Assembly (NCBI GenBank): GCA_017506865.1
Contig: JAFCMP010000096.1
Coordinates: forward strand, 62,001 to 126,000
Source: Tribonema minus
Taxonomy: Eukaryota; Sar; Xanthophyceae; Tribonematales; Tribonemataceae
Length of the DNA stretch: 64,000 nt
Reading direction: 5' to 3'
Each line of letters opens with the position of its first letter. Position 1 is the first letter of the stretch. Positions 1 to 64,000 of the stretch are shown piece by piece. The position numbers and the translations under genes were made by a program. The notes under the pieces are model-generated. The model searched no databases, was not told the origin of the DNA, and saw only the letters and a program-made list of their open reading frames with translations.

Positions 1-3000
1 GCAGGCGCACGCCGTACTGCGCCGTCTTCGCCGCCAGGGCCTCCCAGTCCGCCGCGTTGAAGCCGGAGCACGATGTCAGCGCACCGACGAGCGCTGTAAC
101 CGCCGACACCTGCGTTACAGTTACGGGATTTGAGTACATAAGGGTGCATCAGGGTTGGGGTGTGAGCAACACGCCTGGGCGAACGTGGCAGCAACTCCGC
201 CATAGGAGAACACAGCGCAGCATGCCTCAGCTGGTTAGCTGGGCCAACGCTGGGAGCACGGCACTGGCGCAGCGTTGGCGCAGCGCAGGCGAGCATCATG
301 GCGTAGCACGCAGCTGCGCCGCAGGCGCTGCCGACGTGCAGTGAGCGCAATTAGAACTTTAAAATGTGACATGCCTGCACTCACGGGCTCTACAGTACCC
401 TGATCTGGTCTCTGCGAAGAGGACATGCACAGTCTCATGTGACATCCTTTTTTGCCATAAAGTAGTCCTCCTTTGGGACATTAGTCAACTCAACTCAATT
501 TAACTCAAGCGCAGTCAAGGTAAGTACATAAACCCAGTCTCGGCTTGCCTTGCTCGCGCGCAAAAACATCAAAGCTCTGAACTGCAGCGCGTGACTCTCC
601 TGCGCGCGCACAACTTCAATACTGCCAAGTTCAGCGTGTGACTTGCCTGTGCGCGCGCCTCCGTGAGCTCGTCCTCGTAGAGTATGCACGCCTGGCTGAC
701 GAACTCGTAGGCAATCGCGGGGAAGCCCGCCCTGTCCGCAGCTGCGGAGCAGAGAGCGGCGCGCGGAAGGACAGGCACGTCACATGCTGACAGCATTCAG
801 GATTGTTGAAGTGGGAGTTGCAGGCGCGCCCGGAGGTGCGCGGCGGGCCAGCGTCATAATCTCGAACGATGTTCATGAGGCATCGGGCTACAGTTCAAGG
901 CGAACCTCAAGTGTGCGCGCTGATGCGTCTGCCGCACCAGCGTGCAATTGCGATGAGGCACATGCAGTTTAAGGGCGACTCTCCCTTTGCCCTGCAGGAC
1001 GACGGCAAAATGAGTTGAGCAACGGCAGCAGAACAAGACACGTGCATCAAACGCATATAGGGTTAGGGTTGGGCGCCACATCGCGGTGGACCAAGGGCTC
1101 TGCGCGGCGGCAGCGGTTGACGTGCCGCTGAGCGTCACCACGAGCGCTGCAAACTGCAACTTCGAAGTTGCAAGCGGCAGCGCTCACCTATGGCGCACTG
1201 CAGGAACAGCCGCAGCGACGCGGCGGGGAACATGGGCGCCATCGCCGTCACCGTCTCGTGCACAAACTGGAACATCTTGCGGCTGCCGTACTTGAGCGGC
1301 GACACCGCGGGTGCCGCCGCCGCCGCCGCCGCCTCTGCTGCCGCGGCGCCGTCTTCATCTGCACCTGGCGACGCTGCCGCCACCGTTGCCGCTTTTGCCG
1401 CCGCCACTGCCAGCACAGCCGCCGCCTGCGGGCTGCTCGCCGCCGCCGCTGCCGCAGGCGGCGTTGCCGGCGCAGGCGCTGCCGCCGCTGCTGCTTGCGC
1501 AGCCGGCGGCACAGCGGGAGATTCGAGCGCAGCTGCCGCCGCGCCGCCGCCGTCCGCCGCTTCCCCGTCCGCCGGCTGAGCCGCCTCCTCTGATGCAACT
1601 TCAACCATTGAAGTTGCAGGCGACGCCGTTTCTTGCTCCGCCTCTGCTGCGGCAGCGGCAGCGGCGCTGTGCGGGGAGCCGTGCGCATTTGCCGCAGTGA
1701 GCTCTGCAACGGCGGCGCCTTGCGTGCCGTCGCCATTGTCGTCGGCGGCGGCGGCCGCGGCGGGGGAGCGCGGCGGCGATGGGATGGGCGACGGTATGGT
1801 CTTGGGCTGCGGCGCCGCGGGCGTGCTGACGCCTGTCGTGTGAAACGGCAATGTCATTGGTGCTGGGCATTAGTGATAGCGTGTGCCCATGTGCAGGCCC
1901 TAGATGGTATGCGCTTGCTGGCAGCTGTCGACTGCGGCGACTTTGTTGGTATCAACTGGTGTACTTCAAGAACTTGTACTTTGCAGCACAAGTCATTTTG
2001 TGATGAAGTTGAGCTTGCACCGCGGGCCCTTTGGTGGCTTCGCGCTGTGTAGCGCAGGTTAGGGCATCAGACACGAAGTTGCGCACTCGTTGTTGTCAAT
2101 TGATATACTACAAGTACTTGTACTTTGCAGCGATCAGGCGCATGCAGGCCCAGCTGAGGCTCTCCTCGGGTGTAGCCTTGCTGCCCTACGCACACGCAGC
2201 AAATGAGCGCCTGTGACACGCTACGGCAGCGAGTCGTCGCGACAGAGTCTCGTCGAAAACGGGTGCAGCAACGAGAGCAGCGGCTCAACAGCGGTTGCAC
2301 AGCAATGTTTGTGGAGAACCGTTTCGCCGCTCACACCTCTACCGCTCGCCTCTTTTCGTCGCCGCCAGCGCCCACTGGCAGCTGCGTGTCAATGAATGAG
2401 CCACACTCTGAGCTGTGCCAAGGACCAGTCGGCGGCACCCCCTGCACAGGCTCAGGCGATCACGATGTACTCTACATCATCCCACATGGGCAGGAAGCTG
2501 CGCCGGACACCAGCAGATGACCCCAACCGCAAGTGGTACACAGCGCACTTGCTGCCCGAACTCTGCCTCACGCGCATTGAAGACGCAAAACTATACAGTG
2601 CTTGCCATTCTCGAAGACTGTCCCCCTTCTCAAGTTTCAACGCGTGTGAGGCAGAGTCGGGGCAGTAAGTGGGCCGTACACCACTTTTGGCCGGGGTCAT
2701 CGAAAATGGGCGCTGCGCGTCTTGCATTCGAGTACACATCGAGTACACAAGGCTCGCCTGCGGCTGTGAAGCGCGTGCCGCCGACTGATTGTGGGCATCG
2801 CTCGGCGCTGGTTTATTGACACGCAGCTGCCAGTGAACACTGGCGGCGATGAGAAGAGGCAAGCGGTGGAGATATGAGCGGCCAAATGTACCACTTGAAG
2901 TACGCGAATCATTTCTGTACAACGGCCTGCGTCACATTTGCAGCCGCACCTACGTCACCCAGCCTTGCGGAAGAAAGGCGCCATGTATGTGGGCGCTGTT

Positions 3001-6000
3001 CGCCAGTTGCGAGCAACTGCAAAGGCTGAGGAACACTGCTGTTACGCCGAAGTTAGCACATGCTCCATACATGCAAAACCGCATGTGCAGATGCGGCCTC
3101 CACCCCCGCACAACCGTGCATCAACAACAGACCCGCAAAAACACTGTTCTTTTGTGAGCGGCGTTAGCGGGCCTGCAAGAGCATCGGCGTACTGAGTATG
3201 CAGGCGCTCGTACATGTGATGTTGCAACTACAATTTAAAAGTTCAAGTGGAGACGCTCCATCACGAGCGGACACCCAACACACTCTGCAACACAGCAAAG
3301 GGCGCTGCCTCACCGCTGCCTCCGCCGCCGCCCGCGTCCGCGCGCTGCTGCGGCGCCGCCGCCGCCGCCTGCGGCGTCGCCGCGCCCGGCGGCGGCGACG
3401 GCAGCAGCAGCGGCGGCGGCGACGGCGCGGGCGGCGGTGGCGGCGCGGCGGCGGCGGCCAGCTCCACGCGCCGCGCCTCCTGCGCCAGCGCCAGCGCCGC
3501 AAAGACGAGCGGCACGAGGGTGTGGCGGATGCGCGTCTCACCGCCGCGTCCGAAGTGGCGGCGCACCGTCAGCATCACCTGAATGGCGCGCGGGGGGGGG
3601 GGGGGGGGGGGGCAGACGCAGCGCGCATGAAGTTTGGTGAGCGTACTTGTTGTGCAGGTGGTGCTGCTGCGGCACTTGCTGCCTGCAGCACGTCAAGTGG
3701 CGGCGGAAGCGCGCTGCGCCGCCGGAGCAGCGAAGGTGACGGACGGTGCACAGCGGAGGAATGCGCGCGGGGGGGGGGGGGGGGGGGTTGGGGGAGATCC
3801 AGGTCGGCGTAGAACACAGGCAGTTGCGTAGAGGGCACAACAGGCAGAGATCAGACAAGCTGCGCGTGTACACGGGCGTACCGTGCCAAGGCCCGCTACA
3901 CGTTACACAAGTCACTCGACCACCTATCCCTAACCCTAGCGTTAACCCTTGATGCGCGAGCGTCCAACCCTAACCCTAACCCTTAATGCGCGAGTGTCCA
4001 CTCCGCACACGCGACCCCCCCTCACCTCAAAGGCGGCGTCGGTGTCGTCGCGCGGTATGAGGTGCACGAGGCGCGCCGCCAGCTGCTGGTCCGCGACCAC
4101 GTCCTCCATGGCCGCGGTGCCCGCTGGCGGCGGCAGCGGCGGCATCGCCCCTGGGGGGACCGGGGGGTCCACCAGCAGGGGGGCCATCATGCCGAGAAGG
4201 CGATCCACCGTGTCAGGGTCGCTGCGCACGAGCGGCGACGGAGGCGCGCCACGCAGCGTGAGCACGGGACATGTATGCAGGTGTGTTGCATGTAGGAACG
4301 CAAGTGCGACCGCAGTGCAAGAGTACGTCATGTACCAGCAGCACGGCCACGGCCTGCCCACCGGTGCACTGCACTCAGGCCACTCGCATCAGACCTGCGT
4401 TCGACGTCTCCCCATGAGTTGCGTATGTTTACCATGCAAGGTCACGCCTGCCATGCAGCGCGCTAGCAGCCCTATCTGAGAGGCTCGCTGAGCGCGACTA
4501 CGGACGTCAGCAGCGTGCGCGCGACGACGGCGTGGCTTGTCTACACATGCGCTGTACTCAGGCTCATAAAAAAAGAAAGATCTCCATCATACAGGGTGAA
4601 CTTCATCATGCACCGCGCCATCTCAGTTACCTAAGGGGCTCGCTGAGCGCGACCACGGACGTCAGCAGCGCGCGCGCGACGACGGCGCGGCCCGCCCACG
4701 GCAGCAGCCCCAGCAGCGGCGCAAAGCGCTCCAGCGAGAGCGCCTGCGTGCCGAGCGAGCGCAGCGGCGCCAGCAGCAGCCGCTGCAGCGCGTCCACCGC
4801 CGCGTCGCTGAGCTGCGCGGCGAAGAGAGCGCGCGCGTCACCGGTTGAAGTTTCATTGAAGTGGAGCTCTGGTCGTCATATTGATGCGAGCGGCGCAGCA
4901 GCGTCACGAGATATGAAGGAGCGCCGGCGTGGTGGCCGTGCGCTGCGGGGGAACGTGATGGCAGCGCTCCGCCGGGCAGCAGCGCTCGACCACGCAGCAC
5001 AGCGCAGCGCAGAGCACTGACATAGTGCAGTGTCCGCGCATCACCATCCAGTAATCAGCAGAGGTGAGGCTCGTCAACAGCCACATGGGTGAGAGCATGC
5101 GCTGCACCGCTGCCTCGATCGTCGCTTTCGGAGCGTGTCGACTGCGACGGCGTCTGTCCGCGCATGCGTATTCATTGAACTGGAGCCTGGTCGTGGATGT
5201 TGATGCGCGCGGTGCTGCAGCGTCGCGGTTTATGAAGAGGCGCTGGCGTGGTGATGAGTGCACTGCGCGCGTGCATGATGACAGCGCTCCGCCACGCAGC
5301 AGCGCTCAGGTGCACAGCGCAGCGCAGCGCGCAGCACATTCAGAGTGCAGCGCCCAACAGCTGGGACCGTGCATCTGACGCCATCCAAGCAGTCGACGCC
5401 CGTTGCAGAGTCAAAGCTCTGTGCATGCAGAAAGTCCTACACGCTCTGTTCGGAAGTGCCCCCCTTCCGCAAGCTGAGCAATCGAATGCCTTCGACCGCG
5501 CGCACATGTGAGGCCAGAAGCGTCTTTATGGTGGGTTGAGCACCGCTGCGAGTGCATACCTGCGCGACCTGAGTGCGCTCGGCCACCGCCCGCGCCATCA
5601 CGCCAAAGCAGTGTTTGACGCAGGCGATCACGGTGCCGTTCCTGAACGTCTTTGCACAGTCTCTGCGCAACAAGTTCACCATGAACATTCAGGCCAGAGG
5701 CGCCTTGATTAGGTAGGTTGAGCACCGCTGCCAGTGCATACCTGCACGTCCTGCGTGCGCACGGCCACCGCCTGCGCTGCCACGCCAAGGCAGTGGTCGA
5801 CGTAGGCGATCGTGGACGGGTAGCAGCGCGACGCAAACTCCAGCAGCGAGCCCTGGGGGTCAACAAGGGCGAAGGGGAGAGGGAGGGGGGAGGGGGGAGG
5901 TGAGCACGGCGAATGCGGACACGGTGACCGGCGCGCCGTCGTCATCGTCAATATATCTAGATGTCTACGCTGGTGAGCTGCGCGCAAACTGCAGCAGCGA

Positions 6001-9000
6001 GACCTGGCAGTAGAAGCGCAAGGCGGCAGTGCGCAACACGGTTCGTGAAGCAGCGCGTGGTATCGTCTGGAATCCGGAAGAGCGCGCTGGGGTGGCGGGC
6101 TTCAGTGCTGGCGGCGCGCAAGAGCCGATCTGTGCGACTGATGCCACGGCAGTGTTATCGCGGCGCGCCGGAGGCGCGCACCGCAGCAAGCCTGCATGGC
6201 AGCAAGGGGCATATCTCGAGTACCTACACATGGGAAGCAGAAGTATACACTAACAAGAGCAAAAACGATTGCGGCGCATGCATACGAACGTGGCTGTCGC
6301 GGCACGCCACCGCCGCACTAAGACAAAGACTTATGCCTCAAAGCCTTGACGGGCACGAGTCCTTAGGGGAAGCAGAAGTATACACATCAACACAGAGAAG
6401 CTGCGCACCAAACGTAATTATTTATTGCGTATTTGGACAAAAACTATGCCTCAGACCCTCGGCAAGCATGAGCCCGCGAATTGAAAATAAAAACATGCGG
6501 CGCAATGCGCACCTGCAGCAGCACGATCTCCGCGAGGTCCATGCTGGGGCGCTCCTGTATGAGGCGCGCCACGCAGTCGTTGAGCTGCGTGAACGTGGAC
6601 GCGTCGCCGGGGAGCGCGGAACCGTCCGTCTGCAGCAGCGCTCAGCAGGAAAGACCGGGCGTACGAAGGGCCGCGTGAGTGGGGGCTGACGCCAGGGGGC
6701 GTACAGGAGTAGGACTGGGCGTTAGGACTAGGATCCAGTTGTACGGGGTTGGGACTAGGCGCCAGGAGGCACTGAAAAATCTGGACGATGCGGAACCGTC
6801 CGTCTGCAGCAGTGCTCAGCAGGAAAGACAGGGCAAGCGCGCGGCGCGTGAGAGCGGGATGACGCCAGGGGGTCTACAGGGCTAGGACTCGGCGTTAGGG
6901 TCACGGCCAGGACTGGACCTGTTGAACCCATGTGCAAGCCTGACCCTAACCTTTCACGAGCTGCAACGTAGCCAGCTGCTCATTGAAGCTGTCAAGTGAG
7001 CAAGGGCTGAAGAAACGCAACACTTTGTCCACGGTTAGAGAACACACCTGGAGGAGGGCTGCTGCCACCTGCAATGGCGGACGCAATGTTCATGATCGAT
7101 GGCTGCGCCAACAGTCAAGTCGCATGTAGACATGACATTGTATGGGTATGTATGTACGCATGATGCGCGTGATCAGCTCGATGGTTGATGCGTAGCAAGG
7201 CTGCGCAACACCGCTTTCCAACAAAGAAACTGCAGGGCAGAGAACGTCTGCCCTGGGCGCAGGCCATGGCCTTAGCAAAATGCAATTATGTTGAGTGTAG
7301 GCTTGCCACAATCTTATTGCACCGCTCTGCAGTTCCCGTTGCACACATGGGTGTGTGGCACGCCACCGCAATCCGAGGTTGAGCACTGGCCCCTGCAATA
7401 ATAATGGGATGTCCAAGTGTATTGGGGTAAAGTGCACGTCTTCGTTCTCGGATGAGGTGACTAGGTCCATACATGGGATGTGTCGTCAGTGACTCGTCAC
7501 ACAGCGTCGCACGACGCCTAACCCTACTCATTATCCTAATCCCACCCGTCACCCTCGGGCAGATCCTCCGCGCGAGACCCCCGCGCTGCACGTGCCATTG
7601 CAAATGCCAGCTTCAGTGTGCATGCGCCATACGAAGCCCAAACCTAGTTGTGATCCTAATCCTACCCCTGGCTGATCCCCCATGGAAAGAACTCCGTCGT
7701 ACTGCATGTGCCGTCAGCGTCAGTGGTTGCAGCCTCGTGAGCGCCCCTGCACCAGAAGGTGGACTTGGGGGCCTTGAGAACGAAGCTTCGGGACACAACC
7801 TCAAAGAGTACCCCTGTCCCACACGTATCTCCCCACCCTACCCTCAACCCTAACCCCAACCCAACACGACCGAACCCCCAAACCTAACCCTACCTAACAA
7901 ACCCGAACCCTACTCAAAACCTCTGCGTGGATCACGTCGCCGCACGCGGCGTTGTGAAGGCCAGCTGCAGTGTTCAGTACCCCTCAAGTATCCCTCTGAA
8001 TCATCAGCCACCTCCTGACTTTGTACATGATGACCAGCATGAGAGTGCCACTTCAAGAGCACCCCCCGCAACAGGGGGCTGCAACGTCTGCAACGCTCAG
8101 CGGGAGTGCTGCACGGCAATCTCACCTCCGCGTACTTGGACAGGCGCTGCATGAGGCTCTCCAGTATCAGGCGCACGCGCACTTTCTCCTGCACGCGCGC
8201 ACGAGTCATGACGCCGCTGTTCATCAGTCATCTTGGGTGCATGTCCAGGGAATGATGATTGGCAGTGCTTCAATGAGTACTGCTACGCACACACTAACTG
8301 CGTCCTGCACAAAGACCGCAGCTCAAACAAAACAAAACGGATACCTTGAAGCGACACAGAATTCTTAAAAGTCATTGAATGGACATCGCTCAACTTGATC
8401 CTAAAGTTAATGCTGACAACGATACATCAACATCATGGCTTTTAGGACGTCATTTCTGAGACCACAGCGGCACCCCCCTTTGAGCTGCGAGCACCCCGCC
8501 GCGCGTTGCACGCTGGCTCAACTTGCAGTTAGGGTTAGGGTCAGACTTGACTCTACTCCTAGCCCTAACCCCAACCCCAGAGGAAAATATGCATGATGAT
8601 GACGAAACTCCGTGCATCGAGGCTCGCCAGCAGCTGCAATGCATTTGCCTGCGCACGCTGACAGACAGTTGCAGCTGTCGACACCCATATGCACACTTTT
8701 TTTTTTTGCTGCGCACTAGACATTCTGGTCAAAGCGCGCACCAGTCAATATGGAAAACCTGTTTCAAATGGCGATGATTCTGTCTCAGGCGCCTGTCAAA
8801 GCATCTCAAGTTCCAATCCAACCAAATATGCAGCGACTGCGCTATGAAATAAAAAATGGGGGCCAGCGAGCGGCGGCTGCAACTTCAAACGACTTGACTC
8901 GAACAAGGTGACTCTGAGTCTGACCTTGAGCTTCAGCAGGCTCTCCAGGAACACCGGCAGCGCGTGGATGTGGAATTCGTCCGGGAAGCCCTGCGCAGCA

Positions 9001-12000
9001 GCAGCAGCGAGACGCGCATGCAATGAGCGCTGAGGCACACGGCGCACTGCATACCCACACGACTGATTATCAGTGTCATTTACAGTGGTGGGTACGCCCG
9101 ACTGATCAGTGTCATATGCAGTGGGATGTACTGTGCTTATCAGGTATGCTGTGCGATACATGGCGTACCACTACTTCCACGGCCTCCATGACCTGTCAAA
9201 TGCAGTTGCGTCAGGCAGGTGAGGTGTGTACGCGCATGGCTAGCACGGCGCCGCTAAAGACCGCATGCGTCACAGCAGCATGCATTGCGCGTTCGCCGGT
9301 TCCACACACGTTGTCGTTTATCAAAGTCAGGCGACCGACCGGCCCGAGCAGTGTGGCGCGTGAGCATTGACGCATTGGCGTCGCCGCAGTCTGAGCGCTG
9401 TGATGCCGGAGCGCTGACAAACGGGCATCCATCGCCACAGGGTAGCTGAGCGTTGCCAGGCCTGAGCACTGATGCAGTGCCGATCGCGACAGTCTGACCG
9501 CCGTGACGAGAGCACTGACGCCAGCACGTTGGCGTCGCCGCAGGGCAGCTGAGCGTTGCGACGCTTGAGCGCTGACGCACCGGCACCGCCGCCTGGGCAG
9601 ACGCGCGCCGCAACACATTGAGGCCGAGCTACAGGAGCCACCAGGGCAGCTAGGGTTGCGTGGCGCATCAAGGCGAGGAGAAACTTCAAGTTGCACTTTG
9701 CAGCGCATGGGGTCCTTCCTCAGCACGCGCGTCTTCAAACGCGAGCGCGATTCCTGCGTGCCACGCGTGCGCAAGCGCGAGCGTGATACCTGCCTGCCAC
9801 GCCACCGTCGGCGGCGGGCGAGCGGGCGCGCGACCACCACACCCCTCGTGTACTGTACCACTGAATCCCTCGTGTACTGTAGTGTACTGTACCTGTACGA
9901 TGCAGTCCATGAGGTAGCTCTGTGCGATGGTGTCGCGGCACGTCACCACCTGGTCGAGGACGCGCGGCAGCACGGCCGTCTGCGGGGGACGCAGGGGGAG
10001 GTAGGCGTCAGTGACATTCGTCAGGGAGAGCAGCAGCAGTGCTCAAGTCAAATTGTCTCACTCTAACCCTAACCCTAAGCGCCAGCGCCCAACTCGCCGC
10101 CAAGAAACGCCCCAGCGGCATCAGTCAGAGAGAAGAAATGTCCACGAGGTGCTGTGCTCCGCAAAGTCATGTAGTACAAACTCGTGTAGCACGGCCGTCT
10201 GCGGGCGGCGCAGCGGGGCAGCGGGGGCATAGGCATCCGTGACAATCGTCGGGAAGCGGAAACAGTCATCTAATGCGTGCTGCTGAAGGCGGGTAGCGCC
10301 AGGGAGAGAAAGCATTCATCTCATGCGCGCCGCTATGTCAAGCCGAGCGGTGCGGCTGTCTGCAGGCACGCCCCAGCGGCATCAGTCAGAGAGGAAATAC
10401 CAATAGGGGTGCTGCGCACCGCACAGTCATGCCGGGCGCAGCGGCGCAGGCGGCGTACACATCCGCGGCGTTTGTCAGGGAGAGGAACGCACGGTACCGC
10501 GTCGCGCGCCGCCACGTGGAGTGGCGGTTTCACTTGTCGAAGTACACATAATGCAGAAATGTATCCACGAGGCTGACCTTGTACGCGCATCCTTAAGTAT
10601 GCTCCAGTAAACATAAATGTTGGAGTACACATGATGGAGACACACACTGTCAGTGTATTGACGATGCTAAAAACGTGTATTCCACGATGCTGGCATTGTG
10701 CATCATCGAGTGTACTGTCCGTGGACGCACATGTTGGAGTACACATGGAGTACACACGTTGTAAAAGTGTATCCACAAGGCTGACCTTGTACATCTCAGC
10801 GTCCACGCCCTCCAGCTCGCTCAGGCGCTCCAGATTCGTGCCCACCAGCACCCGCAGATCTGCGCGCTCACAACGATACATACATACCAGGCGTCAGGCG
10901 CGACGCCAGGTGGCAGCGGGTCGCGTGAGACGCGCCACTGACAGTTGAAATTATGTGTCGGCGGTACATACATACCAGCGTCGACGTCAGGCGCAGAGCC
11001 AGGCAGCAGAGGGTGTGCAAGACGTGCAACCGGCACTAGCACCGGTACACAGACACCCGGCGTCAGGCGCGACATCAGGTCGGCAGCGGGTGACGCTGAC
11101 AGTTGAAGTTCTGCAACAGCGGAGCGTCACTCCTGCACCAGCTTTGGTCGGCAGGCTATGCACATCGGGCGACTGTGCTGTGTCCCTGCACACGGCAGCG
11201 CGGCGGGCGACTGAACACGCATCCAAGGGCAGGTAGGTATGTATGCCAATCAGGAGGCGCCGAGCCCCCGCCCCCCTATGAGACGGTGCCCATTGCTCGC
11301 TCCAGCTTTTGGATGAGGGCTAAGGTTAGCGCCATGCACACGCATCTAGTGGCGACGAGACGCACGCAGAGGCGCTGAGATCATGACGTTGAGTGAGTGA
11401 AACGCTGGCAGCGGCGGCGCGCGCAGGCGCCGAGGTCTACGTGCCATGTGCCGCCATCTCAACGCACAGCCACACTTGGTCTGCTCTGGTACACGCCGCA
11501 TGCGCACCGTCCGCCGCGGCACACGCGCGCGTGGAGAGTGGCATTGAGCACTGCCGCAGCGCCGCTAGGTGCGGACGCCGGTCGCACGCACGCTGACGCC
11601 ACGGTCGCAAGCCTCAGGAAGCCTGTGCCACGCGCCACATACGCGTCCACGACGTGGCGGCGCAAACACCGAACTTCAATGTTGAACTTCACTTGAACTG
11701 AGCCTACAACTGTCAAAGGCGACGCACCTCTTCTTCCCGCTCCCTGCGCCGCTTTCCTTGACGCCGCCATGCGCGCAACTTGTAAATAAACTGCAACTTG
11801 AATTTTGAAAAGCTCCACATCAGCAGGCCCAGCCTGCTGCCCAGGCCCGTTTTTGCGCTTCTGCATCCCTTTAAACCCAGCCCCCCCCGCGCGCAGTCAA
11901 CACAACTTCAACTTTGGGAGGTGACGCACCTTTTCTTTCCCGCTGCCTGCGCCTTTTTGTCCTTGACGGCGGCCTGCGCGCACCTTTAGATATTCAACAT

Positions 12001-15000
12001 TAAACTTTGATGTAATCTATACCAGGCGCGGCACCGCTCTTGAACTACTGCATCCCTACCCGCCACCGCACCCAAACACAACTTCAACTTCTGAGGTGAC
12101 GCACCTCTTCTTTCACGCTCCCTGCGCCTTTTGTCCTTGACGGCGGCCTGCGCGTGCATGCGCACCCACAGGCGATTCGACTCCGCAAAGTTCTCCAGCA
12201 CAAACTCCAGGCAGTCGCTCACGCTGCGCGCAGAAAGGCCGTTTCGCAAGCGAATACGTGCAGGTCGTGCTATCAGCTGAGCATTGACGCGGTTAGCAGG
12301 CGCGCCTTTGAATTGTTCAAGCTCTACGGTGGCTGCGGAGCGCACGGATGCGCATGAAGCGCGTGCCGTCAGCTGTGCGGGTGCGGCGGTTGCACTTGCG
12401 CTGACGAATGTATGTGGCGTCAGCGGAGTTCAGGGCCTGCCCCAATTGAAGCCAAGAGCCGAGGCCTGCTGCTTCCGCAGCTGGCACCAATGCACGGTGC
12501 GAACACCTATGCTGGGGTTGCATTTTGAGGCCAGTCATAAACGCCAGTCATTTTTCTAATTGGCCATCTCAAATCGCGGACCCCTCTCCCCTTCTTACTT
12601 TTGTACCGCAAATGTTGGACCCCGTGCATAACATCAAACAAGACGGAACTCAAACTTTCAAAGAGGCACTACTTCTATGTGATAACCAACTCTTCTCGGT
12701 GGTGGGATGTCATGTGAGAACCAAGCATATGCACACGATGCAAGCGCAAAATAGGGACTTCTCAAGAGCGCCTTCATGCATGCTCACCTGCCCCCCTCCC
12801 CCTCATACGGCGTCCCCGTGTCCGGCAGCTTGTCCTTGGTGACCTGGCTCAGGTAGAAGCGCAGGAACAGCCCGCGCATCGGCTGCTGCACCCCCTTGGC
12901 CATCTCCAGCAGGTCGCTGAGCACTGCATGCGCCGGCGCCTGGAAGGCAGCGTTCAACATCAATGACACGGGTGTTAAACTCCCGGCCGCATGAGATGCC
13001 AGAACACACAACAGCTAGCGCGTCGCTTGGTGATCATCATGCTTCAATGCAGGAGTCGGGCAGGCCGAACAACGGCCGTGCTCGCAGAAGAGCACGGCCC
13101 GCGCCGGCGCCTGCAGGCAGCGCTCAGGAACAATGACGCGTGCGCGTCAATCTCCCGCATGAGAGGCCGAAACACGCAAGAGCTGGCGCATTGCTTACGT
13201 ACGACACGGTCATCATGCCTTGATGTAGAGCCCGTGGGCAGGCTGCAGCAGCCATGCTCACGTCAGAGGCCGTCACCACGCGATGCACCTGAGCCAGTCC
13301 AATCAGCCTCTGCATGCCTATGCCCAGATTATTCAGCAAGATATGGAGCTTTCACGTGCACTGCGCGCATGGCGCGATCTGACTGCAGAGGGTACGCACG
13401 GGTTGATGGCTTACCTCGCCAGACCTGATGTAGCAGCTGCCCACAGTGCACAGCAGGTACAGCCGCGGCAGCACCTGCGCACAGGCTGCGAGAAGCAAAG
13501 CGGCACCAGACGGCGAAGCATTAATGACACCGCAGCATCCTTTGGTTAAACACCTGAACAACACCTTGAAGTTGTAAACTTTTGAAGTACATCACTTGAA
13601 GTTGTTTCCGCGTGCTCGAGGCACTGAGCAGGCGAGAAGCATTGTGGGCCGCAGCAGCGCTCGCCGACCGTCGGTGGAGCGCTGCAGCGTCATAGAGCGC
13701 ATGAGAGCACAGTACTTCTGGAAGTCCATAGATGCAGTTCGCAACTTGAAGTTCAAGTTGTAGCTACCCTACCTCACGCACACTGCGCACGCAATAGCCG
13801 ATTCAGCCATGCAGACGCGTGCTGCACACCTAGCTACCCCAGCTGCGCACCCCGCGCACGAACTTGCGACAGCCATACGAAACGAACGCATTGCGCGGCG
13901 GGCTGAGGGTGTGGCGTGCCGCACTGCAGGCCGCGCGCGCTGCTGTACCTGCTCAAACTTCCTGCCGCAGTCTCGTGAGGTTGAGTTCCGAGACGCCGTC
14001 AACAGCTCACGCCAGGCAGCACATGCCGCCGCTGGTCTTTCGATGCTCGTTTACAGACTCGCTCGGATGCGCCGCGCAGGGCGACAGCGCGCTGCTCTGG
14101 TAACTTTCCCGACACCTCTACTTCGCTGAAGATTCTAAAGGGCTAAAGGATCGATAGGCCATGCTTTTGCAGTGTGTACTCATACTGAAAATTAACTTCA
14201 AGTTGGTTACCTTGACTGAGCGCTGCCTCACCTTGCACGTGCTCGTACAGCTGCACCATGGGCGTCCCCTTCGCGTTGAGGACCAGGAAGAACTCCTCCA
14301 GGTAGCGCAGCTGCGCCGCTACCTGCGGCGACGGCGACGACGCACGCGCGCGCAGCAGCAGCGCTCAGCTGATGCGTCGCTCCAGCAGTGCTCATCAGTG
14401 GTCAGCGCTCAGCTCCCCGTGTGCAGCACGCAGCAGCGCTCAGGTGCAACGCCGACAGATGAGCGTTGCTGCCTTAGAGCATAGCATGGTGCGCATGGTG
14501 TCCACCGAGGGCCGCCCGACGCAAAACGCATCTCGGGAGCGTTGCTGCCGCAGTGCACTGCTCGGCGTGTTGTACACACTGCGTGGTGGGCCAAACAGGA
14601 CCACGCCGACCGCGCAACAGCGCACCTCGAGAGCAGCCGCAATCTGCCTACAGCGGCAGCGCAGCAACTGACACGAGCACACGTAACAGGCGGCATTCCC
14701 TCACCTGCAGGTAGAGCTCAAAGTACGTCTTGGGAGCCAGCGTCGCGACCTTGAGCTCTGCGCGGCGGCACGACAGACGGCGCAGTCGCGACAATCAGCG
14801 GCGCCGGCAGCACGTGGAGCGTTGCTATGACGATGCCGTCCGATCACAACTTGAAAGTCCCCAGAGAATCCAGCGCTTGGCACCCCCGCCGACTAGAGGG
14901 CTTGACGACACCACATAGACGGTAGCGAGAGCAGAGCGAAGTAGCGGCAGCGGCGGGAGCGCTGTTTAGGTGATGAATGTGCCGGCTGTTGGCATATGAC

Positions 15001-15494
15001 AGCAGCAGCGACCCCGGTGCAGCATATCCATCGAGCGATGGCTGCTGCTGGCCAGCAGACGCAGAGGCAGCACCCAGACTGTCGCACTTGTACCGCTGCT
15101 GCTTGGGCCAGGTGACAGCAGGCTGGCTTGGATCAGCCACTAATGCCGCGTCATCGCGCCTTGCTGCATGCTGCCCCGCAGCGCACATCGCCTAAAGCCC
15201 CCCCCCCCCCTTGTTCCTAGTGTACCCAAACGTAAGCAGCAGCAACGGCACGCACGCGCCACAGCGGCGGCAGCGCTCGCCCGCCAGCGCAGCCCCCCCC
15301 CCCCCCCCCTACTCACCGCGCACGAGGTCCGCCGCGCGGTCGACAGCGGCGGACACGTCGCCCCCGTCGATGGCGCGCCGCATGTAGCCCGCGTGCTCCT
15401 GCACGCGCTTGCCGCAGTCCGCGAGCAGCGCGCGCTGCCGCGCCGCCTCCGCCTCCTCAATCTGCGCCTCCGCGCTGCGCGGCGCTGGCGCCAT
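1..15494 (-). CDS. VPS35: VPS35, retromer cargo-recognition subunit (C-terminal end outside window)
   Basis: VPS35 is the alpha-solenoid core of retromer, which recycles cargo from endosomes to the Golgi. Exons, 5' to 3' on the minus strand: 15494-15317, 14757-14705, 14322-14232, 13485-13415, 12939-12788, 12223-12105, 10859-10786, 9979-9893, 8990-8925, 8188-8126, 6629-6513, 5852-5742, 4812-4631, 4221-4026, 3578-3314, 1832-1188, 741-647, 109-1. All phases agree, giving about 891 codons in view. Diagnostic segments are PRLYLL (about residues 114-119, the VPS26-binding motif), GVQQPMRGLFLR, FAESNRLWVRM, LVGTNLERLSELEGVD, CRDTIAQSYLMDCI, FPDEFH and AYEFVSQACILYEDE. The usual family length is about 790 residues; the excess is an Ala/Pro-rich insertion of about 200 residues across exons 15-16. 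Intron 17 uses a GC donor (646-645). The ATG at 15494 opens the first helical segment, so no upstream coding exon is needed. Identification is firm; exact edges of the low-complexity exons are less sure. Confidence 0.93.
3690..3800 (-). repeat. Degenerate copy of VPS35 exon 15 5' edge
   Basis: Intron 14 holds a weakened direct copy of the 3' splice region and first bases of exon 15 (real junction at 3578), including a second long homopolymer run equivalent to the poly-C tract in front of the real acceptor. Similarity is modest and was judged by eye. Confidence 0.45.
3930..3990 (+). repeat. Interstitial telomere-type repeat (CCCTAA) in VPS35 intron 14
   Basis: Two short runs of CCCTAACCCTAA-like units separated by a repeated phrase (ATGCGCGAG) lie in intron 14. 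They match the TTAGGG telomere unit. Similar short runs occur at about 7500-7530, 7845-7915, 8527, 10060, 19148, 25548, 36344, 37131 and 41540. Confidence 0.7.
4476..4535 (-). repeat. Copy of VPS35 exon 13 3' edge with 5' splice site
   Basis: In intron 13, about 155 bases downstream of the real donor (exon end 4631), the last 50-odd bases of exon 13 recur with few changes (shared phrase GCTCGCTGAGCGCGAC on the plus strand). The copy keeps the coding-strand order and direction. Confidence 0.75.
4855..5345 (-). repeat. Tandem intronic repeat with copied exon 13 5' edge
   Basis: In intron 12 a block next to exon 13 (from about 4850 to 5010) recurs about 320 bases further upstream of the exon (about 5170-5345). 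Shared text includes GCAGCGCTCCGCC and the phrase around TTCATTGAA. The part at about 5088-5170 corresponds to a strongly decayed version of the start of exon 13 and its acceptor. Confidence 0.55.
5558..5700 (-). repeat. Near full-length decayed copy of VPS35 exon 12 plus donor
   Basis: Downstream of exon 12 (5852-5742), with a period of 182 bases, lies a copy of roughly its last 80 bases plus the donor and following intron. Both read through a donor GTATGC and share intron text GCAGCGGTGCTCAACC. Identity over the exon part is about 70 percent. The copy stays open in the same reading sense (segment ARAVAERTQVAQ against AQAVAVRTQDVQ), so use as an alternative exon cannot be excluded, but VPS35 family length does not call for it. 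Confidence 0.7.
6785..6890 (-). repeat. Copy of VPS35 exon 11 5' edge and acceptor
   Basis: The real acceptor and first bases of exon 11 (start 6629) are repeated about 172 bases upstream in intron 10, including GAACCGTCCGTCTGCAGCAG and the following GCTCAGCAGGAAAGAC. The downstream phrase ACGCCAGGGGG is repeated too, so this is a tandem duplication spanning the junction. Confidence 0.8.
9360..9600. repeat. Degenerate minisatellite in VPS35 intron 8
   Basis: Roughly six imperfect units of about 40-65 bases, each built around GAGCRYTGACGC and GCCGCAGKCTGAGC-like words, fill much of the intron between exons 8 and 9. No coding signal was seen. Confidence 0.6.
10183..10480 (-). repeat. Two to three decayed copies of VPS35 exon 8 5' edge
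   Basis: The acceptor and first bases of exon 8 (start 9979; plus-strand phrase CACGGCCGTCTGCGG) recur at about 10190-10255 and in weaker form at about 10430-10480, together with the upstream intron phrase GTCAGGGAGAG. Copies are direct and less alike further from the exon. Confidence 0.65.
10545..10605 (-). repeat. Copy of VPS35 exon 7 3' edge and donor
   Basis: The junction at 10786 (plus-strand phrase AGGCTGACCTTGTAC) is repeated about 200 bases downstream within intron 7, with the adjoining intron text GTATCCAC and a nearby GGAGTACACAT phrase also shared. Intron 7 therefore carries edge copies from both of its exons. Confidence 0.7.
10880..11105. repeat. Tandem repeat beside VPS35 exon 7
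   Basis: At least three direct units share the phrase GGCGTCAGGCGCGAC followed by CAGGTSGGCAGCGGGT and a stretch ending TGACAGTTGAA. They lie in intron 6 just upstream of exon 7 (start 10859) and partly resemble the acceptor region of that exon. Confidence 0.6.
11708..11982 (-). repeat. Two copies of VPS35 exon 6 3' edge and donor
   Basis: The end of exon 6 (12105; plus-strand phrase GACGCACCTCTTCTTTC) recurs at about 11907-11982 and again at about 11708-11780. Each copy carries the donor, the last 40-50 exon bases and a preceding AACTTCAA-type word. The true junction and the two copies are spaced about 180-200 bases apart. Confidence 0.82.
13060..13250 (-). repeat. Copy of VPS35 exon 5 5' edge within intron 4
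   Basis: The start of exon 5 (12939) and about 100 bases of the adjoining intron (phrases GCGCCGGCGCCTG, GCATGAGA, ACACRCAA) are repeated about 145-150 bases upstream in intron 4. The copy is direct and diverged. Confidence 0.65.
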
Positions 15495-16587
15495 TGTCCT
15501 CGCTGCTGCTGCTGCTGCTGTTGCTGCGGCCGGCGGCGGCGACCAGCGGCCCGAGGGGCGCCTCACAGCACCATGCAGCCGCGCGCCGGCAATGCTGCCT
15601 TGGGGGGGGGGGGGGGGGGGGCGTGTGCGTGGCAGGGGGTGAGGGGGGGTGAGCAGAGCGGTCGGTCGGGGATTGTCTGACCGGCACGGAGAGCATGTAC
15701 AGCTGCAAGCTCGTTTGTGCAGGCTCACGGTTGGAGCTTTAGGGCGTGGGAGGTTGTTTATGGGGATGGTGCGAGTTGCACGACTCACGACACCGCAAAC
15801 AAGCAAGGATGTGAAGTGAAACATCTGCGCCCGGACACGCGCTATTCGAATACGTGCTGTTACATTGCTGTCAATTTGTCCAACTATTGCGTTGTGAAAC
15901 CCTCATCAAACATGATCGTAAAGCGTACTACTTCCGAGAAGGCCGCAGTATCAGGGTCGTAAGCTCTTGCTGGCGAAGGGAGACCTGAGCCTATGTTGTG
16001 CCTGCGGCCACGGCATGCAACGTGTCGCTGTCTTGTGCAGCCCTTGCCTTCCACAGATTACAACAGCTCAGAAGCAGCGTGCTGCACACAAAAACGCGTC
16101 GGCACTGCACATCACCACTGTGCAGTCATAATCGACGTGCGTTGTTGCCGCTAAGCACAACTCGTTGGCGAGCGACCGTGACCGCATTGGTGATCAGAAG
16201 TAAAAAAAGCCCCGAGCGCGTTCACATAAATGTTTTAGAAGCACTCACCAACTGGTTCCGCTGCGTCCAGATCCGAGGCCTCCCCGAAAATCTGCTAGAA
16301 TCCAAGACCCAGTCCTTAGAAGTCTCAGTTGATCTGGCGCACGGAACACCCGCCGCTGCCTGCTCCTGGGCTTCCTTAGCAGTTTGAACGATCAAAAGGC
16401 AGATCGCGAGGTTGATGCTCTCCCGGTCTCTCTGCCAACTTCAACCGTCGAACTGTTGCAGTTGTGAACTGATCGAGAGGTCAGTTGCAGTTGAAAGTAC
16501 TGCAGGCCTAGGCCACATCAAGCAAGGGCTGAAAGGAAGCCACCTGAAAAGATTCGGCGCGTCTGTTGACCCTCGTTGAAGTCGAGC
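15495..16587. other. Divergent intergenic region, VPS35 / phytol kinase
   Basis: This 1.1 kb separates two genes that point away from each other and must hold both promoters. It contains a pure G run at about 15602-15621, which on the VPS35 strand is a C run followed by a possible acceptor, so a 5' UTR intron is possible. No TATA box or conserved open frame was recognised. Confidence 0.5.
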
Positions 16588-19500
16588 ATGGGCCTGCCAA
16601 CGGCGGATCTGGTGCGCGCCATGCCGCAATTCGTCAGATCTCACCAAGATCTCTCGGCAATGGCATTTACATCAATGAATATGGTGCTCTTCGTGGAACT
16701 CGTCAAAGCTCTTCACCTGCAGCCAGCCCTATCGCGAAAGATTACTCACATAGGAGCAGGGCCTATATTCCTGTTACATTGGCCCCTGTTTACGGAGGGC
16801 GGGGCGCTGAACGCGGCTTTTGTGCCGCTGCTGATGACAGGTGCGTGTCGGCTAATACTGTTGCCGCTGTCGAGTTTCTTTGCTGCAAGTGTAATCCTAT
16901 GCAGTGCGTACCGTGATGCAATTTTTTGCGGTTTGCAAGGATCACAAGTGAACCAATATACATCGAGGCTGCTTTGGCACAATGAAGTCATCTCTGCCTA
17001 TTTGGATGTGCGCCGCATATGCAAATTCCAGTTCACTCTTGCAAAACAAGCTGATGCACAGCGAATGCGTTGTGCGGGGGCTGCAAGAATTGCAGTGCGA
17101 TGTTCGTTGCAAGGTCCTAGTGCAGGTGCCTCGCCGAGAGATCACCATTGCAGATGAACGCCAGTACAGTTGTACGCTAGCACAGCCCGTGGACAGCTGC
17201 TGCCCCACCAGGCCTTTGTGCGCACTAGTGAGGCAGCTCTGCTGATGTTGACATCCTCCAACAGCTGAGGTTTGGCGGATGACGCAGTAGAGGCACCCCA
17301 ATCGGCGCGCGCCCATACCGCACAGCACCGACTACTCAATCAGGCACGTGACTGTGTGCAGCAACCTCAACTTCCCTCAGCTTGCACTGTGCGAGCGGCG
17401 CACACGAAACGCGCATCACCTGGCTGCTGCAGAATTGCTCAGGACGCGGGGTGTGCTTCGGTCGCATCATGCGTGCTGTACCATTTGAACGCTGAGCCCT
17501 CCCCAGCACGCGAGTGCCACTCAAAATGCTGCACCATTGCTGCATTGGGCAACGGGCAGACGACAGCATCCTTCCATGTATATTTGATTAATTCTCGCTT
17601 GGGCGCGAAAAAAGCCCAGATGGTAGATGTCCAGCTTGCTACCAGAATCTGCAATATCATGTTTCTTGTGAGAACTTGCTATTGCCTCAATGCGCATTGA
17701 CGACCACTTCATAACTCCCCGCCGCAGCCAACTTTGCGCTGATCGGCGCGGGCCTGCTGCGGGACGACGTCGCCGTCAAGACGCTCAGCAGGTGCGCATC
17801 TCTCTTGCCTTGCCATTACACACATGCATACACATGCGGACAGGGGCCGCAGGCTGCGGGAAAACAGCGCTGCGCCCTTGGCGCGCTCCAGTTTTCATCA
17901 TCGTCACACAGCTCCACGGACTGCAGTGGCACCGCCAGTGGTTGCTTCTTTTTTTTTCCTGCAACGGCTGCATGGAAGACTTGCTGTTGAGCGCCCTCCT
18001 AACAGTCACTGATGACCTGCATGGCCTTAACCTAACCCCAACCTCAGGGCCATGATCGAGGCCCGCTTGGCACTGTCAAGGCAGCACGCACAGTTGATTT
18101 ACGACATTTGATTAGATTGAATAGAACGGCTTACTGTGTCCGATTTCAGCCACATCCGTCTAACGGTGCGCACGCACTCTGACTGACACTCCTCTTTGCT
18201 CTGCGTAAATCATCCAATACATCGGCTGGCGCGCGGCGGCTGCGCAGGACGGGGCGCAGGCAGGAGCTGCTGTGGGGGCCGGTGCAGTACGGAGTCATAT
18301 TCGTGGCGTGCACGCTGTTCCTGTGGCGGCAGGTGAGACGCCGCGTTGCACATGCAGCAGCGCTCATCGATGGTTGCGCTTTCACGGATCGCTTCGTGTC
18401 AGCGTGGCGGTTCACGAGCGCGATCGAGCGTTGCCAGAGTTTGTGCGGGCAGCAGCGGCGCTGGCGCACACACTGCGAAGGCGCTGTGTGAATCAAGGAC
18501 GCGGCAGCGGCGGCGGCAACGCATAGTTGCCTGACCACTCAACGCGAGCTCGCTGTGTGGCAGGCTGTGCATTGGTGTCAAGGAGCATTGCGGCACGGAC
18601 ACGCGCTGCGCAGCAGCGGCGCACCTCACGCCGCCGTCGCTGAGCGCGCATGATGCAGCAGCGCAGCGGTCGCTGGCTTCAAAGTGGATGGCGCTTCTGC
18701 CGCCTATACCGAATGCTCATGACATAGCTGCGTATTGAGCAGCGAGAACAGTTCAGGTGGGCGCTTGCATTGCCGGCGTCTTGATGCTGCAGCATGCGGC
18801 AGTAAATTGATTATGCATTGTGTGGCGCCTGCGCGCGCCGTCGGTGGTCACGGCGCCTGCGCGCATCTTTACGAGTATCCTAGTTGCTTGGAACCGTGTC
18901 GGCGATCGGCGGCATTCACGGCTCAGCTGCTATGCGGATATCGCGATCTGGAAGCGCGTGCGCGCGCCTGCGATGCTCCTCACTGCAGAGCAGTGAAATG
19001 TTCCCCCTCATTGATTGACTCAGCTGCGCGTCATGCTCACGTCACGTGTCGGCGCCAGCTACGGTTCGAGTAACTGATATGTGTCTATCCCTAATAACCC
19101 TTACTGAGCCGCGGTGCCCTTTGCGCCTGTGAATGGAGTCAACCACTCGGGTAGGGTTAGGGTTAGGGCTAGCTGCAGCGGCCGTGCATCCGCTATGAGG
19201 CCTCCTTGTGCGTTCCCATTCGCGCTTGCGGACCGCTCTTGGTGAGGCGCAGCATATGCGCGCGGCACTCGCGTAAATGTGAACTTGGGGTATGCAGGCA
19301 TGCGGCCTGTGGCAGTGAGCTGACCCTGCAGAGCTGCTGCCCTTTGCGCGCTCACGCGACAGGTGACGGGCGTGTGCTGCTTGATGGTACTTGCGGGCGG
19401 GGACGGCTTTGCAGGTGCGGCAGCCGAGTCATGTGGCCTTGCGTTGCGACCGCTTCACACCGCTGCGGCAGTGCTCGCCGTGCGTCACCACACCCCAGAG

Positions 19501-21308
19501 CATCGAGAAAGGCCGTTCTTGGATGGCACTGCATGCAGTTCACGTGCACGCACTGATCCTGTGTGTAGAGCAGAGCAATGCCATAATTCTGGACTGAGCA
19601 TCGATGCATGTAGCTAGTTTTCTTTGATAAATTCCGCAATGCGTGTGCTGCAGCCGGAGGCCGTGTGCTAGAAGTGCGTTAGCTCGGCAGCTAGAAGTGC
19701 AGATCTCACTCATAAGTACGCAGTGGCTACGAGCGTGTGGCAGCGGGCACATGATGATGCTCAGCACGTGATGTGCAGCAGTGCTCGACCTGCAAAGCAC
19801 TCCACTGTATCACCGGACAGACGAGCCATTGAGCCGCCGCGTTGCTCATTATGACTGGGCTGTGGCCGTGACCATGCATGCGCATGTGCAACATGAGCGT
19901 TGCTGCGATTGTATCTGGCAGCACCCTGTGGTCTCTTGACAGTGTCACCGATGCTGAGCTGAATCACTGACGTTGCGCAGTGTCAGCGTTCAGCAGCAGA
20001 ACCCCCCCCCGCGGGGTCAAGGCCACCTCGAACGGCGCTAGTCATGTCTCGTGATTTGTACCCCGATTACGCACCCCTGACCTGACACTGCTGCCGCGCT
20101 GCACCGCACTGTGCGCGCCGCCGGTGCAGACGTGATTGGCAGGCGCTTCGGGCGCTGCAACCTGCTGCCATGGTCGAGGCGCAAGTCTTTCGCGGGGAGC
20201 GCTGCCTTCTGGCTGGCGTCCGTGGGGCTGAGCCTGCTGCTGTGTGCCGCGCTGCGCGACAGCCTCCTGCCGTCGGCGTGCGGAGGTGAAAAATAGTTTA
20301 TCCATACACACCATGAATCAGTAATATCCACTCCACTCCATTCTAATGGTCAATCACTAAAAAGTTACTAAAAAAGCCAAAAACTGTACATGTTTACAAT
20401 ATTTTCATGTTCATGTATTTGTTTATTAATAAGTAAATGAAATGAAAGAAGAACGTGCGTAATATTTGACAATCAACACCTCACTTACTGTGGAACTTGA
20501 ATGTTTGGAGATCGTTGTGATCTGGGCTGACGACAGTGGCGACTGAAGCGCTGCATGTTTGAGGTTCACTGTTACTGGCGTATTTTCCGTGCCGGTGTGC
20601 AATCTTGTAGAAGTATGCTTGTCCAACCAACTTGTTTGGGTAGCTTCTCATGGCATTGTCAGCACCACTGCACCTGCATGGCCGCACCCTATGGCGCTAC
20701 CTAGTGCGCTGGCGCATCAGGGAGTGGCAGACAATCTGACAGTCAAGGGCCGGTGGCAATGAAGTTAATGTTGAAGTGTCAGTTGAAGTCTAGCCGTCAG
20801 CCATGTCGCTTCTTCTGAATCGTGGAAAACACTGTGAGGCCTGCTGCGCCTTTGCATCTTTCAGGGTTCTCCGATCAGATTGGTGGTGTTGCCCAAATAG
20901 TCGATCCAACGTTGGCAGCACTGCTGTAAAACCATGCCTGCATGTGTGTCAATTGCACTGTAGCACGCAGTTCAATTGGAACGCATGCCATCACAGTGAT
21001 TTCACTTCAATTGCCTCCGAGACGGTGTGATGATCATCATGATGGCAGCACTGTGAGGAGTCGTACTTCGTATGTGGCTTTAAAGCTAGTACTATTGATG
21101 CCCTACGCCTTGTGCCTGCTTATGCACCGTTGCCTGCCCGCCAGATGGCCTGGACTTTGCCAAGCTGGCGCAGCGCACGGCGTTCATCGCCACTGCCGCG
21201 ACAGCCGTAGAGTCCCTGCCCTTCGAGAACATAGACAACATCACAGTGTTTGCCGGTGCGCTACTGGCCGACAGGGTGTTCTGCAAGCTGTGGGGGGGGA
21301 GCCAATGA
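16588..21308 (+). CDS. VTE5: Phytol kinase, VTE5/phosphatidate cytidylyltransferase-like family
   Basis: Phytol kinase phosphorylates phytol released from chlorophyll, feeding tocopherol and phylloquinone synthesis in the plastid membrane. Exons: 16588-16840, 17728-17791, 18248-18332, 19363-19414, 20130-20285, 21145-21308; all phases fit, giving 257 residues. Family signatures appear in order: LSRKITHIGAG near residues 41-51 (first charged helix), RRQELLWGPVQYG, the short block GGDGFADVIGRRFG joined across exons 4-5, KSFAGS, and ATAVESLPFENIDNITV near the end. Several hydrophobic stretches fit a multi-pass membrane protein. The first ATG in frame is 16588; land-plant relatives have an N-terminal transit peptide, so an upstream exon may be missing. 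The small exon 4 (52 bases) sits exactly over the catalytic GGDG motif. A TTG at 16576 is in frame but is not a convincing start. Confidence 0.88.
17576..17640 (-). mobile_element. Reverse-oriented 3' tail of the 27-29 kb LINE family
   Basis: Inside phytol kinase intron 1 the minus strand reads CATCTGGGCTTTTTTCGCGC and AAGCGAGAATTAATC, matching the 3' tail of the non-LTR elements at 28074-28115 and 29635-29680. It is a short, diverged, severely 5'-truncated insertion in the opposite direction to the host gene. Confidence 0.7.
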
Positions 21309-23471
21309 TATACACCTTCAAAAGTCAAGGACACATAGAAGCGGCTTGCAAAGAGACTGGTCCCAAATGGATGCTACAAGTGATGCTTTTGTAGAATGGC
21401 TTGCACTGCTTCTGGCAAGCTTTGTGCAGTGGAATGAGGCACCCACGGGAGTATGCCGCCAAGCACGCGCTCAAGCAGACGCAAAAAAAGTGACAACCGT
21501 TTGACCCGTGCTGTGCGCATGAGCTTGCGCGCACGCCATTAAAGTGACGGCCGTTTGACTCAACAGTCACCGTTGCTGCACACATGCGGACAGAAACGAT
21601 ACATGGAACTAGCGGCATTGCTTTGCTGTGGCCAACGGTTTTCGGTCACATGTTGACAGAGCCATCAGACAGCACAAGCACACAGCCAAACAAATGCAAA
21701 CAAATGGTGTAAGGTGATACTTGACGAGTCATGAATGTTTTCGTGCTGTATATTGATCGTCTTGATGTTGCTCACATGTGGCGAGCTTTGGCAGGCGACT
21801 GCCTCAATGAGACAGATGTGCAAGCCGGCAAGGGGTATCCCCTTCACATCAGACAATTCTTCAGCGGTACATCTACTGTAGCGGCCTTGGATCATTCTAC
21901 CATTACTCTGCTGCGCCAGGCAAAAAGCTAAAACCACAACTCAACAAACAACGGAGACTGTGGCGTAATTGCCGGACGGTCACGCCGTGACAAGGTGGTG
22001 CCTAGGGCGCTTGTTGGAAATTGCACTGTGCGCATGTGCAGTGGGCGCTCTTCGCCGGTGGTGAAGCTGATGAAGGCGCTGCACATGAGATTTTGGGCTT
22101 TGGGTACTGTGCAGCACCTCAGCCACGGCCGGCGACATATGTTTTCCCAAGGCCATCAGCACAGCAGCAGGAACATCCTGCAGGGTGAAGTCCTCTGCCG
22201 GCAGTGCATCCAAGAGAGTCTTGAACAGCCGTGTGCGCCGCAGTGCCGGAGACACCCCCCCGTGTACAGCCTGAATCAAAATGGCTGAGCCTGTATACTC
22301 TGTGGCAAACGTTCTCCTGGACAACGATGGCGTGAGACAAACGCAAAGCTGTGAGTTCCTGCTGGCAAAGTGGCGACTGTTAAAATGGAGGCTGCACGTT
22401 ACATTACATTCGAGCGGCTGATCGTCACGCAGCGCGTGATGTAGCAGCAGCATAGGCGGCGCAAGTTGCAAGCGGCTGCCGCACAAGCCGCTAGTTGCTG
22501 TTCCGCACTTCAGGTGCAGACCACAGAGTCAAGTCGCCACTCACCTCAGACCCAGGCAGCCCAAGCCTGCGTCGCTGCGGATGCCTAGAAGGGCGAAGAA
22601 GCGTCGTTCTCTCGCGCAATGGAGCGACAAGTCCGCCGGCTTGCCGCACCGCAGCAGGATGTGCGTTTGCAGCGCAACATGCCATGGACACGACGCGCAA
22701 CATACGTGCTGCCGCGGCTCTTGCTGCTGCGGCTTCTGTTGCATCGCGGCGGCTCGATGGCTTGCGGGTAGTATGTCCAGGTATGTAGGAAGGGCTAGTG
22801 TGTGTGTGTGTATGCTGTTCTCTGTGTTGCTTTCACCTTTCGCGTATGCGAGTGCATATCTCAATTGGAAACTCGGAAGCATATGGAGATGACGGAGTTG
22901 CCGTGTTCCCTGGAAGACAGAGAGGCGTTTCCGGGCGCGTCGGAGGGGGGACTCGAGCTCGAGGTCGTCCTGAGCGACTTTCTGAGTGATACATGAGCAT
23001 ACTGCAAGCACCTGCGGGAGTACTCGGCGTCGTGTTCCCCTGCATCAACATGGTGTGATGACACTAATATGCGAGAGGTCCATCTTCCAGTTAACTTCAC
23101 TTGCTCAATCTGCTCAAAAGATTTGGCCGCCAGCACCCCTCACTCGCGTTGCTGCGCCGCTGAAAGCGCATGCGGCTCCACCATTAGCGTCCGGAAGGTT
23201 CCTCTTCAAGACGTAAGCAGTCTCTGCACCGCACACGCCTCACACATTGCTCTCGAACAGCAACTCTCGTTCTGTGTTTATTCTCCCGGAGATGACTCAC
23301 TCGACGATGACTCACTCGACGACTAACTCACGCATTTCTACGTGGAAATGACAAGTCCCGGGATCGCAGAAAGCTCTTCAAGAAGTTCCTTCTTAGACCT
23401 ACTTAATTACATTCATCTGCTGTGGCCTTGGTTTGACTTGGCACAGCGGCGGCAAGGGCGAGCTTGGAACC
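21309..23471. other. Intergenic region, phytol kinase to RPS17
   Basis: No complete gene was recognised in these 2.2 kb. One minus-strand stretch (about 22250-22055) has coding-like composition, for example LLDALPAEDFTLQDVP, but I could not connect it to flanking exons or name a family. A GT microsatellite lies at 22799-22811. The last 150 bases before 23472 are the likely RPS17 promoter and leader. Confidence 0.4.
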
Positions 23472-26400
23472 ATGGTGCGTACCGCTAGAGGGCCTGGAGG
23501 TGGTGGTGAACATAATACGTGCAGAGCATGGAGGAAATTGGGTGTGCCGGGGGTGGGAGCGCTGGACCTGCTGGGGCTGCTCTCGTGGGTGTTGATGCTG
23601 CCAGCTGATGGGCCCAGCGATGCAGACTACTAGCAGCATCATGCATATCAGCGCTGCCTTGCTTTGGGCAACGCGGACAGCAGACAGCTGTTAGAGTTGA
23701 TGCCTCGTAGCGACCGACTGCAGCAGGCAAAGCTGGCCTCGGCTGATGGTGAACGTCGTTGCTCGACCAAGTTCAACTGTGACAGCAAGGCTGTCGGCAG
23801 TCAAGAGGAGGGCTTACAGCAACCATGTTGTTCAAACTGAGCAGTGCAGGCAGCCGCGGGCCACAGCAAGCAGCAATCTGGCCCTGCAATGGCTGTCACC
23901 TGTCGGTGTCGCATGCTGACTGAGAGCCCTGATTGTACTGATTTGTACAGCGGCAATAGAGCCCGCGCAGCTCACTGTTAGGGCGCTCTCATCTCAACCA
24001 CACCGTTGACACGCCTGCCTATGCGCGCAACTATCAGCAGAGAGCTGCCGCTCCGCGCATCCCCGAGCTGTGTCGTCACGCACACCCCACCTCTGTTTCC
24101 CACCCAGCCCGAGTCTCACCCTCCTCAAACGCGGCTGCGCGTGCGCGTTCTGATGCCGCCGCTGCTGCGCGCTGACGCCGCCGCTGCCGCCACTGCCGCC
24201 GTACTCGCTGCTGCCGCCGCTGCCGCCACTGCTGCCGCCGCTGCTGATGCCGCCGCTGCCGCTGCTGCCGCCGCAGGGTGTCCGCACCAAGACCGTCAAG
24301 AAGTCGGCGCGCGTGATCATCGAGAAGTACTACTCGCGGCTCACGCTCGACTTCCACACGAACAAGCGCGTGTGCGATGAGGTCGCGATCATCCCCTCCA
24401 AGCGCATGCGCAACAAGATTGCGGGCTTCGTGACGCACCTCATGAAGCGCATCCAGCGCGGCCCCGTGCGCGGCATCTCGCTCAAGCTGCAGGAGGAGGA
24501 GCGGGAGAGGCGCCTGGACTTTGTGCCCGAGGTGAGTCGCGGACGGTGATCCAATCACAGCAGTACTGCAGTTCAATAGAACAGCGTGTGCAAAACCAAT
24601 AGAACTAGATGCATAGTCTTGGGAGGGTGCGGTGTGCAGCATCTCGCTCAAGCTGCAGGAGGAGGAGCGGGAGAGGTGCCTGGACTTTGTGCTTGAGGTG
24701 CATCACAGCTTTAAACGTGGCTATTGTTGAAGTTGTCCAGTTAACGTTGCTGCAGATGTCCAAGTCAGCTTGCATAGTTGCATAGACCTAGTTGTAGTAG
24801 CTGATGCAGTATCTGGGGAGAGGTGCGGTTACGCGGCGAGCTGCAGGAGGAGGAGGAGGGGAGGCCACCGGACTGTGCTCGACGAAGGTATGTGTCGCAT
24901 GCGCGTCTGCTGTACCGACCTCTGAAGTGCTCCACAACTGCTCTACTTCAAGAGTGAAGTACGGCATTCCATCTACAGTAAGTGTAACATGGTGGTAGGA
25001 GTGGCGGAATTCGTGGAGGTTTGGCGTGAGACCAGCTGCGGGAGGAGGGGCGTCTTGATCCCAACCTCTAGCCCTACGCACGTCTGCTCGAAGTGATGTT
25101 CTCAGCGTCGCACCGTGAGCAGGCCGTGGTGCAGGTTACTTGCAGTGTGTGAGGGAGAGTGATGTGTGACACCTCTATGTTCGAGGCGTATAGGCATGCG
25201 CACAAGCAAGGGTTGGCATGTCGCACTGATGAGACGCCGTAGTACGTAGTCAAAGTGCTCCTTGTCGGGGGCATGCAACAGCAACAAGAGGTGAGGCGGG
25301 GTCGATGGACTATTTCAGAGGATGAAGTGAGCGGCGTCTCGTGTCAGCTGTGGGATGAGAGGGAGACGCGCCTTGTTGAAGTGCCTGAGGTACTTCAACA
25401 AGGTACTTCTGGCGGTAGGGTCAGTTAGGGTGATCATGCGGCCAGCAGCAGGGTACATGTGCGGTTTTGGAGCAACCTGTGCAGGCGGGAGGGCGAGGAC
25501 CGGGAGAATTGCGCGTGTGCATGTGCATGGACCTGATGTGCACACAGCCTAACCCTAACCCTAACCCTAACCTTACACAGATGCTGAATTGATCGCAGCA
25601 TTTGTGGACATTGGTGCGATGAGTCAGCTGTCCGAAGCTGTGCTTTACTGATGCTGTGTTTGTTGCAGTACTCGTGAAAGCACGTGAACTGTCAATACAA
25701 AAGGGGGTGCATGCACTGGCGGTAATACACCGGTACAGTACAGTACAATACAGTACAGTACACGCACAAGTACAGCACACTGGAAGTGTAGTACAGAACA
25801 CTTGAAGTACAGTACAGTGCCCTGGCATGTGAATCTGCGCTTTAAGTCGTCAACAGTTGAGCGCTGCTGCACGTCAGCGCGTCCTCAGCGGCGACAAGTT
25901 GCAGCTGCTGCAGTGGATGACGCAACGCCTTGAAACCGCCTTGCGCGCTGAGGGCATTGACAGCAGCGCACAGGACAAGGCGTCTGCTCAGTCGCTCCGC
26001 AATGCGCAGCATGAGGTTGGCGGTGCGCACAGCGGGCGCGCAGTTGTTGGGAAGGTGTCTTGTGGCACGGGGGGGGGGTGCTGCGAGGGCATCCCTCGGC
26101 AATTGACGCTGCGGCATGCTGCTACTGTGGTCACGGCAGTGCTCAGAGCGTTGGTTCGACATTGGAGGCAGCGCTCAGGCAGCTCCCTCGTGTGCCGCTG
26201 CCGCCCAGACTCCGCCATCAAGTGCTGCGCGGGAGTAGACTGTATCAGCGATCGCTTGTGCCGTGCGCACGGCACGACGCATGGCGCCCTCCGCACGCGC
26301 AAAGGCAGGCCCATGTTGCGCTTGAGCAGCCGCACACCAGCTCAACCCGGCCTGACATCACATCACACATCTGTTGCGTAGCCCAAATAGCCCGAATTCA

Positions 26401-26626
26401 CAGCACTCGCGTGCACCGACCGCAATCTGACGGCAACACTTTCTTGCCGTGCCTGCGCTGCTTTGCCCCCCCCCCCCCCCCCCCTCCCCTCCCCCAACCC
26501 CCCCCCCAGGTGTCCGCCATCGAGCAGGAGAGGATTGAGATTGACCCCGACACCAAGGAGCTCCTGGACGCTCTTGACTTCAAGGACATCCCCAACCTCA
26601 GCATCGTCGCGCCCCAACGGGCATAG
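23472..26626 (+). CDS. RPS17: 40S ribosomal protein S17 (eS17)
   Basis: eS17 is a eukaryote/archaea-specific small-subunit ribosomal protein. Exons: 23472-23474 (the ATG alone), 24277-24531, 26510-26626; 124 residues, close to the usual 125-140. Exon 2 carries the signature [19 protein letters not shown], then [32 protein letters not shown] and [15 protein letters not shown]; exon 3 gives [19 protein letters not shown] and ends PQRA. The start-codon exon is inferred because exon 2 begins at the second residue of the family sequence, right after an acceptor, and an ATG with donor GTGCGT stands 0.8 kb upstream with matching phase. The acceptor before exon 2 follows a long CCGCTG triplet tract; that before exon 3 follows a nearly pure C run. 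Intron 2 carries at least four decayed copies of the exon 2 end. Confidence 0.93.
24625..25397 (+). repeat. Four decaying copies of RPS17 exon 2 end plus 5' splice site
   Basis: Copies of the last 60-80 bases of exon 2 with its donor lie at 24625-24702 (nearly 90 percent identical by eye), 24811-24899, 25008-25070 and 25324-25397. Shared words include AGCTGCAGGAGGAGGAG and a G-rich block ending in GAGGT. Similarity falls after the first copy. All are direct repeats inside intron 2. Confidence 0.85.
25548..25577 (+). repeat. Longest interstitial telomere-type run, CCTAAC x4
   Basis: About four consecutive CCCTAA units stand in RPS17 intron 2. This is the longest uninterrupted telomere-type run in the window and is flanked by ordinary intron sequence on both sides. 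Confidence 0.85.
25730..25815. repeat. AGTAC microsatellite-like tract
   Basis: Units of GTACA / CAGTA repeat with interruptions through this stretch of RPS17 intron 2. No function is evident. Confidence 0.6.
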
Positions 26627-27123
26627 GCATAGTCGCCGCGCTGCGTGGCTGAGGCGCCCGCCCTCGCTAAATCCACTCTCTGCCTGCGCTGTCGAAGTGT
26701 GCGCACACTGTTGTGCTGCGCCTTCTTCTCTTGTGTGCCGTTTCTGCTTACGAATGAGTTTTCGTCGCCGCTTGCACTTTCAGCATGCGTGGCGTTGTTG
26801 AAGCAGAAGCTGACAGCACACTGCGATGACAGATCCAACTTCAAGTTAAAACTTTGAATGTCTGCAAATGATGAACAGTGACTGTGGCAAAGTTTACACT
26901 GTGGCACTTGCTTGAAGCAGTGATTGTTTGCAATTTCAAACGAAACTTCAACTTTTAAAGTTTGAACTGGTACTGAAGCCTCAGGCTTAAGGGCCTGTCA
27001 GGGAGGCTGTTGTGCGCTCAGTGCTCATTCAAATTGTTGTCAACTCAATGCCACCGTGGTTGGCATCATGATGTGAATCAGCTGACCTTAGGCTAGCCGA
27101 AGATTACTAGTAGTAAGTGTGGG
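26627..27123. other. Gene-free spacer with TTGAAGTT words
   Basis: This is the presumed 3' UTR of RPS17 and a spacer before the retrotransposon nest. It holds several AACTTCAA / TTTAAAGTTTGAA palindromic words near 26840 and 26945 and no open frame that looks coding. Confidence 0.4.
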
Positions 27124-28002
27124 TTGTCAAGGTTCACTCATACTTCTATATATCATTACAAATACTATACTAGTAGTACTATCGGCATGGCATTCCTCAA
27201 CGAGCCCATGTACTCCACAACGGCTTCGTTCGATGGCCTATCCTGGCAGCTGGCCGTCAAACGCGCCATCGGAGTAGAGGAGCAGACGGCAGGCTGCAAG
27301 CTGTGCGGGAAGTCGCCGGGCGGCACCCTGCATGCACGGCTGTGTCAAGCGCCACGCGTCAAGGCGCACGACACCATTGTCCACAATAGCGTCAAGAGGG
27401 CCACGCAGCGCCTCCTGCGGCAATACCTCAAAACGGGACTGGTGGACGAGGACTACACGCCGTTCCTGGGGTCCGCCGGGCCGCCGGGGAGTCGCAGGAT
27501 GGACATCGTGCTGCCTGCCGACGCCTTCCCGGTGACCGGCTACGACGACCCGACACGCCACCTACCGCTCATGGTGGACGTTACCTGCTTCGAGGCACAG
27601 GTGGCGTCGCGGGCGGCGAAGACTGCAGCAGACCCCGAGCGATGCTGCCGCGACCAAGAGGCCGCCAAGACTACCCACTATTCTGGTCATTATGATCAGA
27701 ATTGCTACAAACTTGCCACTTTGGCAATAGGGTCATTTGGCAGCATCGGGGAGCAGGGGCGGAAGCTGCTGGAGGCTGTGGCGACGGAGTATGCCAGCAG
27801 GATGTCAGTGCCCGGAGGAGCGCGCCCTAAAGCTCTCAAGGGCATCGCCCTGGCGCGCTTACGCTCGGCACTGTCGGCAGCGCTCCACATGGCGTACTCT
27901 GGCCGTGCCATGACACACATGGCAGAATCCAGGGGGGGGGGGCACATGGAGGAGGACGTAGGGGAGGACCCCGAGATGCCATTTGGCGGCGGCGGCGTTT
28001 GA
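27124..28002 (+). CDS. C-terminal zinc-finger/endonuclease-like domain of a LINE ORF
   Basis: The frame is open from 27124; the first plausible Met after the presumed insertion junction is 27187. It shows a CxxC...HxxxC knuckle (CKLCGKSPGGTLHARLC), a conserved HDTIVHN segment, then RRMDIVLP and LPLMVDVTCFEAQ, which resemble the (P)D...DVT core of the restriction-like endonuclease found at the C terminus of some non-LTR retrotransposons, and a helical YKLATLAIGSFGSIGEQG tail. No reverse transcriptase domain is present, as expected for a 5'-truncated copy. The C-terminal 60 residues are Gly-rich and repeated in copy B. Family assignment rests on motif order only; a domesticated or unrelated zinc-finger protein is possible. 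Confidence 0.6.
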   Translation: MSRFTHTSIYHYKYYTSSTIGMAFLNEPMYSTTASFDGLSWQLAVKRAIGVEEQTAGCKLCGKSPGGTLHARLCQAPRVKAHDTIVHNSVKRATQRLLRQYLKTGLVDEDYTPFLGSAGPPGSRRMDIVLPADAFPVTGYDDPTRHLPLMVDVTCFEAQVASRAAKTAADPERCCRDQEAAKTTHYSGHYDQNCYKLATLAIGSFGSIGEQGRKLLEAVATEYASRMSVPGGARPKALKGIALARLRSALSAALHMAYSGRAMTHMAESRGGGHMEEDVGEDPEMPFGGGGV

Positions 28003-28115
28003 GTGGTTGTCGTTGCGACACTTTCAGGCTGTCATACGACATGTAGATTCCTTACAGCTAGATGCCAATCATCTGGGCTTTTTCGCGCCCTGAGCGAGAA
28101 TCAATAAAAAGTACT
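27124..28115 (+). mobile_element. 3' part of a non-LTR retrotransposon (copy A)
   Basis: A 5'-truncated element sits in an ACTAGTAGTACTA-rich tract. Its single open frame runs to 28002 and is followed by a 113-base 3' UTR ending CAATAAAAAGTACT. The same tail terminates three further copies downstream, which fixes the 3' end. There is no poly-A tail; the terminus is the fixed A-rich motif. Confidence 0.75.
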
Positions 28116-28429
28116 ATGTCAGTGCCCGGAGGAGCGCGCCCTAAAGCTCTCAAGGGCATCGCCCTGGCGCGCTTACGCTCGGCACTGTCGGCAGCGCTCC
28201 ACATGGCGCACTCTGGCCGTGTCATGACACACATGGCAGAATCCAGGGGGGGGGGGCACATGGAGGAGGACGTAGGGGAGGACCCCGAGATGCCATTTGG
28301 CGGCGGCGGCGTTTGAGTGGTTGTCGTTGCGACACTTCCAGACTGTCATACGACATGTAGATTCCTTACAGCTAGATGCCAATCATCTGGGCTTTTTCGC
28401 GCCCTGAGCGAGAATTAATAAAAAGTACT
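28116..28429 (+). mobile_element. LINE copy B, 314-base 3' end directly abutting copy A
   Basis: This block repeats 27802-28115 almost perfectly over exactly 314 bases and ends at the same AATAAAAAGTACT terminus. It is either a 5'-truncated insertion immediately after copy A or a tandem duplication. Few mismatches suggest a recent event. Confidence 0.85.
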
Positions 28430-28441
28430 ATCGGTTGTCAC

Positions 28442-29521
28442 TAGTAGTACTTTTATTATATTCCACTTGTGGCTGTGGAAATGCCATGTTGTAGGTGTGT
28501 CGCCTTGTTCTCACTCTTGGATGTAGCATGCAAAGCTTGCACGCCACACCCCGCCCCCCACATCACCCCCAACAAAGCATCCGCAAGCGACTGTCCCCCA
28601 CATACTAGCAGGGATACCAAACAAAGCTACAAGACTCTCCCCCCACAGACAGACCCGTCTTAGGGCCACCCAGCTCCACGCAGACTCCATCTCAAAGTTT
28701 TCATGCAGGCCAAGGTCACCATAATGGGCCCTGAACTGGAGATTGTGGCTATCTACGTGAACCCCGATATCATAAAGATAAGCAGAGGGAGTCACTGGGC
28801 GCCAGGCGCTGGCGCTAGAAAGAAAGGCTATATAACTAAGCAAAGCATCGCCTCCTTGATGAGCGGGACGGTGGTTCACCGGGCCTCCCATATCACCCCC
28901 AACAAAGCATCCGCAAGCGACTGTCCCCCACACACTAGCAGGGATACCAAACAAAGCTGCAAGACTCTCCCCCCACAGACAGACCCTTCTAAGGGCCACC
29001 CAGCTCCACGCAGACTCCATCTCAAAGTTTTCATGCAGGCCAAGGTCACCATGATGGGCCCTGAACTGGAGATTGTGGCTATCTACGTGAACCCCGATAT
29101 CATAGAGATAAGCAGAGGGAGTCACTGGGCGCCAGGCGCTGACGCTAGAGAGAAAGGCTATATAACTAAGTAAAGCATCGCCTCCTTGATGAGCGAGGTC
29201 ACGGCTCACCGCAGGCTGCAAGCCTGACAAGATATTGCCATTTACCGCTGCGAGTAACTTGTGGTTGGTGCCGTGGTGTGCAGCCGACTCCGCTTGCTCT
29301 CCAAGCACGCCAAGCCGCTGCCTGTCCCTCCTCCGCACGCCAGCCAGGGCTTCCGAGACACCACCACACGTTTGAAGTTCTCTCGAAGGGGCTACGCACG
29401 CTGGCATCACCTGAGGGCCGCTGGTGCTAGCTCCTGCAAGCCCTGCAGCCCAGCCCACCCACCAAACCAGCCGCATTCGCTGCCACGCCTTTCGGCGTTA
29501 ACGAGCTTGGGACGAGGTGGT
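28442..29521 (-). mobile_element. About 1.08 kb insertion flanked by 17-base direct repeats
   Basis: Identical copies of GTACTATCGGTTGTCAC at 28425-28441 and 29522-29538 bracket this stretch like a target-site duplication. Read on the minus strand it ends in AATATAATAAAAGTACTA, resembling the LINE tail at 28101-28115, which suggests a reverse-oriented relative. Both strands have long open frames because of an internal 330-base duplication; on the plus strand a segment MGPELEIVAIYVNPD recalls an endonuclease beta strand, but that is weak. No known family was recognised. The phrase TACTATCGG also starts copy A at about 27178, so the flanking repeat could instead be element sequence. Confidence 0.5.
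28541..29200. repeat. 330-base tandem duplication, two units
   Basis: The unit starting near 28541 recurs with an exact offset of 330 bases (for example the phrase AACAAAGCATCCGCAAGCGA at 28571 and 28901). Because 330 is a multiple of three, open frames pass through both units. The copies differ at scattered positions only. Confidence 0.9.
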
Positions 29522-29574
29522 GTACTATCGGTTGTCACAGTGTCACCGTGAACCTCAGGCCCGACGCCTAGTAG

Positions 29575-29680
29575 TCGTTGCGACACTTTCAGACTGTCAT
29601 ACGACATGTAGATTCCTTACAGCTAGATGCCAATCATCTGGGCTTTTTCGCGCCCTGAGCGAGAATCAATAAAAAGTACT
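29575..29680 (+). mobile_element. LINE copy C, 106-base 3' end
   Basis: This repeats the last 106 bases of the family 3' end, from TCGTTGCGACACTTTC through CAATAAAAAGTACT, and is followed at once by ACTAGTACTAGTAG. It is a severely 5'-truncated insertion at the same kind of target. Confidence 0.85.
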
Positions 29681-29711
29681 ACTAGTACTAGTAGTCTACT
29701 ACTAGCACTTA

Positions 29712-29754
29712 CTGGGCTTTTTCGCGCCCTGAGCGAGAATCAATAAAAAGTACT
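29712..29754 (+). mobile_element. LINE copy D, 43-base terminal fragment
   Basis: Only the terminal 43 bases of the family remain (CTGGGCTTTTTCGCGCCC through AAAAAGTACT), again flanked by CTAGTAG-type sequence. It is the shortest member of the nest. Confidence 0.85.
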
Positions 29755-32454
29755 TGCTAGTAGTCAACTAGTAGGTGGCAAAAGTTAGCAATACTATACT
29801 TTTTATAAAAAACAGTCTTAGACCGAGTCTCGTAGTAACAGCTGTTGCTCGCTGTACTAGTAGGCTAAGCTAAGCCTAGTAGTAGGTACTTCAACTTGAA
29901 GTTGGTGTGCAAGTTAGCAGTACTCTGATTCTGAATCAACAAGTCTTAGAGCTTCTCATTGACAAGTAACTTTTGAAAGTAAATCAGATCAAGATTCTGA
30001 TACCGTGACGGCGGCGGCAGCCGGGCGGCAACGGCGACGGGGCGGCCGGGCGGCAACGGCGACGTCGCGGCGCTCGATGGTGTCGCAGCTACCACTTTCA
30101 AAATAGTATACAGTCAGGCACACGGTAACTGACTCAGCGGATGACCCAGTAGTTGCTGGTAGTACTTGCTGTTAAACTGTAGTGCTGTACAGGATGATCA
30201 GGTAGTACTCAGTCTGTTGTGACAGTTACTGTGGTGGAGTGACACCGTGTGACTGTATCAGTTACAGCAGCCGTAGCTGCACCTGGTCCATCATGATCAT
30301 GAAGGCTTTCAGAAACTTGGTGTTGTCAATGATCACTTGCTACAGTAAAATGTCATGTAGTATTTGTGGAATACTAGTCTATTCGAAGTTCTAGTCTATT
30401 CGAAGTTCTGATACATTTGTTAGTCGTTGGAGGATCACAATTAAGTTAACAATCGTCAAGAGCCTGAGGGATTCCATTGACAATGTTAACATACATTGTC
30501 ATAAAATTTCTCGACAGCCGGAGGCTAGCTGCTGAAACAGCGGCATACAGTGTCATTCATTAAAATTCATAAATGGCAAATTGAATTGCCATGAATTTGT
30601 GATGGTGACCGGCCGCCGCAGAGATGACCGGATGTGTCGCTTCCGCCATTTGTGATGTCACAATCATCCAGGCATGTTGTGAACAATTATTTTGCTTCGA
30701 GGCACATTGTCAAGCAGATACCATCACGTTGGAACGCCGCAAATTTAAGTTAAGACTGCATGCAGACTCTCAGATACTGCAGTAAGTGCTGCCAACTTGA
30801 AGACGCCAACAACTTGAAGTTAATGCACTGGTCATAAAATCAAAACCATCAAATGTTGCTACAATTTCAATCTTCAGTGTTCAGATGAGGTGGGCGTTGC
30901 CACTCGGATCGTTTCTACATGCACTGCATGGCATAAGGGGGGCCCGGCGGGGGGGCACCTACTGTACTCCATAAATGCAGGTGCCACAGAAATTTGCAGC
31001 ACAATAATTTAGTAATTGCGGGTTGCCAGGGCTCGGAGCAGCCAGACCTCTGGCACATGAAAGGCATGCCATGCTTACAAAAAAATGTCAGCCCAGACTT
31101 CGTGGCACATTGCTGTCCGGAAAGCTCCGCATGGCGGCTTCATGACCCAGAGTTCAACCAGTGGCCGACACTGTGTCGCAAGAGCACCCGCCCGAAGGCA
31201 AGTGGGAAGAAGCTGTCTTGAAGGCAGCTGCACTCTAAGACTTGTATGAGTAACAGCGCTCTGTTCATGATATATGCATGGCGTCACTGCTACCTTTGTG
31301 ATGAATGAAGGCGAATGACCATTATGATACATCAAGGACTTAGTCTAGTCCGTTGTCAGGCCAGACCACTCCAGTGGATCCGGATCCGGATCCGATTCGA
31401 ATTCAATTTGTCATGTTTACAACTGGTCTGTCAATGTGAAGTCATGGTGTCAATGACATGAAGAGATGCACGTTGAAGTGGTCATGCTGTCAAACGGTAC
31501 TTCCAAGTTGAAGGCAACTGACCAACATGAACTTCAAGTTGGAGCGACCCTGTCAGTGAGATGCTTTCCATGCCATTCACTCTGAGTCAGTCTGACAGGC
31601 GTTGCCAACACTCAAGTGCCATGCACTAGTTCACCTGCATGACGATCATCGCAATGTTTAACGAGGCTATCATGACAATGCCCTGCGAAACTAGTCGAAT
31701 CAAACGCATAAGACTACTTCATTCATTTCAAGTTAAGGCTTTCGTTCTTGAAGTTTCCAAATGAGAATAATCACAGTAGTAAGCGCCAAGCACCTGTCAA
31801 CGAGGATCATCAAGAATGGAGATGATACATACCTGCCGATTCTGCCTGGTGATGGGGCAGCGTCGCATCGTCACACACAGCACAGAGGCACAGCACAGTC
31901 TAGAGAGGTCCGCCTGCCAGTGACTGCTTTGAAAACTCCGTGCATTAATGAGTGGCCGCGTCAGGGCCGCGTCAGAGCGCGACAGCTCCCATGCACGCCC
32001 CCCCCTGCGTTGTGTGGTGATCTACTGCTATTATATGGCATGCGGCACCAGGGTATGCATGAAGCGGAGCCACCGGCTCTGCAGGGCCCCCTACCCGCCT
32101 GCTGTAGCGCCCCCCCCCCCCCCTCCCCCCCCCCCCCCCCTCCTCAATTCCCCGGCGGATGGCCGCTGAAGTGCTGCATACGCTGGGACGGGGACACGTG
32201 CTGTCCCCTGATATCTGTGCTGCCAGCAGCGCACGTGTGCAGCGCGCTCCCCATTTGAGGCGCACAACTTCAAGACGAGGGGGGCGGCGGGCTCGTTGTG
32301 GGGCACCGCCCTCTACCCCGGCCGCGCCGCCGACTGACCTCGACAGATTCTGCAGTAACGCTGCATCAGGAGATGAGTGGCAGTGGAATGCGCGGCGGCA
32401 GCGGCGACTGCGCGCAGCGGCGGCGGCGGCGCGGCGGCGGCGCGCGGCGGCGCC
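29755..32454. other. AT-richer gene-free region
   Basis: About 2.7 kb without recognisable genes and with visibly lower GC than the surroundings. It contains two GCCGGGCGGCAACGGCGAC units near 30018-30062, a 17-base tandem repeat TCTATTCGAAGTTC near 30377-30410, three GGATCC units at 31375-31398, and C runs near 32109-32140. The final part is the presumed 3' flank of eIF5B. Confidence 0.5.
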
Positions 32455-35400
32455 TCACGGGATCCCAAAGACCTTCTTGAGCTGCACCAGCAGGCGCAGG
32501 TCGTCCTTGCTCACCTCGGCGCGGAAGTTGGCCTTGAGCGCGTCGATGGACGGGCGCGAGATCATGGAGTACAGCGAGCCGCTCGTGGCGTCAAACTGGC
32601 GCCCGTACGTGAGCGTCGAGCCGCCGTTCGCGTCCTCGATGCGCACCGCGCCCGACCCACCCTTGGCGAGCTTCTGGACCTGCGCGGCGGCAGCGGCGGC
32701 GGCGGCAGCGGCGGACGGCGGAAACGCGGCGGTGCTCGTGAGCGCCGAAGAAACCAAGTGCACGCATGTCGTGGCTGCGTAATCGGGAGCCACATTGGCG
32801 ACACCGGGCCGCCCTGATTACCTGCTGGAAACATGAAACGGCCACACATCAGCACTTAAAGCTACTGATGAATCGCCATGCGGCGCGAGGCGCGGCGGCG
32901 CCGGGTGCACGAGAAGCGTGGGGGGACATGATGGAGTGCGGCAGCCACGTCAACGGCAAACGTCGAGTGGCACCAGCGCGGCACTCCGAGGTCGAGAAAT
33001 ATTTGGACGCGGCTCTGGCTTGCTGTCCGAAAGGAAAGTGTTCGCTACGTGCAGATTACTCGAAAGGCTGTGACACAGCTTGCACAGCTGCGAGATGGAA
33101 CGCTCTGCCACTACGAATGTGGAGTTGGAGCGCCCCTGACACAGCTACGAAAAGGTGCTACGGGGTGGGATGGATTGGATTGGCCACATCCCACCCCGCA
33201 GCACCTTTCGTAGCTGGATTGGATTGGCCACATCCCACCCCGCAGCACCTTTTCGTAGCCGTGTCAGGGGCGCTCCAACTCGACATTCGTAGTGGCAGAT
33301 CGTTCCATCTCGCAGCTGTGCGACGTGCAGCCGCAGTGCGCTGAATGTCACCAATGATGGCACCAATGAGCAAGCGCGCGCGCGCACCTGGCGATGGTTG
33401 TCCTCGATGGACGCCACGCGCCCGATGGGCAGCCCCTCCAGCGCGGGGATGCACAGGGGGGTGCCGACGCGCAGAGTCCCCTCAATGACCTGAGCGATGA
33501 TGGGGTGAGGCGGCGGGGGGGGGGGGGGGGAGGGGGGGCGGGGGTGTTAACGCATGCCCCCATGCCCTGGCGGAGTGGCGCACGATCGCCTGCTTCAAGT
33601 TGAGGTTAGCAAGGCTCACACGGAGAGCGGCGTTGCAGAGGTGGCGCTGCGTGCTTGAGCCTCCTCTGCCAGGCTCGCAACGTACTCGGCCTATGGTCCA
33701 CGATGGCGGTGATACATGCCGCAGCACTGACAAAAAGCCATCCAGAAACACATAACAATAGGAATTAAAACTGGCACACCATTGTATCGAGACGCAGAAA
33801 CTGCGCGCGCGCGACACCCCCAACAACGCGCAAGCGACCTACGCACATACGATAGACACAAGCGACGTCGGCGGCGCAGCAGCGGCGGCAGCAGCAGCCG
33901 CACGCGTCCATGCCCGCAGCTGGCGTCACCTGCCTCACACCCTGCACACGCATGCTCGCGGAGCGGTGCCGCAGCGCGTGCGCGCCACGCGCAGAAGCAA
34001 GCGCATGCCCTATGTTGTGCATACATCAATGCACTACTGGTAGGCGTGTGTGTGTACACGCGTGTACTGTGCGCACGCAGGGGCAGCGCGCGCGCGGGGG
34101 CGCACCTCCATGCCCACGATGATGGGGTCCTTCTTATTGAAGACGTGCTGCGGCATGATCTTGCAGATGCAGGGGAACACGGCTGTCGCCTGCGCGTCTG
34201 TGCGCCGCTGCTCCATCAGGTTCGCCATGAACGCCGTGAACTGCACGCCAAGGGGAGGGGGGGGGGGGGGGGGGGGGCACGAGAGCGTGCGTGAGGATGA
34301 GGAAGGGGGGAGTGGGGCAGGGGGGGAGCGCGACATTGATGCACACGTGTGGGGGGGTCGGACGCAGCCTGCAAATGGTTGCACATTGTTTTTCGCCTTG
34401 CGCGGAAGCCAGCTGCGTACGCGCGCATGCACACGTGCAGGGTCAAGAACAGTGACCACGCACGCCGCTTGCTGCCTTGAGGTGAACCGTATTACCTGTG
34501 CACATCCGTTTGCTGCCTTGCGGTGAAACGTATTATCTATGCACATCAGCATGCGGGTGCGGTCAGTCACTGCTGCATCCTGAAGTCGGGCATTTCTTGA
34601 GCGGAGGGGCAAATTTGCGTGCATGCACACATGCTGGCCCGTGGGAAGCGAATAATAAAAGCATCGGCGCGCGCCATTGGTGTTGTTCAGCTTCAACCTA
34701 TGGCGACAAACGCCCAGTGAGCGCTGCCACCTAGTCACTGAGTTAGCGGAAGTATGGTGAGTTTACGTGTGCTCCCAAGGACTGCCGCCGCGCGCCTGAC
34801 CGCAGCGGTGGTGAATGATGTAGGCGGTACAGATGCGCACGCCGACCTTCCATGTACACGTAAACTACTGTACCTCTTCAAGCTGTCGCGAAACTTGCAG
34901 AAGACACCTATGTATGGTGAGCTTGTACAGGCTCCCAGGGACCGCCGCATGCATACTGAACTTGTAGACTAGAAGCCTTTGAGGACCGCCGCCTCACACC
35001 TGGTCCAAGAGGTGGTACACGATGTCGGCGGTGCAGATTTTGCGCCAACCGCTGTATGTACCCCACAATGAGCTGCCGCTATCAGTTGGGGCGGACCCCA
35101 GCACTATTTGCGTCTTGAGTAACGGCCGTTGCGCACCTGATCCAAGAGGTGGTAGATGATGTCGGCGGCGAAGATGCGCACACCGACCTCCCATGCACGA
35201 GCAAAGTACCTCCGTAAGCTGTCGCAAAACTTGCAGGAGACACCTATGTATAGTTCCGTACCTGATCAAAGAGGTGGTAGATGATGTCGGCGGTGAAGAT
35301 GCGCACGCCGACCTCCTCCACGCATGCACCAACTACTGTACAATAGATTGCCACTATCAATTAGGGCGGACGCAATATGTGTCTAACGAAACGGCCGTTG

Positions 35401-38400
35401 CGTACCTGATCAAAGAGGTGGTAGATGATGTCGGCGGTGAAGATGCGCACGCCGACCTCCTCCGCGTACGCGCGCGCGTCGGCGTCGATGCGCACGTCGA
35501 ACGCGAGGATCGTCGCGTACTCGGGCTTGCCCTTCTCGAGCATGATGCTCGCGCGCATCACGTCGCGCCTGCAAGTCGGAGTCGCGCACGCGAGCGAGAG
35601 AGTCGGAGTTGCGCATTCGAGAGTCGCGTCGTGGGAACACCAAGTGCGCACGAGTCACAAGTAGCGGACGAGTCGTGGGCACACAGGACTTCCTGGTGCG
35701 CTGCTGCAGTGATGGGCGGCTTTTGGTCATTTGATGACGAACATTGAGAGCAACTGCAGCGATGCACGGTCCTCATTGTCTGGAGCCTTCTTGAATTCTG
35801 ATCGAAGCATCGAGTATGTCGGCAACTCAGCATCTGCCGCAGCTGTTGAGCAATGACCCAGGTTCAACAGACCCAGGTCTGGTTTGACAGGACTTCCCGC
35901 AACCCCTCTCTGATCTTGACCACATGTATGGGCTCCACTTCAGCATGCAGCAGGAAATCTGGACGAGCGTGGCGCGCAGGCAGCCATGGACGCTACCAGA
36001 CAACCAAAGCGTGGCACGCTGGTACACTGCGCCATACTGCGCCAGCTGCCGGCATGTAGACCTCTTGCTGTTGTAGTCGCGGATGGAACTGCGCATACCG
36101 CCGCGCGTGCAGGCACGCGAACTGGCATGACAGCGCTCGACACCGACGCACACATGCAAACTGGCGCCGCTGCCGCTGCATATTTCGCTCGGACATACAA
36201 GATGCAGCAGTGCTCAGGCCCCAAACACGCCCCCCGCGCCCTCGCTGCGCGCCATACCAAGAGTCCAAGCACCGCAGCCACTGTGGCACTTCGCTGCGCG
36301 GCACGCAGAGTCGAAGCCTGTGCCTGCACGCACGATCCGGGGAACCCTAACCCTAACTTTAACCCTAATACCGCGCGATACGCACGTGGTGCTACTTGGA
36401 GCACGGCAGGCTGCGCACGGGCGCTGAGAGCGGAACAGGAGCCGCGCACAACGGCTCGGTGGCGCTGCGGCACGGGAAACGAATCGCGCCGCACAACTTC
36501 AACCTCTGCCCGTAACTTGAAGTTACTGACTTCGGGAATTCCGACAGGCGTTTGCATTGGAGATCGCAATAGCGAAGGGCGGAGGGGGGGGGGGGGGAGG
36601 GGGGGGGGGACAAGCGTCAGCGCGCGCGCGCACCTGTAGATGGGCCCGATGTTGACGGAGCTGACGGGGATGGGCGGGTCGCACTCCTTGCGCAGGAACT
36701 GCATGAGCGCCTCGAGCGCGCCGAGCGTGGACGCCTGCACGATGACGCCGCGCGTGTCCAGGTCCATCTTCATCACGTTCGTGAAGTCCTTCATCACCTC
36801 CTCCTTGATGTCCTGCAGTCCGAAGCAGCGCATGCGCAGAGGGGTACGCGTTGAGGCTCAAGAATAGTGGAGACCGGAGTCAAGGGGGGCGAATGCAGGG
36901 TGCGTCGCATGCGCGCCGTATCGGTCGTCATCGGGGGGGGGGGGGGCAGCGCGCACGCTGAGCAGCAGCGCTCGGCGGCAGCCGCGTCCCGCTGCTGCTG
37001 AGCACTGACGCACCACAGTGCTGCCTCGCGCAGTGCACTTGGGGGTGATATCCCAGCTCCATAGCACAGGTCTGAAGTACAGAACTCGCACGTGCGCCGC
37101 GCAGTGCATTGTGACGCATGCTCTATAGGGCTAACCCTAACCCTAACGCTGAGCGACCCGCGTCGGCGCCTATATAAATAACGTTACTGTACTGACGGAA
37201 TAGTGTTGACGCAACAACACATGTTTATGAACTCTGTGGAAGCGCAGAGGCATGAAATGAGGTTGCCTGCCCCACAGCAGCAGCGCTCTGATATGCACGT
37301 CGATGTTGATTACTTTGGCAGCAATACCGAGGGTCCTTTGACAAGCACATTTTTAAAAGCGGTGAGGACAACCAGGCTTCCAGCAGCCTCCGATACCTGG
37401 GCTGCATGCTTTCTGTGCAGGATCTGGAAGTGCGTTGATTGCTACTTTCCAGGGCGCAGCGCAGCAGCAAACAACGCAAGGTAAAGCCTTTGCATGCCCC
37501 AGGAGACAGACGCACCACAAGGAAGTAGATGCCTTTGTTGTAGTACAACGTGGAATAATAAAAAGTACAACGTGCCATGAGAGTCACGCCTACCATCAAC
37601 ACTAGCACACACAGGGGAATAAACAGTGTACTCGCAGAGAACGTCATGCACTGCGATGTACTGTACATTCATGCCCTCGTCGTCGTGTGACAATTACGCC
37701 GACCATCAACAACAGCACACACATACAAACAGTTACAGTGTACTCAGAGATGATGCCATGCACTGTGACGTACTGTACACATGTACTGCGCACTCACGTC
37801 CTCGTTGTCGTCCTTGCCGATCACCATGATGGGCGTGCCGGCGATGGCGCGCTCGATGCCCTGCGCGCAGATCTTCACGCCCATGGCGCCGTAGATCTGC
37901 GGCGGCGCGGCGTGTGCAGCAGAGGAGTGGCGACAACGGCAGCCGCAGTAGTGCGACTCAGTGAGGGTCGCCGCGTCGGCATCCGAGTGTGACAGGCACA
38001 AGCAGCTGGGGACGAATGGAGTTCGCGCACGGTTGTTCAAAGTGCAGCCGGCAAGAGGAGTTCAGCTTGTGCGTGCGCGGGGGGGTAGATCTAGAGCGGC
38101 GAGCAGCGGACAAACACGTACGGCGGTAGCGAGGCCGAGGCGTTGATGTCAAGGAGGTGAGACGGACAGATGGCAGCAGCTGGTGCGCAAGGAGTCGCGG
38201 AAGGAGGCCGCGCGCGGTGAATCAAATGCGGCCTGGACGCTGCTGCACGCGATGCATGCTGCATGGCGCTGCTCTCGAGTGGGCGGCCAGAGCTGAGCGG
38301 TGGCGCTCACCTCGTGGCACTCCCCCCGCTTTCAACAGTCAAATCCCCATATTCAACCCTCGCCCTATACGCGCGAACACCGCCCTGCAGTGTACGTATT

Positions 38401-41400
38401 CGCTCCTGATGTGCAGCCGAGCACCGCTCATCACCCTACCCCTGACCCCAACCCGACCCTAGCTTCAAGTTTAATAGCCCCCCCGCGCGCACCTCCTTGT
38501 GGTGTATGTACTCTCGACGCGCAGCTCGCGCGGCGGCGGCGGCATCAGCACGGCATTTCACCCTAACCCCAACCAACCCAAACCGACCCTAACTCTGACC
38601 CAAACCGACCCGAACTTCAACCCTAGCACATGCACGCGCGCACCTCCTTGTGGTGTATGTACTCGCTCGTGATGCGCAGCTCGCGCGACGGCAGCAATGG
38701 CGGCAACACTGCTCATAACCCAATCTTAAACCGATCCTGACTGCAACTTTTAAGCCCCCCGTGCACGCACCTCCTTGTGGTGTACATACTAGCTCTTGAT
38801 GTACGGCATGGCAGCAGCGTGAGCACCACTCATATAACCGTAAACCTAACCAACCCAACTTCAACGATTATCCTAAAAGCGCACCTCCTTGTGGTGTATG
38901 TACTCGCTCTTGATGCGCAGCTCGCGCGACGGCGGCGGCGTGAGCACGGCGCGGATGCTCGTCACGACGGGGCCGTCGAGCGTGCACACGACGATCCTGT
39001 CGTTCTCGCGCAGCGCGCCGTTGACGATGATGGTGTCGATGGTCATGCCCAGGCCCTCTACGGCCTTCACCTCCAGCACCGTGCACTCCAGCAGGTCCGG
39101 CATGAACATGATCTGCTCCGTGAGGCGCTCCTGGGTGAGCTGCGGGGGGGGAGGGGGGCGGGGGTAGCATGGCAAGGGAGGAAGGGGGGGGGGGGGGGGG
39201 GATCAGCAATCCGATGAGGGCGAGGAGCAAAAGGCAGTGACAATTAAGCATTGTCCAGGGCGCGAGTCTGCCTTGAACATGATGTGCTCTGTGAGGCGCT
39301 CCTGGGTGAACTGCAGGACAAAAGGGGGGGGGGGGGCACACTAATGTCAATTTCAGCGACATGGGAGGCGGGGGAAGGGGGGGGCACTCAGTTTCAGCCA
39401 ACAGTTGTTCACCAGCACTGGCATGTGGCGAAGGCGAGAGAAGCTGCCCGGGACAGACGTGTTATGCTCCATGAGATGCTTCTGGGTAAGCCACAATGGG
39501 CAGCGGGAGAGGGGGGCAGTCGCGCGCCGCTTCAGCTAGCTGGCGTGGGAACATAGTTAGGGATAGGTGGTGCGTAAGCACGGTGTGCAACGATGAAAGT
39601 CACAGCTGATCATGGTTGACCCAGAGCAACAGATCAGGGATTCCCTTGCCAATGATGCCACTCGTGGGGACCAGCTGAGCTGTCGATCGCGCAGATGCAG
39701 GACTGCAACTTCAAGTCAGCTGCTAAGCGAGCATCGTGCCTCTGACACCAAAGAGACGCAGTTCGCACGCAACGGCCACCGCGCGCCTCGCACAGCTACA
39801 GACCGCAACCGCAAGTCAGACAGGGAGGAACTGCCCACCACGACATGACATACACATGTGTCTCGACGCGCGGCGGCGCACTTCACTTCCGCATTGCAAC
39901 TCCGCCACACGCACGCATCGCCACACGCACCCGCTTGATCCACAGCAGCAGGTCAGGGATGCCCTCGCCGGTGATGGCGCTCAAGGGTACCGTTACAGCT
40001 GCCGATGCACGCTGCCGTGCAAAGTTACAGACCGCAACTTCAAGTCAGACAGACAGGGACTGTGCCCCAGGGATACAATTCCAGACGCGCAACGGCGCAC
40101 TTCAACTCTGCCCGACACTCGCCACGCACGCACCCGCGTGATCCACAGCAGCAGGTCCGGTATGCCCTCGCCCGTGATGGCGCTCGTGGGGACGAGCGAG
40201 ACCGTCGACGCAGGGTCCTCGTTCTTCCAGTACAGCTCCGCGTTGAGGCCGCGCTCGTTGAGCTCCATGCGCACGCGCGCGGCGCGCGTCTCAAACTCCT
40301 CGCGTGTCGCGCCGTCCTGCCCCTGCAGCGACAGGCGCGACGACCCGTCCGCCGTCGCCTTCCAGCCGTAGCAGCGGTCGATCTGCGGCGGCGCACGCAG
40401 CGCGGCGCGGGCGGCGGAAAACGCGCGAAATGTGTGTACTTGAAGTTTGGCAAAAGCACTGGTGGCGCGTGTACGACGGTACGCAATGAGAAGTCCTGCC
40501 CCTGCAGCGACAGGCGCGAGGACCTGTCAGCCGTCGCCTTCCAGCCGTAGCAGCGGTCGAACTGCGGCGGGACGCGACGCGGCGCAGAGGGCAGAGGTTG
40601 TGAAGCACCCGCAGCAGGCGCGCAAAACCTTGGTACTTGGAAGTTTGGAAAAAGTACTGGGTAGTGCGTGGCGAATGACGACGGTGCGCGTTGCGGCGTT
40701 CTGGCAGCGATGGTAGCCGACCGCCGTCGCCTTCCGGCTGTAGCAGCGGTCAACGTGCGGCGGGACACGGCGGAAGCGCAGCGCAGGCGGCGAGTGTAGG
40801 GATGCGCCCACAGCGAGCGTGGCACAACTATGATTTTACAACTGCTTGAACTGTACTGCAGCAGCAAACAGCGTGAGTCACGGCCGCATGATACGACGAG
40901 CAAGGCGCAATCGCGTGCACGCAGGGCAAGTACATGCATTAGCCCCTTGACAGTAGGTGAGTACGCACCTTGTTGGGGTCGTGTGCAAGCACGGCAAGAA
41001 TATGTACCTACCCCTTGAGGGTATGCAGGCATGCACCACCACGAACAGCGCGCGCTCGCTGCGCAGCAGGGCGAGCGACTCGAACCGTGCGCAATCAGGG
41101 CAAGAGAACACACCACCCTCTCGAGGGCACGCGAGCAGTATGCCCCTTCTTGAGCGCGACGGCGAACGGCGTGCGCTCGCTGTGCAGCAAATCGAGCGTT
41201 TCAAATCGTGTGGAACAGGTACACACCACCCTCTCGAGGGCACGCAAGTAGTACACACCTTGTTGAGTGCGACGACGAACGGCGTGCGCTTGCTGCGCAG
41301 CAGGTTGAGCGACTCGATCGTCTGCGGCTCGAGGCCGTGCATGAGGTCGATGACGAGGATGGCAATGTCGCACAGGCTGGAGCCGCGGCTGCGCAGGTTG

Positions 41401-44400
41401 GTGAAGGACTCGTGGCCAGGTGTGTCGATGACCAGCATGCCCGGCAGGCGCACCTCGAGGCCCGCCTCCTGCGCGAGCACTGCCACCTTGTCCTTGAGGG
41501 TTTCCTGGGGGGGGAAGGGGGGGGGGGACGGTTAGGCTTAGAATTAGGATTAGGGTTAGCCTCCTGCGCGAGCACTGCCATTATGTCCTTTAGGGTTTCC
41601 TGGGGTGGGGGAGGGGGGGGCGGGGGGGGACGGTCGGCAGCAGCAGCGGCGGCGGTCGCGTATTGGAAACCGAATCACGGTGTGATGAATCAAGTGCACC
41701 CTGCACAAGCACTGCCACCTTGTCCTTGAGGGTTTCCTGGGGGCGGTGGGGGGGGAAGGGGGACAGTCGCCGGCAGCAGCGGCAGCGGCGTTCGCGCGTG
41801 TGAGCGCCAAGTCGTGGTGCTACAAATTAAGTACCTACTGGACAATGGACATGTGTGTGCAGAAGACAGTGCATGGGTAAGCGCACGATGAGGTGAGTGT
41901 GCCTGCTTCCCGAGCGCTGTCGCCTCGTCCTTCAGAACATGTGGCGCTGCTTAAAACCAAGCGCGCCGGGGAATGGAAGCGTGTGCAGGGGTCCGCATGA
42001 GGGCGCCGCCGGGCCGGTGCACACCCCCCACACACCCCCTCCTGTGCGAGCACAGCTGTGTCTTCTGCAGCAGTCCGTGGGGCGCCTACAAAGGCCGATG
42101 GCCAGCACCTGTGCATGGGGCACAGCACACTGCGCGGGGCTCTATGAGCTGCACCCAACAAAGTTCCCAACATCAATGCAGCATCCACAGCGCAGGGTCG
42201 GTAGCTCCGTCAGCTGTCGCGCCTGCCGCAAGCCCCCCCAACCCCTCTCCCCCCCCACCCTTCCCCCAGAGCCGCCCACCTTGGCAAAGAACGTCGCGCC
42301 GATCTGCTGCGTGATGCCGCCCGCCTCGCCCTCCTGCACGTTCGTCTGCCGGATCTTGTCGAGCAGCTTGGTCTTGCCCGTGTCGACGTGCCCCATGATG
42401 CACACGATGGGCGAGCGCAGCGACGCCGCGCTGCGCGCCGCGCGCGCCGCCGCCTCGCGCGCGAGCCGCGCCTTCCGCGCCGCGTCGCGCTGCATCTCTG
42501 CCTCCGCGACGGCGCGCTGCTGCGCCTCCTCCTCGGCGCGGCGCCTGCGGCGGCGGCACGCGGCGCGGGGGGGGGGAGGCAGCGCTCAGCGAGAGGTTTG
42601 AGGCAGCAGCGCTCGGCAAGAGATGTGAGGCAGCGCTCAGCTGCATGGGAGGCAGCGCTCAGCAAGAGATGTGAGGCAGCGGTCGGCCAGCAAGATTGAG
42701 GCAGCGCTCACCGAGAGAGTGAGGCAGCGCTCAGCAAGTGTTGGGAGGATAATCGAGGCCGCCAAGTAGCATTGCCAGTGCACGCTGCAGTTCGGGGGTC
42801 ACGGCTGCACGACAGCTGTGCTGTGAGAGGGCTGCCATGCCGCGCTGTTGCGTGCGGCGACACTGCGCGAGTCCCCGCAGCCACGCGTCATTGTCACCGC
42901 TTCCTCAATGCTGGAGCGGCTCATGAGCTAGGGCCTTGCGCAGGACGAGGAGCGGCTGTCGGCCGAGAGCGACTGTTGCACCGCTCATGACACTGTTGCA
43001 CCGCTCATGACATGAAGTTCCAACTGCAACATGACAGGCGTGTCACATGCATAGCGCTGCTGCGAGTCCCCTGCAAAGCCGACCCTGACTGCGGCCACCT
43101 TGGTGAGCGAACGAGCGCAGAGACATCAAACCCCCCGCAGGCTCAAAGAGATGAGCGCTGCCTGCTGATGACATCAACCCTCTCAATTGGTGGGCAGGCA
43201 CAACATTGCAATATGATATCTGCAGTTCACAAGAAAACTGCAACATGGACTGTTGTCCTACGCCTTTAGCCATCTGTCGCCGTCCGCAGTGCTGACTTAA
43301 TCATCACATTAATAGGCGCAGGCTCAGTGCTGTTCTGTTTCAAAGAGGATTTGTGTAGTGTCGATGCTACGGACTTCAAGGGGTGTAAAAGGGCTGCCCT
43401 CAGTGTTGACCTGTCAAGTCGCATTGTGTCCTCAGATTATGTCTCAGCAAAGGAATTCAACATGGTTTGTCACATCATAGGACAGCCCCCGACCGTGCGC
43501 AAGGCACAGCTCAGCAATCGACCACTTGACCTTGTCGCAACAACTCTCTACTTTAAATATGAGTTCATCAAGTACTTTGCTTGAGCAATCCGCGTGCGAT
43601 CCACTTCAATGACACCAGATGAGATGCGCAGCTAATTGTAGTCAAACCCTGACAATATTTGTTATTGCTGAGGCCAAGCATTGATGATAACCTGGCTCTA
43701 ATTGTAATCGTACCTCAAACTTCTTCTGCCTTGAATGACCTATTAGCGGAAACAGAAACGTGATTATAAGAAGCTGCAAGCTGCTGTTGTCGACCCTACC
43801 CAAACGGAGCTAGATTCTGCCCAACCCTAGTAGAGAAGCGGCCGCATTTTTGTCCTCCTCCTGCAGTTCACAAGGAAACTGCAACATGGACTCTTATCCT
43901 ACGCCTTTCAGCCATCTGTCGCCGACCGCAGTGCTGACTTAAAGTCGGCAATCATCACGTTAATAGGCGCAGGCTCAGTGCGGCTCTGCTTCAGACAGGA
44001 TTTGTGTAGTGTCGATGCCACGGACTTCAAGGGGTGTAAAAGGGCTGCCCTCAGTGTTGACTGTCAAGTCGCACTGTGTCCTCAGATTATGTCTCAGCAA
44101 AGGAATTCAACATGGTTTGTCACATCATAGGACAGCTCCCACCCCTGCGCAAGGCACAACTCAGCAACTGAACACTTGACCTTGCCTTAACAACTTTATA
44201 CTTTAACGGTGAGTTCATCAAGTACTTTTGTTGAGCAATCAGCGTGCAATCCACTTCAATGAGACCACATTACAGGCGCAGCCAACTGTAGTCAAACCCT
44301 GACAATGTTCATTATTGCTGAGGCCAAGCATTGATGATTATCTGGCTCTAGTTGTAATCCTACCTCAAACTTCTTCTGCCTCAAATGACCTAATTATGGG

Positions 44401-47400
44401 AAACAGATACCCGATTCTAGGAAGCTCCAAGCTGCTATTGTAAATTCTACCCAAACGGAACTAGAATCACACAACCCTAGAAGACAGCGGCCGCACTTTT
44501 GCCTCCTCCGCCTTGCGCTCGCTCTGTCTCGAGTGTCTTCAACCCCAGTTTGCTTCACTAAGGTGATAAGTGGCTATTCGCAAAGGCGCCGGAGTGGTCC
44601 GCCTCCAGCTGCTATGGCTCGAATCGCCTTACTGGCGTCATCAATACCTCTCTTTATGAAAGCCTAAGTCGATTTTAAGTTGATCACCAAGCCTCAGCCA
44701 CATTCAGCCCAGCTCTGATAGAAAGCGGTCTCACTGGTCCTCGCCTTCCTTCAGCTCCTTCTGCATCAGTTCTCCAGGTGATCAATTAAAATGTCAATGA
44801 TTGGAAGCAACTTAGTAACTTGAAGTTCACCCTACCCAGCCCCAGCTTCAACCCCAAAACTAGCAGAGTACGGTCTCATTTGTCCTCCTCCGCCTTGCGC
44901 TCCATCTCCCAGCTTCTTCTGCATCAGTTCACCTTATTGGGGTGATCTTCAAGTCCAGGATTTGACTGCGTCCACTTAGTAACTTCAAGTTCAACCCAGC
45001 AACCCTAGTAGAGAGCGGTCTCTCACTTGTCCTCCTCCGCCTTGCGCTCGGCCTCGAGCTTCTTCTGCCTGATGCCCGCAATGCGCAGTGATTAAACTTC
45101 AACTCAGCAACTTCAACGTAACCCTCACAGCCCATGTTAGCAGATAGCGGTCTCACTTGTCCTCCTCCGCCTTGCGCTCGGCCTCGAGCTTCTTCTGCCT
45201 GATGCCCGCGATGCGCAGTGATTGAACTTCAACTCAGCAACTTCAACGTAACCCTCACAGCCCATGTTAGCAGATAGCGGCCTCACTTGTCCTCCTCCGC
45301 CTTGCGCTCCGCCTCGAGCTTCTTCTGCCTGATGCCCGCAATGCGCAGCCGCTCCTGCTCCTCCCGCTTCTCCTTCTCTATCAGGTCCTCCTCCTCGTCC
45401 GCAAACTTGCCATTCGCGTCCGCCACCTGCATGGCACAAGAGCCCAATATCACACATTATGGCCGCTGTCGGAGGGGTGTGTGTGTGTGGGGGGGGTGCA
45501 GTGCCACGAGACGCGTTGAGAACAAACAGCACGCAAAATCAGTGCTGCCGCAAAGTGTTGAGGCATGCCTATCAGCAGCAGAGTTGCCAAGAGTGCCGTG
45601 TACTCCAGACGCGTGGTGTACTGCAGGAGTGAGCGCAATTCGTGTTGTGTGACGCCGCTGCTGTTGAGGTAAGCTGCCAGGCTGTCTCATGAAGTACTGC
45701 TCGTGCCATTGCGTAGCAGACATTGGTCGGCTTCTCCGCGTGACCGCTGCATTCATAGCACCTCCTGCGGTCTCGTTACAGCGCAGTTGACCTCAGCGTC
45801 ACCGAAGGCAGAGCCGATCCGTCCAGTGAACACGTGAGCGCCGCTGGAACCAGCACACAGACGCAGTCACCAGCACACGATCCCGGCCACAGTGCGCAGG
45901 CCCAGCAAACCTCAAATGTGAAGTATTTGCGCGCCAGCGCCAGGAACAAAGCGGCAGCACACCGAGAACACGCGACCGCCAACACAGCGGCAGCAAACCG
46001 ACTTGCATGTGACCGCAGCATGAGCCAGCAGACAGATGCATTCGCCAGCACACAATCCCTGGCCCCTTGTGCGCAGGCCCAGTGACCTTGACCGTGAAGA
46101 GCTTCACTGCTCCAGGTGCGCTGGAAGTGCATTTTGCCCTGTGCGTACGCAGCAGGTGTGGGCCAACTCGCCGATGGTCCACAGCCTCCGCCACTCAAGT
46201 TTCGTGCCACCCGACTGTGGACCGGCACCCTGATTGATCTTGGCCGAGCATGCACACCGCACCAACACACACACACACACACGCGCGCATGCACCTGCGC
46301 TGCAGCGCTCCTCGACTTTTATCACAAAGGGGCATGCGCGCACGGGGACTAGCGCTGCAGCTCACCTTGAGTGAGCCCAGCATGTCTCCGATGTCCGCTG
46401 ATTCCCAGTCATCGGCAGCCTCCTCCCAGTCATCGACAGCATCCTCGCCGCCCTCCTGCGCCTCCTCTTCCGGCGCCTGCTTGACGGTTTCGTCAGTTAC
46501 AGACTGTTCCTCGGGTGGCGCCGACTCCCTCTGTGACGCCTCTTCCTCGGTGGAGTCTGCCATGGCGGCGGTGGCGCCCTTGCCCTGGACAACGGTGACA
46601 AGGCGGTGAGCAACAGTTAAACTGCGGTACATACATTGGGCGGGGCCGCATGTAAGCGCTGTTTCTAAGCAGTGACCGTCCCCACACTTGAGGGGAGTGT
46701 TGACTGAGAACAAAGCTAGACAGTTGGCACGTCACATACTTGAAGTGAGAGGAACCATGATGCCCCTTCAAAGAGGCGGGCTCTCAGCTGAGAGCGCTGT
46801 GTTCCCGTTGCGCGACAGCAGCTGACAACCCACAAGCAGACGGCTGCTGCGCTTGCACTTGACAGTGGTCCAGCAGTTGAAGAACAAACATCAACATACA
46901 ACTTCATCATGGTTGTGGAACACCTTTCGGTCGCAGCTTCAAGACATCAGTGGGCCCATCGCATATGGTCCAGTGCCACCGCATGTAAGCACTAGCGGCC
47001 CACATGACAATGGCCTTGCGGGACACGTGCACAGCGCTCGTCGACTCTCTGAGACTTGAAGTTGAACTTCACCTTGCCCTTCTTGCCCTTCTTGTCATAG
47101 GTAGCCCGCGCCGCGCCGCCGCCCCCCGACGGCACCTCGAGACCCGCAGCGGCCATCGCCTCCAGCGCCGCGCGCGCGCGCGCCTCCTGCTCCTTCTGCT
47201 TCTTGGTCTTGTACGTGCCCTCCGCCTTGGCCTTGGCCTTCTTCTCATCGGCGCGCCGCTTCTTTTCGGCCTTCTCCTCCGCGATCCTGCAGTTCAGAGG
47301 GCATTGCCAGACGCAGTCAGTTGAAGCACAGGAGGCGCTGCTGGTTTGCAGATGCAAGTGGCCACATGTTACGGCGACGCCTTCACTATTTTGAATGGGG

Positions 47401-48323
47401 TATGCGTATTTTGGCCTTGGCGGTCTCTTTGTTGACCAGAGTAGCCTCATTGAGATTTGCAAGGCAGCTGCCGATACTCGCTGACTGATGCATCAGCTGC
47501 CTTGTCTCGTGGTGACCTCCTGCATGACCTGCATGGAGCTGGCAACAAGTACGCCCTGGGCTAAGGACCACACATGTCGCGACGAGGCTCTCACAAACAT
47601 TGACGATAGCATATTTGACCCGATCCGCGAACGCTCAGGCGTGCCGCATCGACTGACACGGCGTCACACACGCCCCACCTTCCTTGGACACGTCCCCACA
47701 ACTGCCGGGAACGCGTCATGCTGATGCGATGCGCATGCACTACATACACACCTTCGCCGCTCCGCCTCCTCGCGCTCCTCCTCCTCCTTGCGCTTGCGCT
47801 CCTCCTCCTCCTCCGCCAGGCGACGACGCTCCTCCTCCTCCCGCTGCCGCGCGAGCCGCTCCATGATGGCCTTGCCCTTGGCGCTCTGCTTCGCCGCGGG
47901 CGGCGCCGCCGCTGCCGCCGGCGCCGCTGCTGCTGCCGCGCCGCCCTCCCCCCCCGCCGCCGCGGCAGCGCCGCCCGTCTTCTTCTTCTTCTTGGCATTC
48001 TTCTTCTTGTCCTTGACTTCAACGTCCAGGCCGCTCTGCGCGAGGAACGCGGCGGCGGCCTCCGCGGCGTTCATCGGCGCGGGCGGCGGCGGCGGCGATG
48101 CCGCCGCGTTCTCTGTTGCCGCCGCAGCGAGCACCTCCCAGTCGTCGTCGTCGTCCTTGGCGGCGGCCTTGCCCTTGCCCTTGGCTTTCTTGCCGCCTTT
48201 GGCAGGCGCCGCCTTGGGAGGGGGCGCGCCCTTCGCAGCGGGCGCGGCGTCGGACGCGTCGCTGTCGGAGCCGTCCAGCCCGGCAGCGGCGGGCTTGCGT
48301 GCGTCGCCCTCGCTATCGCTCAT
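32455..48323 (-). CDS. EIF5B: Translation initiation factor eIF5B (IF2 family GTPase)
   Basis: eIF5B is the GTPase that joins ribosomal subunits at the end of initiation. Exons, 5' to 3': 48323-47752, 47286-47073, 46584-46366, 45426-45287, 42544-42280, 41504-41259, 40382-40134, 39139-38885, 37896-37798, 36812-36634, 35568-35406, 34240-34106, 33489-33388, 32679-32455. All phases agree, giving 1,020 residues, complete. Residues 1-430 are a Lys/Glu- and Ala-rich charged N-terminal region. G motifs: GHVDTGKT (433-440), GGITQQIGA (457-465), DTPGH (497-501), NKID (551-554, split by intron 6) and TSA (618-620). Domain II/III segments include [11 protein letters not shown] and AFDVRI; domain IV ends [10 protein letters not shown]. 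The acidic segment [17 protein letters not shown] in exon 3 is typical of the family. Introns 4 to 11 carry most of the exon-edge copies. The ATG at 48323 begins MSDSEGD and has no in-frame competitor. Confidence 0.96.
33083..33320. repeat. Hairpin: 88-base inverted repeat in eIF5B intron 13
   Basis: The left arm 33083-33171 and right arm 33231-33320 are near-perfect reverse complements (for example GGAGCGCCCCTGACA against TGTCAGGGGCGCTCC). The 59-base spacer contains an extra partial copy of the arm end and two GGATTGGATTGGCCACAT units. The structure would fold into a long stem and may be a small foldback element. Confidence 0.85.
34797..35335 (-). repeat. Four copies of eIF5B exon 11 3' edge with donor
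   Basis: The end of exon 11 (35406; plus-strand phrase AGAGGTGGTAGATGATGTCG) recurs at about 35262-35325, 35143-35200, 34998-35045 and, weakest, 34805-34860. The first copies keep the GATCAAAGAGG donor context almost unchanged and similarity falls with distance, except that all keep GATGTCGGCGGT or GATGTAGGCGGT. Confidence 0.88.
37570..37700 (-). repeat. Copies of eIF5B exon 9 3' edge with donor
   Basis: The junction region at 37798 and adjoining intron text (CATGCACTGYGAYGTACTGT, CCTCGTYGTCG) are repeated at about 37640-37700, and a weaker trace with ACGCCTACCATCAAC lies at about 37575-37600. Order and direction match the real junction. Confidence 0.7.
38385..38800 (-). repeat. Four copies of eIF5B exon 8 3' edge with donor
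   Basis: The end of exon 8 (38885; plus-strand phrase CACCTCCTTGTGGTGTATGT) recurs at about 38767-38820, 38639-38715, 38489-38560 and a remnant at 38390-38425. Several copies continue through the exon text CTCGCTCKTGATGCGCAGCT, and most are followed by a CCCTAACC-type phrase. Confidence 0.9.
39265..39520 (-). repeat. Two copies of eIF5B exon 8 5' edge with acceptor
   Basis: The start of exon 8 (39139; plus-strand phrase GTGAGGCGCTCCTGGGTGA) recurs at about 39275-39345 with its homopolymer tract, and in weaker form at about 39460-39520. Similarity falls with distance from the real exon. Confidence 0.85.
39608..40010 (-). repeat. Two copies of eIF5B exon 7 3' edge with donor
   Basis: The end of exon 7 (40134; plus-strand phrase GATCCACAGCAGCAGGTC) recurs at 39935-40010 with few changes and at about 39612-39695 in weaker form. 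Both copies include part of the TSA-motif coding text (GATGGCGCTC / GATGCCACTCG). Confidence 0.88.
40495..40765 (-). repeat. Two copies of eIF5B exon 7 5' edge with acceptor
   Basis: The start of exon 7 (40382; plus-strand phrase GTAGCAGCGGTCGA) is repeated at about 40495-40575 and 40715-40770. The nearer copy preserves about 70 bases of exon (GCCGTCGCCTTCCAGCCGTA); the farther one is shorter and more changed. Confidence 0.9.
41020..41215 (-). repeat. Two copies of eIF5B exon 6 3' edge with donor
   Basis: The end of exon 6 (41259; plus-strand phrase GACGAACGGCGTGCGCTTGC) recurs at about 41145-41210 and 41030-41090. Intron text CACCACCCTCTCGAGGGCA is repeated between them, so the duplicated unit spans the junction. 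Confidence 0.9.
41560..41765 (-). repeat. Two copies of eIF5B exon 6 5' edge with acceptor
   Basis: The start of exon 6 (41504; plus-strand phrase TGTCCTTGAGGGTTTCCTGG) is repeated at about 41563-41640 and 41699-41762. Each copy includes the C-run polypyrimidine tract of the acceptor. Confidence 0.9.
42576..42750. repeat. Minisatellite, seven GAGGCAGCGCTCAG units
   Basis: Seven imperfect units of about 22-27 bases follow each other immediately upstream of the exon 5 acceptor of eIF5B, within intron 4. The core GCAGCGCTCAG recurs singly in many other introns of the window. Unit length variation and lack of unique spacers rule out a CRISPR array. Confidence 0.85.
43220..44500. repeat. 641-base tandem duplication in eIF5B intron 4
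   Basis: The block beginning at 43220 (CTGCAGTTCACAAG) recurs at 43861 with an offset of 641 bases and continues to about 44500. Divergence between units is moderate with small indels. Each unit ends in a decayed copy of the exon 4 end (TCCTCCTCC...), so this large duplication appears to be an old member of the exon-edge series. Confidence 0.88.
44480..45270 (-). repeat. Graded array of eIF5B exon 4 3' edge copies
   Basis: Copies of the exon 4 end and donor (real junction 45287; phrase TCACTTGTCCTCCTCCGCCT) lie at about 45150-45225, 45020-45095, 44870-44940, 44710-44780 and 44485-44530. The two nearest are almost identical to the exon; the farther ones lose exon length and identity stepwise. 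Intervals are about 125-180 bases. Confidence 0.92.
46264..46290. repeat. CA/CG dinucleotide microsatellite
   Basis: About ten CA units followed by CG units in eIF5B intron 3. Confidence 0.8.
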
Positions 48324-49473
48324 GTTGCTCGCTGCGGCGCGGGCAAAGCAAGGGGGCGAATTGAAAACCGGGGGCAGCGAACGAGTCAGCGCTGCACTGA
48401 TGGGAAGTGGAGTGAGACGTGCGAGCAGGGGGGTAGTGTGCTGCTGTGCGTCACGGCTGGGTGTCGGAGGGACGGTGGCAGCACTGATGATGTGTCATGG
48501 GTAGAATAATCACAGGCAACAGCGCCAATCAAGCGCGTGATTGCTGTGCATTCAATCATAGTTTGCCTGGAAAAACAATGCACATGATGCAAACTCAGTG
48601 ACAACATACACGCTGCAGAGTGTGAATGCGCGTCTATGTATGGTGGCAGCCGTGGCATGGGTGCCTGTAACGTTAACGTTGCATGATCACTGTGATTCAA
48701 CGGCAGGCCTGTGTATCAGCACTGCTGAGGCTCAATGTGCACAAGAAATGTGCATGAAATTGCCTACATGTCAATCAGCACCATCATCAAGCTCCTCTGC
48801 ACACCTCAACTTGACTGCGGAAAAATGGTGTGGGTGCTTGACCCATTGTGGCACACTCAAACTTGACAAATCTCAGCCTTTGTGAACAGCGAATTTGATA
48901 GCGATTCAAGCTACAGCCCTTCATATCCCGCCCAAGCCGTCCAGAGCTGGTGCGTGCAGGGGACCGCGGCATGAACAACAGAACACAAGCCTGGCAAACA
49001 AGGTGTGTGCATCCACCTGGAGTTGCTGTGCAGCCAGTGTTTTCGCGTGGGTCCGGCAGTACCGCACCCGTGTCCCGATCTTCTCTCGCAGCCTGGCTTC
49101 AGGGCTGGACAAAGCATACAGCTGGGGCAACCTCTGCTTCTGCTCCTGCTAATTTTGATGGATCCTGGCAGACTTCTGCTGAAAGCTCTGATCGGCAAAG
49201 ACTGCAAGCAACGTCGTGCAGTGCTGCGACTCTCGGGTCTCGGCTGCTCAGTCTTCTTCACGGTGTAAGGAGCAATTTCACACCTGAGAGGTCCACAAAG
49301 GGCGGGGCCGGGGATACCTACCGGTATGCACGAAAGTTGCAGTTCACGTAGTTTAAGTTTCTCGCTCGAGCCAGGACCGGAGATTCTTCGAAGCACCTGG
49401 CCACCCTGACGCACAGAGTGCGGTCCCACATCCTTAGTACTGCGAGAACACACTCCCGCAGGCATCGCTGCAC
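48324..49473. other. Divergent intergenic region, eIF5B / LRR copy 1
   Basis: This 1.15 kb lies between two genes that point away from each other. The eIF5B leader and promoter must lie just above 48323. No conserved motif, RNA gene or additional coding frame was recognised. Confidence 0.4.
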
Positions 49474-51222
49474 ATGCTTGCCACAAGCGGCAAAGACGCT
49501 GTCGTGCAGGCAGAACGGATCCTGGCTGATCTCGGCGATATCGTAAGAGGCTCTGCTGACTCCTCGCCGGGCGACGGCGGGAGGCGCGATGCTGCTGGCG
49601 ATGCTGGCGACGGTGGCGGAGCTGGAAAGAAGCCGTTTCTGCCGCAGAAGCGCTCAAAGCCTGCAGGCATTGGCGGGGAGAGCTTGGACATGCTCACACA
49701 GGTGTTCACGGTGCTGGCATGCTGCTCAAGCCGGCGTGGGACCTGTGCACGGCTATGCACCAAAAGGTCAGACCCGTCGTACGCCTGATTGTAGCAGACA
49801 CCTATGCACCAGCTGCAGCGGCGCATGCCCGGATCTTTTTCAGCAAAATTGCCGTGCACCTCGAACTGTGTGGGGTGCACGACATCGACCCGCTGGTCGC
49901 CTTGACTCTGAGCCCTGTTGGAGTCGGCGTAGGCAGTGTCGATCATGGGGTCTTGGACAGGTTTGATTTCTTCTTCGAAGATGTCAGCGTAATGACCCTG
50001 AGGGACTTCCACGGAGTGTTCACGCGCATGCCGCGGTCGCTGCAGGAGGTGCGCATGGTACAGTGCGAGACCAAAAGAGTGCTGCCGATGCTGCGCACAG
50101 CGATTCGCGCCACAGACGACGGCTTTCAGGCAGATGCACTACCGCTTGTACGATCCCTTGCTCCCAGCAGAAGAGCAGCAAGCCTGCCGGACGACTTTGG
50201 TGCTCTGTCGGCACTGACAGATTGCGACCTACATGGCTGTGAGTATCTCACAAGTCTGCCGGACTGCATCAGCAATTTGGCCATGTTGACCAGACTTGAT
50301 GCGAACTATTGCACTAATCTAAACAGTGTGCCAGAATGCATTGGCAGCCTGACAGTATTGGTGACGCTTGACCTGAGCCAGTGTTTTAGCCTTACTAGCC
50401 TGCCTGACAGCATCGGCGGCCTGGCAGCGCTGACGGCACTCGACCTGAGTGAATGCGAGATGCTCACCAGGCTGCCCGACGGCATCGGGCACCTGGCTTC
50501 GTTAACGGCGCTGAATCTGTGGGGCTGCATTCGGCTTTGCTAATGTGCCCAACAGCATTGGCAACTTGGCAGCGCTCACAACGCTTGACCTGGGCAGCTG
50601 CACGGTGCTGTATAACTTTCCAAGCAGCATAGGCAGCCTGGCAGCGCTGGCGAAGCTCGATTTGGGCAACTGCGACACACTTTCCAGTCTCCCAGAGAGC
50701 GTTGGCGGCCTGACCGCGTTAACATGGCTGAACCTGAGCGGGCTGCGCAGGTTGCCAAACAGCATTGGCCAGCTGGTCTCACTAGCCACGCTCAATATGA
50801 CGCGTTGTCGCACCCTCAAGAGCCTGCCGGACAGTATCGGCGCCCTCGTGTCGCTGACGCACCTGCGGCTAAGTTCATGCAAGCGTCTCACCAGTCTGCC
50901 AGATACCATAGGTGCGTTGCAGTCGCTGAGGGTGCTGGACCTGAGGGCCTGCGAAGCACTGACAGCACTGCCGGACTCCATCGGCAACTTGGCGGCACTG
51001 GCAGAGCTCAACCTGCGCAGCTGCAGGCGCCTGCCGGAGCTGCCGGACAGCCTGGGGGAGTTGGCGCCGCTCACATCGCTAGACTTGACGGCGTGCAGTG
51101 AACTCGAGAGCGTGCCCGACACGTTCGGCAAGCTGGTACTGTTGACAAAGATACACACGGATGGGTGCCAAGAGTGCCTGACCCATGCCGCCAGCGCGCT
51201 TCAGCAGAGGAACCTCGCATAG
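49474..51222 (+). pseudogene. Leucine-rich-repeat protein, copy 1 (probably frameshifted)
   Basis: This is a paralogue of the gene at 56136-57758, sharing an N-terminal domain of about 190 residues (VADTYAPAAAAHARIFFSK, CGVHDIDPLVALTL, MPRSLQEVRMVQCETKR) and about a dozen 24-residue LRRs of the form LPDSIGNLxxLxxLxLxxC. Relative to the paralogue it lacks about ten bases near 49715, so the segment before it and the segment from 49719 are in different frames, and an extra base near 50541 shifts the frame again inside the repeats. The LRR text is otherwise well preserved to 51222, so the damage is young, unless two shorter proteins are made. The LRRs resemble plant-type intracellular repeats; a ligand is unknown. 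Confidence 0.65.
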
Positions 51223-52338
51223 CTGTCGCTTGAGGTACAGAAGTGAGCATTGTGAATATGTGACACACATTCCATCGCCTTGATCATGATGTTGCCTTGA
51301 TGCATCTCTCTGCACCTCTCAAGTTGTCCACAAATGTTCAAGCCATGCATGCGACTGCAGCTGGCAGGCAACTGAAAGCAGCGGCAGCTTTTTGTGTTTG
51401 TGAGCACTGGCATACGTGACTGCGCAGAGCTCGTGGCCATGTTTGATCGTTTGTTATCGTGGTAAGCAACTGAACTGCCCCCATCGCTAGAATGCCAGGC
51501 TGCGCATGCTGCATGTGCACATGTACCTGTTGTGCAGACGCTCTGTGAGTAGCGCATCTGCTGCCTGCGCTACAACTGCAATATCAGCGTTGCCCTGCTT
51601 ATTCAGGCATTGACATAGACTTTTATGTGCATGCCACATGAAAGGTGAGTGCTGCTGCGCACCGCATGCTGACATGACGGCAGTTTGTGACGTTGGGCTG
51701 AGCGCAGGCGCAGACAAAACGCGACTGGCATCCAAGTACTATGTGCATGACCGCGTGCTGCTGTGGCAGTCACCCCATTGCCGATGGCAAATAGTTGGGT
51801 GCTTGTGCGAAGATTCCTTGAGGTATTTCAAGCACGTGCTGGATGCGCCTGTCTTTGCGCACTGTGGCAGTTGTGAGCAGTGTGATGCATGTCAGTGATT
51901 TCAACCGCATCTCACTAGCCTAGCCTAGGCTTGCAGCTGAGAGGCACATATGTGGTAGAATCACAACAGTGGCTTGTGTTCTCACACTGCCACTACTACC
52001 TGGAAGAGACTCACTCTATGCACATGGTATACCTAGACATGAAAACACATGACATATTGTGACGTCATGATTGCAAGACCTCCAGGGGTCTCAGCTGCCA
52101 ATGCTGCTGCTGTTAGTAAACCGTCAGCCAGTGATGACAAATGTGACCCTCATGAGACATGCCCGATCAGATATTGCTGGGAAAAGGTTCGTCCCAGTGC
52201 GAACTTTCCCTGGTTCCATTCGCTCGAATGCTGCAAAGATCGCAAGCTATCACTCACACATACTCACTCCCACGCCAGAGAGCAGAGCACCAGCCACAAG
52301 AACAGAGAGTACCCCGGCCGATCCAACTCCAGCCAGCC
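51223..52338. other. Intergenic region, LRR copy 1 to methyltransferase
   Basis: The first few hundred bases resemble the region downstream of LRR copy 2 (for example GAATATGTGAC near 51254 and 57885), so they belong to the duplicated segment. The last 150 bases before 52339, rich in CA and purines, are the likely leader of the methyltransferase gene. A short open frame at 51638-51898 shows no recognisable family. Confidence 0.45.
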
Positions 52339-53928
52339 ATGCGCGCTACTCAGAAGCTGTTGGTGTGCGCATTGCTGATTACCGGTGTCAGTTACTCTGG
52401 AGCCTTTGTGCCACCTGCAATGGGCAGCGCGGCATCGCGAGCAGCCCGCGCTTCCTTCCAGCTTTCTGCAGGTATGTTTGCAGCTGCGAATTGATTCTGT
52501 CGTGATAGCACCTAAAGTCGATTGCCCAGTTGAGCAAGAGCCGGATCCAGTTTTAACGCACGAAGATACCATGCGCGCCGTGTAGATTTGACTTCCACAT
52601 CCGTCTGTCTGTCCGTTGTGCTTTCATCGTAGACTTGACTTCCTTAGTCCGTTCTGCTTGCATCGGTGGTCCTAAACCTGCTCCCCTCTGACACTGCGTT
52701 TGCCGTCGCAGGCGTCGCAACGCCCGTGAGGGCGCCATCTCAGCTCTTACCCCAGGAGCTATCAGAAGCCCTAGCCCTGTTCAAGCAGGCGACGCTGCCC
52801 TTCAAGGCTGCCGCACGGGTTGCCTCACAATCGCCCGCAGAGATGGACCTGCTCGGCCTGCGCTTCCGCGCTGTGCTGCTGCTCATCAACAAGCTATACC
52901 CCGCCCCCAGCGGCAGCAAGGCGCGCCCCACCAACCCCGCCCTCGAGGAGCTCAAGCGGCAGGTGCTCCCCTACCTGCAGCTGACGCGCATCACCAAGCG
53001 CCTGCACGACAAGCCACGCGGCTACGCGGGCGACTTCCTCACCATCCAGTGGATGTACGCCAACAAGCCGGGCGGCAGATGCGCCCTGGGCCAGGCCCTG
53101 GACCGCTGCTCCGTGGACGAGCCCGCTGCGCGCGCCGTGCGGAACCGCCGCGCGCTGCTGCAGCGCGAGATCGAGAACTGCCTGCGCCGCAACCCGGGCC
53201 GCAAGGTGCGCGTGACGTCCCTCGCGTGCGGCCCCGCATCTGAGGTGTTCGACGTGCTCGCGCAGCCCGCCATCGCCGACCGCCTGGAGCTGACGCTGGT
53301 GGACATGGACGACGGGGCGCTGGCGTACGTGCGCGCGCGCCTCGCGCGCGAGTTCCCCCACCGCGCCGCATCCGTCACGCTCGTGCGCCGCAACCTGGTC
53401 CACGTGTGCGCCGGGCGCGACCCCCTGGACCTCCCCCCCCAGGACCTCATGTACTCCATCGGCCTCATCGACTACTTCAGCGACCGCACCGTGCAGCGCC
53501 TCATGGCGTGGATGCGAAGCGCCCTTGCGCCGCGCGGCGCGTGCATCCTCGGCAACTTCCACACGTCCAACCCGAGCCGCGGCTACATGGACGCGCTGCT
53601 CGACTGGCGCCTTGTGCACCGCGACGAGGCGGACATGGCGCGCATCGCTCAGGCGGCGGGGTACGCGGCCGCGCCGACCTACAGTTACGAGCCCGCGGGC
53701 GTCAACATGTTTGTCAGCGTGCCCGCCAATGTCGAGTCGGAGGCAGAGTCGGAGGCGGCGCTTGCTAGCACGGTGCACATGTACACTGCTGGTGCGCCGG
53801 CTGTGATGCAGGCAGAGGATGTGTCGATCCCTAGCATCATAGATGTTTACACGGGTGCAGCTGCTGCGGCACCGCTTGAGCCCGAGGCCGCTGCGGAAAG
53901 TAGCACCAGCAGCTTTTACACAGCCTGA
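52339..53928 (+). CDS. Plastid-targeted class I SAM methyltransferase, bacterial PhcB-like type
   Basis: Exons 52339-52471 and 52712-53928 join in phase (G|GC) to give 449 residues. Residues 1-44 look like a bipartite plastid presequence: a hydrophobic signal peptide (LLVCALLITGVSYS), the junction GAFVPP with Phe just after the predicted cleavage, then a Ser/Ala/Arg stretch. The body matches a bacterial methyltransferase family with a GYAGD signature (148-152), a SAM-binding motif I-like VTSLACGPASE (212-222), the acidic strand end LTLVDMD (238-244), SIGLIDYFSD (about 293-302) and a conserved NFHTSNPSRGYMD loop (326-338). Related bacterial proteins are often annotated as making hydroxy fatty acid methyl esters (PhcB); the substrate here is unknown. 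The last 60 residues are a low-complexity Ala/Glu/Ser tail. Bacterial ancestry plus an intron at the presequence boundary suggests gene transfer followed by acquisition of a targeting exon. Confidence 0.82.
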
Positions 53929-53957
53929 GGGCATACTTTTGTGTTGTAGAAATTGTA

Positions 53958-54008
53958 TAGATTGCAGCCGCTGCTGCGGCTACTGCCAGCAGCTTTTACA
54001 CGGCTTGA
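53958..54008 (+). repeat. Copy of the methyltransferase C-terminal end including stop
   Basis: About 30-80 bases after the real stop codon (53926-53928) the terminal coding text recurs in diverged form, with CAGCAGCTTTTACACRGC followed by a stop. It resembles the exon-edge copies seen at splice junctions, but here the edge is the end of the coding region. Confidence 0.75.
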
Positions 54009-56135
54009 GTGAGAGCAATTGTGGCTGTCCTGTGAGTAGTGAAGTTACCCATTCAAGTTGGTGTTTGAGAGCAGTCGTTTTGTGTGAGTGGTAGACTGTT
54101 GGCACCTGCAGAGCTGACGTAGCTGTGTGTTGCAAGTGAAGTGTTTTGTGTTGCAGGTCAAGTTTGTGCAGAACAGTATCACCCACCCCATGATCTCAGA
54201 GGTTTACATGTGACATCAACTGATGCACACGGCACATCCTCAATGTATACATGTGGTGTGACTTTGTCGAGGAGCTCTTCTTCCTGTTTGAACTCCGCTG
54301 TTGATGCTGCTGTGAGTATAGCACTCTGACGGTGCAATGAAGATCATATGTATGAAGTTTTATTTGGTGCTGCCATCTCACTGCAATGATTCAGTGACAA
54401 CGCTTGTGATGATGGCGTTTGCATGCTTTATAGCAAGGCGTACACGTCATAAGTACTCCGCAACATGCTTGTGTCACATTGCGACTTCAGTCATATCATT
54501 GGGCATGATAGGCCACCACAGCGAGCTACATGCTTCTCAGCTGGCGGAACTTGTCAGCACCTGCTTCTCATGGTTTGACTGTGAATGCAAGTTCGGAAGA
54601 CCCAAAGCAATCCTAACAAACAGGTTAGTTTGGTGGCCATCATCTGCTTCGGAATGGCACCACAACCACAGGGAGCAATGCTGTTCGTGAAGAACAAACA
54701 GGTTAGTTTGGTGGCCATCATCTGCTTCGGAATGGCACCACAACCACAGGGAGCAATGCTGTTCGTGAAGATTGTCATTTCAAAACTGCATGGTCAAGAT
54801 TGGTGCGTCTTCTTTTGTCATCAGTGATGAGCACATCACAAGCGACACAGGCCCAGGACCTCACGCCATTGCTTCAAGGCTTGCCAAGGTACACCGCTGT
54901 AGAGGTTTGACAACCTGATACCGGTGCTGTAGCAATCAAGTGCCCTTCTCATCGCAGTTCCCTAGTGTAAACATGTCTCTCACATGCGCTCTAGGCAGTG
55001 CTAGTAGGCATCTCAATAGGCCATACCGTCAAGCCCTGTCCATGAGACGCGGTTGCTGATGCCATCATGCCCGTCCAAGAGCAGCACCCTGCAGTTGCCG
55101 AATTTGACGCCTCTAACCGTCATGACAAGTGCCCAAGGACTTCATGGCATGGCAACCCCTCGCATGTACGACAGGCGTTCAGCCTGACGCGAACGCTGAT
55201 GTGGTGGGGCACAGTGTCACGCTGCTGCGGCACTCTGCCGAATCTGGCACCGTGACCGCCACTGCTTGTTGCCAATTCCGTCAGGCTGCCACACTGCTGG
55301 TCGCTTGGCAGAGAGCAACAGCGGCTTCTCTTATGCGCATGCATTTCATTGAAGGGGGCCTCCTCGTGCTCGCGCAGCAGCTCGCTGACGAGGGTCGTGG
55401 GATCACCTGCAGGCCGTGCATGCTGCAGCATCCCCAGAAATGCTCGCACGCCGGGTTCAGTATCCATGTGTGCGCGGTCTTCAACAAAACCTCCATCTTG
55501 CTGGGGGCACGAGCGCTGGCTGCACTGCGGTAGCAGGGCTCCAAGCCAAGCGAGCTGGTGTCGCCCTGCAAAAATCCACACAGGTGCAGCTGAAGGCCTA
55601 GTCAACCTCCGTCGCTTACCACAAGCCAGTGGCATTCACTCGATCCTTCCTTCATCCACCGCTACGTCTGCAACGCGCCTGCGCGATGGCCTGCGCGACG
55701 CTGCACACCCACAAGCACCTGGCAGCCCTGGCTGTACGGTTAAAGAACGCGTCAGTCTGCGGCCAGCACCAGCTTGAATCGCCACGTCGGTTCACCTATC
55801 GCTGTTTTAGCCCGAACACCTTTCGGCTCGGATGAAAACAAAAGTTCAAACCTCTGGGAAACTTCAACTTTCAGACCTGAGAAAAAAACCAAGCGCTGGC
55901 ACAGAGAGTGAGCCTCGTGAGCTATAGCCATGGCCGACTCTGCTGGCAGCGGAGAACCCTCAGGAATTGGCATCACTGCGAGCCCGCCGGGCGCAAATTG
56001 CTGCCGAGCTATGCGCCGTGGATGCGAAGCTGCAGGAGCTGGCCCGGCAACCTTAGCACAGTGAGAAGCGCGCTGCGCTGAACCTGTGTGCCAGTGGCTC
56101 TGCCGACTCCGCGCCGGGCGACGGCGGGAGGATGA
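54009..56135. other. Intergenic region, methyltransferase to LRR copy 2
   Basis: About 2.1 kb with no recognised gene. It contains the 78-base perfect tandem repeat listed separately. Two moderately long open frames at about 55120-55635 lie on opposite strands and match no family I know. From about 56000 the sequence begins to resemble the upstream flank of LRR copy 1. Confidence 0.45.
54615..54770. repeat. Perfect 78-base tandem duplication
   Basis: 54615-54692 and 54693-54770 are identical. The unit is 26 codons long, so open frames on either strand pass through both copies. Complete identity indicates a very recent duplication. Confidence 0.95.
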
Positions 56136-57758
56136 ATGCTGGCGATGCTGGTGACGTTGGCGGAGCCGGAGAGGGGGCGTCTCAGTTGCAGAAGCGCAGG
56201 CATTGGCGGGGAGAGCTTGGACATGCTCACACAGGTGTTCACGGTGCTGGCGCAAAATCGTATGCTGCCCAAGCCGGCGTGGGACCTGTGCACGGCTATG
56301 CACCAAAAGGTCAGACCCGTCGTACGCCTGATTGTAGCAGACACCTATGCACCAGCTGCAGCGGCGCATGCCCGGATCTTTTTCAGCAAAATTGCCGTGC
56401 ACCTCGAACTGTGTGGGGTGCACGACATCGACCCGCTGGTCGCCTTGACTCTGCGCCCTGTCGGAGCCGGCGTCGGCAGTGTCGATCATGGGCACTTGGA
56501 CAGGTTCGACTTCTTCAAAGATGTCAGCATAATGACCCTGACGGACTTCTGTGAGATGTTCACGCGCATGCCGCGGTCGCTGCAGGAAGTGCGCATGGTA
56601 CAGTGTGAGACCAAAAGAGCGCGGCCGATGCTGCGCACAGCGATTCGCGCCACAGACGACGGCTTCCAGGCAGATGCACTACCGCTTGTACGACCCCTTG
56701 CTCCCACCAAAAGAGCAGCAAGCCTGCCGGACGACTTTGGTGCTCTGTCGGCACTGACAGATTGCGACCTACATGGCTGTGAGTATCTCACAAGACTGCC
56801 GGACTGCATCAGCAATCTGAGCGGGCTGACCAGGCTTTATGCGAGATACTGCAGTAGGTTACTTAGTCTGCCGGCATGCATAGGTAGCCTGCCGGCGTTA
56901 GCGACGCTTGACCTGACCCGCTGTTACAGTCTTAGTAGCCTGCCTGATAGCATCGGCGGCCTGGCAGCGCTGACGGATCTCAACCTGAGCGGCTGCACAA
57001 TAACCACTAGGCTGCCGGACAGCATCGGCAATCTGGTTTCACTCAAAAGCCTCAACCTCAGCGCCTGCACATCACTCTTTGGGCTGCCCGACAGCATCGG
57101 TAACCTCGCTTTGTTAACGGCGCTGAACATGTGCGACTGCACGGTGTTCTACAATTGTCCGAGCAGCATTGGCAACCTGGCAGCGCTGGCAAAGCTAGAC
57201 TTGGGCAACTGCGACACGCTTTCCAGTCTCCCGGAGAGCATTGGCGGCCTGACCGCGTTAACATGGCTGAACCTAAGCGGGCTTACGGTCCTGCGTAGGT
57301 TGCCAAACAGTATTGGCCATCTGGTATCGCTAGCCAAGCTCAATATGATGTGTTGTCGCACTCTCAAGAGTCTGCCGGAGAGTATCGGCGCCCTTGCAGC
57401 GCTGACGTACCTGTGCCTAGCAAAATGCAAGCGTCTCACCAGTCTGCCGGATTCCATAGGCGCGCTGCGGTCTCTGAAGGTTCTTGACTTGGCTGAGTGC
57501 GAAGCACTGACAGCACTGCCGGACTCCATCGGCGACTTGTCGGCACTGTCACAGCTCAGGCTACGCAGCTGCATGCGCCTGTCGGAACTGCCAGTCTGCC
57601 TGGGGGAACTGGCGCAGCTCACATTGCTAGACTTGTCGTTCTGCAGTCAACTCGCGAGCCTGCCGGACACGCTTGGCAAGCTGGCACTGTTGACAAAGAT
57701 ACACACAGACGGGTGCCGAGAGCGCCTGACTCAGTCTGCCAAAGCGCTTCAGCAGTAG
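56136..57758 (+). CDS. Leucine-rich-repeat protein, copy 2
   Basis: A single open frame of 540 residues. An N-terminal region of about 190 residues contains GIGGESLDMLTQVFTVLAQ, VADTYAPAAAAHARIFFSK and MPRSLQEVRMVQCETKR and matches no domain I can name. From about residue 195 to 525 run some 13 LRRs of 24 residues, LPDSIGxLxALxxLxLxxCxxL, the plant-type/Ras-group consensus; Cys or Gly at the end of most strands is typical. No signal peptide or membrane segment is visible, so it is probably intracellular. No introns. The reading frame upstream of 56136 differs between the two paralogues, so the true start is uncertain. Roles of this class range from scaffolding to recognition; none is shown here. 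Confidence 0.8.
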   Translation: MLAMLVTLAEPERGRLSCRSAGIGGESLDMLTQVFTVLAQNRMLPKPAWDLCTAMHQKVRPVVRLIVADTYAPAAAAHARIFFSKIAVHLELCGVHDIDPLVALTLRPVGAGVGSVDHGHLDRFDFFKDVSIMTLTDFCEMFTRMPRSLQEVRMVQCETKRARPMLRTAIRATDDGFQADALPLVRPLAPTKRAASLPDDFGALSALTDCDLHGCEYLTRLPDCISNLSGLTRLYARYCSRLLSLPACIGSLPALATLDLTRCYSLSSLPDSIGGLAALTDLNLSGCTITTRLPDSIGNLVSLKSLNLSACTSLFGLPDSIGNLALLTALNMCDCTVFYNCPSSIGNLAALAKLDLGNCDTLSSLPESIGGLTALTWLNLSGLTVLRRLPNSIGHLVSLAKLNMMCCRTLKSLPESIGALAALTYLCLAKCKRLTSLPDSIGALRSLKVLDLAECEALTALPDSIGDLSALSQLRLRSCMRLSELPVCLGELAQLTLLDLSFCSQLASLPDTLGKLALLTKIHTDGCRERLTQSAKALQQ

Positions 57759-58941
57759 AACCTCGCACAGCTGTCGCTTGAGGTACAGGAGTGAGCACAC
57801 TAGGCACGCCAGCTGGAATGGCTGCGGAGTTTCGAGCATTACAGAAGTGTCTGCAGTATGCGCGCCGGCATCAAGCATTGTGAATATGTGACGCCCATTT
57901 CATTTCCTTGATGCAGCTAGCACTCCTGATGTTTTGTCTGTGATGTCCATGTCATGCACGCAATTATGGTCAAACCAGTGAGAACAGCACCACCATGTAT
58001 TATGCGACAGCACCACATCATGGACATGCCTGCCTGTATCATATTTTCAAGTGGTAACGGCTGCACTTGCCATCGCTTGTACTTTAGACTGCGCCTGCTA
58101 TAGCATACATGCCGCTTGTGCCTTTGCGCGGGCGCCCTTAGCAGAGCATTTGTGCAGCCCGCACTTGCAACTGCAATGCCGATCTCGCCCGCCTGCAAAG
58201 TCATCGACACATTGCCTCCCATGTGTGCGCCATAGGAAAGGTGAGGGTGCTGCTCTGAGCACATGCTGATGTAACAAACGGCACCAGGTTGGAGCACATG
58301 CATGCAAATCAACTGGCATATGCGAATGCCATTGTGCAGAAACCGTGGTGTCATTAATCTGCCCTGTCTGCTGTACTCGAGCACTGCTACGGTGGTGTGG
58401 GATGCCTCCTCACAGCAAGGATGTAATCTACATATCACCCTGGCTTGCAGCATTCAAGCACAGTATCAACGAATTGACAAACGATGTCTCTCAATATTGT
58501 AAATAGTCAATGGCATGCCCATGCATGTCTACCAGACTGGAAATGCGAAAGTTGATCATCTATGATGATCCATTCAATCGTCCATTTGAAACAGGAGATG
58601 TCGAACGCCACCTCACTGTTTGATAAAGTACATTTGGGCGCCAAAACTTTGCTACATTTGGGCGCCAACACATTTCCAGACGTCCAACGTTGAAACCTTT
58701 CCTACTTACTTTCCTTTTCTTTAGAGTCGAACCTCAAGTTGAAGTACCTTGGCGCCAAAACCTTTCTTGAGGACACACCTCTCCTGTACAGGAAGACACA
58801 CACACTAGGCATCACTCCGTTCAATCGCAGCCTGGAACTTTCGATTTCAGACAGCAGGCTGGCGTGTATTGAGGCAGCGGCAGTGGCTGTGTCGACGGAC
58901 CGCTGCAGCCTTCAGCTGGCGAACGACATTTCAAGATCGTG
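57759..58941. other. Intergenic region, LRR copy 2 to NSE2-like gene
   Basis: The first 500 bases resemble the downstream flank of LRR copy 1 and belong to the segmental duplication. The last 320 bases are the promoter of the next gene and hold three E2F-type sites. No other gene was recognised. Confidence 0.5.
58633..58760. promoter_or_regulatory. Cluster of three E2F/DP-type sites
   Basis: TTTGGGCGCCAAAA (58633-58646), TTTGGGCGCCAA (58657-58668) and TTGGCGCCAAAA (58749-58760) fit or closely approach the E2F consensus TTTSGCGCSAAA. They lie about 180-310 bases upstream of the ATG at 58942. The first two are 24 bases apart. E2F control of DNA replication and repair genes at G1/S is conserved in plants and algae, which suits the gene that follows. 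Confidence 0.65.
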
Positions 58942-61157
58942 ATGGCGACGTTCGCTGCTTCTCTGAACCGTGACTCCAAGGACCTGCGAGAACATATCAG
59001 CGCGGGCCCACAGACCTCCACCCAGTTTGCGGCAGAAAATTTCAGCGACTGCGAGGTGAGATTCTCTCTCGGACCATTTTGGTCTTGATGAGTACAGCGT
59101 GTCCATCTGGCAAAGCAGCCGAAGCTGACAATGTCAATCATTTTCTCCCTAGCGTAATGTGTCGACTGGCAAATCGACAAGCTGGCAGCGTGCATGCGCT
59201 TGCGCGGGGGAGCCCAATGACTGCTTCGCATTTGCATGTCATGTACGAGCGCCAGGCTTCTTGACAGATCAGTTCAACCGTCAATCTATGCGGTGGTGCA
59301 ATGCGACGCGTTCAAACGCTACAGGAACAACGAGGCTGCAGGCATTTTGACATCTTCAAGTCATGCCAATTATTGCGCTCGTCCAGCATGTGATGAGACG
59401 TGAAGCAGCCAATCGTCCGCTTTGTAGCCGCGCTTCCAAGTACCTTGCATGTGCCTTTCAGAGAACGCGCTGCCTGCGCCGCTCATTCTGTTGTCCGTCT
59501 TCACAAGCGTCAGAGCACCGCCTGTGACGCCGCTTGCCTGCACGCTCTCTTAGAGGCAGTAGGTCACTGGTGGCCGCGCCGGTACACTGGTGGCCGCGCC
59601 GGTACCTGTTTTATCAGCTCTCTGTCGCAGCGTAAAGTCGACAAATCACCTCCCCCTGTCTCACGCGCCATCACCATACTCACAACTACACACACCTACA
59701 TGCACACACACCGCAAGGCAGCGGACGGTCTCACGCAGCCCTCGCTGCCGCTGCCGCTGCCGCTGCCGCTGCCGCCACGCGCGCAGCTGCTGAGCGATGA
59801 GCAAAAGGCGCGGCTCAAGCCAGTGCTGATGGAGCTCGCGAAGCAGAACGCGACGCTGGACCAGGCGGTGAGCACCATGGTCGACGCGGCCAAGAAGTTT
59901 GACGAGCGCGTGCAGGCGCTGGCGCGCGCGCGGCGGATGCGGCAGCAGCAGCGCGCGGCGGCGGCGGGCGGCGGCGAGGATGGCGACAATCCGGTGAGCG
60001 CCCAGGGACCCGCGGCGCGCGCGGCGACAAGCAGCAGCATGACCCGTTTGAAGTTGCAGCAAGGCCATTTGAAGTTGCTGGTGGATGGTTAGGGGTTGAA
60101 GAAATGAGGTCTGTCCTGACTCTGGGTGTGCTGCGGCAGTTGCGGGCGTTGTGCGGTTGTGTTGTAGGTGGTGTGAGTGATCATGGCTGTGTGTGGGATT
60201 GTGGTGCAGGTTGCAGCAGGCACTTGTGTTGACTTGCACTGGCTGAGGCATACTCGTAAGGATAGCATAGCGGGACGGCGTTGGTGCATGCGCGGCTCTC
60301 AACACAAGGCGGTGCTGCCGCAGGAGGCCTGCTTGTTGGTGCAGCATGGACGGTCCGCAAGCATCGGAGGCGTGCACTGGGGCCTTGCGGCAGCGCACAC
60401 GTGTGCAGCGCACAGCACACCACGCAAGTAGTGGAGGTCCCAATGCGGTGCGCTGTATGCAACGTTTGGCAAACCTCTTGGGCAGCGATGGTAGCACGAA
60501 GCCCGCAACGACACGCGAACTCTGCGGTGGCCACCGTTTTCTCTGATGATCGTCAGTACATGCTGTGATCCTTGTGTGCTCTACAGCACCAACGAAAACT
60601 GAAGTTTTAATGTCCAGATGAAAAAGTCCACGATTAGTTTATTGTCATGAGCGCGCAAAGTGAGGTTGGCCTCGCGTGGTGCTCACCGAGGTCCGCATCG
60701 CTGCAAGAGCGCGCCTCACATCCGGCTGCGTAACGTGTCACACCGCTTTAAATTTAACACTCTTCAGGCCACATCTGCAACCCCACCCTCACTCTGCTCT
60801 AATCCTCATCTCAAGGCCGAGGAGGGGGACTTCAATGCCCAATGTTTGGGGAAGATGAACGCAAGGCGATGGTCAGCACTGATAAATAATTCTGACCCTG
60901 ACCCAAAGGCCCTCAGCCCTGACGTAACCTCAACTTCAACTCTGGCTCTCCTTCCGAAGGCCGAGGAGGACGTCGACTTCAACGCCATGTTCGAGGAGGA
61001 GATGGCCAAGGCGACGGACGCCGCTGCCGGCGTCGACCCCAAGCAGCACAACATGTACAAGGACGTGATGAAGATAGTGGGCGAGGAGGAGGAGGAGGGC
61101 GGCGACAGCGATGACGACGTGGCGATAGACAGGACCAGGGGCGAGGTCAACCTCAAG
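58942..61157 (+). CDS. NSE2/MMS21-like SUMO ligase, N-terminal part (C-terminal exon outside window)
   Basis: Exons 58942-59055, 59787-59993 and 60960-61157 are all phase 0 and give 173 residues before the frame continues past a GTGCGT donor. Exon 1 (MATFAASLNRDSKDLREHI) and exon 2 (EQKARLKPVLMELAKQNATL...) form amphipathic, probably coiled-coil helices. Exon 3 has VDFNAMFEEEMAKA, an acidic linker, then DDDVAIDRTRGEVNLK. In NSE2, a coiled-coil arm that binds SMC5 is followed by an acidic linker and a Glu/Asp-Ile-x-x-x strand just before the CPIT of the SP-RING; this arrangement and the length up to that point agree. The SP-RING itself was not found before 64000, so identity rests on the N-terminal pattern. 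The fossil retroelement lies in the following intron. Confidence 0.5.
59563..59603. repeat. Short tandem repeat, two 20-base units
   Basis: CACTGGTGGCCGCGCCGGTA occurs twice in a row in intron 1 of the NSE2-like gene. Confidence 0.85.
60809..60875 (+). repeat. Decayed copy of NSE2-like exon 3 5' edge
   Basis: About 145 bases before exon 3 (start 60960) its acceptor and first 50 or so bases recur: AAGGCCGAGGAGG, then GACTTCAATGCC against GACTTCAACGCC, and AAGGCGATGG against AAGGCGACGG. The copy is direct. Confidence 0.82.
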
Positions 61158-61196
61158 GTGCGTTTGAAGTTCACATAAGGGGGGAGGGGGTGGGGG

Positions 61197-61560
61197 GGGT
61201 GGGGGGGGGGGGCTCAAGAGCGCTTTTGCACGCCGTGCAGAGCGCTGGCGCATGAAGAGGGTTTACAGGAAATGGCAGCTCTGTTGGGGCGGCGTTTTGG
61301 CAGGAGCAGGGGCGAGGCAAGCTTTGCAATGTATTTGAAGTAGAAGGTGCAAATGATAGAAACCACCAAGATGATGATGATATGAAACTGCCACTGACAC
61401 TTCCAGCATGCTCGTGGGGACGGCACACACGAGCAGCGCGAGGCGGGAGGAGGGGGGGCAGCGGCAGTGACAAGGACAGGGCAAGGACACGTGAAAGCGG
61501 GGTTGAAGTTTGAAGCATTCCAGTTCAAGCATCGCAACCGCGCACGGTGGGTTGTGAGAC
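61197..61560. other. Intron sequence with G run; no coding signal
   Basis: This starts with a purine tract dominated by G (61177-61211) and continues without recognisable genes to the retroelement remnant. No SP-RING exon is visible here. Confidence 0.4.
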
Positions 61561-62010
61561 GATGATGTAGGTTCTGCAGCTGGCATGTTGCCAGCCCCCT
61601 CTGGCGGCGTCGATGGCGTTGCAGGAGTAGCGGTTGCCGTTCTCCGAGAGGTCGTATTCGCTGGTGAGATCAATGTACCACGAGCGTCCGGCTGCTGCGC
61701 GGTGCCGCTGATGAATTGGCACGTACGGTGCGCGGCCTGTATGCGCTGTCACGCGGCGCACGCTTGGCACCAGCGCCGTGCATCTGCTTGAGCGTGGGCC
61801 AATGATAGCGGTGCTGAAGCTCGATGAGCGTTGACTCGTAACCCATGTGACCACCGCCGTCAACTGCGTTCGGCTCTGCTGCGTCGCTGCGCGTAATCGC
61901 GCCGCCACTGTTGAAGCTGAACTTCGCCAGCTCATCTGGCGCGATGCAGTTGGCGATGTCCTCGTCGCGCTCATCAGCAGTGCGAACACAGCGTGCGGTG
62001 TTGTGCTTGC
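61550..62010 (-). mobile_element. Fossil LTR retrotransposon, integrase remnant
   Basis: Minus-strand remnants of an integrase of the Ty3/gypsy-like type. Recognisable parts are the H2C2 zinc-binding region (HMGYESTLIELQHRYHWP) and, after it, the beginning of the catalytic core (WYIDLT, ENGNRYSCNAID). The element is clearly broken, with several breaks, and lacks recognisable reverse transcriptase and gag regions in the window. Preservation of family motifs suggests a moderately old copy. It lies in an intron of the NSE2-like gene, in the opposite orientation. Confidence 0.65.
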
Positions 62011-63140
62011 AGACTGCCCGCCGCTTCGTCGTCGCTGCTGCGACCGAGCTGCAGCGCCGTCGCGACGCTGCCGTTGCGCACCGCGCTCCCACTGCCGCCG
62101 CCGTCAAGCGTAGCGCAGGCGTCGCCGCCACTGCGGTGCCGCCGCGACACTGCCGTAGCGCGTCGCGCGTGCGCCGCGGCCCTCGCCGAGCTGCGGTGCC
62201 GCCGCGGTGCTGCCATCGCGCGCCGCATGCGCCGCTGCCCTCGCCGATCGGCGGCGGCGCCGCAGCAGCAGCAGCGCACGCCGCCGCCATTGTCCAGCTG
62301 CGGTGTCGCCGCGGCACTATTGTTGCACGCCGCGCGCGCGCTGCCGCCATCGCCGTGCTGTCTGCGGTCGCTGCCGCTGAGCTGCTGGTTCCCCCCCCCT
62401 GCTGCTGTTGGCAGGGGTAGGGGTCACCGCAGCAGTGTAACCGCCTTGTGCGCGAGCCGGTGTGCAGACCAAGCGTTCGCATGCGGTGCAAGTTACTGGC
62501 TCCAGGTCAATTGCACCCACGTATGCCAAGCCCTGGCGTATCGCACGTGCCATGACTGGCAGCATGACATTGGCGGCCACCACTCCTTCTTGCAGTGTGC
62601 GCGTGATGTCCGGCGGGGGGTGCATGGATTGCAGACCTTGCACCTGCAGCCTTTGGTTGAAGCCGAGCACCAGCGCATCTTGAGCGCTGGTCACGTCGTC
62701 GCGCCGTTGCTCATACTGCTGCGGCAGATGCTGCTGCGCCTCATGAATGTCGGCGCTGGCGTGTCTGTATGCAGTGTTGATACCTTGTCACGGTTCCACG
62801 ACCCAGAGAATTGGCTGCTCGCAGCGCAACTCCTTGTGCACGCTGCCGGCGCGCTGCTGCTGCATCGCGTAGGCACTGTCCTGAACGCAGCAGCCGCGCG
62901 CCGATGTGTTCCTGCCGTCGCAGCGCCGCATCCCAAATGCGGCTGCGCGTAGCGGCGCCGCCGATTCAATCCGCGCGCAGCGTATAGACGCCAATATCGT
63001 AGCCAGCGTCGAACGGCAGGTCGCGATTCTCGCGAAAGGTGGAGGTGCTCAGGAAGCGTGAACATTCCAGCATGACCAGCGATTGACTTGAACCGCGCTA
63101 CTTATTTGGCCGCTCGCATGGCAACGTAGGCCCGCTCCCC
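62011..63140. other. GC-rich repetitive stretch, no recognised gene
   Basis: About 62040-62400 is built from GCCGCYGC-type triplets with repeated phrases such as TGCGGTGCCGCCGC, giving long uninformative open frames on both strands. The remainder to 63140 may include more of the fossil element, but I could not assign it. Confidence 0.4.
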
Positions 63141-63144
63141 CAGC

Positions 63145-63980
63145 ACTCGCGAGCAGGCGCTGCAACGGCACTGCGGGCGCGGCGATGACTGCGGCGGCAG
63201 CAATGAATCGGTGGCCGCTGGAGACATGCAAATGGCTGCAGTGAGCGCGGCTGGCTGCACGTGCACCACGGACGTGAAGGACAAGTGCACCTGCGACGGG
63301 CACGATCACAACAAGCACGCCGCTGTGGCAGGCACGGAGGCGCGCAGAAGCTGCGACGGGAGTATGCCGCGGAGTCGTTGATGGACCCCGAGAGAAGGGC
63401 AGGAGGATGCAAGACACGCTGTTCACCGGCGACAGCGCGCGTGATGCAGGCACGCTTCGCCAGGACCTGAATGAGGCCGCGTGCGCGCTGGAGGGCGCGC
63501 GGAAGTCTGGCTGAAAAAAAGTTAGCAGGGATCGAATCTGCGCAGGTTTGATCTGTGCAGCGCAGGTTCGATCGCCGCGCGGGTTCGATTGCACCCCCGC
63601 GGGTTCGATCCCCGCTCCTTCCGCCAGACTTCTGCGCGCCCTTTGGCGCGCATGCGGCCTCATCCAGGTCTTGGCGGAGGGTCCCTGCATCACGTGTGCT
63701 CTCACCGGGGAACGGTGCATCTCCAACACTGTCTTGACCGTCAACAGCCCCGCGGCATGCTGCCGCCGCAGCTTCTGCGCCCCGTGTGCCTGCTGCAGCG
63801 GCGTGCTTGTGGTGCTCGTGCCCATTGCAGGTGCGCTTGTCGCTTCACGTCTGTGGTGCGCTAGCAGCCGCGCTCACTGCAGCCGTCCACCATGTCCCCA
63901 GCGACCACCGAATTGATGCTGCCGCCGCAGTTGTCGCCGTGCTGGCCGTGCAGCTGCTGCGCATGCTCGAGAGAGCTTAC
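63145..63980. repeat. Large inverted repeat, arms of about 360 bases
   Basis: The left arm (about 63145-63513) is matched in reverse complement by the right arm (about 63621-63980), with identity around 75-80 percent by eye. Paired words include GGAAGTCTGGC / CCAGACTTC, GTGATGCAGG and CACAAGCACGCCGC. The spacer of about 107 bases is described separately. The right arm may run past the window edge. Confidence 0.8.
63522..63624 (+). repeat. Array of tRNA T-arm-like motifs
   Basis: Four GCGSGTTCGAT-like units follow one another. The last, GCGGGTTCGATCCCCGC at 63599-63615, is a perfect T-stem and loop and is followed by TCCTTCCGCCA, like the acceptor end of a tRNA with CCA. No matching 5' acceptor, D-arm or anticodon arm was found, so this is not a tRNA gene. 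On the minus strand it reads TGGCGGAAGGAGCGGGGATC, the form of a tRNA-complementary primer site. Confidence 0.6.
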
Positions 63981-64000
63981 TTTCGAGCACTGCCACTTGA

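What the first reader, a model, noticed from the sequence alone, without database searches (positions are those of the whole stretch)
1..61157. Introns built from decaying copies of their own exon edges
In VPS35, RPS17, eIF5B and the NSE2-like gene, and at the coding end of the methyltransferase, introns or flanks contain direct copies of the adjacent exon edge with its splice site. I count about 18 junctions with one to five copies each. Both 5' and 3' splice junctions are affected; copies keep orientation, lie on the intron side and generally lose similarity with distance. This suggests that introns here grow by repeated tandem duplication anchored at splice junctions, leaving decoy GT or AG sites. 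I know of intron gain by tandem duplication of AGGT sites, but not of such graded chains as a genome-wide habit; novelty is unverified.
Basis: partly seen in the sequence, partly recalled or inferred. Interest (0 to 1): 0.9.

Follow-up and report, generated by a model that had tools for sequence, protein, structure and literature searches.

The report
Introns holding decayed exon-edge copies
In this unidentified eukaryote about a third of the mapped exon-intron borders have, inside the adjoining intron, one to five worn tandem copies of the exon's own edge, often with its splice site, so introns here seem to grow by repeated local duplication while the real exon edge stays as a fixed original.

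Summary
Confirmed in substance. I mapped 56 splice junctions in VPS35, RPS17/eS17 and eIF5B by homology. Similar stretches 40-1000 nt apart are direct (65) and never inverted (0) with a low-complexity filter. In the three genes they form 25 arrays, merged by hand; 18 include a junction. In 17 of 24 copies the exon match reaches the junction exactly; 14 of 21 5' copies keep GT, 7 of 8 3' copies keep AG. Within arrays nearer copies resemble the exon more (p=0.00035). Copies drift like non-coding DNA.

"Anchored at splice junctions" is not needed: unanchored duplication with frozen exons, simulated, gives 57-63% junction arrays against 72% seen, and an uninterrupted ORF has a copy at its stop codon. 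I read it as frequent tandem duplication, mostly 110-220 nt, made visible and graded because the exon edge stays constant.

Two features exceed this model. No copy reaches deeper than 75 nt into its exon (p about 3e-5, hand-collected, post hoc). In two arrays exon edges are identical although their flanks are old, suggesting re-copying.

One window only; no genome, relative or RNA was available.

The parts
3509..3787 (-). VPS35: array at a 3' splice junction (exon starts at 3578), unit about 176
   Evidence: direct HSP 68%, only (low-complexity filter off); junction
4452..4691 (-). VPS35: array at a 5' junction (exon end 4631), unit 155; exon part 56/61, flank not alignable
4803..5355 (-). VPS35: array at a 3' junction (exon start 4812), unit 317, only about 10 nt of exon
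5504..5811 (-). VPS35: array at a 5' junction (exon end 5742), unit 181, about 70 nt of exon
6616..6899 (-). VPS35: array at a 3' junction (exon start 6629), unit 174, about 14 nt of exon
9969..10431 (-). VPS35: array at a 3' junction (exon start 9979), unit 219; two HSP pairs merged
10541..10792 (-). VPS35: array at a 5' junction (exon end 10786), unit 208, 7 nt of exon
11704..12154 (-). VPS35: two copies of the exon end 12105 with GTGCGT, spacings 175 and 202
12919..13297 (-). VPS35: array at a 3' junction (exon start 12939), unit 171
24277..24531 (+). RPS17/eS17 exon whose 3' edge is copied
   Evidence: PDB eS17 E 1.4e-45; edges
24466..25391 (+). RPS17 exon edge and intron copies at 24632-24700 (61/66), 24839-24882 (37/46), 25327-25391 (46/66)
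34781..35472 (-). eIF5B intron 11: four copies of the exon end 35406, exon identity 63/66, 52/55, 34/39, 53/67; flanks pair alternately
38345..38950 (-). eIF5B intron 8: four copies of the exon end 38885
39095..39517 (-). eIF5B intron 7, 3' side: two copies of the exon start 39139; the nearer keeps C-tract and AG, the farther has lost AG
39616..40208 (-). eIF5B intron 7, 5' side: two copies of the exon end 40134
40324..40792 (-). eIF5B intron 6, 3' side: two copies of the exon start 40382 (65/69 and 49/63)
40980..41324 (-). eIF5B intron 6, 5' side: two copies of the exon end 41259
41464..41767 (-). eIF5B intron 5, 3' side: two strong copies of the exon start 41504 with pyrimidine tract and AG (two further weak hits in the same intron)
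44447..45348 (-). eIF5B intron 4: five copies of the exon end 45287 (60/62, 61/62, 39/43, 17/24, 35/44)
1945..2131 (.). array without a mapped junction, unit 144 (gene model incomplete here)
7514..7976 (.). array without a mapped junction, unit 360 (gene model incomplete here)
9359..9593 (.). array inside VPS35 intron 7, unit 148, no junction
10864..11122 (.). array at the 3' end of VPS35 intron 5, unit 169, starting 5 nt from the junction
37578..37779 (.). array at the 5' end of eIF5B intron 9, unit 110, 19 nt from the junction
43220..44509 (.). array inside eIF5B intron 4, unit 641, 87% identity, no junction
45831..46099 (.). array inside eIF5B intron 3, unit 175, no junction
   Evidence: score 55, shuffle maximum 29
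61276..61341 (+). weaker copy of the exon end of the same gene
   Evidence: score 42, shuffle maximum 29
53967..54009 (+). copy of the stop-codon end of the uninterrupted methyltransferase ORF 52648-53928
   Evidence: score 46, shuffle maximum 32; repeated; Pfam Methyltransf_20

Best explanation
Introns in these genes grow by ordinary local tandem duplication (units mostly 110-220 nt, head to tail) at a high rate. When a duplicated unit spans a splice junction, the outer junction, contiguous with the exon body, goes on being used and the inner copy falls into the intron. The real exon edge is held constant by selection on the protein; the copies drift. Each new junction-spanning duplication pushes older copies away, which gives a graded chain of decaying exon edges with decoy splice sites. 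Chains are seen mainly at exon edges because the frozen original keeps them recognisable, not because splicing directs the duplication. Two additions are inferred: exon edges are sometimes re-copied onto neighbouring copies (gene conversion or unequal exchange inside the arrays), and duplications reaching deeper than about 75 nt into an exon are lost, perhaps because a longer fragment would be recognised as an exon. Shown: direct orientation, unit size, junction inclusion, gradient within arrays, non-coding drift of copies, depth ceiling in this window. Inferred: duplication at DNA level, use of the outer junction, the two additions.
For: 65 direct and 0 inverted nearby HSPs with the low-complexity filter, 44 of the direct ones in the three genes. 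18 of 25 arrays include a junction and none contains a whole mapped exon, 5.7 expected. Units median 171 nt, 22 of 25 in 110-220. In 8 arrays at 5' junctions, where the intron flanks of a unit are still clearly alignable (17 of 46 pairs), original-to-copy divergence is 0.073 in the exon part and 0.222 in the flank (8 pairs), copy-to-copy 0.184 and 0.244 (9 pairs), as expected if only the original is constrained. Copies drift as non-coding DNA: mismatches 31/32/46 by codon position (p=0.14), 65 nonsynonymous, 43 synonymous, 1 stop, 5 of 24 frameshifted. Gradient p=0.00035. A simulation with no anchoring reproduces the share of junction arrays. A copy at a stop codon without a splice site. Re-copying: eIF5B intron 4 copies 1 and 2 have exon parts 50/50 but flanks 45/68 (p=5e-7); in intron 11 the original and copy 1 are 50/50 in the exon part with unrelated flanks, while flanks pair original~copy 2 and copy 1~copy 3 (p=2e-4).
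Against: The depth ceiling of 75 nt is not explained; the simulation's own depth read-out was faulty (values longer than an exon) and was not used. In 27 of 46 unit pairs no flank homology is detectable although exon parts are still 57-100% identical, which plain whole-unit duplication does not predict without re-copying or rearrangement. Without the low-complexity filter one search also lists 6 inverted matches within 100 nt, against 47 direct ones within 1600 nt. No RNA, no second species.
Confidence: 0.68

Rival explanations
1. Duplication is really directed to splice junctions, for example by breaks made during transcription-coupled splicing or by chromatin at exon edges, so that introns lengthen from their ends.
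For: 18 of 25 arrays include a junction, 11.4 expected by random placement, p=0.004; exon depth never above 75 nt and 13 of 18 between 41 and 75, 4.8 expected; two further intron-only arrays begin 5 and 19 nt from a junction (coordinates).
Against: Single-HSP rotation is not significant (p=0.087, and p=0.61 for distinct junctions); an unanchored simulation gives 57-63% junction arrays, not different from 72%; seven arrays without a mapped junction; tandem duplications also outside the mapped genes (27802-28431, 54615-54771); a copy at a stop codon.
Confidence: 0.15
2. The copies are alternative or mutually exclusive exons or splice regulators under selection.
For: Exon parts better preserved than flanks relative to the original; 11 of 21 5' copies and 6 of 8 3' copies score above the 95th percentile of intronic GT/AG, and 6 and 1 reach their own real site.
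Against: The aligned copies carry one exon edge each; mismatches near-even over codon positions, 65 nonsynonymous against 43 synonymous, 5 of 24 frameshifted; 7 of 21 5' copies lack GT and mean decoy scores are below the real ones (4.3 against 8.2; 6.9 against 9.2); copy-to-copy divergence is similar in exon part and flank.
Confidence: 0.08
3. The introns are introners or other mobile elements that multiplied and carry exon pieces.
For: Introners are reported from about 5% of species searched, disproportionately aquatic (PMC9860276: abstract start and passages seen).
Against: Introns share almost no sequence: 4 weak cross-intron HSPs among 25 introns at E up to 0.01; no nearby inverted HSPs with the filter; the ten strong edges match no other intron comparably.
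Confidence: 0.02
4. Chance similarity of low-complexity GC-rich sequence, or an assembly artefact.
For: GC 0.51-0.63 and many short repeats; the reverse-complement control exceeds shuffles in 6 of 44 edges.
Against: Ten of 44 edges score 66-116 where controls stay at or below 40; copies are diverged to different degrees, which misassembly would not be expected to make.
Confidence: 0.03

Closest known systems
Intron gain by a tandem duplication that crosses an intron-exon boundary: potato RdRp gene (Ma, Lan and Niu 2016, PMC4974935; passages seen, abstract among them)
   Same: A tandem duplication spans a 3' splice junction and part of the former exon becomes intron.
   Different: One event in one gene, and it makes a new intron. 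Here existing introns lengthen, at 18 of 56 junctions of both kinds, in chains of up to five copies graded by similarity.
Tandem genomic duplication of an AGGT-bearing exon segment as intron gain (Rogers 1989, Hellsten 2011, as described in passages of PMC3443670 and PMC4974935; the originals were not seen)
   Same: Tandem duplication supplies duplicated splice sites.
   Different: There the duplicated segment is exonic and the two AGGT copies become the ends of a new intron. Here the unit straddles an existing junction and no new intron is evident.
Short direct repeats near intron borders (Rogers and Bendich 2025, PMC11782384; abstract and first part of Results seen)
   Same: Direct repeats close to splice sites.
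   Different: Those are 4-30 bp, pair the 5' border region with the 3' border region and are read as insertion footprints. Here the exon-edge part alone is 31-75 nt in the 24 copies, and the chain lies at one junction.
Introner elements (PMC9860276, PMC7789003; passages seen)
   Same: Repeated sequence inside introns of protists.
   Different: Introners are dispersed families with shared sequence; here repeats are local and private to each junction.
Minisatellites spanning an exon-intron boundary (recalled, no call)
   Same: Tandem array that includes a splice site.
   Different: Recalled as isolated polymorphic loci; here it is common within one 64-kb window and the copies are mostly diverged.

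Membership tests
[quoted passage not shown] the copies become 5' and 3' ends of one new intron | tested here: not met
   in the 5' junctions among the 11 edges, copies of an exon end lie inside the intron followed by their donor region, not at the intron's 3' end
[quoted passage not shown]
   no usable relative or genome
Junction-spanning tandem duplication (potato RdRp type) | tandem unit includes part of an intron and part of the adjoining exon | tested here: met
   18 of 25 arrays; alignments through the junction
Junction-spanning tandem duplication (potato RdRp type) | a new intron is spliced from the duplicated region | not testable with these tools
   no RNA
Introner elements | sequence shared between introns at many loci | tested here: not met
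   4 weak cross-intron HSPs among 25 introns; one window only
Introner elements | terminal inverted repeats or target-site duplications in many families | tested here: inconclusive
   no nearby inverted HSPs at E up to 0.01 with the filter; short terminal repeats or target duplications were not sought
Tandem-repeat (minisatellite) array | head-to-tail copies of one unit | tested here: met
Alternative or cassette exons | copy under coding constraint | tested here: not met
   codon positions 31/32/46, 5 of 24 frameshifted
Alternative or cassette exons | copy included in RNA | not testable with these tools
   no RNA

The most novel reading that the evidence does not exclude
This lineage has a standing process by which introns lengthen at their ends: junction-spanning tandem duplications of roughly nucleosome length are accepted only when they take less than about 75 nt of exon, and the frozen exon edge then acts as an immortal template that re-copies itself onto its intronic neighbours by gene conversion. 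Introns thereby keep decoy splice sites, some as strong as the real ones, so that splice-site choice must rest partly on something else, such as a minimum exon length.
Probability: 0.25. Interest if true: 0.85.

Novelty: new variant of a known kind. Interest (0 to 1): 0.6.

Why it matters
How introns get long is commonly put down to transposons or left open (recalled). Here growth steps are preserved in rough order inside single introns, so rate, unit size, limits and splice-site competition could be read from one genome. The chains are also a natural experiment in splicing: 6 of 21 5' copies and 1 of 8 3' copies score at least as well as the true site beside the same exon edge, yet the homology-based gene models skip them. 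A limit of about 75 nt of exon per copy, if it holds genome-wide, might measure the shortest exon fragment that the machinery treats as an exon.

Tried and rejected
Pfam scans with stops read as X gave no family for the three plus frames of 1-15 kb and the six frames of 15-24 kb, at E up to 0.01. Searches for relatives: one eIF5B exon, the RPS17 exon and the methyltransferase in viral contigs gave none; the RPS17 exon in prokaryote genomes gave two archaeal homologues and one 16-residue match in a bacterial bin; eIF5B DNA against phages, near mode only, none. Taxon: not determined; CCTAAC repeats are compatible with several groups (recalled). Introner, cassette-exon and chance explanations were tested and set aside. 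A nucleosome origin of the unit length was considered: spacings run 95-383 with median 171 for arrays, suggestive but not tested. Introns with junction arrays are not significantly longer: median 932 nt (12) against 660 nt (13), p=0.10. Anchoring tests disagree: single-HSP rotation 20 of 44 against 13.9 (p=0.087) and 12 junctions against 12.5 (p=0.61); array placement 18 of 25 against 11.4 (p=0.004). The lists of 56 junctions differ in one member each. The depth output of the simulation was faulty and was dropped. Arrays and units were merged and entered by hand; exon depths by hand, with one exon length (300) assumed; the mean depth alone departs less (50.3 against 69.1, p=0.026). Young duplications show 1-2 bp of microhomology in 4 of 5 examined; the fifth (33171) gave no usable value.
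Full report
What the window is. The window is eukaryotic DNA, 51-63% GC in 4-kb steps, with three intron-rich housekeeping genes: VPS35 on the minus strand (Pfam Vps35 E 7e-43, 2.5e-26 and 1.5e-9 in three frames; PDB), RPS17/eS17 on the plus strand and eIF5B on the minus strand (E 2.6e-73). Exon ends were placed by homology, GT-AG and reading phase; some VPS35 exons remain unmapped. This gave 25 mapped introns and 56 junctions. No whole genome is held and no close relative was found, so everything below rests on one window.

Noticed in passing
window, 44 sites, e.g. 45095, 45109, 45225, 45239, 13566, 13596: The octamer AACTTCAA/TTGAAGTT occurs 44 times (about 0.8 expected for both by base composition) and in none of 5191 mapped exon bases. 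Dispersed non-coding motif, unexplained.
   Followed up: partly
window, 31 sites, e.g. 42579-42724, 4961, 13117, 34719: GCAGCGCTC/GAGCGCTGC occurs 31 times (about 1 expected), 21 in mapped introns and none in mapped exons.
   Followed up: partly
window 49560-51222 and 56136-57758: Two leucine-rich-repeat coding regions with direct repeats at 216-nt steps.
   Followed up: no
window 43220-44509: Inside eIF5B intron 4 a 641-nt unit is tandemly duplicated at 87% identity, apart from most of the exon-edge copies.
   Followed up: no
window 27802-28431 and 28553-29195: Young tandem duplications of about 314 and 330 nt outside the mapped genes; parts of the first recur near 29571-29754.
   Followed up: partly
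window 645-646 (minus strand): A VPS35 exon ending at 647 appears to be followed by a GC donor (GCAAGT); the donors of the 25 mapped introns are GT.
   Followed up: no
window 25548-25572, 3932-4000, 7840-7910: Short interstitial telomere-like repeats (CCTAAC at 25548, related units at the other two) within genes.
   Followed up: no
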